NCBI RefSeq assembly: GCF_949628265.1
Contig: NC_088787.1
Span: forward strand, 6,562,501 to 6,626,500
Source: Cloeon dipterum
Lineage: Eukaryota > Arthropoda > Insecta > Ephemeroptera > Baetidae
Reading direction: 5' to 3'
Length of the DNA stretch: 64,000 nt
Made by a program: the position numbers and the translations under genes. How positions within the stretch are numbered: position 1 is the first letter of the stretch; every line of letters begins with the position of its first letter. Below are positions 1 through 64,000 of the stretch, piece by piece. The notes beneath the pieces were generated by a model. It was not told the origin of the DNA, ran no database searches, and saw only the letters and a list, made by a program, of their open reading frames with translations.

Positions 1-188
1 CTTCTTAAAATTGTTAATTCTTGGGAGTACATAATTTTTATCTCCCACTGCTCATTAGGAGGTAAAAAAATTATACAGGATTTTTGTTTTTGTCCACAAA
101 AATATTATTGTTTTGAACCTTTATCTCCTCTAAAAAATATATTGTTTTGGAAAACAACAAGAAGTCAATCCTTGTATTTATATTTCAG

Positions 189-3100
189 AGTGATTCCGAT
201 GAGGGCAGTCCGCCGCCCCAGACAAGCCAAAGAGCCACTACGTTCCACCGTCCAGCAATTGCCCTGAAAACGCGCCGCATGGCCGGCGGGCCAAGCAGAC
301 ATGTCAACTGCATCGAGTCCGATTCTGTCAACGAGAACTTCTCGCCAATCAGACCGACAACGCGAAGGTAGAGGATTAATTCTTCCTATTTATTTGTGCA
401 TGCTCTTTGACATTGGGACAAGGTGAAATTTCATCGCTTTAAAGCGTAATTTTCAACCAGAAGAGCCGAAAATTTTGGTCTACATTCAACCGGAATTATT
501 GAACTTAAAATTCTAGCAGTATTTTTAGGGCTGTTAGTTGAGTATGAAAAAAATCTGTCCGTGGAACATCAGCTAATAATTATTTGTGCTGTGAATGATA
601 TTAAATTTAAGTTCCTCCTTAAATTGGTCAGCCAAAAGACAGAAATTTAACTGAGACATCAAAGAGGATTGATTGAATTCAGCTTTAAATAAATTAAACG
701 AGTATTTTTTAAATTAATAACCAGTGTTAAAATTTGAGGGTCTAAGAAAAAGCAACGGAAAATCCAAGAACAAAACAATCGTTTTGAATAGATCATGCAT
801 CATTTATTTATTATGTATTTGAGAAGAAGGATTGCGAAAACACAATTCTACATTATAATATTTTGATAAAACTGTACCGTTCGTAAAAGATGGTCAGCGT
901 TGAGCAACCTCGCTATTTGTCCTTCATACTTGCGGTAGCCCAGTGGACAAATAGAAGTCCCATTCCGCGTCACCAGCATGTTGATAATTTTCCTAACTAA
1001 GGAAGAGGACATGACGTGAACGTTGGCTAACTTGGGCAGGTGTTCGGAGCATTCTAGAAGCAGTTCGCTGATGGCACGGAAATAGTTGATATCTGATACA
1101 CCGGGCTGCCTAATTTCGCAATGAATGATCAAGGTGTGCAGCTCCCTCAGCAGTTCAGGGTTTGTCCTGACCGATTGAGACAGTTCATTCAGGTCCTGGT
1201 GGCTGTAACTTCCTCGCAGGGTGACCACTTCGAGGTTGGGTGGCGACAAAATATTGGACAGAGTCATTCCATCGCTAAATAAAATACATATAAAATTATG
1301 GCATGAAAATGCGGAATCCATTACCCTTGTTGGTTCCATAAATCCATTTCCGTCATCTGAGGGGAAGAGAGGATTGTCTGTCGAGCGTCTCGCATGATCA
1401 CACGGCTCAGTGTCAGTGTCTCCAGTTCTGTACATGGAGTAAAAATCTGCCCGAAAGATATTACCGGGGGAGTTGATCCTTTGCCGGTCAAATGCAAGGA
1501 CTTCAAGTTGGACCCGTACTCATCCAAGAATTGGTCTAGGATGTTGGCAAACGACGCGGCCTCGAGGCTTAGACACCTAATGTTACGGAAGTCGAGCAGA
1601 CTTCTCCAGCTTTCCTCATTATCACTTATCCATTTAATCTGTAAGGAATACAATTTGTTGGATTAGTTTGAAAATATTATTTGTGTTTTTCTACGAAAAG
1701 TTGTCTTGTTAAAGCGGAAATCCAGAATTTACTAGTTGTTTGAAGCCGCCAACAGATGGCGCCACCGTGTTCTTTAGTAATAAATTTAATTTTAAAGAAC
1801 TTTCGGTGCAATTTCAGACTCAATCCTGCCACTGTGCATTCTTCACTTAATATGCTTTCTTTTGACGTGATAAAATTCCAAATCGGTCCAGCCACTCGCC
1901 GTGGAAACGTTGGAAAAAATTATAAATTTCAAAAATTATTTTTTCATGATTATACGGCGGTTGACTTAACCGATTTTGGTTTTCAGAATGTAAAAAGAAA
2001 GCATATTAAGTGAAGAATGCTCATTGGCAGGATTGAGTCTGAAATCGCAGCGGAAGTGCCTTAAAATTAAATTTATTACGCAAGGGTGCCATCTGTTGGC
2101 GGCTTCGAAAACCAAGGGTTTATACAACTGGTCAACTAAGAACAACCATTGACTTGACATTTCTTGTTTTATCAGTTTTCCCCTAAAACTGCGCATTCTA
2201 GCATTTAAGAATTTAAGTTTCCTCAAATAATTGTTTACAGAAAAATAGTAAAATTAATTTGGTAAATTTACTTGTTACCTTGAGATGAGTGACGCGAGGA
2301 AAGAGAAGGTACGCAAGTGAAGTGAAAAAAATCTGGCTTGAGCTCGTGCACATGTGTTGCAGCTCGTACGCTCCAATATTTAGTAATGGTACCGCAGGAA
2401 GCCTGTCATTGTATCCCTCGAACGAGCCAAAACTGTCAACGACGTCTCCAACCACTCGGAGAGTGGGAATGTGTTTGATGCAAAGACGTATGAGCTTGTT
2501 CCTTTTTTCCACGTGACGTCTCTTGAACGAGTTGAATCGGAAGATTTTTAAGTGCGATAATTTGTCTTGAATGTAGGATCTCGAAAGCTCGGCATTCTCA
2601 AAGTCGATGTTGTCAACCCGTAAGAATTCCAAAAATGAGAGTTGATATCCAAAAGTCGTGACTTCGATGTAACTCACAACAAGGCTGTGTATTTCGAGCC
2701 TCTCCAAATATTTCAAGTGCAGTATTTCTTCTACTATATCTTCAGGGAACCGATCTCTTCGTGTCAGATACGCATTCCTGGCATCGATGATGAGTACTCT
2801 GACGTTCGGGGCACGCCTCGCTAAGATATACAGCACCTTGATCATTGCAAAACATTTAAAATTTTTAAAAACTAAAGCGTTGCGGCGGAATACCCGAAAC
2901 TGATAAATGCTAGGCTTAAAATATCCAAAAACAAGCTAGTACACCAGTTGTTAAGCCCTTGTTTGAAGCCTGAAACAGATGGCACCACCGTACACTTTCG
3001 TAATAAATTTAATTTTAGTTACTTCCGTTGCGATTTCAGACTCTATCCTGCCACTGTCAATTCTTCACTTAAAATGCTTTCTTTTGACGTGCTGAAAACC

Positions 3101-6100
3101 AAAATCAATCCAGCCATTCACTGTAGAATCGTCGGAAATGATTTTTTTACTTAGAAAAATAGTTTTTCACGATTGGAGAAGAAGGTAAGATAAAACCTAG
3201 CTCCTGAGAGCGGTTTTATCCCTTGGCTGGGTGATATGTATTTTGACCTAGAACCTGAGCGCTCGACGTTGTGTGATATATTGTGCATGAGCCCTGAGCA
3301 TTGTGTGCAGCAGGTTAAGTGCAGGAGAGCGATAAAGGTGAACTGCGGGAGCGCGCTCAGCTTGGGAGAGCTGAATATGATGCATTGAATCGTTGGACAA
3401 TGTTTTATGTTCAAAAGACAGCATAAAGTTTTTTCTTGTCCTCGCGACGCAAAGTTGTGAGACACAAATAAAGTTTTGTTTGGAAGGACCCTCAAATACT
3501 TTATCCAGTAAATTTCTGTGAGAATCTTCCTCCTCTCTAAACCAGATATACTATTGTAACATATCACGTATTGAAACACAAAACACAAAAGTTTGTAAGG
3601 TTTTGAATCCTCTTCTCCATGGCCATGAAACTCAATTTGTCACAGTCATGGTCATTGTCGTTCGCACGTTTATCCAAATTTAATCTCTGCCGTGCTCGAC
3701 GACGAGAGTTTCTCCTCACCCATCTCTACTGCCCGTCACTCGGACTCTCTCAAACAACAGCAAGTTTTATACATCTTCATGGACTATCCTGCAGCGAGCT
3801 CGGTTCCTCCCAACCTTGCTGGGTTTTATTTTGTAGCAGTTTCTCCCCAAACTGACAAGAGTGCGCTCCCGCAGTTCACCTTTATCGCTCTCCTGCGTGT
3901 CTCTCATTCTGCTGCACACAATGCTCAGGGCTTTACTGGCTAAAATCCATGCACAATATATCACACAACGTCGAGCGCTCAAGTTCTAGGTCAAAATACA
4001 TATCACCCAGCCTCTTACATTCTTCTGATTGGATTGACCGATTTTGGTTTTCAGCACGTCAAAAGAAAAAATATTAAGTAAAAAATGCACAGACGCAGGA
4101 TTGAGTCTAAAATCGCACCGGAAGTGCATTAAAATTAAATGTATTACGAATTCATACGGTGGCGTCATCTGTTGGCGGCTTCAAACACTAAGGGTGTATT
4201 AACTCAATTAATTCGTGTTATAAAAATACAGGAAAATTTTAAATCGATTAAAAATCTAAAAAACTATCGTTTTCTAGGTTGTCCCATTGTGTTTGTCTTA
4301 CCTTACAGTATCCTTCCTGTCTGCGCGCTAGTGGACAGTGGGACATTAGCCATCCAAATCGAAACATTGACGTGTTAGCATTCAGCAGTTCCCATAATGC
4401 TTTTAGCAGCACCATGAACTGCGGGAAGTCGCCATTCGCGTTGATACACTTCAATTCTACCAGCGTGTCTATTACTAGGTTGCGTAAAGTCCAAGCTGGA
4501 AAAGTTTAAATAGTTAAATGAACCGGAGTATTATCTAAACTGCTGGACTTTAAAACGAGACAAAATTTAGCCAAACCAAAATTAGAAATTTTACACGCGT
4601 TCTTAAAAAAAAATATTGAATTTCTCGTTGGAGTAACTTGGATAGATTATTGAACTCACCAAGTCCTTGCAGCAGCGACACATCTTCGGTGCATGCGAAT
4701 AAGGCAATATTTTTGACTATGCATCTGCATGTCAGTTCCTTCAGCGTTTTAACTTCAAATCGCATTATTCTCGGCAATTCAACCTCTCCGCACTGCTTGT
4801 GACACGAATATAATGGTTATATCAGCAAAGAAAGACTGAACTTGGAAGAGAATTTAAACAATTCCTATTTTTAGAATTCTTGCTAGAAAATCTTTGACAC
4901 TCGGCGATAATATTTCACCGAAATTGTTGAAATTTTATAGTTTGCAGCCGTTAAAGGCTAAAGCGACTAATTGGAATGTGTCACCTTTGATAATCTTTTG
5001 ACTGTTCGTTCGACTGCTTACTGTGCGAGGCAAATTTTCTGCATTCCACACAACTTGTAGTTGAACTAGCATTAAAATTATGCCGCAGCGGGCGCTTTTT
5101 TCTATTTTGCATTTGTTTTGAACGAGTATTTTTTGATATAGTAAATTTGGTATCAAGTTTCTATTAAAGCACTACAGAAAATTGGAAATTTGGATTGTCC
5201 GCCACAAGAGAAATTGAAATCATTTTCAAACCGTATATGATTTTTTGATAAATTAGGCAAAATCTGCTATTCAATTGTTTCTTGGCCCTGATTTGATTAT
5301 TGCACATTGTTAGTGTTTCTAAATTACACAAACAATACACTAAAAAAACCAACAATGTTCCTAGTTCCTAAATAATGGGAGAATCTTTGAATCGCATGTT
5401 ATTATTGATTTTTTGTCACACTAGGAAATTTTAAATTCAATATCTCATTGAATTTTGAGTAAAACACTTTGATCTTAGGTTCATTTCGTGCAAAAACTTT
5501 TTTTTTTATTTTACAGGTCGTTTTATACGCGCAATATGTACAACGTGTATAAAAAAATATTTACAAAATTCGATTTTCATCCAAGAGACGAAGCATTTTA
5601 TGCAGAACCTCTTCGCCTTCTTCCTGACCCCAAAACGGCGCATTATAACCGACGTCTTCTAATTTTGGTAGAAATGCAATGCAATTTTTTACCAACTCGT
5701 TCACTGCTTCGCAATAGGAATTTTTGTCTTCCTTTGAACTGTAGTGGTTGCCGAGGTTAAAACGTATGGTCAACCTCTTTAGGTTCTGCAAAATCTTCCT
5801 TTCTGCAATCAGGCGCGATGCTGTTGCCAAATCTTCGACGTTCAATTCCCCCCATAAGTCAACTTCTTCCAATTTGGGTGCTGATGGTAGAATACTTGAC
5901 AGCAGCTTTCCACAGCTAAAGAATTAATTCATTTTTTTAGTTGTTGATATAAATGTCAAAATTATTCTCACCTTGTTTTTGGAAAGTACACTTGCAAGAC
6001 TCTTAATTCTGCGCTAATTGGGAGTAGCTCTAAATTTCGGTTAAGTTCCAATCGGCTCAATTGAAGTCTTTCCAGTTTTAGACAAGAATGAAGAATGCTT

Positions 6101-9100
6101 CCGTACGTCTGCAGGATCCCCACGTTATTTTCCAGATGCAGAGTGAGCAAATTTTTCCCATATGCGGTCAGAAACTGTTTCAAAACTTTCGCTGACGGGA
6201 CACTGTCCAAAATCAGGAACTCAACTTGCGAAAAACGAAGCATGGCATTGATTTCGCGCTCGTCGTGAGTCCAATATTCACTCCATTTGATCTGCAAAAG
6301 GGAAAATAACAAATTGTTCGAAACGATAGTTTAACCAATTACCTTGAGATGAGTGATATTTGGGAACTTAAGGTGCAAATCCCCATCGGTGAAAGGAATT
6401 TCCCTGTGATTCAAAATTACGGACATGTGTCGCAGTTTGGACGTTTGTGAGAATTTAAGATCGCAGCCAGAGTGCAGCATGTCGTATTGGTCCATCCTGG
6501 TAATATCGCCTCCGACAATTTCCAAATTCGGCAAATTCTCAATGCAGTATCGGAGAAGTTGCATTTTAATCCACCTGGGCCCACACGGAATGATCTCGAA
6601 CACACTGAGGTTCCGAAGGCTGCGTTTGATTTCTGGCAGATCGAGGGGCTGTGTTAGGTTCACGAATTGGACAGTCATTTTCCGCAGGGAGGCTATGGAT
6701 TTGGCAATCTTCAGCACGTCTTCCAACGGTATAACATGGAAAGCTAGTAATAGCTTCTTTAATTTCTGCAGGGAGACGACAGAATTCAAAACTGTTTCAT
6801 TCCACAAGCCATACGACAAAACAGGGTCACTGACCTCGAGGGTGTGTATTTGCGGAGCAAACGTTGCAATCTGACTAACGATCTATATACGGAGAAATTA
6901 AATTTATGATCAGAATCTCTTTGAATTCTTGAGATTGGTTACCTTTGTCGCATAGAAGTCGATGAATAGATGAGAGCACTGAGACAGCAGCCTGTGCATT
7001 TTGAAAACTCGTGACTCCTTGCTGAGCAGAAGGGGCACTACCTCTTTGAGCAAAAAGGTCCGCTGCAGCATCTTATTCGCACCAAAATCAAATGAACTGT
7101 TAGCTGGCGACAGTTTCATCAAAATGTCCTCACGGATATTTCCAGCTGCCAAAAAATTAGTAAAAATTGAACGAAAGTCTACTGATAAACTACTCACGTA
7201 GCGAGATCAATTGTGATTTGTATTCGGGTTGACTGACATAAAATCGTATGTTATTTACAGTTGTGTTAATCGCAAAATCTTTTAGTTTCTGTCTACTTCT
7301 CTGCAAAAGATTCAGGCGAACTCGAGCCATGTCAAATTTCATCTCGTCTTCCTCCTTATTTTTTGATTCCTGTAAAATTATTAAACGTGAGTCCCCTATT
7401 AAAGTGGATTGATACAAAGCAACAATTGAACATTATTTCGAATAGTAAGCAGTTTATAAAATGTTAATTTTGACTCCCATCCATTTGTTGGTAAAACTCG
7501 TTGTTGTGGAATAAAATCAGAGTTTCATTTAGGGATAAAATTGAACTTGGGTGCAACTTTTCTCAAAAATTTACAATTTAGGCTTTTCAGGGTTTAGTTT
7601 TTGAATTGGAAACATGGATTTTTTAGTGTTTCGCAGCATCTAAATCCTCTGATATTATTGTTTTTCTGTCTCAATGAGGTGAATCACCAACAATACAACG
7701 CTCTTACGAAAGCATATTTTAAATATTCAACAATCACTTTGAGAACGCGCAAAAATCCTAGGAATTATTGGAACGAATTACCGACATTTTATTGAATACA
7801 GACTGAACAATTTTTCTACATCTCTTGCAAATTTAATTTTATAACTTTAAATTAAATTACCAATGGATATTGTGAACGAGTTAAATGTACAATCTTTTTA
7901 CCAACCGGAAATTTGAGAGATCGTCGCAGTTAAAGTTAAACCTAATTAATTAAAAATTACTGTTCGTTATTTCTATTCCTATCATTGAACTAAACAACAA
8001 CCTTTGGTTTTGTCAATTACCCAATTTACCTGTTCCTGCATTTTTAGTTCCATGTCTCTCTGAAATCAGAAGCTGTTTCTCCCTCTGCGGCTGAGCAAAC
8101 AATGTGTTGAAAATATGCTTGGAGGGCGTGTTTGTTGGAAGAGAAAAAAACGTATTATTCCCGTCTAACCAGCTGTGCTCAATATAAACTCTTAGGAAAT
8201 TTTAAGAGGAATTATTTATTAGAATTTGCAGTACATATTTAATTGCTAAAAAAATCACAGGAATTTTCTCGGCATTTTACTCACAATTATTTTTAAATTA
8301 TTTTTAACCATCATTTTCCTTAATTTTGTTTCAGGAAGCGCAAATTCAAGCGGATGGCCATTGACCCTCACGATATTGCAGGGCAGTCTTGTCTGCGGCC
8401 GCCGCCACCGCCATTGGTGACCCACTGTGGACAACTCCAAAGCAAAAAGTACCTTCACCATGGATCTCGGGGCCCAACGCGCGACGGAGCCAGGTTAGTC
8501 ACATCGTGACAAAATAAATTCTGTTTAGCTGAAATACAATTCTCGCAGTATGCTCCTTTGCGGCAAGAGAAAGCGCAGCGTCCGCGAACGCAGCATGTCG
8601 GCCGCCGAAGCCTTGGAGTACCCGAACAGGCGGCTGCTCGCTTTCCAAAAACTCAGCATCAACAGCTCCACCGACTGCAGCAGCATGGACTGTGGTCCTG
8701 ACAGCTCTGCAAACAGGTAAGTGAAATTCTTTTAATCTGAATTATCTTTGAATTTCCTCTTACAGACCCGCCAAAACCTCTTTTTCGTGGGTTTCAATTG
8801 CTCCTCAGATCCAAAGGGTTGAAATACGGAGGATGAATAATTATTTTGACCGAAAAATAATTTGTGACGTGCCAAGGTGAGGCGTTAAGCAAAACGCACG
8901 TTGCTTTGGCGCGCGCAACGCATTAACCTTTCGGTTGCTACTGCGCAAGCGTCACCCCACCCCTATGACGTCACAGCCATGGCTTCGTTCTTGGCATTGG
9001 CAGCTAACAATGAGAGCTGTGACGTCAGAGGGGCGACGCTTGCGCAGTAGCCAAAGCAACGTGCGCTTTACTTTGCGACTCGCACGTCACAAAACATGAT

Positions 9101-10822
9101 TTTTCGATTGGAAGAATTATTCATCCTACCAATTTCGACCCTGTGTGTTTTTAAAAGTTAATAATTTTTAATTTAATTTGTCAAAACCCTGTGTTCACGT
9201 ATTTAGTGTTATTAGGTTGATATCTATTAAATTTTGCCTCAAACCCAAATGAAATTGAAGCTATAAAGGAATTAAATGTAATTTCAGCGACCACGATAGC
9301 AGTCTGAGCAGTTCGGACAGCGACCCGAGCATTTACACTAACGACGATGGCCGCGAGGCCGATGACGAACAAAGCGACTGGGTCGGCGAGTGTTCAGGCA
9401 CCGACACTGGCTGGTGGATGAGGGACGCACCTGGGGCGGCAGGCCCTTCCTCAGCCTGCAAGCCGCCCGAAACTGTCTTCTCCGAGGACGAGCAGTCCTA
9501 CCAACGCCGCTTCAGACTTCTCCGCGACTCAGTGGTAAGTTTTTATTACATAATTGATAGGAAGCAGCAAATTGTAATTCACAACAGAGACTTATAAGCA
9601 AACACATTTCTGCTACTCATTTAAAGAGTAAAAAATTATTTTGTGAGTGTAGAGTGGACGGGAAATCCGTGCGGGCAGACGAAGACTGGAAAAAGGCCGG
9701 CCCGGCTTCAGCATTTTGTCCTCGGCCAATGAGAGACTGTCCAGGTTCCTACAAGACCCCCGTCAGACACAACTCAGGCTAGTTAACTACATCGAAACTC
9801 GCCTCAAGGAATTTAGCATATGAATCTACGACTTTAATCACAGAGCAAAAGACGTATATCAAGAATAAAAACGATTACTTTGCAACGTGCATTCAGTTTT
9901 TAATTGACACTTAGAGCAGTAAAAATAATCTAATTTTTTATGCATTATATGCTGTTCAGAGATGCTCTATTTGTCGCAAACCAACGAAAGATGTTGGTTA
10001 AAAAATTTCCTACCTTAAAATTCACCAGTTCTGTTGTTATAGGTCATTGGTTTGCGAAGCCGCCAACAGATTGCGCCTCCGTATACTTTCGTAATAAATC
10101 AATTTTCCGCTGTGATATCAGACTTAATCTTGCCACACTTAATATGCTTTGACGTGCTGAAATCTGAAATCGGTTTTGCCGACCGCCGTAGAACCGTGAA
10201 AAACTATTTTGCGGAAAAAAATCTGTTTTGGCGATTCTACAGCGAATGGTTGGACTGATAAAAAGAAAACATTGAGTGAAGAATGTGCAATAGCAGAGTT
10301 GAGTCTGAAATCGCCGCGGACTAGTGCTTTAAAATTATATTTATGAAGAAAGTATTCGGTGGTGCCATCTGGAAATTTGGAAATTCGTGTCAATCCTACT
10401 AAAAAATTTAACTAACTCCACCAAAAATCTTAATTTTATAAAGCACACTGCCCATGAATCACCGTTTTTCACTTTCTTCCAAAAGAAAAGAGGAAAATGA
10501 CGGAATGTCGTTTCATGGCAGGTTGCATCCGATTCGGAGCGGCGAGCAGGAGCAGCTGACCCAGCTGGCGCGGCTGTACTCGCTGAACGTGCAGCTGGCG
10601 CAGAACGGGCCCGAGTGCAGTTGTCCGGTGCTGACGAAGACGCGGCACACGATGCGCGTCGTGCCCGGCAGCAGCACTCCGCAGGCGGTCAGAGGCCACG
10701 CGCTCAGCGACTACAAGCGCCGTCGCCGCTGTCCAGCCGCCCTCGGCCAGCCCAAGCCAGCCGAGCCGCCAGAGCCAGCCGTCCAGCCGTCGGACAGTGA
10801 ACCAGTCATTGCCATCGTCTAA
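189..10822 (+). CDS. GPATCH2/GPATCH2L-like protein, 3' part of gene (six visible coding exons)
   Basis: Exons read at 189-367, 8335-8493, 8549-8716, 9288-9534, 9653-9777 and 10522-10822; the phases chain correctly and give 392 residues. The 5' end lies outside the window. Landmarks match the vertebrate GPATCH2/GPATCH2L family in order: an 'ESDSVNEN' stretch then basic RRKRKFKRMAID (family: ESDSFTEN...RRRKVKRM), the hallmark SLSSSDSD...YTNDDGRE-DDEQSDW, a YQRRFRLL segment, GRRRLEKG, NERLSRFLQDPRQ, then LARLYSLN and a C-terminal KRRRR. No G-patch is seen before the stop, so it resembles the GPATCH2L form, which also lacks it. The human proteins are nuclear and poorly characterised; GPATCH2 is linked to RNA helicase activation. 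The 9653 exon appears to use a GC donor (CTCAG|GCTAGT); if unspliced it reads on to a stop at 9821-9823. Family identity is confident, the last splice less so. Confidence 0.85.
848..4765 (-). CDS. LRR-A: leucine-rich-repeat protein nested in the GPATCH2-like intron
   Basis: Minus-strand exons 4660-4765 (5' end uncertain), 4302-4495, 2279-2836, 1325-1638 and 848-1274. All joins keep phase and splice sites match those of the two paralogues LRR-B and LRR-C (both have a 'YATK|IVSQ'-type join and a phase-2 last join). About 532 residues if it starts at the first in-frame ATG (4765); the frame continues upstream without an ATG and a short leader exon as in LRR-B may have been missed. The protein has irregular LRR-like repeats (LKYLERLEIHSL, ELETLTLSRV, LPKLANVHV). 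I see no clear F-box, signal peptide or membrane segment. A poly(A) signal is visible on the minus strand at about 803-812. MITEs occupy two introns (1742-2106 and 2965-4182). Function unknown; similar proteins act as substrate adaptors or scaffolds, which I only infer. Confidence 0.72.
1742..2106. mobile_element. Palindromic MITE-like element, family 1 copy 1
   Basis: Long inverted repeat with ends GAAGCCGCCAACAGATGG / CCATCTGTTGGCGGCTTC. Each arm is about 150 bp and nearly complementary (e.g. 'actcaatcctgccactg' pairs with 'tggcaggattgagt'). No coding capacity. It sits in an LRR-A intron. Confidence 0.85.
2965..4182. mobile_element. Family 1 MITE copy 2, split by a second inverted-repeat element
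   Basis: The left arm (from GAAGCC at 2965) and right arm (ending GGCGGCTTC at 4182) match family 1, but the centre is replaced by a different palindromic element. Lies in the intron between LRR-A exons at 4302 and 2836. Confidence 0.8.
3174..4027. mobile_element. Inverted-repeat element nested in the family 1 MITE
   Basis: Arms of at least 65 bp are near-perfect complements: GGCTGGGTGATATG at 3225 pairs with CATATCACCCAGCC ending at 4012, continuing through 'gagcgctcgacgttgtgtg'. Further in, 'gcgataaaggtgaactgcgg' pairs with 'ccgcagttcacctttatcgc'. No long coding frame; unclassified foldback-type element. Confidence 0.75.
5561..8053 (-). CDS. LRR-B: leucine-rich-repeat protein nested in the GPATCH2-like intron
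   Basis: Six minus-strand exons: 8030-8053 (ATG, MELKMQEQ), 7198-7369, 6943-7145, 6343-6882, 5972-6291 and 5561-5915. They sum to 1614 nt, exactly 538 codons including the stop (537 residues). The N-terminal part (MARVRLNLLQRSRQKL) is basic and conserved with LRR-C (MARVRLNNLKRSKQSL). The middle and C-terminal parts carry LRR-like segments: LQKLKKLLLAFHVI, LPNLEIVGGDI, KLERLQLSRLEL, PKLEEVDLWGEL, NLKRLTIRFNL. No membrane segment or catalytic motif is seen. The whole gene lies antisense inside the 8-kb first visible intron of the GPATCH2-like gene, about 280 bp upstream of that gene's exon at 8335. The repeat class is confident, the precise family is not; an F-box/LRR-type adaptor that lacks an obvious F-box is one possibility. 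Confidence 0.78.
8816..9141. mobile_element. Palindromic MITE-like element in a GPATCH2-like intron
   Basis: Ends GGGTTGAAAT...GGATGAATAAT and ATTATTCATCC...ATTTCGACCC. Inner arms carry 'ctactgcgcaagcgtc' versus 'gacgcttgcgcagtag' and TGACGTCA-like sequence. It fills most of the intron 8717-9287. Confidence 0.8.
9778..9869 (+). other. Alternative terminal-exon extension with poly(A) signal
   Basis: If the GC donor after 9777 is ignored, the GPATCH2-like frame continues as RLVNYIETRLKEFSI and stops at 9821-9823. An AATAAA follows at 9864-9869. This would make a shorter isoform ending before the last exon. A second possible donor in the same phase (TCCAG|GTTCCT, near 9752) exists but would remove the conserved FLQDPRQ segment. 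Confidence 0.5.
10056..10376. mobile_element. Family 1 MITE copy 3, in the last intron of the GPATCH2-like gene
   Basis: Left end GAAGCCGCCAACAGATTG, right end near GGTGCCATCTGG. Arms share the 'gacttaatcttgcca' / 'gagttgagtctgaaatcgc' type sequence of copy 1 but are more diverged. It lies between the alternative stop at 9823 and the final exon at 10522. Confidence 0.7.
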
Positions 10823-10871
10823 AAGCTAAGCCATGGATTTGTGTTCATGTGTTGTTGTTTTGTTGGAAATT

Positions 10872-10984
10872 GTTCTCGAAAATTAGAGGTTTCAGCCAGC
10901 AAGCGCTGCGCTGGTCACGTTGGCAGCCGCCAGCCGCCCGTGAAAATGGCGGAAATCTCGCGGCTGAGACCTCTATCGAAAATT
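10872..10984. repeat. Short GC-rich inverted repeat
   Basis: The left arm 'agaggtttcagcc' and right arm 'ggctgagacctct' bracket a GC-rich core with CCGCCAGCCGCC. It sits just after the GPATCH2-like stop, so it could be a 3' UTR structure or a small MITE. Confidence 0.5.
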
Positions 10985-11240
10985 CTTATTTTGTCTGATG
11001 GTGCTTAAGAATTTTATTTTTTGCAGCCATGATGGTTTATGTTAGTTCAATTTTTACCGTGCAAAGGGGTAAATAATGCATTCTACTATTATTTACACCT
11101 CACGCAAGTCAGAACCGTGTATTTTCAAAACTTAATAAATGAGTTCTGCTATAAAATAGGAAGTCTTAGTCGCTTATCTGTCACTGAATGCTTTATGGGT
11201 TTCAAACAAATTGATTTCTAATATTCAGTTAGCGCAAAGT

Positions 11241-11447
11241 CGCGGAAAATTGTCCATCTGACCATCTCTCGCCCCGCCACTTTTTGTATCCCTCTGCATC
11301 TGGTCGGAATGAAAATTGCTCCAGTTGGTAGTACTGTCTGAGTGACATCGCCTAGTATACTAACTTCCCTCCGATCAGCTGGTTCGTGTGCGCGATGCAG
11401 AGGGATAAACAAAGTGGGCGGGGCGAGAGATGGGTCATTTTTCCGCG
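11241..11447. mobile_element. Palindromic MITE-like element
   Basis: CGCGGAAAAT...ATCTCTCGCCCCGCC...ATCCCTCTGCAT pairs with ATGCAGAGGGAT...GGCGGGGCGAGAGAT...ATTTTTCCGCG. The two arms are each about 75 bp. No coding capacity. Confidence 0.75.
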
Positions 11448-11486
11448 GCACGATATTATTTGTTCAATTTTTTGCGTTCGGAACTG

Positions 11487-11777
11487 CCAACAGATTGTGC
11501 CCTGGTTTCAAATTACGTCATCTGTGATTTAAGGCTCATTCCTGCTGCAATCGATACCAGGATTGATTTATTTTGACATGTTAAAAACCAAAACAAGTCC
11601 AGCCAATCGCCATTGAAAAGCAAAAATAAAAAATTGCTTATATTTCTATAGAGATTGGCTAGACTGATTTTTTATTTCAGCACTCAAAAGAGGTTATTTT
11701 GAGTTTTTAAAAGGATTCGCAGCAGGATTAGTGCCATAAAATCTTAAATAACCAGCGGTGCCATCTATTGGAGGTTT
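11487..11777. mobile_element. Family 1 MITE copy 4 (diverged)
   Basis: Ends 'ctgccaacagattgtgcc' and 'ggtgccatctattggaggt'; the inner arms 'ccagccaatcgcc' and 'gattggctagactg' recall family 1. Degraded. Confidence 0.55.
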
Positions 11778-11870
11778 AGAAATTTGAACTCAAGCTAGGG
11801 AAGTGCAATATTCGCCCCAAAAATTTGGTTTCTATTCCTCCCTGGCAAATTCCTCCTGGTCAGCGAGAAA

Positions 11871-11989
11871 AGCGATCTACTTGCCCGCGGCGGAGGAGTG
11901 CAGGCGTTCTGATTGGTCCGCGGCGGTATTTTTTGCTATCGTTGGCCAATCAGAAGCACCATGACTCCGCCGCGCGAAAATAGATCGTT
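11871..11989. repeat. Short GC-rich inverted repeat
   Basis: 'agcgatctacttg...cggcggaggagtg...ttctgattgg' pairs with 'ccaatcagaagcaccatgactccgccgcg...tagatcgtt'. MITE-like, no coding capacity. Confidence 0.65.
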
Positions 11990-12764
11990 TGTCAACAACT
12001 CATAACAGTTGAATAAAAAGAGATTCATTTTAAAGAAATGTAAACAGTCTTTTTCTTGATGCGCACACAAATAAAATGCGCAAACTTTACTTTTATCACT
12101 GCCGCGCATGCGCAGTTATCTTTAGCCATTGAGTGACGCAGATAAGCAATTAAAACTTACTTAAATAATTTGTGATTATCAAATTAATATAAGCTATATG
12201 CTACTTAGAATTGTTGGAGTCTAATTATGTTCGCCGTAAAAACCAAAGTTTTGTTAGGGCTGCTGATTTAATAGATTACTCAATGTTAGACGCGACAGAG
12301 AGATAATTTTGACGGAACAAGTTTCCCTGGTCAGTCACCACCGCAATGGAAGAAGACATTCCTTTCTTTGTGTCGCTAAAATATCTCAATATTAAATATA
12401 TTATTATTTTACCTCCGTTCGAACAAAATGTGTGTTACGATATAGGTGTTAATCTCAATCCTAATCATTCTTCTTCCAACGTTTGTACTTATACCATAGT
12501 CTTAAGAGTCACCTACTATTTTATTTTGGGTCCTATCTATTTTGTTAGAGATAGATCTCTACATCTACCTTCTCCATTAATAGTCTGATCGAGCGCTTTA
12601 ACGTGTGTACAACTACCATGTGGATAATAAAAAGCAACTCTTTGGTGTACAGAATGAAAAAAAATGGAAATTTTATTTATAAAGGAAACAAAATTACGGC
12701 ACTTCTAATTGTTGACTATTTTTCCATGGATGAGACTACAAATAATCAGATTTCTCGTAAAATT

Positions 12765-13030
12765 CAGCGGGGGCCAGATGTGCGATAAAATTGGTTCCCA
12801 CTGCGCAGATCCAAGATGGCGTCTGAATGTGGGAAAGAAAAAACTCTCTTTGGATTGCCGTACGAATGTCAAGAGTTTGGTTTTTACGATCCAAAAGACA
12901 GTAATGCAAATTATACGTCACAATATTGACCAAAACTTGGTTCATTTCGCGCATTTTCACGTGACCGTTTTTCGCACCGTACTCCACTGGACGCCATATC
13001 TGCGCGACGCATGAATCTGGTTCCCGCTGG
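12765..13030. mobile_element. MITE-like element, family 3 copy 1
   Basis: Ends CAGCGGGGGCCAGATG and CTGGTTCCCGCTG form short terminal inverted repeats. The whole ~265-bp body recurs in reverse orientation at 22221-22499 (shared 'cagatccaagatggcgt', 'ttttacgatccaaaagaca', 'atacgtcacaatattgacca'). Confidence 0.8.
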
Positions 13031-13176
13031 AGTGGGGAAATAATCTCTTTCCTAATTTTGTCGAGAAGAGAAAAGGCATAAAGTTAAAATAAAATCAACA
13101 ATTTTCATTACAAATTAAATTATACTTCGTTAAAATAAATTTCAATTCAATATTTTTCCAACACATTTCCTCTTTC

Positions 13177-16100
13177 TCATTTACCACTGAAAGACGTCCA
13201 ACTGTAGACCTTGGATTTGTCCAAACCAGGGAGACAGAGGAACTGAAAAAGGTCCTCTTGTCCAAACATTTTGAGTTGCGCAACACTCAAACGCTGTTTT
13301 GGTGAAAGAGGGAGTTCGCCAAATCCTTCTTGCTCGATTTCACTGACGAACTGGGACATATTGTATTCGAAGTCGTAATCGACCGTTTGCAGCTTGGGGA
13401 GAAACGCGATGCAGTCCTTAAAAAAATCAAAGATTGTCTCGTAATCGGCCGAGGTTGTTGTTGTTCCCAAATCGCCGCAAGTGCAGCTTACCACCTCAAG
13501 CATTTGCAGCTGCTGGAAAATCTTTTTCTCCCTGATCAAATTTGACAATTTTTGCACTTCTTTTATCATCCTTAAATTTCCGTTCAGGTACAACTTCTCG
13601 AGTTTTGGCGCCGACAGGAAGCTCAACACAGACACCCTGTAATAATGGAATTAATTATAATAAAATATTAAGCTTATGATTTTTCATTAATTTTATAGTT
13701 TAATTTTTTTTGTTGAAATGTCTGGCATTTTTCTGGCTTTTAGAGTTTAAAACTAGGTCTTGTACGTGTTTGAGTTCGTTTTTTCCGGAAAATGGTCAAA
13801 TATTTTTAAACTGTTAATTCCTGCAAATCAAAAATGATTTTTTGAGTCAACATTTTTGTTCTTTTTTTCTGTAAAATATGGCTTGCCAAATTAAAAAAAA
13901 AATGTTGTTTTCTCAAGGAGATAAATATGGACAATTTTTTAATCCATTTTGAAACGGAACCTAATTCGCTTATTTATTCGGCTTGCATAACCACCAAATT
14001 TATGTGGCATGCAAGAGTGTGAATTATTTGAAAACGTTTTGATGGAAGTTTGCCAATAGAAATAATGTCTAAATATTTTAGAACAAAAGGAGAATATCTA
14101 TTCTGTGTTTAAACGTCTACAATTATGCAAAAATACGATTGCCTGTGAAATATATATCTGGTTTTGATTAAAAATTAAACATAAATAATTTTATACCTAA
14201 AAAATCCACTAAAATTTTCAATCGTGAGAAAAAATTTACAAATAATAATAAAAAAATTAGCATGGTTTTAGACAACTTTTTCAAGAAAAAAATTGTATAA
14301 TCCATTATTTTTGCGATTCTCGCGTAACTAAAAAAACCTAAATAAGCTACAGCCTTAGTTTAAACTAGTTAATATGAATTTAAAAATATTACTCACTCTG
14401 TGTGGCAATATATGGCGAGATTCTTCAATTCGGCGAAAAACTGAATAGGCTGCTGGTCTGGCGCGAACACAGTGTGGCTCGTCATGAATAACGTCTCAAG
14501 TTTCGGGCAAAATATGAACAATTTCGCGGCTGAAAAGGTCAAAACTGTGGGAACATTGTAGCTCATCAGGTAGAGAGTGCGCAAATTGCGTCCGTAAATA
14601 GTCAAGAAGCGCTCGAAAATCTCCGATGAGGGTACGTAATGAAAACACAAACACTCGATTTTGGTGAATTGGAGCAGAGACTTCACTTCCAGCTCACTGT
14701 GGATCCAACTTTTTTCCCATGTTAACTGAAACAGTTACAATTCAATTAAAAATTACAAAACAAGAAAAAAATAATCCCTCCTGACGAACAAAAAAATCAT
14801 GATTTTCAATAAGGAGCTGACTCGACGATTGATATTTTGGGAAATTAAATTTAAGCTTTGTTTTATTAAGAATTAATTACCGATAGGTGTGTAACATCGG
14901 GGAACAAGCGATGCGACTGAGAAGTGGCGAAAAGCTGCCTGGAGCTGGTCCATAAGTGTCGCAGTTTGGAAGTTTTGGAACAACGCAAAATGCATTCCGG
15001 ACCCATGTCTTTGTATCCGCCGAAATATTGGCTGATTCTGACGTCACCGACGAGAATCAACAGGTTTGGAAGGTTTTCAGTGCAGATCCGCCGCAGCGTG
15101 TACCAAAATTTCCTTTGTGACTCGATTATGGCGAATTTGAACACCTTCAAGCGGCTTAGTTGTTTTTTAATTGCCTCAATATTGAACTGCTGGTGCTCTT
15201 CAAAAGTCAATTCTGTAGCGGAGAATGATTGCAAGAATCTGAGACTTTTGCAAAGCCGCAGCACGTTTTCAAATGAAATCGAATGGGTGCTAAGCTCTAG
15301 CTTTTGCAGATTTTTCATTTTGGTGATGTGTGTCAGCAAGTTTCTTTTTATCGGATGCAGTACTTTCATTGAATAACAGGTGTAGGAATTCAACGTCAAC
15401 GTCCGGATTTTCGGAGCCAAATTCTCAATTAAGCGTAACACCTGGAAATTTCAAAGAACAAAAATGTTAGTTTATACATAATTGATTTTTTTTTTAATTT
15501 TTGAGTAAAAATTGATTTCGGGATTTTTTTAATTATTAGAGGAAGTTAAAAGAAAAAGAAGAGGAGATTTTGTTTAAATTCAAATATTCTATCTGCCATA
15601 ATTTTCCTTTTATTGTTGGCATTGTTGGTTCCTGTGTTCTGGCCACTTGATGGCGGCTCGTCACAATCAGAAAGTGCCCAAAACGCTGAAAAATATTGTG
15701 AATTACTTACTTCTTGCGTGTAGTGGGGCCAGAATGTCTGGGAACAGAGGGACATGAGCCAGTCGAACGAGAATTCTCTGGTTTGCGTGCTGAGCAAAAG
15801 TGGCAAAGCCTCCATCACGACCAAGAAACACAGCATGTTGCCCAACTCATTATGACAGGTAATTTTCATCAGCTTGCGCAAAAGTATATCGTGCAGTGGC
15901 CCGCCTGAAAAATGACGTAAAATAGTATTTTGTTTTTTGCAATGAGCAAAAATAGTCGATATCACGCAAATAAATAATTAATTCTATCATAATAAAATGG
16001 GTGATGGAGAAGCAAACAATCTGCTCTTGGGCAAAAATTATTTTTATAAATAATTCAACCTTTTTTACTTTTAGCAAAACATTTTTTAATATCAAGAAAA

Positions 16101-17623
16101 TTGTCGGTTTAGAATATCAAAATTTATTAAATTTTTGCAAAACATTTTTATTTTTTTATATAATTTATAGCGGAATGTTTGAATCGTATTTAGTTTAGAA
16201 GATAATTAAATTTTTTTACAAAGTGGCGGTGATAAGTCAAATAGAGAGAGGTTGGAAGTTAAGGAAATTAAGCTTTGTATATATACAGGCTAAAAATAAT
16301 AACATTTTGCATTGTTGGCTTTAACAAGTGGTTTATTGATTTTATTGTTTGTGGAATTTAGCAACGGTTACCTTCTACGATGATCAATAATGAAATCAGG
16401 ACAGACAAACAGTTAAATTTCAGATATAGCCGAATTTCTCAAAATATTATACGGGTTTTCAATGATTTTTTCGCTTGGTGTCGATCTATTCAATGATTGG
16501 CGAATTATGAGTTAATAAATTTCCCTTCTGGCGAAGTAAATTATAATTTCCAATAAGGTGACAGTGTGCTGGCCACTAAAGGAGCCGATTTTCTCAAAAA
16601 TTTAAGCTTTTCCCAATTTTCTAGTAAATAGTTAAACGGATTTTCTCTCGCATCTCTTTTGCTGTCTAGATTTACTTGAGCGAGCAACAAATTTGTGATG
16701 GTATAATAATTTTTATGGATCGCATGAGGCTTACAGAAAGTTGTTGTTCAAGTAAAGCTGTACGCAGCAAAAGAGAGAAAAATCTTTTTCATTTTTACCT
16801 GAAAATTGGGATCAGCTTAATTTTTTGGAGAAAATCGTCTCTTTTACTTTCTTGCTAATTAATCACTGTTGTCTTCTTAAATTGTAAATCATTATTTATT
16901 TCGCCAGCTACAAGAGAACTAAACTAGCTCATAAGATCACGACGAAGGGATCGAACTCAAACTAAAAAAAAATCAATGACAAAAACCGTAGAAAGATGAA
17001 ACAACAAAACAAGTTTGAGCTTGGTAGAAGCAAATGTTTTTTTTAAATTTTGTTTCTATCATCTGTTTTTTTCTATTTTTCATAAGAATACTTTAACAAA
17101 TTGGCTTTGGTAACCTCACTGACGCGTAAAACACCGTCGCATGCACGTTCGCGGATTGCGCGGATTTCAATAATACGTCGTGTTCCCGGTAAAATTGCGC
17201 AACGTTCAACAAACGCCCAAATTTTCACTGTCGAATTGATTGTTGACCTGTTCTTGCAACAAGGAAATTCGCGTTTGGTTGTTGCAAGTTGCGCAATTTT
17301 ACCGGGACCAGGACGAATAGCCATTTTAAACAAAAATCAGTCAATAATCGCTTTATTAATGGAAGATATTTGAAAAATAGTTGGTTTGGATGGAATTAAT
17401 ATTGAAAATCTGTTTAAATATGCTTAAAAATCGATGATTCGCGGACTGTCGGTTTGGCTAAAAACTCACTAAGTCTTTCCAGTCTAATCCGTTCCGTGGT
17501 TTGGACGAAAAAGCGAATGTTTGAAGAAACCTTGTCGGTTGCCAACTCTAGCAAGCTCTGTTTGCTTCTCTTCAAATTGTTCAGCCGCACTCTTGCCATT
17601 TCTAGCCGGTTGATTTCACACAT
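13177..17623 (-). CDS. LRR-C: leucine-rich-repeat protein, third paralogue
   Basis: Five minus-strand coding exons: 17470-17623 (ATG at 17623), 15711-15904, 14881-15441, 14397-14725 and 13177-13636; total 1698 nt, 565 residues. The exon at 15711-15904 has the same 194-nt length as its LRR-A counterpart. Protein features repeat those of LRR-B: MARVRLNNLKRSKQSL at the N-terminus, then LRR-like lines such as MKNLQKLELSTHSI, LPNLLILVGDV, RNLRTLYLMSY and PKLEKLYLNGNL. The C-terminal end after KQRLSVAQLKMFG is longer than in LRR-B. An acceptor-like TTCAG sits just before the ATG, so a non-coding leader exon is likely. The gene is outside the GPATCH2-like gene, on the opposite strand to it, and its first intron (about 1.6 kb) is AT-rich and holds a 20-bp inverted repeat at 17184-17307 only upstream of the exon region. 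Function unknown. Confidence 0.78.
17184..17307. repeat. Perfect 20-bp inverted repeat
   Basis: TCCCGGTAAAATTGCGCAAC at 17184-17203 is exactly complementary to 17288-17307 with an 84-bp spacer that itself repeats 'caaacgc' and 'ttgttgcaa' motifs. It lies just 3' (in + coordinates 5') of the LRR-C first coding exon's intron side; role unknown. Confidence 0.7.
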
Positions 17624-18221
17624 GATTACTGAATAGAAATATGAAGAAAAACTAAGTTTAACAAAGCTTAAAAACGGAATGATTTCGAAGTAGAGATGTA
17701 ATTCGCTTGCCGCGTCAAACAAGACTGAATTCATGCGTATTTTCGATCCAACTTATGTACAAAACAAAATATGTGATAAACAACAGACAAAAATAATATA
17801 TTTTCATTGGTTTTTTATGTAAATTTGTCTCACTTTATTTACAGAATTATTTAATAATTACAATAAAAAATATAATAAAATTAAAAAATAGTTGCAGGAT
17901 GGGTAAATTGAGAAAGGTCACAGCATCCAAATTTTGTATTCTTTAATTATATCGAGTTCGTGGCTTGAATGCCATATGTTTTCAAAATATTTATCACCCT
18001 ATGTTTACAAGTGAAATAACATGTAATATCCTCTTACGTTTTCCCGATACAAAAATAAACGTACTCCAAATTTCATACATTTCCGGTTTATTTTATATTT
18101 CATCGAAAAATTATTTTTTAGCCCCAAGTTGTTGTTTTTGTTATTGTTTAGTGCTTTTAATGACATTCATTTATGGGGGGGGGTATACAGGCTTATTATT
18201 GATTTAAAAAAACAGCTTAAT

Positions 18222-19082
18222 TTAAAGAGGATTTTGATACTGCAAAAAATGCCGGAAAATCATTGTTGCCAATAAATAAAATCATCCCTTATAGGAAATT
18301 AAAAATTGACCCAAGGAGCACTGTAAACATTTGACAAAAGTGGCTGCAAGGTTAATATGATTTTCAACTGTCTCCTTACTTGAAATCCTATTTTATTTCA
18401 CAACAAAGAGTTTCCCTAAAAGGTTTCATACGCTGTTAGACAGATCTCGCCGACAGGAATCGAAATCTGCCAAGAAAAAGTGGTTAAAGAGGAATGATAC
18501 TGGAAAAGCGTGGAAAATGCTTGTTGCTAATGCATAAACTCATCCCTTAGGATTCAGTTAAAGCCTAAATTGACCCAAGAAGCGCTGTAATTTTTTGAGA
18601 AAATTGGCTGGAAAGTTACCGTGCTTTTCAAATGGTAATGGCTGTCTCCTTACTTGAAATCCGATTTAATTTCAAAATCAAGAGTTTCCCCAATAAGTGG
18701 CATACACAATTGGACAGATCTCAACGAGAGGAATCGAAATGTGCCAAGAAAATATGTTCAAGCACTGTAAATTTTGGAGAAAATTGGCGAAATTTGAATT
18801 TTTATTGTAGAAAGGTCATTTTTTATTATTGCAAATTGTTTAACAAATTGTTTATCGGTCAATTGTTAAGGCATCCAACAATTTAAATAATTTTCAATTG
18901 TTGCCCAGTATCATTCCACTTTAACCGCTGTCAATTTAGGAGAAAATTTGAAAAAAAATTGATTTTTAACTGAATCAATGCCCATTTTTGATTATTGCAA
19001 ATTGTTTATCAATCAAACTGCTTATTGCATCCAACAATTCAAATAATTTTCAACTACGTCACCCCGTCTCGATCCACTTTAA
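18222..19082. mobile_element. piggyBac-like MITE (family 2), older copy split by a younger one
   Basis: Begins TTAAAGAGGATTTTGATACTG and ends 'gatccactTTAA'. The left half stops at 18483 and the right half resumes at 18925, flanking a second copy of the same family. TTAA at both ends suggests piggyBac-type targeting. Confidence 0.75.
18484..18924. mobile_element. piggyBac-like MITE (family 2), intact-looking copy
   Basis: Ends TTAAAGAGGAATGATACTGG and CCAGTATCATTCCACTTTAA, i.e. about 16-bp inverted repeats next to TTAA at both sides. No transposase. Other copies at 21302, 31297 and 32261. Confidence 0.85.
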
Positions 19083-19147
19083 TACAATTTCAATATGCAT
19101 AATTTTATTTTTTATGCGCCTTTTGTTTTCTCCTCAAATTAATTCAG

Positions 19148-20523
19148 TCATTCAACGTCGTATTTCGTGATGATATTTCTCCTGATGGCGGCGTTGTTGC
19201 GTCTCGAAAATCGCTTGGGGAAGAGGTGCACCGGCTTGAAGTCGAAGAGGAAGATGATTCGCACGTCCCGCTCGTCTTCGGTGATGAGCCGCAGACCGCC
19301 CGGCTTCCTGCCCAGCAGCGACGGCCCGTCCACGACGGCATTGTTGTTGCTGCCGCCCGAGGTCGAACCTATTGTTGGTGCTGACGCTGCCAAGGCTCCT
19401 GCACCTATCAATTTCGCATTAATCGTTTATTGTCCCTTTAATTGATTCAATAAAATAGCTGCTTTTTACGACCGGCAAATTGCGTGTTTTACATTTTATA
19501 GCTTGATTTTTTTTATTAATTTTATGCTAGAGGGTTGGTTATCTTTTTTAAAATTTAATAAAATTGAAGAGAAGGTTTCTGAACTTTTTTATGAAAATCT
19601 ACCGGAATTTTTTTTTAACTTACAATAAAAAAGGTCGGAATCTTATTTTTTTAAGTCTAAAAAATTGAAATTAAAAAAAAAACACTTTTAGGACCTACAA
19701 AATGTGGCGAAACCATTGAATTCAAGTTTAAATTGTTAACCACGTGAAAAACTTCGATTCAAAAAATGTTTAAGAATTTTTTGGAGATTTTAAGAAAAAA
19801 GATAAATTTCCAAATCAATTTTAAAATCCAGTTTATGCCCAATTTAACTGAATTTTCGTTTTTAGACATTACTCAATGAGAAAAATTTAACATTCCTAAA
19901 AAAATTTCTCACTAGGTTAATTTTTTAAAAAATTTTAAATTAACCCGGTAATTTATTTCTAAAAGCTGATTTAAATTTTCCATTAATAAAATAAAGAGAT
20001 AAATTTTAAGCATAGAAGTGAGGAATTCCCTTCTAATTAATGCAAATTTGCTCACTCTTAGATGCGAACTGAAGCGGCGTGAACTTGCACAAAGAGAATT
20101 AATGTCGTTCAACCCTACGCCGCATGGAAAAACAACTCAAGTGCAGCCACATAGAACGAGCAATGCCACCTCGTTAGATTACTTTTTCCGGTTAAAATTC
20201 AAATGTTATTTATTTAACGAAACAAAAATTTAATTACTCATGAAACTAAATTGATTTTTCTTCTCATCGAAACGTAAAGAATAGTTTAATTCAACGTATT
20301 TATTTATTTAATAAAAATTAAAGAATCAAGAAAATCTCAGAAACAAAATTATGGTGAAACAAATTATTAAAAAAAATCCACACATTTAATTAAAAAAATA
20401 TTTTTCAATTTCTCCTTAACTAGAATTTTCAAATTCAAAAATTTTCTCACCAAAATCAGCGGGCGCGCAGATTGCGTTCGCTAAGAGCAGGCAGAGCAGG
20501 AGCAAAGCTGCACGGATGAACAT
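19148..20523 (-). CDS. Small secreted protein, two exons, function unknown
   Basis: Exon 1 is 20451-20523 (ATG at 20523), exon 2 is 19148-19404; the phase-1 join gives 109 residues. Residues 1-20 (MFIRAALLLLCLLLANAICA) form a clear signal peptide with likely cleavage near the AICA-P junction. Then comes a Gly/Ala/Ser-rich, low-complexity stretch with an NNN run, and a basic C-terminal third: LITEDERDVRIIFLFDFKPV, HLFPKRFSRRNN, ITKYDVE. KR and RR pairs could be processing sites, so a peptide-hormone precursor or a small matrix-type secreted protein are both possible. No cysteine in the mature part. The 5' flank (20524-20880) is GC-rich and CpG-rich compared with its surroundings, like a promoter. 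I do not recognise the family. Confidence 0.7.
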
Positions 20524-21301
20524 TATGATTTTCGCCTCTTCTTCTTCTTGCTGCCTGGAAGCTGGCTCGCGAGCGAGTGATGATCATTCTCGTTGCTCCT
20601 TCCTCTTCTCGCCGATATGCGTTCGTCTGCCGCGCGCCGCATCGTGGAAAACAAATCCGCCGGCGTGGTTGTAAATAATATGCCGCGACGCGCGAGTCGA
20701 GAGTGAAATGTGCGCGCCGCCATGCAGAGGTTGGCCTTTTTACCGTCGAAATTATTTCTTTCTTCGTCTTTTTATTCTATTGATCCTTGAAGGTGCAACG
20801 CGATTACCTGCGACCTCGACCGCCTCTCTGCGCCCCTCCTCACCTCTCGGCGCACACTGCCAATTAATGTCAAGCTCGCACTCGAAAAAATAATAATAAT
20901 AAGCGCAGATCACGTGGCACATTCCATAATACCTGCTATTAATTTGTAGTGGGTATAATACTTGACATTTGGATTCAATTTAATGACATTATGATTCGCT
21001 TTTTCGTTTGAAACAATGTCAAGAGCTAAATTAAAGTAAAAAAAGAGTGAACAATATTTTTACCTTTTTAAATTGAGGAAATAGCTATAATTTTTCAACA
21101 GTTTTACATCTCAAATTTACGAGAACATCGGCTCCAAAGCTTGCGTGATAATTAAAAGGCGATCACTGTCTCTCCTATTGAAAATCAGGATATACTTCAT
21201 AATTTGAAAATAAAGGAAAATTAAAATGGAGTCAGAAAATCATTGCATTTAAATTTAAATGTGACACTTGGTCCTGATTTCATTATTGTGCATTGCAGAG
21301 G

Positions 21302-21732
21302 TTAAAGTGGATCGATTCAGGGCAAGAATTGAAAATTATTTAAATTATTGGATGTAATAAACAATTTTTCTTCAATTTTAAACAATGAAAAAAGGACCTG
21401 GCTACAGTTAAAATTCAAATATTTTAAATTTTCTCCAAATTTGCAGTGCTTGACCACATTTTTGTAGCAGATTTCGATTCCTCTCGTCGAGATCTGTCCA
21501 ATAGCTTAGGAAACCTTTCAAGGAAACTCTTATTTTGTGAAATAAAATCAGATTAAAAGTAAGGAGACAGTCCTCACCGCATTTGAAAAGCACGCTCTAA
21601 CTTTGTAGCCACTTTTTCCAAAAATGTACAATGTTTCTTTGGTTAACTTTAGCTTCAACTATTCCTAAGGGATCATTTTTTTCATGTATTGGTAACAAGG
21701 ATTTACCAAGATTTTGCAGGATTAGACTCACT
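21302..21732. mobile_element. piggyBac-like MITE (family 2), degraded copy
   Basis: Begins TTAAAGTGGATCGATTCAGG and contains the family core 'gatctgtccaatagctt', 'aagtaaggagacag' and 'ttgaaaagcacgct'; right end decayed. Confidence 0.7.
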
Positions 21733-22220
21733 TACTAAGCCAACAATACAAAAATTTTACAATTGTTGGCCTGTAAGCTCAACGAATTTCTGCTCTTAAT
21801 TGATTTTGGCTATGTATGTACTTTAAGCAGATTCTTTGAGAGCAACATAAATGAACAAAAACATTACACAGAAATACTCTTATTTTGCCTATTTTCGCTT
21901 TTCATATTTATTTTATAGCTGATTTTAATTATTTTCGACGAATGCGCGTGGTGTACAATATATTTAAATTACTATATAGACTATTTAACGGAACTCAATC
22001 AAGATTCTGACAATTTTTAAATAATCTTGCTTTGCTATTATAATAATCATTTAAACATGTCACAGGCAGGTGAACGTAAAATTAGTAGGGCGCGAGGTAT
22101 TTATTTTTTTGGTCTTTTTCTGGAAAAATCTGAATTCTTAACAGTTTATATAAAAACAAAATATTGTAAATTATTGAAGGTTTAGCGATTTAAATAGTTT
22201 TTAATTATTTGCCTCAATTC

Positions 22221-22499
22221 CAGCGGGGGCTAGATTCATGCGACGCGCAGATATAGCGTCTGGTGGAGCATGGCGCCAAAAAAGTGGTCACGAGAAAATG
22301 CGTGAAAAAAAACAAGTGTTGGTCAATATTATGACGTATAATTTGCATTGCTCTTAACTAATTGTGTCTTTTGGATCGTAAAAACAAACTCTTTACACTC
22401 GTACGGGAATCCAAAGAGAGCTTTTTCTTTCCCACGTTCACACGCCATCTTGGATCTGCGCAGTGCGAACCAATTTAATCGCACATCTGGCCCCGCTGC
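22221..22499. mobile_element. MITE-like element, family 3 copy 2 (reverse orientation)
   Basis: Reverse complement of the 12765-13030 copy, ends CAGCGGGGGCTAGATTC and CATCTGGCCCCGCTG. Confidence 0.8.
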
Positions 22500-22779
22500 T
22501 CAATTCTAATTTTTTTCTGTTTATCTTAATTGTTTTTGTTTGTTTGACAGACAATTTTCCGACTATGCTATATAGCTATAAAATAAATTCGACTTAATTG
22601 AAGACTTGATGAAACCATTATTTATCTTTATCTGATTGCATAATTCTACATTCAATTTTTACTTAAATGATGCGCAGCCATGAAAAGGCATTGAAATTAT
22701 CGTAAATTTTTTTCACATTAAAAAAGCCTGTAAAAGCACCCTCATAAAATGGCATTTTACGACCTACTCCTGCTTCGTC

Positions 22780-23060
22780 TGATCCGAGCACAGCGCTTTT
22801 AATTTCTGACTTTGACTTTCAGCCGCGGCTCAAAATCAGCGAAAGTGAGACGCTGTGCCGGTCGACTCCGTCAGAGGCGCCACTCATCGAAAGGGCACCG
22901 AAAATTTGTGTGCCTGACGCCAGAGGCCCCAGGTCCCAGTTCGGGTGAGGCAGCGTCGCGTTCAAAATAAACGATTTCGCAGACGTCAGCGACGCCTCTT
23001 CGGAGGCAGATCTCACAATCAGACAATCGGACTACGAATGCAACTAAAGGTGACATATCA
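22780..23060. other. GC-rich island of unknown nature
   Basis: Markedly GC-rich against its AT-rich surroundings. The minus strand is open at 22819-23016 and, in another frame, at 22871-23056, but I see no splice sites or motifs that make a gene. Possible remnant exon, promoter or transposon piece. Confidence 0.4.
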
Positions 23061-24146
23061 GTGACGACGATTGACTTTTTTTCTGAGTCAGCTTCAAATC
23101 ATTGTGGGACCATTTAAATGTGTACGAATCATTAAGCCATTTCAGCCAAACTTAAAACCCTCTAAAAGGGACTAAATCGGGCACGAAAAGCGTCTAAAGA
23201 AAGACAACTCTATCCTCAAAACCCCGTATTTTTTCACAGCCCTTCATATTATCAGAAATATTTCCAATAGCCATGCAGAAATCAATTTATTTATTTTTGA
23301 TTGCAATTTAATTACTAATTGATTATAATTATTCTTCCTGTTTAATTAATTTTCAAAGTTCCAAGAGAAGTTTTTTATGTATTTATTTAATTATTTACCA
23401 ATTAAATTATTTAAATTATTGTGTTCAAAATTTATTATATTTTCTTTTATTTAAATTTAATAAAATTAAATTAGTAAATTTGCTACAATAAATAAGGCAA
23501 AAATGGATTGTGATTTTTGAAAATAAATTTGCTGTGTTGCCTGCATGAGAACTAAAAATTGTACACACGCGCATTAATAGAAGTTCGAATACTATTTAGG
23601 TGTTAAGCAGATAATATGAAATTGCAATAAAACGTGTCTCCTTCTTCTAATCGATTCTACGCTGTCAATGTACAATCTAAAATTTAAATTCGTTCTGTGC
23701 AGGCCCAAAACCGGCCTTTCGTTCGCGAGTGTTACTTTTTAGCTAACACTGAAATTGTTTTTCACATTTTCCAAAAATTTTATTATTAGTTCTTTACACA
23801 TTTGATGAAAAAAATAGCAAATAATTATTTTTCCAGCTCATCCGTTTGCTGCAGCTTTTTCATTGACCACAATTAATGTATCACTAACTTTTGTTCTCTT
23901 ATTATGCTCGTTAGTTCTGGCTGCAGCGGAGAGTGCCAAATAACTTTTTGTCAACTTAGAAAAGACCAGATCCTATTTCTTTACTGTTAATTAATTCATG
24001 ATAATTTATTCTTTATTACAAATATTAGAACCGGTTGAATGAAATGCGTCTAGATTGCAAAAATTAAAGAAAATAACGGTTTTGTTAATTCATGTGTAAA
24101 ACAAAAATAATCATTTCTGTGCTTGTTACTAACAGCCAACAGCGAG

Positions 24147-25805
24147 ATGAAAATAGGCAAATTTGCCATTCTACTCGTCCTTGGCGGGCTGGCTTCGGGC
24201 AAGGATTTTTGCAAAGAAGAATTACAGACGACTGTGGAGGACGCAAATATATTAAATAACGGATCCCTTTTCACCAGCGCAGGTGACAATTATCCCAAAG
24301 GAACCTATTGGATTACCGCGACGGGGCTCTGGAAGGTCTGTCCCTGCCTCTCGGCGCAATGCATCAGAATCTGCGACAAAGGTAATGATAGTTTTAAATT
24401 AATCTACAAATAAATTTATTAAAAGTCATCTCTGCTTATAGATTATATTACATCCATTTTAAAAGCTTATGATAATGAGAAAGGCGTGCCACTCATTCCC
24501 ATCCCTTGGAAGGAAGTCTTTGGGATTGATGCGCCAGAAGTAACGCCGACAGACAGCTTGCAACGCGTGCACAATGCTAAATGCGACGGCTTAGCTGGTT
24601 TTTTAGATCAGGAGGACTTCAAAATACTCGAAAATGGAAAGCTGTTAAAATATAGAACCGAGACACACGACGCTCTGCATTACTGCATCCACCAAGTGGT
24701 AATAAAAAAAAACATTGTTCGCTTCTCGTTATTTTATTTATTAATTTAAATTATTTTAGGAGGGAAACGCCATTTATTTACTACAGTGTGCTGATGATGA
24801 TGTTAGATATGAAGAAACACTGCCTTTGAGGTACAGCCTTTACCCACCGTTCTTCATCTTCAGTTGCATTTTCCTGATTTTCACCGTCTTGGCGTACGTC
24901 TACTCGCCGCAACACAACTCTTTCCACGCGAAATGTGTGGTTTTCCACTCGACGTGTCTGGCGGTCTTTTTCGTCGCTTTGTCTGTGGATTTCCTGTATG
25001 ACAGCGTTAAGAACAAGGGTCTCTGCTTTTTTATTGGTAAGTGGAAAGGTCAAAATTTGTAAAATAACCGCATAAAAAAATATTTTCAGGATACACCACC
25101 TTTTATTTCCATCTGGCCTCTGTGTTTTGGCTCAACTCCATGTGCGTTGACGTCTTCTGCTCATTCAAAGGGTACGCAAAATGTTTATGTATGCATTAAT
25201 TAAATTTTTATATATTGTTTCTTTGGCATAGAATTGTCCTCACGCAGACTCATTTCGTGATTTCCCATCTTTATTCTTTTGGAACTCCATTGGTCTCGGT
25301 GGCTGTGGCTCTGCATTTCAATCTAATCGGCGGAGACTCTCTTCTCAATTCTAGATTGGGAGAAAGCTTGTGCTGGTTACAAGGTACAAAAATATTTTTA
25401 ATATTTTTTTTTAAAATATTACATCTTTAATAATATTTAAATATAGAAAGCACGGCTCTCTGGCTGTATTTCCACGGACCGATTCTGGTGCTGCTTTTGG
25501 CCAACACTTTCTTGCTTTTCGCAACTTATTACACCAGACGTGAACGCACCACAGACGAATTAACGGCCAGGAAGGAGCAGGAACAGCACGAGTGGCGCAT
25601 GGAATGCCTCATTCTGATGCTTTTGGCGTGTTTCGACTGGATCAGTGAAGTCGTTTCACGCACCGTTGAGATTTGGATTTTCATTGATCTCTTCAATGCC
25701 TCGAGAGGAGTTCTCATTTTCGGCATCCTCGTTTGCGCCAATAGGAAAATGAGAAAGGTCTTGAGCGATAGACTGTGCAAGACGACCAATAATCAAGCAA
25801 TATAA
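24147..25805 (+). CDS. Mth-1: Methuselah-like GPCR, complete
   Basis: Six exons: 24147-24381, 24442-24698, 24760-25036, 25090-25171, 25232-25383, 25447-25805; 1362 nt, 453 residues. Residues 1-18 are a signal peptide (KFAILLVLGGLASG). The ectodomain (about 19-185) carries the Methuselah signature KVCPCLSAQCIRICDKG and an 'HYC' motif near its end. Seven helices follow: about 193-212, 224-243, 259-279, 297-313, 342-362, 380-400 and 405-430, with a short cytoplasmic tail. Secretin-class receptors of this family sit in the plasma membrane and couple extracellular ligands (in Drosophila, peptides such as Stunted) to G proteins; the ligand here is unknown. The exon pattern and phases are the same as those of the four receptors at 51-64 kb, so it is an outlying member of that array. 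Confidence 0.92.
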
Positions 25806-27573
25806 TTTATCGCATAAATGGGTTACTTTTTATTTGTTAATTTGTGAGTCTATACATATATGCGACGGAGATGATTTATTTCGCTGAAAGGACCTCTAAA
25901 ACGGAAAAAGCAACGCAGCAACATTTTTTCAGCGTTTGCATGTGTATACCAGCGTGATATATAACGGTAAAAACTACTTACTTGTTACCAGGAATGCAAA
26001 ATTATTGCAAATTAATACAAAAAACTTTTCTGGAGGGGGCTGAAGGATATAGAAACTTAGGGTTGGACGGTAAGTACCCCTAAACCCTTCAGCTGGTCAA
26101 GGGGGATTGAGAGAAGTCCAAGGGTGGGTAGTTTTTGTGATTTGGAGTTGCAAAAATAACGAAATTTGAAAAATTTACGTTTAAAATATTGTCGATAATT
26201 TTCGTACCTCTTAAATATCGTGTTCTAACCATTAGAATTGCAAAAACTACCCACTGTTAGACTCGTCTTGACCTCCACTAACGAGCTAAGGTATTAAGGG
26301 GTGCTTACCCCCATCCCCTTGCAACCCCATTGCTACAATTTTGAAAATAAAAATTTTAGCTTGCTTTCTCTGGGCATGAAAACATTTTAAATGTAAATTA
26401 ACACAAGAAATCCAAAGGTTTTAAATTATTTTTACATTTTTTGAGGGGACTGAAGTAAATAGAAACTTAGAGGTGGAGGATAAGCACCCCTACACCCAGG
26501 TACCTTTTGCAATTCTGATGGTTGGAACCCGAGATTTGGAGTTGCAAAAATAACTCAATTTTTAATTCAGATAAAACCAGGTACAATAAAAATATGGAAT
26601 GCTGGTAAATTCCGAACCCTGCATTTTTGGCAGCTATACGAATACTACCGACCAGCACAGGATTAACTCGCTTTAAAACAGTGTATTATTATTGCAGTTG
26701 TCAAGTAGATTAATAAATGTGGTAGTGAAATGTGTGAGTTGCTAAAGCAACAAAACTTAAGCGTGTTTCCTGAACAATTACAGTTTTTAAAACAAGATAT
26801 CAGGCGGCCTTGTATTTTTTAATAGAGTATATATTTATTTTTCAGCTTACTGATATTCCAGAAAATAAAAATAAATAAAACTGGAACAGTATCAAAAATT
26901 TTGATTTTCTTTCAATTTATTCCTTGAAATGTTAATTTAAAATTCTAAAACTTGCCCTTTTAAAAATGCGATTTTATCGAAAAATTACAACTAGGAAAAA
27001 GATAAATTTAAAAGTATTTAATGTTTGCTTAAGAACTCGTGCGTGCTGATCAATTTCGTAGATTAAAGGTCTCACAAAGAAACAACAATCAGGACAAATT
27101 AAAAAAATGGACGTAACAAAAGGAACCTAAATTTGAAATAGCCGAAACTTGCTTTCTTAGACAAGTAATTTTACTTCTTAATTGCATTTTGAATTGGAAT
27201 AGACCGTTTGTTTGAATTAAAAAAAAATCAATTCTTGTTTTCAAACCTTTCCTCATTGAAATGTAAATAATTGCTAAATTTAACAACCCCGTATATATAT
27301 GAATCAAAGAATTACAGCCAAACCTTGCCCCAGAGATAAACGAACAAACAAAACAAATAGAAAAAGAAGAAAGATCGCTTTTAGAAATATTTTTAAGTAA
27401 TCTATGTGAAGCAATCGTTCAACGTTGGCTTGACCTTTTTGACGGAAGCATGGTAGTCCCGCGACCTTTGCAAATATTCCTCTGAGAGAAGCGAAATATT
27501 TTTTTTATTCTTTTATGGTGGCGATCGTTCTATTTTAAAAGCGATATCAGTCGTCAGTGCGCGGGCTGCCATC
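25806..27573. other. Intergenic region with a dispersed repeat
   Basis: 26030-26570 is a repeat with internal inverted structure ('taagtacccctaaaccctt', 'gttagactcgtcttgacctc', 'gatttggagttgcaaaaata') whose relatives lie at 45540-46020 inside the hAT-like element. From about 26780 the sequence is the 5' part of a tandem unit repeated at 28190 that leads into the peptide genes. Confidence 0.6.
26030..26570. repeat. Dispersed repeat, also present at 45540-46020
   Basis: Blocks such as 'actgttagactcgtctt' and 'cccgagatttggagttgcaa' recur at 45590 and 45980. No coding content seen; probably a non-autonomous element. Confidence 0.6.
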
Positions 27574-27759
27574 ATGCTCTTCAGACCCTTCTTTTGCTTT
27601 CTCGCGGCTTATATTTTCTTCCTTCTTGCCGCTGCTGCAACGGCATCGGACGAAAAAGGCTCGGATGTGACTACCGAGGAAACACTTGCATTGCCCAATT
27701 CATTGACCAGCTTAGCAAAGGGGTGCAAGAGAACAGTACGCGGCCGATGTCTTAGGTAG
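27574..27759 (+). CDS. Secreted peptide P1 (two-cysteine, cationic tail)
   Basis: 61 residues. Residues 1-24 are a hydrophobic signal peptide (RPFFCFLAAYIFFLLAAA). An acidic spacer (SDEKGSDVTTEE) is followed by ALPNSLTSLAKG and a basic tail KGCKRTVRGRCLR with a Cys-x7-Cys loop. A splice donor (CTTAG|GTAGGA) overlaps the stop; splicing to TTTCAG|TTAGC near 27816 would still stop at once, giving ...RCLS. A TATTTTAAAAG and TCAGT initiator precede the ATG. It is a tandem duplicate of P2, 1.3 kb downstream. Layout resembles insect antimicrobial-peptide precursors, in particular the single-loop hairpin of thanatin, but I cannot prove homology. Confidence 0.75.
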   Translation: MLFRPFFCFLAAYIFFLLAAAATASDEKGSDVTTEETLALPNSLTSLAKGCKRTVRGRCLR

Positions 27760-28189
27760 GAAGTAATTTTGATGATTTAATATAACAATTTGAATTATTT
27801 TTCTTTTGCTTTCAGTTAGCATGAGATTAGAGACAAGTCCGTCAAGCCATCAAGAAGTGATGATTTTACGTTTTATTTCGACAGTAATTAAATTATCCGT
27901 TTGCTTGTAAATGGATTATACTCTGCGTTTTAATATATTTCAAATGATTTAAACCATAATTGTTTTATTTATATTAGCTTAATTAGATATCCGATTATTA
28001 TAGCTTAAATTTAAAGAATATTTTTAAGATCAAATATTTATGGAATATTAGTTTCAGAAACGAAAAAGGTAGCTTATTGCAATCATAATCACTAAATTAA
28101 ATTAAATTCAATGAGACCAGAAATTTAAATACGGAGTTTTGAATAATTTAAAAACAATAAAACTGTTTTCAGAGCATTTCTCCACCAAA

Positions 28190-28908
28190 TTCAAGCTTAT
28201 TTCCTCAACAATTAAAATTTTAACAAGAAATCAGGTGTCAAATTTCATTATTTTTTAGCTCCCTGAAAATAGCATAAAAAATTTGGATTTTCTTTCATTC
28301 AAATACATAAAATGTTGGCTTAAAATCCTTAAAGTTGCCAAATTTACAAGGATTAATTAAATAAAAAAACACGAATCAAATAATGACAACTTTTTCTGGG
28401 AAAAAATATGGTATCTTAAATAAATATCTTCAAATTAAAATAAAAATCCAGATTATAGCGAAAGGAACCAACCAAAATTCGAAATAGCTGAAATTTTCCT
28501 GATAAAACAAATATTGTTACTTCTTTCTTGAATTCTGAATTGGAATAAAGCATTTTATTGAATTTAAAAACATAATTTCTCGTTATCAATCCTTTCCGCA
28601 TTGGAATTAAAATAATTGCCAAATTTTTGCAACCCCAGGAATCAATGAATGACAGCCAAATCATGCCCCAGAGATAAGGGAAAAACATTCAAGAGAGTGA
28701 TGAAAGAGCTTAAATGTTAGTAAACAAGAGAGTAATCTTTGACGTCTGCAATTTTTGGAGCAATCGGTCAACGTTGCCATGACCTTTTTGACTGACGATG
28801 TGGCATTGAATCGCTTCATGAGAGAAGCGAAATTAATCGAATTCTTTGGTGGCGATCGTTCGTTCTATTCTAAAAGCGATATCAGTCGTCAGTGAGCTGG
28901 CTGCCATC
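28190..28908. repeat. Tandem-duplicated flank of P1/P2 (partner 26780-27573)
   Basis: Shared blocks include 'caatcaagaagaaatcaggtgtc'-like AT-rich sequence, 'gaacctt..tcctcattg' and, close to the genes, 'agcgatatcagtcgtcagtg'. The P1 and P2 genes are therefore one duplicated unit. Confidence 0.65.
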
Positions 28909-29091
28909 ATGCGATTCGGACACTTCTTTTGCTTTCTCGCGGCTTATATTTTCTTCTTTCTTGCCGCTGCTGCAACGGCGTCCGACGTAAATGCGACTTC
29001 CGGGAATTCAGATGATGCAATTCCCTATGCAATTACAAACATAGTAAAGGGTTGCCAGAAAGTACGCGGGCGGTGTATTAAGAAAAGGTAG
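28909..29091 (+). CDS. Secreted peptide P2 (thanatin-like Cys-x6-Cys tail)
   Basis: 60 residues, starting at the ATG that aligns with P1 rather than an in-frame codon further upstream. Signal peptide 1-24 is almost identical to P1 (CFLAAYIFFFLAAAATAS). The spacer DVNATSGNSDD is acidic with one N-glycosylation sequon (NAT). The tail IVKGCQKVRGRCIKK has six residues between the cysteines, the spacing in thanatin (CNRRTGKC). The stop lies at a donor (AAAAG|GTAGGA) as in P1; the acceptor is TTTCAG|CTAGC near 29147. The 5' flank repeats the P1 flank for several hundred bases. Confidence 0.75.
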   Translation: MRFGHFFCFLAAYIFFFLAAAATASDVNATSGNSDDAIPYAITNIVKGCQKVRGRCIKKR

Positions 29092-29979
29092 GACATTATT
29101 TCGAGGATTTATTTAACGATTTGAATTATTTTTCTTGTGCTTTCAGCTAGCAAGAAATTAGAGACAAAGAGCTAAAGAAGTCCGTCAAGCCATCAAGTGA
29201 TGCTTTTCCGTTTTATATTTCGATGATAATTAAACCATCCGTTTGCTTGTAATTGGATTAATAAATTTCAAATGATTCAAACACATGTGTTTCTATTTAA
29301 AAGGCTTACTTACAATCAGCTTTAATTTACAATAAGGCCAGAAATAGAGATAATTTTATTTTTACACCGTGTTTTTACGCAACAATTTAAAATTTGAAAC
29401 CATTTCTCCTCCTCATTCTCTACAATCAAAATCAACAATGATTTTTCGGGTTTTTGCACCATCAAAGTGCAGGCAAAAGCTCAAAGTGGAACGAAATGTC
29501 ATTCAACGTTATTGACTTGTTTATGCCATTAAAATTAATCATGGTTGAAATGTTTAAAGACAAAACTTTTAACAAAATTTACTTTTGAGCTACTTTTAAA
29601 GTTTTCAGCGATAAAAAATGCACAGAAAAAAAAATTTTCATAGCAAGAACGCATTTAAAATTTAATAGAGCCTGATGTGAAAAATCAAAACATATTTTAA
29701 AATACTTTATTTTGTCACACCCTAATTTCCTATCCCTATATAATACAATTATTATGTTAAAAACAGCAAAATAGAGCTAATTTCTTGCAATTGTTAACTT
29801 ATTTTCGTGGGAGGAATAAGCTTCTTGGTTAAAATGAAAATTTAATTTATTTTCTCAGAAACTGAGCCATGCCAAACCTGACGAGAGGTGGCGACCAAAA
29901 CGTTCATATTAATAATTAGCTTCTCGCGCGTTTAACCAGTTCTCAGTGTTCAAGAGGCAGCCACGCTGTGAACAACACA
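29092..29979. other. AT-rich intergenic sequence
   Basis: Contains the P2 3' intron and UTR (to about 29290). I see nothing else until the P3 promoter near 29900. Confidence 0.6.
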
Positions 29980-30180
29980 ATGATGCTCTTCAGGTACTTC
30001 TTTTGCGTTCTGCTGGCCCTTACCTCCATCATCGGAGCTGTCTCGGCGTTACCTGTCGCAGATGATGATTCGTTAACTGAGAGCCCAACAACAATAGAAG
30101 AGGATCAACCAATTCAATTCGCTCTTACACGCATATTGGTTCCTCAAAATAGGGTCCGCGGCAAAACAAGTAGCGGTTGA
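29980..30180 (+). CDS. Secreted peptide P3 (no cysteine in the tail)
   Basis: 66 residues from the first of two adjacent ATGs. Signal peptide about 1-23 (RYFFCVLLALTSIIGAVSA). Spacer LPVADDDSLTESPTTIEEDQ is strongly acidic; then IQFALTRIL, the segment shared across the family, and a short basic tail NRVRGKTSSG without the cysteines found in most relatives. A canonical donor (GAG|GTAAGT) lies just after the stop with an acceptor at TCAACAG near 30246, the 3' UTR intron typical of the cluster. TCAGT initiator at 29942. An AATAAA follows at about 30337. A piece of this 3' UTR reappears at 54710-54800. Confidence 0.7.
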   Translation: MMLFRYFFCVLLALTSIIGAVSALPVADDDSLTESPTTIEEDQPIQFALTRILVPQNRVRGKTSSG

Positions 30181-30360
30181 AATATGAGGTAAGTAAAATA
30201 TATATACAATTTATTTCCTTTATTTTTAATGGCTATTTCTCAACAGAACTGGAACAAAGAGACGAATATAGAAGTAAAAACTCACGATATTTGTTGTTTC
30301 GATTTATTAACCTGTAATTTTAGAAGAAAATTATTGTAATAAATTGTTGAGCTTTTAATT

Positions 30361-31296
30361 TATATTAAAAGAATAAAACTAATTTTAATTCAATGACAGC
30401 ATTTTATTTTTTAGGCATCAATCATAGAAATTTAAAAATATAATGTGCGCTGAATATCATTTAGATAAATGTAGATATTAAAACTCATTTGAAGTGGCTT
30501 ATAGTTGGTCGCATTTGGAAAATGAAGCATAAAAAACAATTTTTTTTAATAATAATAATAATTAAAACTACTAGAAAACGACCAGACAAGTAATGATTAA
30601 TACATTCTATTCGTCCATTCTTGCATTACCATTTGCAATTTTTTGCATTAAAGAAAACAAAATCACATTAAAAATAGAAATTAAACATAATACTTTTACG
30701 TACCGCAAAATCTGATTGGCTATTTCTAGCAAACAAATGCGAAGAAAAAGGAGCGCCGCAGGTTTTTAGTTGGGATGCCACGCGTCAATGTCAAGGCTGG
30801 AGATGATTGCCCGCCACTTATATACTAGATATAATTGCCCAGTTAATAACACATATACAGCGAATGAGACCTAACAATAATTACACCTTTCATACCTTAC
30901 ATACCTAAAAATTGCTCCTTTTTCGCTGTTTTTTTTATCACGTGCAAAATTCAAGCACAGAGGCGCATGAGAAAAGCGAAAGAATTAGAAACAGCTATAT
31001 TATATAAGCGCTTGGAACGAAGATTTTGATTAATAAAAATAAAAGTCTAATTAATTAATTAATTTCTGGCTATCTTGCTTCTAAGTCCTAGAAAAAATTG
31101 GTGATTTTTATAAGACTGATTAAAAAAGTCTAAGAACAAATTAAAACTGTTTTTTAATTAAAAAAATACAAAAGACCTACGGACACATTCTGAAAATTCA
31201 TTTAATAAAATGCTGTAGAAAAAATGTTCTAATTTTTGTGGCATTTTGATTATTAATTTACAAGTGCTTATTTTTCCATTTTTTGCATTCATAAAT
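30361..31296. other. AT-rich intergenic sequence
   Basis: No gene, repeat or motif that I can support, apart from short A/T runs. Confidence 0.6.
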
Positions 31297-31724
31297 TTAA
31301 ATAGGAATGATACTGGAAAAGCCTGGAAAATGCTTGTTGCCATTGCATAAACTCGTCCCTTAGGATCCAGTTAAAGCGTAAATTGACCTAAGAAGCACTG
31401 CAATTTTTTGAGAAAATTGGCTGGAAGGTTACCGTGCTTTTCAAATGGTAATGGCTGTATCCTTACTTGAAATCCGATTTAATTTCAAAACCAAGAGTTT
31501 CCCCAATAATTGGCAAACACAATTGGACAGATCTCGACGAGAGCAATCGGAATATGCCAAGAAAATATGTTCAAGCACTGTACATTTTGGAGAAAATTGG
31601 AAAAATTTGAATTTTTACTGTAGGAAGGTCATTTTTTTATTATTGCAAATTGCTGAACGAATTGTTTATGGCATCGAACAATTCAAATAATTTTCAATTG
31701 TTGCCCAGTATCATTCCACTTTAA
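31297..31724. mobile_element. piggyBac-like MITE (family 2)
   Basis: Left end TTAAATAGGAATGATACTGG, right end CCCAGTATCATTCCACTTTAA minus one base; same core as the 18484 copy. Lies about 280 bp upstream of P4. Confidence 0.8.
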
Positions 31725-32004
31725 AAAATGAAGTTTTCGAGATAAAAGCAAAGTCGTCAATAATAAAGGACTGACAACAAGAACCAGCTATTTGAATTTT
31801 TTATCATCTTGCTCTTCTTAATTGGGAGAACCCGCATTGCAGAATCCTGGCAGCAGAGTTTTCATAATGTTATATAATATGATCAGCGCGCGCTCTCTCT
31901 CAGGTGAAATCTACCGCGCAGGTCTTCTCGTTTTTGCCTTCCTCGTGCTGAAATTGGCAGTGGTGAGCAGTGATCTGGAGGCAGTCGCGCTGCGCACGTC
32001 AACG

Positions 32005-32223
32005 ATGCTTTTCATATTCAGGCACCTCTTTTGCGCTCTCCTGGCTTTTTCATTCATCCTCGCTGTCGTCACGGCCGCGCCTGTTGGAGATGATCCACAA
32101 ACGGACACTACAGAGGAACCCGCGGATGACCTGGAAGTAGTCAAGTTCTCTATCGTTAGTTCCCTGACTCAGAGGAAATGCCCTGGAGGACAAAAGATAA
32201 ATACACGAGGGAGGTGCAAATAA
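32005..32223 (+). CDS. Secreted peptide P4 (Cys-x11-Cys)
   Basis: 72 residues from the ATG that aligns with the other family members; the frame is open well upstream (to 31822) but that extension includes a second hydrophobic stretch and no family similarity, so it is probably 5' UTR. Signal peptide about 1-25 (HLFCALLAFSFILAVVTAA), acidic spacer VGDDPQTDTTEEPADDLE, then VKFSIVSSLTQR and KCPGGQKINTRGRCK. The CPGG...RGRC tail recalls secapin-type CPPG...RC peptides. A donor (ACACAG|GTAAAC) follows the stop. It is sandwiched between two family 2 MITEs in opposite orientation. Confidence 0.72.
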   Translation: MLFIFRHLFCALLAFSFILAVVTAAPVGDDPQTDTTEEPADDLEVVKFSIVSSLTQRKCPGGQKINTRGRCK

Positions 32224-32260
32224 TAAGCCTAAATCAAACACAGGTAAACCAACTGATTAA

Positions 32261-32703
32261 TTAAAGTGGAATGATACTGGACAACAATTGAAAATTATTT
32301 GAATTGTTGGATGCCTTAAACAATTGACCGATAAACAATTTGTTCAACAATTTGCAATAATAAAAAAATGACCTTCCTACAATAAAAATTCAAATTTTGC
32401 CAATTTTCTCCAAAATTTTGAGTGCTTGAACATATTTTCTTGGCATATTCCGATTCCTCTCGTCGAGATCTGTCCAATTGTGTATGCCACTTATTGGGGA
32501 AATTCTTGGCTTTGAAATTAAATCGGATTTCAAGTAAGGAGACAGCCATTACCATTTGAAAAGCACGCTAACTTCCCAGCCAATTTTCTCAAAAAAATAC
32601 AGCGCTCCTTAGGTAAATTTAGGCTTTAACTGAATCAAAAGGGACGAGTTTATACATTGGCAACAACCATTTTCCAGGCTTTCCCGGTATCATTCCTCTT
32701 TAA
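32261..32703. mobile_element. piggyBac-like MITE (family 2), reverse orientation
   Basis: TTAAAGTGGAATGATACTGG at the left and CCCGGTATCATTCCTCTTTAA-type right end; reverse complement of the 31297 copy. Confidence 0.85.
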
Positions 32704-32990
32704 TATAATAAAAATCTGCAACATAATTATTTTTTAAATTGTTTGTAGATTGCCAATAAAGAAAGGACACATGTGAAACCTGCGAGTTAGGCAACCTGCT
32801 TTTGATTTATTTACACCGATTTATATTTTTCCCCTCCATAAAATTTATTTTATCACTTCTTAGCATTAAGAAGAATTTATGGACAAACCAGCCTACCTTT
32901 TTTTTATTAACAACAACTCCTCTTTCGGCCTTCTTGCTAAAATAAAAACCCGTCAGTATTCAGGAGGCTGTCGCGCAGTTGACATCAACG

Positions 32991-33203
32991 ATGCTCTTCA
33001 GACACTTCTTGGTTTGTTTCTTTCTGGCTTTTTCCTTCGTCGTCGGCGTCGTCACGGCGTTGCCCAGTGAAGATGATTCGACATCGTCAGAGGAGGAGTT
33101 CGAACCAAGTCAATTCACTCTTACACGCACAAAAGCGTTGAAACCACCGTGCCCGTATGGACAAAAATTGGGACGCAACAAGAAGTGCTACAAACCTCTG
33201 TAA
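32991..33203 (+). CDS. Secreted peptide P5 (Cys-x11-Cys)
   Basis: 70 residues. Signal peptide about 1-23 (FLVCFFLAFSFVVGVVTA), spacer LPSEDDSTSSEEEFE, the family segment SQFTLTRTKAL, then PPCPYGQKLGRNKKCYKPL. The loop CPYGQKLGRNKKC has the same spacing as P4. ATG context 'catcaacgATGctcttcag' is shared with P7, P9 and P11. An AATAAA lies at about 33380. No clear intron at the stop, unlike the relatives. Confidence 0.72.
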   Translation: MLFRHFLVCFFLAFSFVVGVVTALPSEDDSTSSEEEFEPSQFTLTRTKALKPPCPYGQKLGRNKKCYKPL

Positions 33204-33727
33204 TCTTTGTTAAAAAGTTAAGAAAAATTATAATTTTTTTAATCTAACACTGCTATTGTTTGCTTTCAAGCCGTTAACATGCATTCTTTTAACTTCGTGT
33301 ATGTTTATTTTAATGTAAGTTCTGTGCTAATTGTTTGTACAAATATTTTTACAAGTGCCAGGAGAAACATTTGATAAAAATAAATTTAAGAATGATTTAA
33401 AATCAAATTGTATTCTTTACTAAATAACCCGCCTAATTTTAAGTAATCAGACAATATAAAATCAAAAATTTTAATTGGATTTCACTTAAGATCCATTTTT
33501 AACATTTTCATCAAAGAAACAATGTTGAGGAAAGGAGTTTTATTTTTATACAACCTGAACTATTTAATCCGCACTCCTTCTAAGGAAAACCAGAATTATA
33601 CAGCAGCCGAATTTGCATATTTTTGCGCTCTCAAATACCATCGCTGCCGCACGAATTCTCTCCTTTGACTTTTTTCCTCATTAAAACCGAGCAGTCGTCT
33701 GAAAGCAGTCGCACTGCGCGCATCAAC

Positions 33728-33946
33728 ATGAAATTCAGGCACTTGTTCTCTCTTCTCCTGGCTTTCGCCTTCATCCTCAGTGCTGTCACGGCGATTCCAG
33801 TCGAAGATGATCCGGAAAATGACACCTTGGGAAGCGATCAAGAGGATCAAGAGATCTTGGAAGCATCTCAGTTCAGTTTCATTCGAACAGCGGTGAAAGG
33901 TCAGAAAATAGGATGCACATCAGGATTGAGAAGGTGTCGTCCATAA
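33728..33946 (+). CDS. Secreted peptide P6 (Cys-x6-Cys)
   Basis: 72 residues. Signal peptide about 1-22 (HLFSLLLAFAFILSAVTA), long acidic spacer (EDDPENDTLGSDQEDQE), the segment SQFSFIRTAVK, then KIGCTSGLRRCRP with six residues between cysteines. A donor (CGAG|GTAAAC) sits directly after the stop and an acceptor ATCTAG lies near 34047, so the 3' UTR is spliced as in the relatives. AATAAA at about 34184. Confidence 0.72.
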   Translation: MKFRHLFSLLLAFAFILSAVTAIPVEDDPENDTLGSDQEDQEILEASQFSFIRTAVKGQKIGCTSGLRRCRP

Positions 33947-34910
33947 GACGAGGTAAACAAATATCCGAAACAATTTGGTTGTTTGTCTTTTTCTAAATTA
34001 AGTCTTATTCAACTGTTTTAATTAATATTCACGTCCTTCCATCTAGCTTGCAATTGAAAAAAGGACAGATTCTGGACAACTATGGATAAACAAAAGCACC
34101 TGTAAAGTTTGTGAGACGACCAGCTTATCGTATTGTTTAAATATTTTTGTAATATTTTAACTGTCATAATAATAATTATATAATAAATTTCAACATTTAC
34201 TTAAACTCGATTTTCATTTACCCAGCTCCTAATAAAGTGCGGACAGAATAAAATCACATTTTATGTAGATTAATATGCAAATCACAGAGAGCCGTTGGAA
34301 TTTTTTGCATTTACTTCTAAAGAAAGCAAAAAAGCTCCAGTGAAAATTTGCCGTCACGTTGGAGCGCACGTGCTGGATGTGAAATAAAACCAGGTGGCAT
34401 TAGTCATTACCTCTCACGACGTCATCTCTGTTTAGGCAGGTAATTTGGCCTTGATTGTTAGTTAGCGGGGATTTGTACATACTGCTCAACTCCTGGCTGC
34501 CAAAATGCAAAAATTTAAACCTTATTGCGAGTTGAGTTGAAGCCTAATTTACTCAGGCAGCACTGCAAATTTGAGAGAAATGCATGCTTTCCCTACTTGA
34601 ATTATAATTTAATTCATATCAATGTTGCAAAAAATATAAAAAAACTCATTGGGATAGATCTAAACGAAAGGCGCCTAATTACGCCATTAGGATACCATAA
34701 AGCATTTGATTTTTAGGTCGATCTTTTAAAAGATTACATCATTCCTATTAATTTGTGTGAGCAACAGAATCTTTCTCCGAATCTATGTGCCAAATTAAAC
34801 ATAATTGCTACGTTCTCAGGAGGCTTCCGCCGCACAGGTATACATTACCTTTCGGCATTTTTTTTTAAAGAGTCATTGTTCAAGAAGCAGCCACGCAGTT
34901 TACATCAAAG

Positions 34911-35159
34911 ATGCTCTTCAAATACTTGTTTTGTTTACTCCTGGCATTTTCCGTCATTTTCGGTGCTGCCACAGCCTTGCCCGCCAAAGATCCCAATTCG
35001 GAGACCTTATTGCCAAGTCAAGACTCGGAGGAAGTTGAAGCAGCTCAATTTGATCTTACAAAAATGGCAAAGAAATCAATCAGATCAAAATGCCCTGGAG
35101 GAATGAGACCACGCGGCAGAATGTGTGTCCCAATAGAGAAATCAACTTCTAAACAATGA
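34911..35159 (+). CDS. Secreted peptide P7 (MLF type, Cys-x10-Cys), tandem unit 1
   Basis: 82 residues. Signal peptide about 1-23 (KYLFCLLLAFSVIFGAATA), spacer LPAKDPNSETLLPSQDSEE, segment AQFDLTKMAKK, then KCPGGMRPRGRMCVPIEK. Ten residues separate the cysteines, as in secapin. The donor AATGAG|GTAATC overlaps the stop region, acceptor TTTCAG near 35230. A diverged TATA-like 'ggtatacatt' lies at about 34838. Closest to P9 and P11; with P8 it makes the first A-B gene pair. Confidence 0.75.
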   Translation: MLFKYLFCLLLAFSVIFGAATALPAKDPNSETLLPSQDSEEVEAAQFDLTKMAKKSIRSKCPGGMRPRGRMCVPIEKSTSKQ

Positions 35160-36715
35160 GGTAATCAAATCACAAAATAATGGAATTTATTTTATTTTTG
35201 GCACTAAATTTTTTGCATGTATGTTTCAGATTTGCAGGTTTGATTTTGAAACAAGCGAAAAGCTGAGGTTTTCCAAGCAGATGCAAGTAACACATCACTT
35301 TGCATTTAGTACAAAAAAGATTTGTTTGCAATGAGAAAAAAATTAATATCTTAATAAAATTCCAATTAAGCTTTAAAAATTAAGTGTTTTTTAATAGTTA
35401 AACACACGTTTGTTGCAAAGAATTAATTTAAGCTGAGTAAATTTGAAAATCTAGAGTTTTATAAGGATGTGACCTTGATCGTTGGTTAATTACTTCCGGC
35501 TATTATATTAAAGAGCAGAGCTAAAAGTAAGTTTATAATTGCTGCGTCCAATCTTTTAGCACTTTGGGTGTTGAACAGAAATTACTGTGTGGACGCACTT
35601 TGTCCGCCCTCTTTTTTCTCAAGCCACTTCTTTGTAAATGACGTGCGAATAATTCTAGAAATCCCATCGGTCTTGCTGAAAAAAAATATGTAATTATTTT
35701 ACTTTTTGACATAGCAAGTGGTGCCGCAGGAGAATTTTTTTTTGTTCTTTCCAACATTGTTTTTCTCTTGTCGCAATTTGACACCAAAGTAAAATATTTA
35801 CAAAAAATTAACAGCTTATTAATTTTATATGGAACAGCCCTTTTTCATTAAACCCTGATCCCTGATTAATTGGAAAAAAAGTAAAACAATCTTCTCTGCA
35901 GTGAAACTAAAAATTTCTGACTGTAAAACAAATAAATAAATATATTTTAGGCTAAAAATAAGACTTGAAATTGTAAAATTTGGACAAATTTACCGACACG
36001 TACAGAAGTCATACATTTTCAGCCAGTTTAGATTATTTATAGCATAGTGCAAATCAAAAAGTTTAATATTTCCGTGACAGTACCAAATCGTCTTAAATTT
36101 ACACCAGCGCCAAAATATTTATAAATGCGAACATTACATTGATTTGAATTTTTTTATCCTTCTTTACATACTTTTTCTAGGTAAACAATTGGTGCATTGA
36201 ATACAAAAATTCCAGCTTCTTCTTTTCAAAAATGCTTTTTAACAATCTTCCACATGCGCCTTGCAGTGGAAAGCACGCTGTGCCGCAGAACAGTCCTCCA
36301 GTGCGGGTGGCATAACTAGAAATAAATTAAATTTTTCTGTTTTCATATTACGTTTTATTTCAAGACAAAGTTCAGCTCAAATCCGTCTCTTTCGGCCCGT
36401 CAGAAGAGTGTCACAAATCTAAACGACAGCCCGTCGATCTTTTGTTACTGCGAGGAAATTTACGCAGATTCTGTCGACGGCTCACATTTTTGCGCCACGC
36501 CTCAATCGAATCCTCTCGCTTATTGACATTAAATTAATATTTATTCACAACTGCATAAATTTTCTCACAGTTTGCACTATTCTTGTTGTGTTTGCCGTCC
36601 TATGATCCCTCCACTCTAATTACATATCCGCACTCTCCACGCGCCTCTTGGCGCTTTTGCTGCCGCGGTTTTAAATCGCGCTCCGCAGTCTCAGAGTCCG
36701 CGCGAACCGCGAATC
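35160..36715. other. Spacer between P7 and P8
   Basis: Contains the P7 3' exon, a minus-strand frame at 35533-35660 with relatives in the other two tandem units (39400-39520 and 45290-45355) and the 62-bp element. The minus-strand frame looks decayed in the relatives and I do not call it a gene. Confidence 0.5.
36253..36315. other. Conserved ~62-bp element, copy 1
   Basis: From CGCCTTGCAGTGG through AGAACAGTCCTCC to GTGCGGGTGGC. Almost identical copies lie at 40171-40236 and 48750-48816, while the flanks have drifted. On the minus strand it could read ALEDCSAAQRAFHCKA, with CTAG or CTTCTAG acceptor-like sequence before it; as RNA it could fold with an inner GCAC-GCT-GTGC hairpin. Nature undecided. 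Confidence 0.6.
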
Positions 36716-36901
36716 ATGCAAGCCAAGCATCTCGTTTGTTTCCTCCTCGTCCTTCTTGCCGTCGTGACGATTGCACTGGCACTCCACTATTCAGTTAACT
36801 CCTCAAAAGGAAACTCAGAAAACGGAACAAATGCAACTCACTCTGCTCTAGTAAATATACTGACGAGAAAGCAAACCTGTCGCCGTGGAAAATGTGATTG
36901 A
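36716..36901 (+). CDS. Secreted peptide P8 (AR/TK type, Cys-x4-Cys), tandem unit 1
   Basis: 61 residues. Signal peptide about 1-23 (HLVCFLLVLLAVVTIALA), spacer with two N-glycosylation sequons (NGT, NAT), the segment HSALVNILTRK and the very short tail QTCRRGKCD. Splicing as in P10, P12 and P13 (ACG|GTAAG; acceptor CCTAG|ACTGG) falls after the stop here. The signal peptide LAVVTIALA is shared with P10 and P12 and differs from the MLF-type genes, so there are two subfamilies. Confidence 0.7.
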   Translation: MQAKHLVCFLLVLLAVVTIALALHYSVNSSKGNSENGTNATHSALVNILTRKQTCRRGKCD

Positions 36902-38031
36902 GCTATCATTACGGTAAGACAAAAATCAAAATTTTTATATTGGTAATTATTTTTATTCAACTCCTAGACTGGATAGAGATGAGGGTTAAAAATGCAGCGA
37001 TTGCGTGTATTATACTGGACTACGAACATTACGATTATTTCACCTGCTTTTGCATTGTACTATATTGTAACAAATAAATAATAATAAATACTCATTACTC
37101 CGCAATGATTTTGTTTCTATGTAGCTATCATAAAAACCTCGAACTTATTTTCACCCTTCAAGAGTAAAATTGTGACCGGAATAATTATTTCCAAACGAGC
37201 GGGCATTAAGTCTTCCCGTGACCGGATTCGATAGAATTCCGGTCACAAAAATGTGCTGTATAAAATATTAAACATTAATTAATGATTTTATTCAACGCAC
37301 ATGCGTGCAACAATTTTAAATCTACACAATTTGTCAATTTTTAAATATTTTTAAGCTTCCCTCAGAGTCAATTTTCTTGCCGTATGCGTTTTATGTCTGT
37401 CGGGAAAATCTGGACCGCACCAGTTCTCATTAATCATCGTTTCAGTTTCAAAGAATTCGTCACAAAAAATCAGTCTATTTTTTTTCTTTGATTAACAAAT
37501 TTTTTTGAAAATGAAATCAATTTAATATATTCCGTTGTTTGATGCAAAGAGCAAAAGGCATAATATCTAGAGTAATCAATTGTTACGGGAGAGTTAAAAA
37601 AAATTGCAGCTCTCATTTCTAAGGCATTCTCAGGAGTGTCAAAGCATTTGGAGATGATGAGCAGTTCGGGGATCTAAAATACCGGCTGCCAAATGTGAGA
37701 GATGGCAAACGGTGGTAAGATTTTATTGAAAATGCTGAAATAGCCCAACAGGCTGGGGGGTCGCACCGGCGCCAACTCGCCACTTACTGGTTTGCGTTTA
37801 AGTGTCTGGCGGTTCAATTGCAGACCTCGGCTCCCATGAGGCGATACGATGGCCCCATTGGGCCTAAGCTCCTCGGCGGCCACTCGGCCCACTTGATATC
37901 AGTTCGTTGTTGTCATTTGGAGCCTGTGAGCTCATAGCCTTCTGGTGGTGCTGACGATGAGCAGAGGTTCAAAAAATATAATGTACTGAAAATAATATAT
38001 TTAATCTGCACTTAAAAACATCTGCAATAAT

Positions 38032-38036
<5 letters not shown>

Positions 38037-38064
<28 letters not shown>

Positions 38065-38065
38065 T
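38037..38065. repeat. (GA)n microsatellite
   Basis: About 14 GA units in a row, preceded by TGTGA. Confidence 0.95.
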
Positions 38066-38582
38066 TAAATTTGCCATCTTGCTGTTTAAATTTCTAAGAA
38101 AATCAGGCGGAAAATCATGATTTTATTTAAATAAATTGTAATAAATGGATCGCGAGGAGAGAAATCTGTTTTTTGAATATCATTTTTCAACTAAATTAAC
38201 ATTTTCGCCTAACAAAACCTAGAAGATGACGAGAATTTAGTTTTCTATTAACCTGTATCCGCACTCCTTTTGAGGAAAACCAGAATCCTAGCAGGCATTT
38301 TATTCCCACAATCTCGAGCGCCATACATTCGAATTGGCCAATTTAAATTTTAGGTCGAATCTTAAGATTAAATCATCCTTTATTTTAATTTAAGTCACCA
38401 AACATTTCAGAAATTAAAAAACCCTTTTTTATCTCCATCGCCACAGGTATTAAATAACTCTTTTGTGGACGTCATGAATCACGAATTAGTTGGTGAAACA
38501 GAATCTTTTCTCCGCATCTCCACCTTGATGCAGAATTAAACATAATTTTTGTTACGTTCTCAGGAGGCTTCCGCAACGCAGG

Positions 38583-38620
38583 TATATATTGTCTCTCTTC
38601 TCTTTTAAATATAAGTCAGT
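38583..38620 (+). promoter_or_regulatory. P9 core promoter: TATATA and TCAGT initiator
   Basis: TATATA at 38583-38588 and TCAGT at 38616-38620, 33 bp apart, 40 bp before the P9 ATG. The same pair with the same spacing precedes P11. TCAGT is the common arthropod initiator. Confidence 0.65.
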
Positions 38621-38659
38621 GTTTCGGAAGCAGCCAATTCCACGCAGTCGACATCAACG

Positions 38660-38899
38660 ATGCTCTTCAGACACTTGTTTTGTTTTCTCCTGGCATTTTC
38701 CTTCACTTTCGCTGTTGCCACAGCCTTGCCCGCCAAAGATCCCAATTCTGACACCCCATTGTCAGAGCAAGACTCGGACGAAGTCGAAGCTGTTCAATAT
38801 ACATATTTTTCAACCTTAACAAATAGCAATTCACAACAAACACGTACAAAATGCCCTGAAGGAACGAGACCACGCGGCAGGGGGTGTGTAAAAGGATAA
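38660..38899 (+). CDS. Secreted peptide P9 (MLF type, Cys-x10-Cys), tandem unit 2
   Basis: 79 residues. Signal peptide about 1-23 (HLFCFLLAFSFTFAVATA), spacer LPAKDPNSDTPLSEQDSDE, segment VQYTYFSTLT, then KCPEGTRPRGRGCVKG. Net charge switches from strongly acidic in the spacer to basic in the tail, a pattern of antimicrobial precursors. The donor AATGAG|GTAATC lies after the stop, acceptor TTTTAG near 38988. Nearly identical to P11 over promoter, coding region and 3' flank, so the duplication is recent. Confidence 0.78.
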   Translation: MLFRHLFCFLLAFSFTFAVATALPAKDPNSDTPLSEQDSDEVEAVQYTYFSTLTNSNSQQTRTKCPEGTRPRGRGCVKG

Positions 38900-40170
38900 T
38901 CATCTCTTAAACAATGAGGTAATCAAATCGCAAAAATTGAATTTGTTTGATTTTTTGGCACTAACTGCTTTGCTTGTTTATGTTTTAGAGCTTTGCTTTT
39001 GCTTTTCTAGTTCTTCCACGCAGAAGAAGCTGCAAGAAACACCGCTTCACATTAAGTACAAAATGGATAATTTGTAATAAGACAAAAATATTTACAATTT
39101 GATTAAAATTTTATTTATAGTTTAAAAAATTAAAGTGTTTTTCTAATTGTTTACCAATTAAAAATATTAAACACGTACGTTGAAAACAATTTATTTCAAA
39201 TTGCGAGGATGAATCTAAAATCGCAGAGTGTAAAGGTAAATTAAGTCTAGGACGTTTCACTGATTGTTGGATATTTATTTCCTGGCTATTATTTTAAAGA
39301 GCAAGAGCTAAAAAGCAAAAGCGGCGTCTAAGGTTTGGCACTATGAGCAGTGCCGAGCAATTATTAGAGTTTACTACGCGTCTGCTCTCTTTTTTTCCAA
39401 GCCAATTATTTGCTAACGACGTAAGTGTAATTCCGAAAATTCATCATTTTTGCTGATAACCAAATATAAAACTATTTCATATTTTGGCACCTCAAGGTCG
39501 TGGCGGAAGGAGCATTCGTTTTTATTCTTTTCTGCTTTTTTTTCCTTTTTTCTTTTTTTACTCTTAGAGTAAACTTTCGTCTTAATTCGACACCAAAGTA
39601 GATTTTTCATTACTGAAAATTGATTAATATTTTTTTTATTTGAATATGTGATCGAATCTGCTTTAACTCCACTAGAAACTATATGATAAATAGAGAACAA
39701 GCTAAAAAAATCTCCTGTGTAGGTAATTAATAAATTTATTTGAATAAAGTTGACAATTTTGTATTTTTTTCATTTTTTTAATTTTATTTTGATTAAAAAA
39801 ATTTCGACTTTGAAACAGATCAACATATTTTCAGTATTGGCTTTTAATTACTAAAAAAATTAGCAATAAATTTTAAAATTTGGAAACATTTACTTAAAGT
39901 TAAATTTAAAAAATTAATAAAATATCAGTTTAGATGGTTAACAGCATTTGTACAAATGCATAACGCGTGATAAACTTTTTGTGACAGTTGGAAGCTTACA
40001 CAAACAATAATAATTTGTCTAAAATTTAACATCATGTTATACATATTACATTGATTTAAATTTTTCGTCTTTCTTTCAACCTTGGTAAAAAATTGGTTCA
40101 TTTAATAAAAAATACGCATACATATGTATTTCTTTTAAAGAAATTTCGTTGTTAAAACACTGGCACGCAT

Positions 40171-40236
40171 ATACGCCTTGCAGTGGAATGCACGCTGTGC
40201 CGCAGAACAGTCCTCCAGTGCGGGTGGCCCAACTAG
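40171..40236. other. Conserved ~62-bp element, copy 2
   Basis: Same element as at 36253, in the same place relative to the flanking peptide genes (after P9, before P10). Confidence 0.6.
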
Positions 40237-40279
40237 AAGTTAATTAAATTTTTCTGTCTTCGCATCTTATTGTTTATAG

Positions 40280-40635
40280 AGAGGGGGAACCGGGACTGGT
40301 TTTTGATCCCGTCCTAGAAAAAAAATAATCCCGTCCCTGTCCCTGTTAGCTCTTCACTTTGTCCCTCTTTAGTCCCCCCCCCTCAACCCCTTACCTGATT
40401 CGTAATTTTTCAAATACTCTGCCTTTTAAAATTAGCCATTTTTTGTCAGTAAGAATAATATTAATATCAATTGAAAGCTGATTTTTTTCTTCAAATTTTC
40501 GTTTAATTTCCGAACTGGAACGTTTGAGCTTTTAATGCTGCCACTGCTGCAAATAAAACTGTCCCTCGTCCCGCTGCAGATTATTCCGTCCTTGTCCCGA
40601 AATAATTAAATCGCGTATTCCCTGTCCCCTCTTCA
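40280..40635. mobile_element. Low-complexity 'GTCCC' element, probably a non-autonomous transposon
   Basis: Present only in tandem unit 2. The left end AGAGGGGGAACCGGGAC and right end 'tattccctgtcccctct' are roughly inverted, and the interior repeats 'gtccctgtccc' and 'cgtcctt' motifs. I could not define target-site duplications. Confidence 0.5.
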
Positions 40636-41023
40636 ACGAGTCATTGACAAAAAAATCACTCTTTTACTGAGAACAAAAACCGATTTTTGCTGTCACTGAG
40701 ATTTTACTCTAAAAATTTTCAACTTGTCGTTATTGATATTTTTTGCGTTTGATTTTTCAAGCCGATGGTTGATGATAATCATTCTCTCGGCCCGTGAAGA
40801 GAGTTCTGGTGACACAAACACACCGACGCAACGAGAGCTAGCCAGTAAACCTTTTGATACACTTCTTGTTGCGTTTGCCGTCCTATGATCCCTCTTCGCC
40901 GACAAAAGCCACTCAAATTACATGTCCGCACTCTCCTCAACCGGCCCTCTTGGCGCTTTTGCTGCCGTAGTTGTGATCATTCGTGCTCCAGTCGTCCGTC
41001 CAGTCGCACAGTCCACGCGAACC

Positions 41024-41258
41024 ATGAACGCCAGGACCCTCGTTTGTTGCCTCTTCGTCCTTCTTGCTGTCGTGACGATTGCACTGGCACTCTACTTTTT
41101 GGTTGACTCCTCAAACGTCCCAGGACATCAGGAGGCGCTATTTTTTCGTATATTCACGGAAGGCGTTGAATGTAACCGTAGAAAATGTATTAAGGTAAGA
41201 AGAAATATCAAAAACTGTTTATTGGTAATTATTTTTACTCAAACTTTAGACTGGATAA
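41024..41258 (+). CDS. Secreted peptide P10 (AR/TK type, Cys-x4-Cys), tandem unit 2
   Basis: Exons 41024-41194 and 41250-41258 (AAG|GTAAGA, TTTAG|ACTGGATAA), 59 residues. The start is the ATG that aligns with P8 and P12; an open frame upstream is 5' flank. Signal peptide about 1-23 (LVCCLFVLLAVVTIALA), hydrophobic middle EALFFRIFTEG instead of the usual acidic spacer, and tail VECNRRKCIKTG. CNRRKC shares CNRR with thanatin but has a shorter loop. Forms the second A-B pair with P9. Confidence 0.68.
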
Positions 41259-43782
41259 AAAAGAGGCTTTAAAGATGCAGCGATTGCGTGTCTTATTGGA
41301 CCACAAACATCACGAACATCTTTCACCTGTACTATGCAACAAATAAATAATACTCATTGCTCCTATGATTTCGTTTATATATCACTATCACAATAACCTC
41401 GAACTTATTTTCACCTCTCAAGATTAGATTGTGCCGCAGACGTATCATTCATTGAAAATATGCAATAAATTTATTAGTTTTCGTTGTTTGAGCAGAAGGC
41501 ACATCTAGAGTAATCATTTGATACGGAAGTTTTAAAAAAAAAATGCTTAAAGAGGAATGAAATAGTGAATTTCCCCGCAGAAATCATTTGACACACTTAC
41601 AGATCAGGTCTTCATGTAAAGTTTGGAGAAAATCGGCTTCAAAAGTTAGAATTGTTTTAAAAGAAAATATTTGAAAGGACTTTTGAAATTTTCACTGAAT
41701 TTGCGCATGTCCCCAAAGAAAGAGTCACACTCTCAGATAGATCTCGATCAAAGGATTCAAAATCATGTGAGAAAACACAGTTTACAGAACCCCACATTTA
41801 TTAAAAAAAACACTAATGTGGTGAGAAAATGTATCTGATGATGACAAAAATTATGTATGTCGCTTTCACATACATACACGTACAAAGAAAACAAAATAGC
41901 ACGTAAATTTATTGAAATTGTTGACTCCGCGTGTCCTCGCACACGTGAATTAATTGTAATATTTCATACATTTTATTTTTATTTTAAATTTGCCATCTTA
42001 CCGTTTAAATTCCTAAGAAAACCATGCGAGAAGCACTGCGTCTTCATATTGAAAATCAAGATTCACTTAAACAAACTGTGATAAATGGAGAAAAATCGGA
42101 TTTTTTATATCAACAATTAATGTAATTCCCCAGAGAGTAGCATAAATATGCGCTGTAAATTTTGGGAGAAAATTTGAAAATTTTTAAAATGGAAAGGTCT
42201 ATTTTGAAAAATGGATATTGTTAAACAATCGAATTTAAATTTTGCTTGGTTAGGAGAAGATCTAAACTTATTTTGATAAAAGTGTAAAAATCAAAACCAT
42301 AATTATTTTATCATTGCTTAGCTGATAACTCTAATGAATTTTTGCCAACAATTATATGAACACATCACTGCTGATAGCTACATTATTTAAAAAAATAGAA
42401 TTTAGTATTAAAATTAATTACTAAACTTCATTTCAAATAAAATAGAAGCAAAAAACCCTATTTGTTAAATTTTTTAAGCAACATACAAACTGCAAACTAA
42501 AAACCTGCTTTCACACGGGAAAAACTATTTTAACTAAAATAATATTATTATTGGCCTGAGAAAGGTCGCTAAAAATTTGAGCGCCAGAAAAAAATTCTAG
42601 CGCAAAGAAAAAAAAATGATGCAGTGCTTATACTTCTTGCCAGCAACGTGTCTGGCAGGGCCACCGCGCAGGAGTGTTCAAGCGGAAGGGTAGCCTGTCT
42701 CACCTGTTTTGGGCACGCATTCTTTTACAATTAGCGCTGTTTATAGAGGAGGATTTACGGCTCAATTAGTCCGTGCGAAAGGAAAGAGGAAAAATGATAC
42801 GGCTTATTTATACGCATTATTTACCTGATGAAAGCGGCGAACGGACAACACGCAGCTTCCCAAGGATGAGCATGAGCAGGGGAGAGAGAGAGAGAGACAG
42901 GTCTTGCTCGGTTGGCAATCGATAGAAGAAGAGACCAGGTCCAGAGAGGGAGGGGTCGGCTGTATGATTTACGACAAGCAACTCAGCTGCAATAAAATCA
43001 ACAAAAGGCGCCTAGAAATCTGGTCTCGCAATAAGTCCGAGTTTATTTGAACGATATTTATTACTGTTTATGATTAATTGGTATGAAATTAGGTTTTTAT
43101 TTATTGGCAGAGTTTACAGTGCATTATCACATCAATTAATTCGAAAAGAAATTCATTCAGTTAAATAGAATAAACAATTAAAGACAATTTGGAAAGGTAT
43201 AAGTCACAAAATTCTTACAATTTAAAAAATGGAAACTAATAATTAAATGATTGACAGGTTTTTATTTATTTTTTTTGCCACTTTAACAAAATTGTCCAGC
43301 GTCTGTCCTTTTTTATTTATTTATTCCTACAATTCAATGAAGGAACATGAATATTAATTAGAACAGTCGAATAAGACTTATAATAGAAGATACATTGCTT
43401 CAGTTAATATATGTTTACCTTTTTTTAGTTTCAGGACGACACTTCCCTTTCTTTCCGCATATCGCTTCTGAACGTAAGATAGTGGACCCAGATATTCCGG
43501 TCCGGCACTGAGTGAGGATGAAAACGAAAGGCAGGAGAGGAGAGAACAAGTGTCTGAAAATCATGTTGACGCGAACAGTATGCGACTGCTTTCAGACGAC
43601 TGCCCAATTTGAATGAGGATAAAAGCGGCAGCAATGGCTCCTCAGAGCGCAAATACATACGCCAATTATGCTGCTGGTAAATAAGTTGAGTGAATTCAAT
43701 GACGAACATAGAGTCAACTTTTTTTATCCCACCAAATTTAATTTTTTTGCATCCCTTGATTTTTATTAATTATTTGCATTCA
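41259..43782. other. Intergenic region between P10 and an Mth relic
   Basis: P10 3' UTR with AATAAATAAT near 41343. 41548-41800 and 42000-42230 are degraded pieces of dispersed repeats ('gagaagcactgcgtctt' recurs at 50487). 42870-42960 is GA-rich. An open minus frame at 43431-43709 has no support. Confidence 0.5.
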
Positions 43783-44175
43783 GCCCAAGTTGGTAACGGA
43801 ACTTTGCTTGGTATGTTTACATCCAAAGAGGCTCCACACATTTTTTTGTTGCACAGGAGGATACTACTTTGCTGAGTTTGTAATTTAGTTGTTTTGCGCA
43901 CAATGATATGGTAATTGTGGCGGTTGCCAACTATTACTGATCAACGATGAGAACTCCATTTTCAATCCAACTATGGGAAATGGAGTATCATCGGTATTAA
44001 TTAAGGAAATTTCGTGACGGAAATATTTAAAAAAAAATCAAACCACAAAGTTTTTCGCGAGGAGGTCATTGTGTGCATTGACGTGAAGTATGTATGTAAG
44101 GAGAGGAGCTTGAGCAGCTGATTTTGTTGAAGCCAGCCCGTCCTCAAATAATCTACTAAATTCATCGAGGGGTAA
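43783..44175 (+). pseudogene. Methuselah-like receptor relic
   Basis: Short piece homologous to intron 4 and exon 5 of Mth-2 and Mth-3: 'catccaaagaggctccacaca', then 'tttgctgagtttg', 'aacgatgagaactccatttt' and 'ggaaatgga', followed by a fragment like the receptor 3' end ('gaggagcttgagcagctgat'). Frames are broken throughout and exons 1-4 are missing. It lies between peptide units, 7 kb before the receptor array. Confidence 0.75.
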
Positions 44176-44469
44176 ATATTGGACACGCTTTTGGCTTTGT
44201 TATTATCAGTTAATCGTTTATCAAATACTTTTTATTTAAATTTTCTTTCATTCAAAATTGAATTAAAATGTATAATAATATAGAAAACAAATTTATTAAA
44301 AAAAAAAACATTTCATAGAGAGCTTTTATCTTCATCACCACATGGCTCATTAATTAACATTGTCACGACTTAGTTGGTGAAACAGAATCTTTTCTTCGCA
44401 TCTCCGCCTTTTGGTGCAGAATTAAACATAATTAATTGTTACGTTCTCAGGAGGCTTCCGCAACGCAGG

Positions 44470-44507
44470 TATATATTGTCTCTCTTCTCTTTTTAATATA
44501 AGTCAGT
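44470..44507 (+). promoter_or_regulatory. P11 core promoter: TATATA and TCAGT
   Basis: TATATA at 44470-44475 and TCAGT at 44503-44507, the same pair as in P9. Confidence 0.6.
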
Positions 44508-44546
44508 GTTTCGGAAGCAGCCAATTCCACGCAGTCGACATCAACG

Positions 44547-44783
44547 ATGCTCTTCAGACACTTGTTTTGTTTTCTCCTGGCATTTTCCTTCACTTTCGGT
44601 GCTGCCACAGGCTTGCCCGCCAAAGATCCCAATTCTGACACCCCATTGTCAGAGCAAGACTCGGACGAAGTCGAAGCTGCTCAATACTATTTTTCAACCT
44701 TAACAAATGGCAATTCACCATAAACACGTACAAAATGCCCTGGAGGAACGAGACCACGCGGCAGGGGGTGTGTAAAAGGATAA
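44547..44783 (+). pseudogene. Secreted peptide P11 (MLF type), broken copy, tandem unit 3
   Basis: Close copy of P9 with intact promoter, signal peptide (HLFCFLLAFSFTFGAATG) and acidic spacer, but the frame ends before the cationic two-cysteine region, so no family-type peptide would be released. The region encoding the tail is still well preserved after the break, which points to a recent loss. It could still express a signal-plus-spacer product. Confidence 0.75.
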
Positions 44784-45348
44784 TCATCTTTTCAACAATG
44801 AGGTAATCTAATCGCAAACATTTAATTTGTTTGATTGTTGGCACTAAATTTATTGCTTGTATGTTCCAGATTTGGTTTGCTTTCGATAAAATAGCAGAAA
44901 GCTGAGTTCTTCCACGCAGAAGAAGCAGCAAGAAATACCGCTTCACATTTAGTACAAAATGGATAGTTTGTAATAAGACAAAAATATTTACAATTTTTTA
45001 ATAAAATTTTGTTTTCAGTTTAAAATGTTAATGTGTTCTTCTAATTGTTCACCAATTAAAAATATTGAAAACGTACGTCGGAAACAATTTATTTCAAATT
45101 GCGTGCATGACTCTAAAATCCTAGAGTTGAAAGGTAAATGAAGTCTGACATGACACACGGTTTGTTGGATATTTATTTCCTGGCTATTATTTTAAAGAGC
45201 AAGAGCTAAAAAGCAAAAGCGGCGTCTAATGTTTGGCACTATGAGCAGTGACGAGCAATTATTACAGTTTATTGCGCGTCTGCTCTCTTTTTCCCAAGCC
45301 AATTATTTGCTAACGACGTAAGTGTAATTCCGGAAATTCATCATTTTT

Positions 45349-45356
45349 GCTGATAA
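45349..45356. repeat. Target-site duplication, left (GCTGATAA)
   Basis: Eight-base repeat matched at 48032-48039; one copy only at the paralogous empty site 39452-39459. Confidence 0.85.
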
Positions 45357-48031
45357 TAGAGCACTGTGCGGTGTCAATTTTCATTACCATGGTAACCGCA
45401 TTTTTTTAAATCAAAAACCACAACCGCATCGGTCTTGACAAAAACCGTAGTTGCGGTAACCGCAAAATTACCGCAAAACCGCAATTTATTTAATGTTTTA
45501 GAACAAAATAGTTTTCTTTTGGCAAGGCTTAAATTTAATTATTTCTGCGTGCAACTCCATATCGCGGGTTTTAACCATCATAATTGCAAAAACTTTTCAC
45601 CGTTAGACTCGTCTTTACCTTCCCTGAGCAGCTGGAGGGTTTAGGGGTTCTTACCCTCCACCCCTATACTTTAAACCCTTCGGAAATGAATAACATTTTA
45701 TAGCTCTGGATAATTTTATTAATTTACATTTTATTAAAAAACATTTTTTTTAGTTTTGGTTGAATGGGCGGGGTGGTAATTTAGTAGGAATTTAGGATGA
45801 TTTTAAATGTTTTGAAGCCAAGTCGATGCAAATGGAAGCAGATTAATTTTTTTATTAAAATTGAAGCAATGGGGTTGAGAGGGGATGAGGGTAAGTTCCC
45901 CATAAACACTTTGCCTGTTTAGTGGAGGTCAAGGCGAGTCTAACGGAAGTACATTTTTGCAATTCTGATTGTTGGAACCTGAGATTTGGAGGTTCAAAGA
46001 ACCCATAAAGTGGAAAAATGTAACTTATATTAAGTTATGAAATAACTATCAAGATATCCTAAAAATTACGCCATTCTGAAAAATTTGGCCCGGTTTTTAA
46101 TTGCGGGCACACATTTAAGTGGCTCTTGATCCGATCAACTTGTCCACTAAAAGAAGCCCAAATATTCCATTTATGATGCATCAATAACGTTGCTTGATAT
46201 TAGATTTAACACTTAATTTATTCAAAGAAAGGAGATTTTTTTAAATTTATGGTATATCATAAAAAGTGCCGTGCGAATTCCCAGAAATTACAACAACGTT
46301 ATACAAATACCCGTCCCGCGCGACTGCGGGACGCCCTACCCGTCCCGCGTGACTGCGGGACGCCATACCCGTCCCGCGGGACGCCCTACCCGTCCCGCGT
46401 GACTGCGGGACGCCATACCCGTCCCGCGGGACGCCCTACCCGTCCCGCGTGACTGCGGGACGCCCTACCCGTCTCGCAGGACGCCCTACCCGTCCCGCGT
46501 GACTGCGGGACGCCCTACCCGTCCCGCGTGACTGCGGGACGCCATACCCGTCCCGCGGGACGCCCTACCCGTCCCGCGTGACTGCGGGACGCCATACCCG
46601 TCCCGCGGGACGCCCTACCCGTCCCGCGTGACTGCGGGACGCCCTACCCGTCTCGCAGGACGCCCTACCCGTCCCGCGTGACTGCGGGACGCCCTACCCG
46701 TCCCGCGTGACTGCGGGACGCTCTACCCGTCCCGCGCGACTGCGGGACGCCCTACCCGTCTCGCAGGACGCCCTACCCGTCCCGCGTGACTGCGGGACGC
46801 TCTACCCGTCCCGCGTGACTGCGGGACGCCATACCCGTCCCGCGGGACGCCCTACCCGTCCCGCGTGACTGCGGGACGCCCTACCCGTCTCGCAGGACGC
46901 CCTACCCGTCCCGCGTGACTGCGGGACGCCCTACCCGTCCCGCGTGACTGCGGGACGCTCTACCCGTCCCGCGCGACTGCGGGCCGCCCTCCCCGTCTCG
47001 CAGGACGCCCTACCCGTCCCGCGGGACTGCGGGACGCTCTACCCGTCCCGCGTGACTGCGGGACGCCATACCCGTCCCGCGTGACTGCGGGACGCCCTAC
47101 CCGTCCCGCGTGACTGCGGGACGCCCTACCCGTCCCGCGGGACGCCCTACCCGTCCCGCGTGACTGCGGGACGCTCTACCCGTCCCGCGTGACTGCGGGA
47201 CGCCATACCCGTCCCGCGGGACGCCCTACCCGTCCCGCGTGACTGCGGGACGCCCTACCCGTCCCGCGTGACTGCGGGACGCCCTATCCGTCTCGCAGGA
47301 CGCCCTACCCGTCCCGCGTGACTGCGGGACGCCCTACCCGTCCCGCGTGACTGCGGGACGCCCTACCCGTCTCGCAGGACGCCCTACCCGTCCCGCGTGA
47401 CTGCGGGACGCCCTACCCGTCCCGCGTGACTGCGGGACGCTCTACCCGTCCCGCGCGACTGCGGGACGCCCTACCCGTCTCGCAGGACGCCCTACCCGTC
47501 CCGCGGGACTGCGGGACGCTCTACCCGTCCCGCGTGACTGCGGGACGCCATACCCGTCCCGCGTGACTGCGGGACGCCCTACCCGTCCCGCGTGACTGCG
47601 GGACGCCCTACCCGTCCCGCGGGACGCCCTACCCGTCCCGCGTGACTGCGGGACGCTCTACCCGTCCCGCGTGACTGCGGGACGCCATACCCGTCCCGCG
47701 GGACGCCCTACCCGTCCCGCGGGACGCCCTACCCGTCCCGCGTGACTGCGGGACGCCCTACCCGTCCCGCGTGACTGCGGGACGCCATACCCGTCCCGCG
47801 TGACTGCGGGACGCCCTACCCGTCCCGAGCGACGCCCTACCCGTGCTAAACAGTCGCATAATAAAAATGGTAAATTTTGATTCTCAAGATTTGCGGTTTT
47901 TGGTGGTACCACCGCAACCGCAAAAATGAAACCGCAACCGCACCGCAACCGCAAAATTATAACCGCATCTGCGGTTGTGGTGGGCGGTTTGTGGTTTTTT
48001 AGTACCAAAACCGCAACCGCACAGTGCTCTA
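45357..48031. mobile_element. hAT-like non-autonomous element carrying a satellite
   Basis: 2675 bp. Terminal inverted repeats TAGAGCACTGTGCGGT and ACCGCACAGTGCTCTA, 8-bp target duplication GCTGATAA: the hallmarks of hAT elements. Subterminal sequence is full of 'aaccgcaaaac' / 'gcggtttttgg' repeats at both ends. Inside are a dispersed repeat (45540-46020) and the GC-rich satellite (46310-47850). No transposase frame. Confidence 0.85.
46310..47850. repeat. GC-rich palindromic satellite, 29-bp and 21-bp units
   Basis: Tandem array built from a 29-bp unit (ACCCGTCCCGCG-TGACTG-CGGGACGCC[CT/AT]) and a 21-bp unit that lacks the central 8 bases (ACCCGTCCCGCGGGACGCC or ACCCGTCTCGCAGGACGCC). Each unit is itself a hairpin (CGTCCCGC / GCGGGACG). 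The order of long and short units recurs in blocks, a higher-order structure. Open frames across it are artefacts. Confidence 0.95.
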
Positions 48032-48039
48032 GCTGATAA
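48032..48039. repeat. Target-site duplication, right (GCTGATAA)
   Basis: Matches 45349-45356. Sequence after it continues the unit paralogous to 39460 onward. Confidence 0.85.
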
Positions 48040-48749
48040 TCAAATAGAACTTTTTCGTGTTTTGACACCGCAAGGTCGTGGCGTAGGAGCATTCGCTTTT
48101 CATCTTTTCTACGTTGTTTTCTTTAATTTAATTTCATAGGACACTTTCTTCGCAATTTGACACCAAAGTAAAATATTTAATTACCGAAAATTAGTTATTA
48201 TTTTTTTAATTGGAAGAAAATGTGATCGACAGCAGCCCATTTTCTCATTAAGCCTCTACAGTAAAAAGTAAAAAAAAAAACATTTCCTTTGCACCGAATT
48301 TATAAATTTATTTGAATAAATTTGACAATTTTGTATTTTTGTATCGATTGAAAAGGGTCAAGTTTTTTTAAGAAGGCTGAGTGATTTGATTAAACTAATT
48401 TCGACTTTGAAACAGGTCAACATAATTTCAGTATTTGTTTATCAGCTGTAATTTTGATTAAAATTTGGAAACATTTACTCATACATTAAATCCAAAAATT
48501 TGCACTTTTGCATAAAATATCAGCAAGTTCAGATGGTTTATAGCATATGTACAAAAGCACAACGCATGATGATTTTTTTGTAACAATTAAAAACTCACAA
48601 AAAATAATAATTTGTCTAAAATTTACGTTGGTTTAATTTTTTTGTTATTCTCTCAATCCTTCTTCTTGGTAAAGAAATGGTTCATTTAATAAAAAAATAT
48701 ACAGCATTTTTCCTCTAACAAAAATTATTGCTCAAAAACTGGCACATTA

Positions 48750-48816
48750 CGCCTTGCAGTGGAAAGCACGCTGCGCCGCAGAACAGTCCTCCGGTGCGGG
48801 TGGCCTAACTAGAAGT
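48750..48816. other. Conserved ~62-bp element, copy 3
   Basis: Third copy, with two or three base differences from the others, between P11 and P12. Confidence 0.6.
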
Positions 48817-49143
48817 AAATTTTTAAAGTTTTCTCCGTTATTACATCGTCATTGACAAAATCATGGTTTTAATAAGAAAAAAAAATGATTTGGGTCATCA
48901 TTGAGGGAAGAAATAATATATTTTCTATGAATCTTAAGTTTTTCGTGTTGTGACCATTTACATTTTTATTTCAAGTCAAAGTTCAGCTCAAAAGCAGATT
49001 GTTGCGACAATCAAACAGGGAAAACTTCTCTGTTTAATAATTATTAAAGCTTTGAGCGCTGCTGGCGAGCAGAGAATCTCTCTCTGTTTCGGCCTTCTTG
49101 GCGCTTTTGCTGCTGTGCTCCAGTCTCTCAGTGCACGCGAACC

Positions 49144-49419
49144 ATGCTGACCAAGCCTCTCGTTTGTTTCCTCTTCGTCCTTCTTGCTGTCGTGACGATT
49201 GCACTGGCGGACTACTCTTCATCTTCAGATTACGTCTCATACGAAGACTCAGAAAACGGACCAAATGCAACTCAGTTTTCTCTAATCGATGCAATGGCGA
49301 GAAAGTGTTCTGAAGGAAAAATGCGTCGCCGTGGAAAATGTGTTAAAATTATTACGGTAATTAATCAATCGAAATCTGTATATTGGTAATTATTTATATT
49401 CAACTTCTAGACTGGATAG
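49144..49419 (+). CDS. Secreted peptide P12 (AR/TK type, Cys-x10-Cys), tandem unit 3
   Basis: Exons 49144-49356 and 49411-49419 (ACG|GTAATT, TTCTAG|ACTGGATAG), 73 residues. Signal peptide about 1-22 (LVCFLFVLLAVVTIALA), acidic Ser-rich spacer (DYSSSSDYVSYEDSENG) with an NAT sequon, the segment TQFSLIDAMARK and tail KCSEGKMRRRGKCVKIITTG. The loop is long like the MLF-type peptides, unlike P8 and P10 of its own subfamily. TTG tail comes from the tiny second exon. Confidence 0.75.
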
Positions 49420-49842
49420 AGAAGAGGGTTAAAAGATGCAGCGATTGCGTTTCTTATTGGACTACGGACATCACGATTGAAGATCTTTCGCCTGCTTTGC
49501 ATTTTCCTATATAATATGTAACCAATAAAATATACTAAATAATATTTTTCCTCTTTGGATTTTGTTATGCAACATTTTTCCTTGGCAACATAAATTTCGT
49601 ATTTTTTTTCATATTAAATTTTACAGAAGGGAATAAAAAATTGGCAACACGTTCTGCAAGGTTAAAACTGATTTTTTTTATCATGGGCCACGGATAAAGT
49701 GATCATTTATATTTTTGCGTTTGATTTTATTTCAAGTCAAGGTTCAGCTCAAAGACAGATAGTTGATAATGTCTCTCTCTCTTGGCGCTGTTGCTGCCGT
49801 ATAGTTAAAAATCGTGCTCCAGTCTCACAGTCCGAACGAACC

Positions 49843-50118
49843 ATGCTGACCAAGCCTCTCGTTTGTTTTCTCTTCGTCCTTCTTGCTGTCGTGATGATTG
49901 CACTGGCGGACAACCCTTCATCAGATTCCTCCTCAAACGAAGACTCAGAAAACGGAACAGATGCAACTCAGCTTACTCTATTTGGAACATTGACGAGTGG
50001 CCGTTCTGAAGGAAAACGTCGCCGTGGAAGAGGTCTTGAAATTATCACGGTAAACAAAAAAAATATTAAATCTGAATATGTATGGTAATTATTTTTATTC
50101 AACGTCTAGAATGGATAA
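49843..50118 (+). CDS. Secreted peptide P13 (AR/TK type, no cysteine in the tail)
   Basis: Exons 49843-50049 and 50110-50118 (ACG|GTAAAC, TCTAG|AATGGATAA), 71 residues. Very close to P12 in signal peptide (LVCFLFVLLAVVMIALA) and spacer (DSSSNEDSENG), but the tail GRSEGKRRRGRGLEIIT has neither cysteine, so it would be a linear Arg-rich peptide. Tandem duplicate of P12 without the flanking MLF-type gene. Either a functional linear variant or a copy under relaxed constraint. Confidence 0.7.
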
Positions 50119-50699
50119 AGATGAGGGTTAAATACATACAGCAACCAACATCATACGATTGAACATCTTTCGCCTGCATTGCATTATTGTCATATAAGTA
50201 ATCAAAATAAACTATTTTTTTCCTTTTTGGACTTTGTTGTGTAGCGGTTTGCTCGTTTTCTAGTTTGGCTAAATAAATTTCGTAATGTTATATGTATTTA
50301 TTAAAAAAAAAATACAAAATTTGCTTCTCATTCTGCAAGATTCACCCCCGAATTTTATCATGGGCCGAATTTTATACACGAGAGAAAAATACTTGAAAAG
50401 TACACATTGCTCCAATGATTTCGTTTCTAGCTATCACAAACTTTTCTTATTTTTAAAACAGTCTGTTAAATTTTAGAAAATCAAGCGAGAAGCACTGCGT
50501 CTGCACATTGGGAACCAGGACATTCTTAAATAAATTGTATTAAATAGATCGTATGGAGAGAAATCAAAGCTTTCAGATGTTGTACAGTATTAAAAATTGT
50601 CCCCATTAAATTTTGCTTGCATATAAGCGTTTATAAATGTGATGATTTTTTGATCAGTCAAGGTTGAAAGGTTAAACGGTCAGATAAACGACCGACCAA

Positions 50700-51000
50700 C
50701 TCTCTTGTTTCTTTTATAATGTAACAATCTGAGATTGGTTTGCATAAACATCAAAAAATATAAATTTGTTCAATTATTTGTTTCAAATAAATGAAAGCAC
50801 ACACGGATTGACAAGAAGTTGGTCAGCGCGACCGTATAGGAAAAAATTAACTAAAAATAAAACTTAAAATGCGCAAAGAACAGCGCAGTTAGTCCCCAAC
50901 TTGTGTTTCATTTTTTTTAACTTTTGTAATTAGTTTACAACCTTTAATTAAAATTTTAATTCGCCTGAAGGCATAAGAAAGAAGATAGATAATTTATTGT
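50700..51000. repeat. Segmental duplicate of 54790-55110
   Basis: Shared 'attggtttgcataa', 'aaagcacacacgga', 'aaaatgcgcaaagaacagcg' and 'caacctttaattaaaa', continuing to 'ggcataagaaag'. It borders the orphan receptor exon. Confidence 0.75.
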
Positions 51001-51015
51001 TTTATGAAAAGAAAC

Positions 51016-51281
51016 CGACCAGATTGTGCCGCAGGAAAAGGAACGGCGCAGAACGTATTTAATGCTCACCCTCGTGGTGTGTTTCACGTTCATCGCTGAA
51101 GCCATTCCGTACTTTATTGGCGGGGTCCAAGGTATCCAACGGATCTTGAATATCATGATTATCTTCGGTGCTTCGCGGGGAGTTTTAATCTTTTTGCTGC
51201 TTGTGTGCGCTGACAAGTATGTGAGGAAGAGCTTTTGCAGCCGATGTTGTTGTAAAGGCCAGCGTGCTCAAGTAATCTAAT
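51016..51281 (+). pseudogene. Orphan last exon of a Methuselah-like receptor
   Basis: An open segment encoding VPQEKERRRTYLMLTLVV...ADKYVRKS and CCCKGQRAQVI, i.e. helices 6 and 7 and the tail, nearly base-for-base identical to the end of Mth-3 (57420-57677) including the AATAAA after the stop. No upstream exons or acceptor accompany it, so it cannot make a receptor alone. The high identity points to recent duplication or conversion. Confidence 0.8.
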
Positions 51282-51489
51282 AAATACACGTCATTTGAAA
51301 AATTGGATTTTTTTATAAATAGTTTGGCTTGTAAAAAAATCAGATTTTTCTTTCAATCGTTGGAATAAGCTTTTCATTCAAGGGTATACTTCGTAGACAA
51401 TATTTTATAGACCCTGAAGTCGAAGATTTTGCCCAAAATTTCTTGTCTTTCAAAGGGGGTTGAGAAATTATTTTTAGCAAAACCAAACT

Positions 51490-51778
51490 TAAATCCCCAA
51501 GTTTATTGACAGTTTTAATCCACTCGTGGCAAATTGCTCTAATTTAAATGAGCCCGCCATACACTACGTTTTATTACGCAGAATTAGCTAAAAATATCTG
51601 AGTACTGCGAAGACGAGGCTCGCGTCTGGCGAGCAAAACAATAACAAACGCAATTGCTAGCGATGCCTTGGATCTCCGATGCCTCTGGATGCGTCTGCGG
51701 CTGCTCTGCGGCAAGTGATTTCCCTGCTGCGCGAATACTGAATTTCTTTTCTTTAAAGCAATTCTTTCGTTCAGCGAG
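51490..51778 (+). promoter_or_regulatory. Mth-2 5' flank, duplicated as the Mth-4 5' flank
   Basis: Near-identical to 57770-58066: 'tagctaaaaatatctgagta', 'gaggctcgcgtctggcgagc', 'agtgatttccctgctgcg' and 'ctttcgttcagcgag'. Likely promoter and 5' UTR; TTCAG before the ATG may be an acceptor. Confidence 0.6.
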
Positions 51779-53943
51779 ATGAAATCCAGCATTTTCACCC
51801 TTCTCCTCGTCCTTAGGCTGGCTTTTGGCAAAGACCTCTGCAAAGAAGAATTAAGGACGAGTTTGGAGGGTGCAGTCTTACTGAAGAATGGATCTCTTTT
51901 GACCGGCGAAGGTGACAATTATCCCGAAGGCACGTTTTGGAAAGACGAGGCAGAATCATGGCACTGGTGGGTCTGTCCCTGCCTCTTGGCACCCTGCATC
52001 AGAATTTGCGACACAGGTTCGAAATAACTTTAACCTCAACATTCACGATGAAAATTAATTTATATAATAATAAATAAAGTCAAATTATTAAAATTAACAA
52101 AATCAGATAGTTAAAAAAAACATTGAGGATATACGAGCTGATCTAATTTACTAAATGAAAGAAAATTATATTTTCATCTCGTTTCTAGAAATCGTGGATG
52201 AAATTATTGAAGCTTATCGTGAAACTGAGCCCAACTTGCCCTTTCTGTGGGACGAAATTATTGAGACAGGCACGCCGCCGATAGAGAGCTTCAAACAATT
52301 AATCAACGCAAAATGTGATCGTTATCACGATATTTTAAATAAAGAAGACGTCATGATTTTGACGAGCGGAAAGATGAGATTGAAAAACAAAACGAAGCTA
52401 TATGGTGCCGAAAATTACTGCGTTCACCAAATGGTAAAAAATCAATGTTTTGGCAATTGTTTTGTCACTTTGGACACCAATTAAGCAGGATTCACTCAAT
52501 TCTAAGACTTTTCCGGCCACACTTCAAAACGTGTAAACGTGTATCCATTTTTTTTAGCCTGAAACTCCAAAAATATTTAACATTTACAACGGATATCAAA
52601 TTTTTCTATATATTGGTTTTTCATGATTTGATTAAATATTTATTTTATTTCCTTAGTCGAAAATATTTTGATCTCACCAGTAAAGAAACTATAAAAATAT
52701 TAGTAGAGCTAAAGCCCTCCGAAATTGTCCCTAAATACCATTTAAATTATTTGTTTCAGAAAAACCTATCTGGATATCCCAACCCAGCAATTAATAGCTT
52801 TAATATGTAATAATCAATCGCGAAAAATATGTTTTTAGGAAGGAATAAACTCCATACATCTAGTGCGCTGCCTGTCTAATCTAGAAGAGGAGTCTAAGGA
52901 AAAAACGCTTCCTAAGGAGTTTTACGAGAACACGTATATTTCGTGGTCAATTTTCTTTATCTTCGTCGTTGTGGCGGGCACGTTCAGCCCGGAAATTAAA
53001 TCGATTTTCGGGGAGGGCATGCTTTGCTTCCTGGCATGTCTGTTAGTGGCTTGCGTCACCTTGTCTGTCAACAGCTACATTTTTCAGACCGGCAAATTTG
53101 ACCAAATCTCAATCCAGGTGGAGCTGTGCATTTCAATTGGTAGGAGAATTTTTACAAAATTCTAGATCAACTTAATTTTATTACATTTTTAGGATTCATC
53201 CTCTTATATTCATATCTGGCATCCTTTTTCTGGCTCAACACGATGTGCATCGAAATTTTTTTAACTTATAAAGGGTAAAATTTGATTTTTTTAATTAAAC
53301 CTGTTGCTTCATTAATAAATTTAAGCTTTAAAGCGAAAGATAGAAAAATTGCTGACTAGGCCTTAAAAGTAAATAATTATTTCACAAAGTTGAGTGAATT
53401 TAAGGAGGTGTATTGTAATTTTTTTATTTGCATTTGTGGCCATAGTCACGTAGCACAGAACTTTGTTTGATATGCATACATCCAAAGAGTCTCCACACAT
53501 TTTCATTTGTTTCAGGATTATTAGCACAGGAAAAAACTACTTTTCAAAGTTTGCAATTTACTCATTTGGCGGACCTTTGGTAATAGTGGCCGTGGCCCTA
53601 TATTTCAACCTGATCAATGACGAGAACTCCATTTTCAACCCAAATATAGGAAATGGATTATGCACCATAAACGGCAAGTTCTAAAATAATTCGTCGTAAT
53701 AATTATTAAAAAAAAAAAATGCAAACCACAGGCAGAGCGCCCATGTTGCTTTACTTCCATGGACCAATCTTGATTTTGCTTGTGGCCAACGTCGGCTTGT
53801 TGTCTGCAACCTGGGCAAGTGGCGAGCCGGTCCAAACCACGGAGGAAACCGACCAGACGGTGTGGAAGATAAAGTTTCGCATATTTTATCTAGCGATAAC
53901 CCTCTTGGAGATTTTCTTTCGCATCAGAGGAGCCATTGCGTAA
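51779..53943 (+). CDS. Mth-2: Methuselah-like receptor, C-terminally truncated
   Basis: Exons 51779-52016, 52189-52433, 52839-53139, 53193-53274, 53516-53673 and 53732-53943, all in phase; the fifth intron begins with GC (AACG|GCAAGT), a GC-AG intron where the paralogues have GT. Signal peptide 1-18, ectodomain with WWVCPCLLAPCIRICDTG, helices 1-5 present. After DQTV the sequence departs from Mth-3 and stops at 53941-53943, losing helices 6 and 7. Decayed remains of the missing end lie at 53980-54090. Either a pseudogene in the making or a five-helix product with an intact ectodomain. Confidence 0.75.
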
Positions 53944-54249
53944 TTTTACGGTTACGGTGTCCGAAGAATCTTAAGAATCACGATTCTTCAGTGCTGCGTG
54001 GAGAGTTTTTGTCTTTTTTGACCTTGTGTTCGCTGACAAAGAGTTTGAGCAGCCGATTTTTTAAAAGCCAGCGTGCTCAAAAAATAAATAATAAATATGT
54101 CACGGAAAAATAATGAATGTGGCTTTTATTAAGTATCAAAAAATTCTTTTTAATAAATTTGCTGACATTCAAAATAGAATAAAAATTTTATAATTTTATA
54201 ATCATTTTTGTGGAGCCTATATATAGCAACAATAAACTGAAATTCCCAA

Positions 54250-55784
54250 TTTTACCGACAGGTCTCATCCTCTATTTTGAATGAACCCGCAGTACTAATA
54301 CACTCAGAGTTTGCGAAATGCATCTGTGCCCAACTCGCATAACAAAAACAGGTAGTCGCAAGCGATGCCTCAACGTGAACAGATCCTCTTGCAACACGAA
54401 GACTGAATGAGTTGGTCAACCATTGGGGTACTGTTCCCAAAACCACCTGCGTAATATTTGATCTCAAGTCCGCGCGCTCCATTGTTTTGGTTTAAAATGC
54501 TCAAATCAATTGCACATTTTATAATTCTATCAATTTCTTAGTAAATTTGGAGAAGAAAAGCATTTTGATGGAAATAAAAGCAATAGGAGCTGAAAAATCT
54601 AAATTTAAAGGATCGAACCTCCCCTGATTTTATAAATGTTTTAAATTGGTTCGGTTTTCTAGGAGATAATGTTTGAAGGAAACTTCTTATTTCCGCGCAC
54701 TTATGCGAATATAGAACTAAAACTCACGATATTTGTTGTTTCAATTTAATTTAAGAAGAAAATTATTGTAATAAAATGTTGAGCTTTTAATTTATATTAA
54801 GAATAAAACCACGCAATTGTTTCATAATGCATCAATCTGAAATTGGTTTGCATAATCATAGAAAAATTTGGTTCAAAATTTGTTGCGTATGGATAAAAGC
54901 ACACACGGAGTGACAAGAGTTTAGTCAGCGCAGCCCTCTTGAAAAATTTTTAAATAAAAAAGGGTAAAAATGCGCAAAGAACAACGTAATTAATCCCGAA
55001 TGTGTGTTTCATTTTTTATTAATTTTTAAAAACATTTGTTTTTATTTACAACCTTTAATTAAAAATTGCGTCTTTGTCTCAAGGCATAAGAAAGACAACA
55101 GATAATTTATTTTAATATGAGAATATATTGACTCGAAATTTTGGTCAATAACTACAAAAAAGGTAAGAAAAGCGCAGTGCATTGTATTTTGCTTCGCGCT
55201 ACAACAGTTTTCTAACGCTCCTATTTTTAGTGGCTTTTTTCCCTCCAATAAATATTTCTCTCAAATTTTTAGTCAAAACGGATATTTCCCACGTGAAAGC
55301 AGGTTTTGCTGCAATTTGCAAATCTTTTAAAAAAACGTAAAGGATTTTCTTTAATTTTTGCTCTCGAATTTCATTTTAATTAATTTCTTACACTCTATAA
55401 TATATAAAACAAGATTTAATAATTCCTATTCTGTTGCTATGTGAAGGGAGCGAGGCGCCGTGCAGAGGCGCCATGTGGAAGCGCGCTTACTTGAGATGCT
55501 GTTTATTATGACTGAGTATATACGCAATGCAACATCCCGCGGGCCAGTTTAATGACATCACAGCCTCCAAAGCAAAGAAAAAAAAACCCGCAGCTTGTGT
55601 CAGAAATAAAATCAGTCCCTATCGAAGCCTCTATGGATGCAGTTCGCTGTTGGTACTCGCAGACAGACTCGGTTACAACAGGTTCGCGATTTTTCCGATT
55701 TTTTTTTTTAAATACACATTATTATTTTAAATTGTTGAATGTGATTTTATTTTTAAAATTTTATCTCAACAGCAGCGAGATATT
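54250..55784. other. Spacer between Mth-2 and Mth-3
   Basis: 54250-54480 resembles the presumed 5' UTR exon and promoter of Mth-5 (60680-60960): 'gtcgcaagcgatgcctc', 'cgaagactgaat'. 54710-54800 is a fragment of the P3 3' UTR. 54790-55110 duplicates 50700-51000. 55527-55690 is more GC-rich and may hold a non-coding first exon of Mth-3. Confidence 0.6.
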
Positions 55785-57677
55785 ATGAAAGCGACCAGCA
55801 TTTTCATTCTTCTGCTCGTCCTTGGACTGGCTTTCGGACATGATTTTTGCAAAGAAGAATTACGGACGAGTGTGGATGTGGAGGACGCAGTTTTACTAAA
55901 GAATGGAACTCTTTTGACTGGCGACGGTGACAATTATCCTCCCGGCACGTTTTGGAAAGAAGAGGCAGAAGGGCACTGGTGGGTCTGTCCCTGCCTCTTG
56001 GGAAACTGCATCAGAATCTGTGACAAAGGTATGAAAAACTAACTGGATCAATTTTGTATCTTTTATTCTTAGATTAAAAAAAAATGGATAACAATTCTGT
56101 TTTTAGAATTTGCGGAGGAAGTGATTAACGCTTTTGGTGAATTTGAGCCTGTATCGCATTTTTTGTGGGATGAAATTATCGAGACAAATACAACGCCAAT
56201 AGAGAGCTTCAAACAAGTACACAGCGCAAAATGTGACGATCTTTCTGATGTTTTGAAAAAAGAACACGTTACAATACTGGCAAATGGTATGATGCTATTG
56301 GAAAATGAAACAGAGATTTATGACGCCGAGCATTATTGTGTGCACCAAATGGTAAGGCCTCCTGAATATAAATTTATTAAATAATTATAGAATAATTTAA
56401 CTTTTTAGGAGGGGAATTCCATACATCTAGTGCACTGTTTGGTCTTCGATTTTGTGGAATTCGACGAATCACTGGACATTAAAATTTACTCGACAACTTT
56501 ATACATGAGCTCAATTTTCCTGATCTTCACCGTTGCGGCGTACACGTTGAGCCCGCTAATTAAATATTTTCACGGAAAGAGCGTGCTTTGCCATGTAGCG
56601 TGTCTGGCAGTGACTTTCATCATCTTGGCTGTCAAAGGCTACAGCTATCAAATCGGCGAATACGACCGATTCGTGCCAAAGGAACAGTGCTTTTTAATTG
56701 GTAAGAGAAATTTTACAAATTCGTTTATCTTAGCTTAATTTTATTACATTTTTAGGATTCATCCCCATTTATTCATATCTCGCATCCATGTTCTGGCTGA
56801 ACACCATGTGCATCGATATTTTCTTCACTTTTAAAGGGTAAATTTGATTCTGTTAATAAAATCTATTTGTAAGCTTTTTTGAGATGGAAAAATTGCAGTT
56901 TTAATACTTAAAAGTATATTTAATGATGAATTAACTGAGTAATTTTTTTTAATATATCACTTCAATTTTATCTGCATTGTTTGTGGCCTAGCTTAGTCAT
57001 TAGAACAGAACTTTAATTGATATATAATTATGCTTACATCCTAAAAGGCTCCACAAATTTCATTTCTTGCAGGATTTCTCGCACAGGAAAAAACTACTTT
57101 GCCAAGTTTGCAATTTATTCATTTTGCGGACCAATCCCAATAGTGGCCGTGGCCCTGTATTTCAACCTGATCAACGATGAAGACTCCATTTTCAACCCAA
57201 ATATTGGAAATGGTACATGCTGGATAAGCGGTAAGTCCTATACAAATTTTGACATAATTATTATTATAAAAAATTTGAACCACAGGCGCAGCACAGGAGT
57301 GGCTTTACTTCTATGGACCATGCTTGATTTTGCTTTTGGCTGATTTTGGCTTGTTATCCGCAACCTGCTGCGCATCAAGCGGCGAGCCTGTCCGCACCAC
57401 GGAGGAAACCGACCAGACGGTGCCGCAGGAAAAGGAACGGCGCAGAACGTATTTAATGCTCACCCTCGTGGTGTGTTTCACGTTCATCGCTGAAGCCATT
57501 CCGTACTTTATTGGCGGGGTCCAAGGTATCCAACGGATCTTGAATATCATGATTATCTTCGGTGCTTCGCGGGGAGTTTTAATCTTTTTGCTGCTTGTGT
57601 GCGCTGACAAGTATGTGAGGAAGAGCTTGAGCAGCAGATGTTGTTGTAAAGGCCAGCGTGGTCAAGTAATCCAATAA
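55785..57677 (+). CDS. Mth-3: Methuselah-like GPCR, complete
   Basis: Exons 55785-56028, 56107-56351, 56409-56700, 56756-56837, 57073-57230 and 57286-57677; 1413 nt, 470 residues. Signal peptide (IFILLLVLGLAFG), ectodomain with DFCKEELRTSVDVEDAV, WWVCPCLLGNCIRICDKG and HYCVHQM, then seven helices: two in exon 3, the third in exon 4, fourth in exon 5, and three in exon 6 (FYGPCLILLLADFGLLSA; TYLMLTLVVCFTFIAEAI; ILNIMIIFGASRGVLIFLLL). The tail is short and Cys-rich (SRCCCKGQRGQVIQ), possibly palmitoylated. AATAAA directly follows the stop. NGT and NET sequons in the ectodomain suggest N-glycosylation. Confidence 0.92.
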
Positions 57678-58066
57678 ATACGTCATTTAAAAAATATTTA
57701 CCTTAATAATTGGCTTTTTTATTAACAGTTTGGTTTATTAAAGGGTTTGAGAAACTTGCAAAATTAATTTATTTTTAGCAAAACCGCAAGTTTATCGACA
57801 GTTCTCATCCTCTCGTGGAAAATTGCTCTAATAATTTGAATTAGCCCGCCATACACAACGTTTTATGACTTAGAATTAGCTAAAAATATCTGAGTACTGC
57901 GACTGCGAGGACGAGGCTCGCGTCTGGCGAGCGAAACAATAACAAACACACAGGCATCGCAGTTGCTGCTGATCTCCGATGCTGCCTCTGCGATGGCATG
58001 TGATTTCCCTGCTGCTGCGCAAAGACTGAATTTCTCTCCTTTAAAGCAATTCTTTCGTTCAGCGAG

Positions 58067-60277
58067 ATGAAATCCAGCATTTTCACCCTTGTGCTCGTCC
58101 TTGGGCTGGCTTTTGGCAAAGATTTCTGCAAAGAAGAATTACGGACGAGTGTGGATGTGGAGGATGCAGTTTTACTAAAGAATGGAACTCTTTTGACCGA
58201 GAGTGACCCGTATCCCGCCGGCACCTTTTGGAAAAACGAGGAAGAAGGGCACTGGTGGGTCTGCCCCTGCCTCTTGGGAAACTGCATCAGAATTTGCGAC
58301 AAAGGTTCGAACAATTTTTCATTCCCAACATTCACGACGAATAAAAAATAAAATAATCGATGTGCTATAATTTTTCAAAAGTTAATTTAAATATGAAAAG
58401 TTCTACTCATAATATATCAAAAAAAGATCGGAGAAATTTTAAATAAAAATATTAGAGCTGATCTAATTTATTAAATTAAAGAAAAATAATTTATGATCTT
58501 GTTTTTAGAATTCATAGAGGAAATAATTGAAGCTTATAATGAAACAGAACCCATCTTGCCTGTTCTGTGGGACGAAATTATTGAGACAGACACGCCGCTG
58601 ATAGAGAGCTTCAAACAAATAATCAACGCAAAATGTGATGCTGGTTCCGACATTTTAAATAAAGAAGACATCAGGATTTGGGCGAATGGCAGTATGAAAT
58701 TGGGAAACGAAAGCAAGCTATACGGTGCTGAGCATTACTGTGTTCACCAAATGGTAAAAAATCCTTTGTTTTGGCAAGGTTTGGGATTCTTTTGTATCTT
58801 CGGACACCAATTAAGCAGGATAGTCACTAAATTTCTTGACTCTTCCAGCCACACTTTAAATCTAATTTTTGGAGCCTTAAACTGCTAAAAACCTTTTAAA
58901 AACACTCATTTAAAGCGGATATCAAACCTTTCTATACATTGGGTTTTCATGAATTTAAAATTTAATTTGGTTTCCTGAGTCGAAAATATTCTAATTTCAC
59001 CAATGCAGAAAACAATAAAAAATATTACTAGCTTTTAGAAACCAAAATAGTATTGATACTGTCCAATTTAATAAGCAAAAAATCGTTTTTAAAGATTAGT
59101 AGAGCCGTCTAAATTTGCCCCTAAATACCATCTAATATATTTTTCATCAAAAACCCGTCTCAGAATTCAAACCCTGCAATAAATAGTTTTATGTATGTTA
59201 TTCCATCATGAAAATTATGTTTTTAGGAAGGAAATAACTCCATACATCTAGTGCACTGCTTATATCTGGAACATCGAGGAGTGGATGAGATTGGGAAAGA
59301 AACAACGCTTCCTAACGATATGGAGTTTGTCATTTGCACTGCTTTATCGCTGTTGAGCTCAATTTTACTGGTCATATTGGTTGTGTGGCTATGGTTCAGA
59401 ACGAAAATTAAATCGTTTCACGAAAAGGCCATGATTTGCTACTTAGCATGTCTAGCAGTGACTTTCATCGTCTTGACCTTCAACAGCTTTCTAATCATCT
59501 TATTTGACGAAATACCGCTCGAGCAGCCGCTGTGCATTTTATATGGTTAAATTATTTTGTTACAAAACCATAGTTCTCATTAGCTTAATTTTATTACATT
59601 TTTAGGACTCATCCCCTTATATTCATTTCACGCATCCTTGTTCTGGCTGAAAACCATGTGCATCGCTTTTATCTTCACTTATAAAGGGTAAAAATCAAAT
59701 ATTTTAAAAGCTATTGTGATAGAAAAATTGCAGGGTGAATCCTTACAAATAAATAATCACATCTCCAATTTGAATGAATTGAATAATTATTTTACTATCA
59801 GTCAGTAGCAGAACTAAGTTTGATGTGCTTAACCAAATAGGTTCCACACATTTGTTGCAGGGGTTCTCGCACAGGAAAAAACTATTTTGCAAAGTTTGCA
59901 ATTTATTCATTTGGCGCACCAATGGTAATAGTAGCCGTGGCTCTGATTTCCCAACTGATCAACGATGAAAACTCCATTTTCAACCCAAATATTGAAAATG
60001 GAATATGCACCATAAACGGTAAGTTCTAAAAAACTCTTCCATGTAATTATTATTATCAATTATTCAAACGACAGGCACAGCATCCGTGTGGTTTTACTAC
60101 AAAGGACCGAGCTTGATTTTGCTTTTGGCCAACGTCGGCGTGTTGTTTACAATCTGCGTAATAGGCAAGCCGGTCCGCACCGCGGAGGAAAATGATCAGA
60201 TGAAAAAGGAATTTCACATGACTATTTTTACTCTCCAATGGGCGCTTTACCCGCTCGTCATGATGCACGGATCTTAA
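58067..60277 (+). CDS. Mth-4: Methuselah-like receptor, C-terminally truncated
   Basis: Exons 58067-58304, 58509-58753, 59227-59545, 59606-59687, 59861-60018 and 60075-60277, phases consistent. The donor after exon 3 (TATG|GTTAAA) is weak. Signal peptide (IFTLVLVLGLAFG), ectodomain WWVCPCLLGNCIRICDKG almost identical to Mth-3, helices 1-5. After EENDQM the frame diverges and stops at 60275-60277 without recognisable helices 6 and 7; traces of the lost end remain at 60340-60450. Same kind of loss as Mth-2, but the break sequence differs. Confidence 0.75.
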
Positions 60278-60689
60278 CCATTATTATGACGGTGACTACA
60301 GTGCGTGTCTGAAGAATCTTGGAAATAATTTTTATCTTCAGTTCTGCGCAGGAAGAATTTGTCGATTTGCTCCTTGTGTGCGCTGAAAATTTTGTGAGGA
60401 AGAGCTTGTGCAGTCGATTTTGTAAAGGCTGCAGCGTGCTCAAATAATCTAATGAATTCGTCATGTGCAAAAAATTTATCTTGATTGGACTTTTCATTCA
60501 AGATTGAATTAAATTGTATTATTATAATATATAAATAACATTTTCCATTTGATGATTTATTTTCTGGTCAACAATTTCACCCTTGAAGTTTAAGATTTTT
60601 TTATTAAAAAAGGGTTTAAGAAACTTGTAAAATTAATCTATATTTGTGGAGCCTATAGCAGAAATAAACCGAAATTTCCAAGTTAATCG

Positions 60690-60930
60690 ACAGTTCTCAA
60701 CCACTGCTGGCAAAATTTCTCTATTTTGAATGAGCCCGCCTCTCTACGCTTGCTCTTTGACGTCAGAATCGTCAGAGTTGCAAATAACATCTGAGGTCCG
60801 CGAGGGCGGGGCTGCCGTCGCGGCTCGCGGCTCGCGACTCGCGTAACCATAACAAAAACAGTCAAAACAGGGAGTCGCAAGCGATGCCTCTGCGGGGACA
60901 CATTCACCTGCAGCGCGAAGACTGAATTGG
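60690..60930 (+). promoter_or_regulatory. Presumed Mth-5 promoter and non-coding first exon
   Basis: GC-rich block with TGACGTCA-like and CTCGCGGCTCGCG sequence, ending CGAAGACTGAATTG|GTGAGTAA, a good donor. The matching acceptor would be TGTCATAG|AGCG just before the Mth-5 ATG. The related block at 54280-54410 lies ahead of Mth-3. Confidence 0.55.
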
Positions 60931-61482
60931 TGAGTAAACCACGGGGGATATACTGTTCCCTAAACAACCCACCCCCCGTTAGTGTGTGCGTATTGTTTGA
61001 TCTCAAGTCTTCTCCGTTGTTTTAGTTGGAGAAATTCATTATGATGTTCAAATCAAATTCTTGTACAATTAATTACATTTGAAGACTTGATTTTCGGTAA
61101 ATTTAAAGTACACAAAAAATGCATTTAATTTAATTTAAGAATAAAAAACATTTTGGTGGAAATATTTAGCAATGGAGCTATAAAGACAGAATTTAAATAT
61201 GGGTTTCCCCTGATTTTGTTAATAAATTAAGTCGATTTAGTTTTCTGGGGGAATAAGATTTAATTTTAATTTTTTTTTCTTAAAATCTTTTGCTCTCTAT
61301 AAAAAATTAAGCTGTTATTGGTAAACAGAATTATAACGAAATATTTATGATCAAAAGACATAAGTAGCGATTTTTAAATCCAAATTATTCAATTAATAAA
61401 CCTTATAACCTTAGAAATCGAAAAATGAAACATTTTTTTACCAAAAATCTAGTTTACCATCAATGTTTTGTCATAGAGCGAG

Positions 61483-64000
61483 ATGAGAGTCGCCGTTTTA
61501 TCCGTCCTGCTTCTCTGCGGCGTGGCTGCTGGAAAAGATTTCTGCACAGAAGAGCTGCGGATGAACGTGACGGACGCAAAGTTGCTCGAGAACGGACATC
61601 TTTTGACGCAAGAAGACGAATATCCCGCCGGAACGTTTTGGAATGACGAGGAGGAGGAGACGTGGTGGGTTTGTCCCTGTCTCTTGGGACACTGCATCAG
61701 AATTTGTAACGACGGTATGAAAAACTGGACATAATTCAATTTTATTGCACCTAAAACTGTGAAAACAAAACCTAATTGCTTTAGCTGAAAAGCAAAACTG
61801 ATAATAAGAAGAAAAAAATATAAGAATTAATTTTTAATTAAATATTTTAACCGCAACCCCTTTTACAAATAATAATTTTAAAAATTCATGTTTCCAGACT
61901 TTGCAGAATTAATCGTGTCTCGAAGTATAACTCGGACTAGTTACGGCATTATTAACTGGGAAAAAGTCTTTGACGCACACCAGACGCCCTTGGAGTACTT
62001 CAAACTGGTAAAAAATGCAAAGTGCAAGGATGCATCTGCAGAGCTCTTAACTGACGATGAGTTCCAAATACTGTACGACGGACAGCTGGTGGTGAAAAGT
62101 TCAAACGAGACAGTTGAGATCGAGCAATATTGTGTTAAAACGGTAATTAATACGCATTTTTCTCTAAGATTAAAATAAAATTAATTAAAATGCAAAACTA
62201 GGGAATACTTTCCACGTATCTTGTTCGTTGCTTGGAGAAATCCCTACCAGTTGAGCGCCAACTTTACATACTAGTTTTGATCGTGAGTTCTGGTTGCCTG
62301 ATTTGGACCGCATTGGCTTATAACTATAGCCCGGTGATCAAGTCAAACCACGGAAACATCGTGGTTTGCCACGCAGCGAGTCTGGCGGTCTTTTCCCTCG
62401 CCTTATATGTGGTCCATAATCACGGCAGATTCACCGGCCAGGCTTTTGGCTTAATTTTTGGTACGTAAAACAAGCATAATTAAATACTTTTTCACGGAAG
62501 TTGCTATTTTGCAGGATGCCTTCCTCCATACGCCTACCTCGCCTCAGTTTGTTGGATCAACTGCGTGTGTATTGACCTCTACCTGGTTTTCAAAGGGTAA
62601 TTTCAACTTGATTTTTATTTTTAATCCTCGGTTGCAAATAGATTGGGAAAATTTGGTCACTTAATTTGTCTAGAAAAAATTAAAATACATGCAGACCATC
62701 AAATACGAATATTTTGCATTGTAATCATTTAAATGTTTGTGAAATTAAGCAACGCAATTTATCTCTATTTCCCAGTTAAATTTCAGACTGTGCCAAATTT
62801 CCATTTTCCCCTGTGGAAATCTAAAATTAGCGGTCGGAGTGGTCAAAATTTCCTCTACTGTGCAGATTTTTCATTTAAATTGTCATTTTCTGCCTCAATT
62901 TCTCCAAAAATTTATCTCTTGACAATTTTACAAGTCGAAGCCATGAGCTAATAATTAGAAAATTATTGAAACCTGAGATGCAAACAGTACCTGCAAGAAA
63001 AAAAACGCTATTTACCACTGCACTCCATTTTTTTAAGTGGGTTTTTTGCAACCTGTCAAATTATGAGACAAATTTCTCATCTAGCGAAATAAATCATGAA
63101 ACAATTCATGCTCGCCGCTTGATTAGCATGCAAACTTTTGAGCCAATTTTCTCAAAAATTTAAACAGTAGCGTCGGAAATATTTTATTTTTTCCGTAATA
63201 TTATTTCGAGAAAAGGAAAACAGGATTTTCCCAAAAAAATTAGTAAATGTTTACTCTGTACACTGCTGCAATTGATATTAATTTCCAATTGAGACTAAAT
63301 TTTATTTTATTTAAAAGGATATTGACTAAATAATTTTAAAATCAACTCAGCTAACGTATGGCTAAAAGTGTTAGTGGAAATCAGACTGTTTTTCGGGGCT
63401 CACTGGTTTTATATAGTGTCGTTTTCATGCTTCAAAAGCAGAGGCATAATGAATTTTATTTCATAGAGGGCGAGTTTCTCGAGTAAAAAAATCGTTAAAA
63501 AATTTTAAATTTAAATATTAAAGTAATAATTTTTAAGAGAAAAATTGCATATTTTATTACTTAAAAGAAAATAAATTTTATATCCAGAATTTGGTAATTT
63601 TTAGTCTGTTGGGCCAAATAAAAAATTCATTGTTGAGCCTCAATTTTTCATTTAGCATCTGAAGGGCTTTTAAAAGGTTGAATCGAAAAAATCTACTTTA
63701 ATTTCCGAAACATGTGTGTTTTCTAAACTATTATCTGCTTTTTACAGGCTTGGCTGGACGCATAATAATGCTTACCTCACAAAAATGTCAATCTACTCGT
63801 TTTGCGCTCCATTGGCCGTAGTGGCCGCGGTTCTGATATTCAACACAGCTGACGGATATGGAACTCCAACATGCTGGATTGACGGTACAAAGCAATTTTT
63901 AAATCTCTTTCCGTAATTATAAAAAATTTTAATCACAGGTCCAGCTTACGAGTGGGTTTTCTATCTGGGACCGAGCCTGATCGTGATTTTGGCCAACTTT
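61483..64000 (+). CDS. Mth-5: Methuselah-like GPCR, runs off the window
   Basis: Exons 61483-61714, 61898-62142, 62202-62460, 62515-62596, 63748-63884 and 63939 to the window end, all in phase. Signal peptide (AVLSVLLLCGVAAG), ectodomain DFCTEELRMNVTDAK, ETWWVCPCLLGHCIRIC and QYCVKT; helices 1-4 and the start of helix 5 (YLGPSLIVILAN) visible. More diverged than Mth-2 to Mth-4 from each other; the HYCVHQM motif reads QYCVKT. Intron 4 is 1.15 kb, five times longer than in the paralogues, with AT-rich filler. Confidence 0.9.

Follow-up and report, generated by a model that had tools for sequence, protein, structure and literature searches.

Peptides of the growth-blocking peptide (GBP) family, insect immune and stress cytokines, are released as chains of 19-25 amino acids and have receptor-mediated hemocyte, growth or AMP-inducing activity. 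Mayflies, the insects considered here, are early-branching winged insects. Sections of a review (PMC6439351) give the GBP consensus as C-x(2)-G-x(4,6)-G-x(1,2)-C-[KR], and place GBPs in six insect orders, with mayflies not named in those sections. The same sections describe Drosophila GBP as acting through Mthl10, a Methuselah-like GPCR that is the only known GBP receptor, and call the extent of pathway conservation unclear (PMC6439351). Our literature and sequence searches found no mayfly GBP.

Here we describe a 64,000-nucleotide stretch of the genome of the mayfly Cloeon dipterum (contig NC_088787.1, positions 6,562,501 to 6,626,500; hereafter the window) in which related small-peptide genes lie among genes for Methuselah-like (Mth-like) receptors. 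We consider it probable, if only just, that the peptide cluster arose by tandem expansion, in the mayfly, of genes for small secreted signalling peptides of the growth-blocking or stress-responsive peptide (GBP/SRP) type that act on Methuselah-like GPCRs. As in the GBP/PSP/ENF peptides, Drosophila GBP1-2 included, the precursor is small and presumably secreted, and the looped part is C-terminal. Unlike those peptides, most window members lack K or R after the second Cys or lack the motif altogether, and the Pfam family GBP_PSP (PF02425) leaves them unmatched.

Peptide genes and their receptor-like neighbours

The initial annotation had proposed a cluster of 13 secreted-peptide genes at 27574-50118, and our reading bears this out, with 12 open genes and one broken copy (Table 1). 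The gene at 41024 is the one most weakly linked to the remaining peptide sub-groups. The splice of the gene at 49843 is supported by its product, which is identical to the annotated Cloeon dipterum protein P0001 at 65 of 71 residues. Outside the window we read 20 further tails in the Cloeon genome, bringing the total to 32 tails at six genomic places; one tail from C1, which lies at the end of the locus examined, runs without a stop there and may be cut.

Table 1. Peptide genes and Methuselah-like receptor genes in the window
Position	Strand	Feature	Basis
24147..25805	+	Methuselah-like GPCR gene, 6 exons, 453 aa	100% identity to RefSeq 'probable G-protein coupled receptor Mth-like 1 [Cloeon dipterum]'
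27574..27759	+	Peptide gene, 61 aa, C-x7-C loop, C-terminus RGRCLR	ORF and loop reading
28909..29091	+	Peptide gene, 60 aa, C-x6-C loop, C-terminus RGRCIKKR	ORF and loop reading
29983..30180	+	Peptide gene, 65 aa, tail without Cys	ORF and loop reading
32005..32223	+	Peptide gene, 72 aa, C-x11-C loop, GBP motif in full (CPGGQKINTRGRCK)	ORF and loop reading
32991..33203	+	Peptide gene, 70 aa, C-x11-C loop, starts CPxG, without GBP core motif	ORF and loop reading
33728..33946	+	Peptide gene, 72 aa, C-x6-C loop	ORF and loop reading
34911..35159	+	Peptide gene, 82 aa, C-x10-C loop, GBP core motif then V	ORF and loop reading
36716..36901	+	Peptide gene, 61 aa, C-x4-C loop	ORF and loop reading
38660..38899	+	Peptide gene, 79 aa, C-x10-C loop, GBP core motif then V	ORF and loop reading
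41024..41258	+	Peptide gene, spliced model 59 aa, intron 41195-41249, C-x4-C loop	Loop reading and spliced model
44547..44828	+	Broken copy of 38660 gene, in-frame TAA 44721-44723, end approximate	
49144..49419	+	Peptide gene, spliced model 73 aa, intron 49357-49410, C-x10-C loop, GBP core motif then V	
49843..50118	+	Peptide gene, spliced model 71 aa, intron 50050-50109, tail without Cys	
51008..51277	+	Methuselah-like GPCR last-exon fragment, directly after peptide cluster	
51779..53892	+	Methuselah-like GPCR gene	Exons by tblastn
55785..57674	+	Methuselah-like GPCR gene	Terminal exons fit Cloeon 'Mth2-like' P0006 on visual comparison
58067..60426	+	Methuselah-like GPCR gene	Exons by tblastn
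61483..62597	+	Methuselah-like GPCR gene	tblastn, partial coverage

The peptide cluster is enclosed by receptor-like genes that the initial annotation had overlooked, with one Mth-like gene (24147-25805) on one side and, on the other, an array of such genes starting at 51 kb. Ten Mth-like first exons were located within C2:6.553-6.642 Mb, some to either side of the peptides. The Pfam domain 7tm_2 matches the 24147 gene at E 4.4e-9 and five of seven related Cloeon proteins at E<=1, and the neighbouring genes are predicted from sequence to encode a seven-helix membrane region of class B type. The Methuselah N-terminal ectodomain, PF06652, matches four of the seven relatives at E<=1 (best 0.0011; P0002 has no match), and four of the seven carry the names Mth-like or Mth2-like at source. 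Over the whole genome PF06652 returned three weak places and missed the window's own genes, which are hidden by split exons, and that search was therefore not used for counting. No solved structure of the receptor ectodomain emerged from the PDB, where the 12 matches to the profile of this family all fall in membrane regions of adhesion GPCRs, and an AlphaFold receptor model (pLDDT 38.9) was too poor for comparison.

Under the GBP/SRP-type reading, each gene, when expressed, would yield a prepropeptide composed of a leader, an acidic spacer and a basic C-terminal peptide. Once the product is secreted, cleavage at a basic residue within or downstream of the Q-F-x-L-T region would probably free the C-terminal peptide, which would close into a one-disulfide loop, C-P-x-G-x(4-6)-G-x-C, and signal through Methuselah-like GPCRs as a cytokine or stress hormone.

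The Cys loop and its nearest entries in the databases

The core motif, which is the GBP consensus without its final [KR], occurs in four of the 12 window tails and in 20 of the 32 tails over the six genomic places. Its full form, with [KR], occurs in 1/12 and 12/32, respectively. Shuffled tails gave mean counts of 0.71 (core) and 0.22 (full); the paralogs entering all these counts are not independent of one another. Scanning 234 kb of DNA recovered 79 leader-like short ORFs, and the eight with the core motif are all family members. The core motif is absent from eight of the 12 tails of open window genes. Two of the eight are Cys-less, five carry short loops (of 4, 4, 6, 6 and 7 residues), and the last carries an 11-residue loop. 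Because they fail the motif, we do not count the short-loop and Cys-less members among the GBPs; we read them as derived variants.

Profiles of the tails were searched against a PDB library of 177,635 sequences at E<=10. A 10-tail profile, restricted to long-loop tails (five of the 12 in the window and five of the seven on C3 and C5), had two matches only, 'Chemokine' 2rps (E 0.11) and 'Stress Response Peptide-2' 5w54 (E 0.19), and no matches once scrambled (one permuted and one reversed version). We take both entries to be hemocyte or stress cytokines of noctuid moths, the search itself giving names only. A 20-tail profile ranked 5w54 (E 0.003) and 2rps (E 0.028) at the top of eight matches, which are not independent of the motif, as only motif-bearing tails among the 32 were kept. 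A 28-tail profile, made of all Cys-loop tails regardless of motif with the four Cys-less tails dropped, likewise placed 2rps (E 0.012) and 5w54 (E 0.033) at the top of eight matches, with weak scores. In both of these searches von Willebrand factor chains come next, at E 0.12 or worse. When the loop columns of the 20-tail profile were permuted in a way that kept C-P-x-G by chance, 5w54 was still matched (E 0.021), as was properdin (E 0.033 to 0.043), and 2rps was not. Most of the profile similarity hence comes from C-P-x-G, the spacing of the Cys residues and the flanking positions. A search with just the six C1 tails matched neither cytokine and gave a single chance match (E 8.6), a phmmer search with a single full precursor found no match in the PDB, and other GBP/PSP structures, which we believe to be present there, were matched by none of the tail profiles.

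Like 5w54 and 2rps, the long-loop peptides are short and have one Cys loop that starts from C-P-x-G, with a G near the second Cys and a V after that Cys. The likeness, weakly scored, was detected in the loop and nowhere outside it, and the mayfly set differs from the two entries in its many tandem genes, its short-loop and Cys-less variants, and the three or four Cys of some C3 and C5 members. A profile search had been named at the outset as a check on an undescribed immune or venom-type family; against the PDB, it places the loops nearest two cytokine entries, on the side of immune or stress signalling and away from venom or directly microbicidal peptides, with weak scores. The family still appears small, secreted, loop-bearing, fast-varying and probably defence-related, as first described, while 'undescribed' and 'venom-type' fit it less well.

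PF02425 matched none of 17 peptides (10 from the window, 7 from elsewhere) at E<=10 with HMMER filters on, and nothing over the Cloeon genome, where the controls were silent too. Searches of Pfam with the 17 peptides and of NCBIfam with eight yielded weak matches only, under the curated cut-offs. Two family alignments run against 5.8 billion protein sequences retrieved one Cloeon protein only, in a search that may miss relatives in other insects because it needs shared 5-residue words.

Tail divergence and alternative functions

In all seven paralog pairs compared, dN is higher in the tail than in the leader. Tail dN exceeds dS in two of the seven, on 1.0 and 4.6 synonymous changes, and with so few changes we claim no positive selection. 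Leader dN exceeds dS in three pairs (27574/28909, 34911/38660 and C3a/C3c), which leaves purifying selection on the leader unsupported. For pairs that include gene 49144 or 49843, the reading frame extended into the intron, making the last codons intronic, and the rows for these two genes in alignment A1 end in the same manner.

The most plausible alternative, though itself unlikely, is that these are secapin-like peptides, single-disulfide beta-hairpins that may normally inhibit proteases or act on microbes and have been co-opted into the venoms of bees, ants and caterpillars. As far as literature descriptions allow the comparison, the mayfly peptides would share with secapins a basic character and a putative beta-hairpin with a single disulfide loop, and the C-x10-C spacing had already been pointed out. 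The nearest PDB entries are nevertheless cytokines, in a library that may lack secapin structures. Secapins and GBP/SRP peptides may form one broad superfamily, in which case the two explanations are not fully separate.

Direct antimicrobial action is less probable still. Here an acidic pro-region would precede a cationic looped tail that works on membranes and diversifies under pressure from pathogens, in keeping with the acidic spacer, the net charge of +2 to +7 on window tails, and the faster divergence of the tail. Charge alone is unspecific, however, and none of the 17 peptides matches a Pfam antimicrobial family above cut-off, the two weak Moricin matches (E 0.05 and 0.17) both lying within the leader. 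The long loops also keep turn-type residues (CPxG), as do both cytokine entries.

Least probable is that the secreted peptides serve another function, such as a cuticular, salivary or reproductive one, the GBP-like loop being convergent and the Mth-like neighbours incidental: the motif is short and absent from 8/12 window members, the scramble that keeps C-P-x-G also matches a cytokine and properdin, and no Mth-like exons were found close to the C3 or C5 cluster, but the motif recurs at six genomic places while being absent from other leader-like ORFs in the 234 kb scanned, and the unselected 28-loop set still puts the two cytokines first.

Linkage of peptide and receptor genes

Returning to the GBP/SRP-type reading, the locus recalls Drosophila Mthl10-GBP signalling, as sections of the review present it (PMC6439351), in offering a GBP-type ligand and a Methuselah-like GPCR as candidate partners. 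It departs from the Drosophila case in that the ligand-like and receptor-like genes of the mayfly lie side by side within a single tandem locus, and their pairing is putative. In this reading the peptides are lineage-specific GBP/SRP-type cytokines that may signal through adjacent receptors. If the peptides are of GBP/SRP type, the family extends to a mayfly, deep among winged insects, and is large in Cloeon (12 open window genes plus 20 tails elsewhere). The Methuselah-like adjacency supplies concrete ligand-receptor candidates and makes conservation of the GBP pathway directly testable, and the paralogs, whose loops range from 4 to 11 residues or are missing, provide natural variation for studies of structure and activity.

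A more far-reaching proposal, which we put forward tentatively, is that the locus is a ligand-receptor supercluster in which fast-diversifying GBP/SRP-type cytokine genes sit within an array of the genes for their own Methuselah-like receptors. Genetic linkage would keep ligand variants with the receptor variants that match them, and further pairs, Cys-less and short-loop ligands included, would arise by local duplication in the mayfly.

The C3 and C5 peptide clusters have no Mth-like exon within about 19-25 kb, so the linkage is present at one of three places checked. Tandem LRR-like genes also occur in the peptide/Mth-like region, and the co-location of peptides and receptors may accordingly be incidental. 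In a second Cloeon assembly, the peptide P0001 and the receptor relatives P0003, P0007 and P0008 are listed with a 273,203-base contig, which we take to be one and the same, and the peptide-receptor linkage seems to be common to that assembly as well.

A cluster of putative secreted-peptide precursors and its paralogs

On the + strand, the peptide cluster counts 13 related units: 12 are open and encode precursors of 59–82 aa, and one is interrupted by an in-frame stop, in agreement with the thirteen-gene cluster claimed by the initial annotation. All units share one layout, in which a hydrophobic leader is followed by a spacer that is acidic or rich in Ser, and then by a basic C-terminal tail. 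One Cys loop of 4 to 11 residues is present in 10/12 open tails, and the other two carry no Cys. The profiles of the three sub-groups mostly recover one another, partly via the leader, with gene 41024 (named, like the others, by its start position) recovered weakly by the profiles of the other sub-groups. In the three genes modelled (41024, 49144 and 49843), a 3' intron of 54–60 nt splits the last codons. The annotated Cloeon protein P0001 (71 aa) shares 65 identical residues with 49843, its end matches the spliced-model prediction, and it also lacks both tail Cys. Because the Cys-less form occurs in two Cloeon assemblies, simple decay is an unlikely origin for it. The protein collection searched returned no annotated protein corresponding to any of the 12 window peptides, and they appear to be unannotated in its records.

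Single-protein searches of the genome (190 Mb, 10 contigs), in which the window covers C2:6562501–6626500, located paralogs on contigs C1, C2, C3 and C5. Counts on C1 are lower bounds, as further C1 places matched beyond those read. The sequence link from C1 to the window is weak (E 0.004 or worse, C3 query), and kinship is drawn from common architecture and motif. On C3, two paralogs with Cys-less tails adjoin two with three Cys each; loop loss occurs there as well as in the window.

Features in and around the peptide cluster and paralogous loci (window positions unless a contig or locus is named)
Feature	Location	Strand	Remark
Peptide units, n=13	27574–50118	+	
Mth-like receptor gene	24147–25805		six exons, 453 aa
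GPCR last-exon fragment	51008–51277		tblastn
GPCR first exons, n=10	C2:6.553–6.642 Mb		tblastn of GPCR exons
Paralogs, n=3	C5 26.415–26.417 Mb		
Paralogs, n=4	C3 3.646–3.650 Mb		
Cys-less paralogs on C3	L023:1176–1397; L023:4176–4361		
Paralog, n=1	C2 35.67 Mb		
Paralogs, n=3 read	C1 about 41.05 Mb		
Paralogs, n=9 read	C1 41.32–41.34 Mb		one possibly cut by locus end
Further secreted-peptide cluster (L053–L057)	C1:41324318–41336342		tails of type CPxGFxFxRGxCR; holds the nine paralogs of the row above
LRR-like proteins (by eye), several in tandem	851–15977	-	left of the receptor gene
GC-rich minisatellite	46308–47844		21/29/50/79-nt units, about 1.5 kb
94-nt element	36251; 40168; 48744		
ORF-like segment ..SLLEIRFNFK.K.FPN.W.TQLDRS..	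18599–18883; 31412–31687; 32316–32555	both represented	

We compared leader and tail divergence in seven paralog pairs, four of them in the window. Tail dN exceeded leader dN in 7/7 pairs (0.26–0.71 vs 0–0.15), but tail dS was also higher than leader dS in most pairs, and leader dN was not below leader dS in 3/7. At the DNA level, the 150-nt 3' flank was better conserved than the tail in 6/7 pairs, the exception being 49144/49843. These data are consistent with a rapidly changing tail; they do not establish that it is under positive selection or that the leader is constrained.

Growth-blocking peptide motif and weak cytokine similarity

The growth-blocking peptide (GBP) consensus is C-x(2)-G-x(4,6)-G-x(1,2)-C-[KR], as given in a review (PMC6439351). 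Window tails carry the core motif, without the terminal [KR], in 4/12 cases and the full motif in 1/12. Across all 32 tails read, core and full motifs number 20 and 12, whereas shuffled tails average 0.71 and 0.22; these averages serve as a guide and not as a probability since paralogs are not independent. The full motif occurs in 10/12 C1 tails read (the 41.32–41.34 Mb cluster and the 41.05 Mb genes). Among 79 leader-like ORFs in 234 kb of scanned DNA, eight carry the core motif, and all eight are family members. Because they lack the defining motif, short-loop and Cys-less members are not classed as GBPs.

Tail profiles were searched against the PDB (177,635 sequences, E<=10). Ten long-loop tails matched only 2rps, 'Chemokine' (0.11), and 5w54, 'Stress Response Peptide-2' (0.19), which we take to be noctuid moth cytokines. 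The same entries were the top two of 8 matches both for 20 motif-bearing tails (5w54 0.003, 2rps 0.028) and for all 28 Cys-loop tails (2rps 0.012, 5w54 0.033), the remainder being von Willebrand factor chains with E no better than 0.12. Both entries have V after the second Cys, as do 34911, 38660, 49144 and the three C5 members. One permuted and one reversed 10-tail profile gave no PDB match. A permuted 20-tail profile that kept C-P-x-G by chance found 5w54 (0.021) and properdin (0.033 to 0.043), without 2rps; the similarity therefore lies in good part in C-P-x-G and Cys spacing. Six C1 tails alone recovered neither cytokine in the PDB, and Pfam GBP_PSP matched 0/17 peptides. No mayfly GBP was found among the matches listed from the open-licence literature, outside which most subscription papers lie, and the main text of the Cloeon genome paper (PMC7250882) contains neither 'methuselah' nor 'cytokine'.

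Methuselah-like receptors around the cluster

The peptide cluster is flanked by receptor gene 24147 and a GPCR last-exon fragment. The gene's 453-aa product has the same sequence as 'probable G-protein coupled receptor Mth-like 1 [Cloeon dipterum]'. The ten GPCR first exons comprise two on the - strand before the start of the window, that of gene 24147, four in the right part of the window and another three past its end; one further GPCR gene had no first-exon match by tblastn. The receptors are clearly class B-type GPCRs (7tm_2), and source names together with weak PF06652 matches in 4/7 Cloeon relatives point to a putative Methuselah ectodomain, for which the PDB search gave no hit. According to the review (PMC6439351), Drosophila GBP acts via Mthl10, the only GBP receptor known at its date.

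The annotated protein P0001 and three receptor relatives, P0003 (88%), P0007 and P0008, apparently share one contig of 273,203 bases in a second Cloeon assembly. This suggests that the peptide–receptor linkage is no artefact of assembly. Against a general linkage rule speak the C3 and C5 peptide clusters, which have no Mth-like exon within 19–25 kb on either side; receptor relative P0005 is apparently on C5. The C1 loci contained no Mth-like exon, at 3.2 kb each too short to judge.

Starting from what is directly seen, namely gene models, the motif in part of the members, weak profile similarity and co-location, we propose that the precursor would be secreted and its tail freed at a basic residue near Q-F-x-L-T and closed by one disulfide. 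The freed tail would then act as a cytokine, with the adjacent Mth-like GPCRs as candidate receptors. More speculatively, these receptors may also be the targets of short-loop and Cys-less members, or such members may serve as decoys.

Repeats and neighboring elements

Four stretches of the LRR-like region scanned with Pfam gave one weak match only (LRR_NXF1-5, E 0.08). The ORF-like segment looks like a dispersed repeat. The minisatellite lies inside the peptide cluster, where its 2-kb bin reaches 66% GC vs about 35% in the surroundings. The 94-nt element, whose other copies are 91% and 77% identical to that at 36251, sits about 310–860 bases upstream of genes 36716, 41024 and 49144 and is possibly a shared regulatory element or a duplication remnant.
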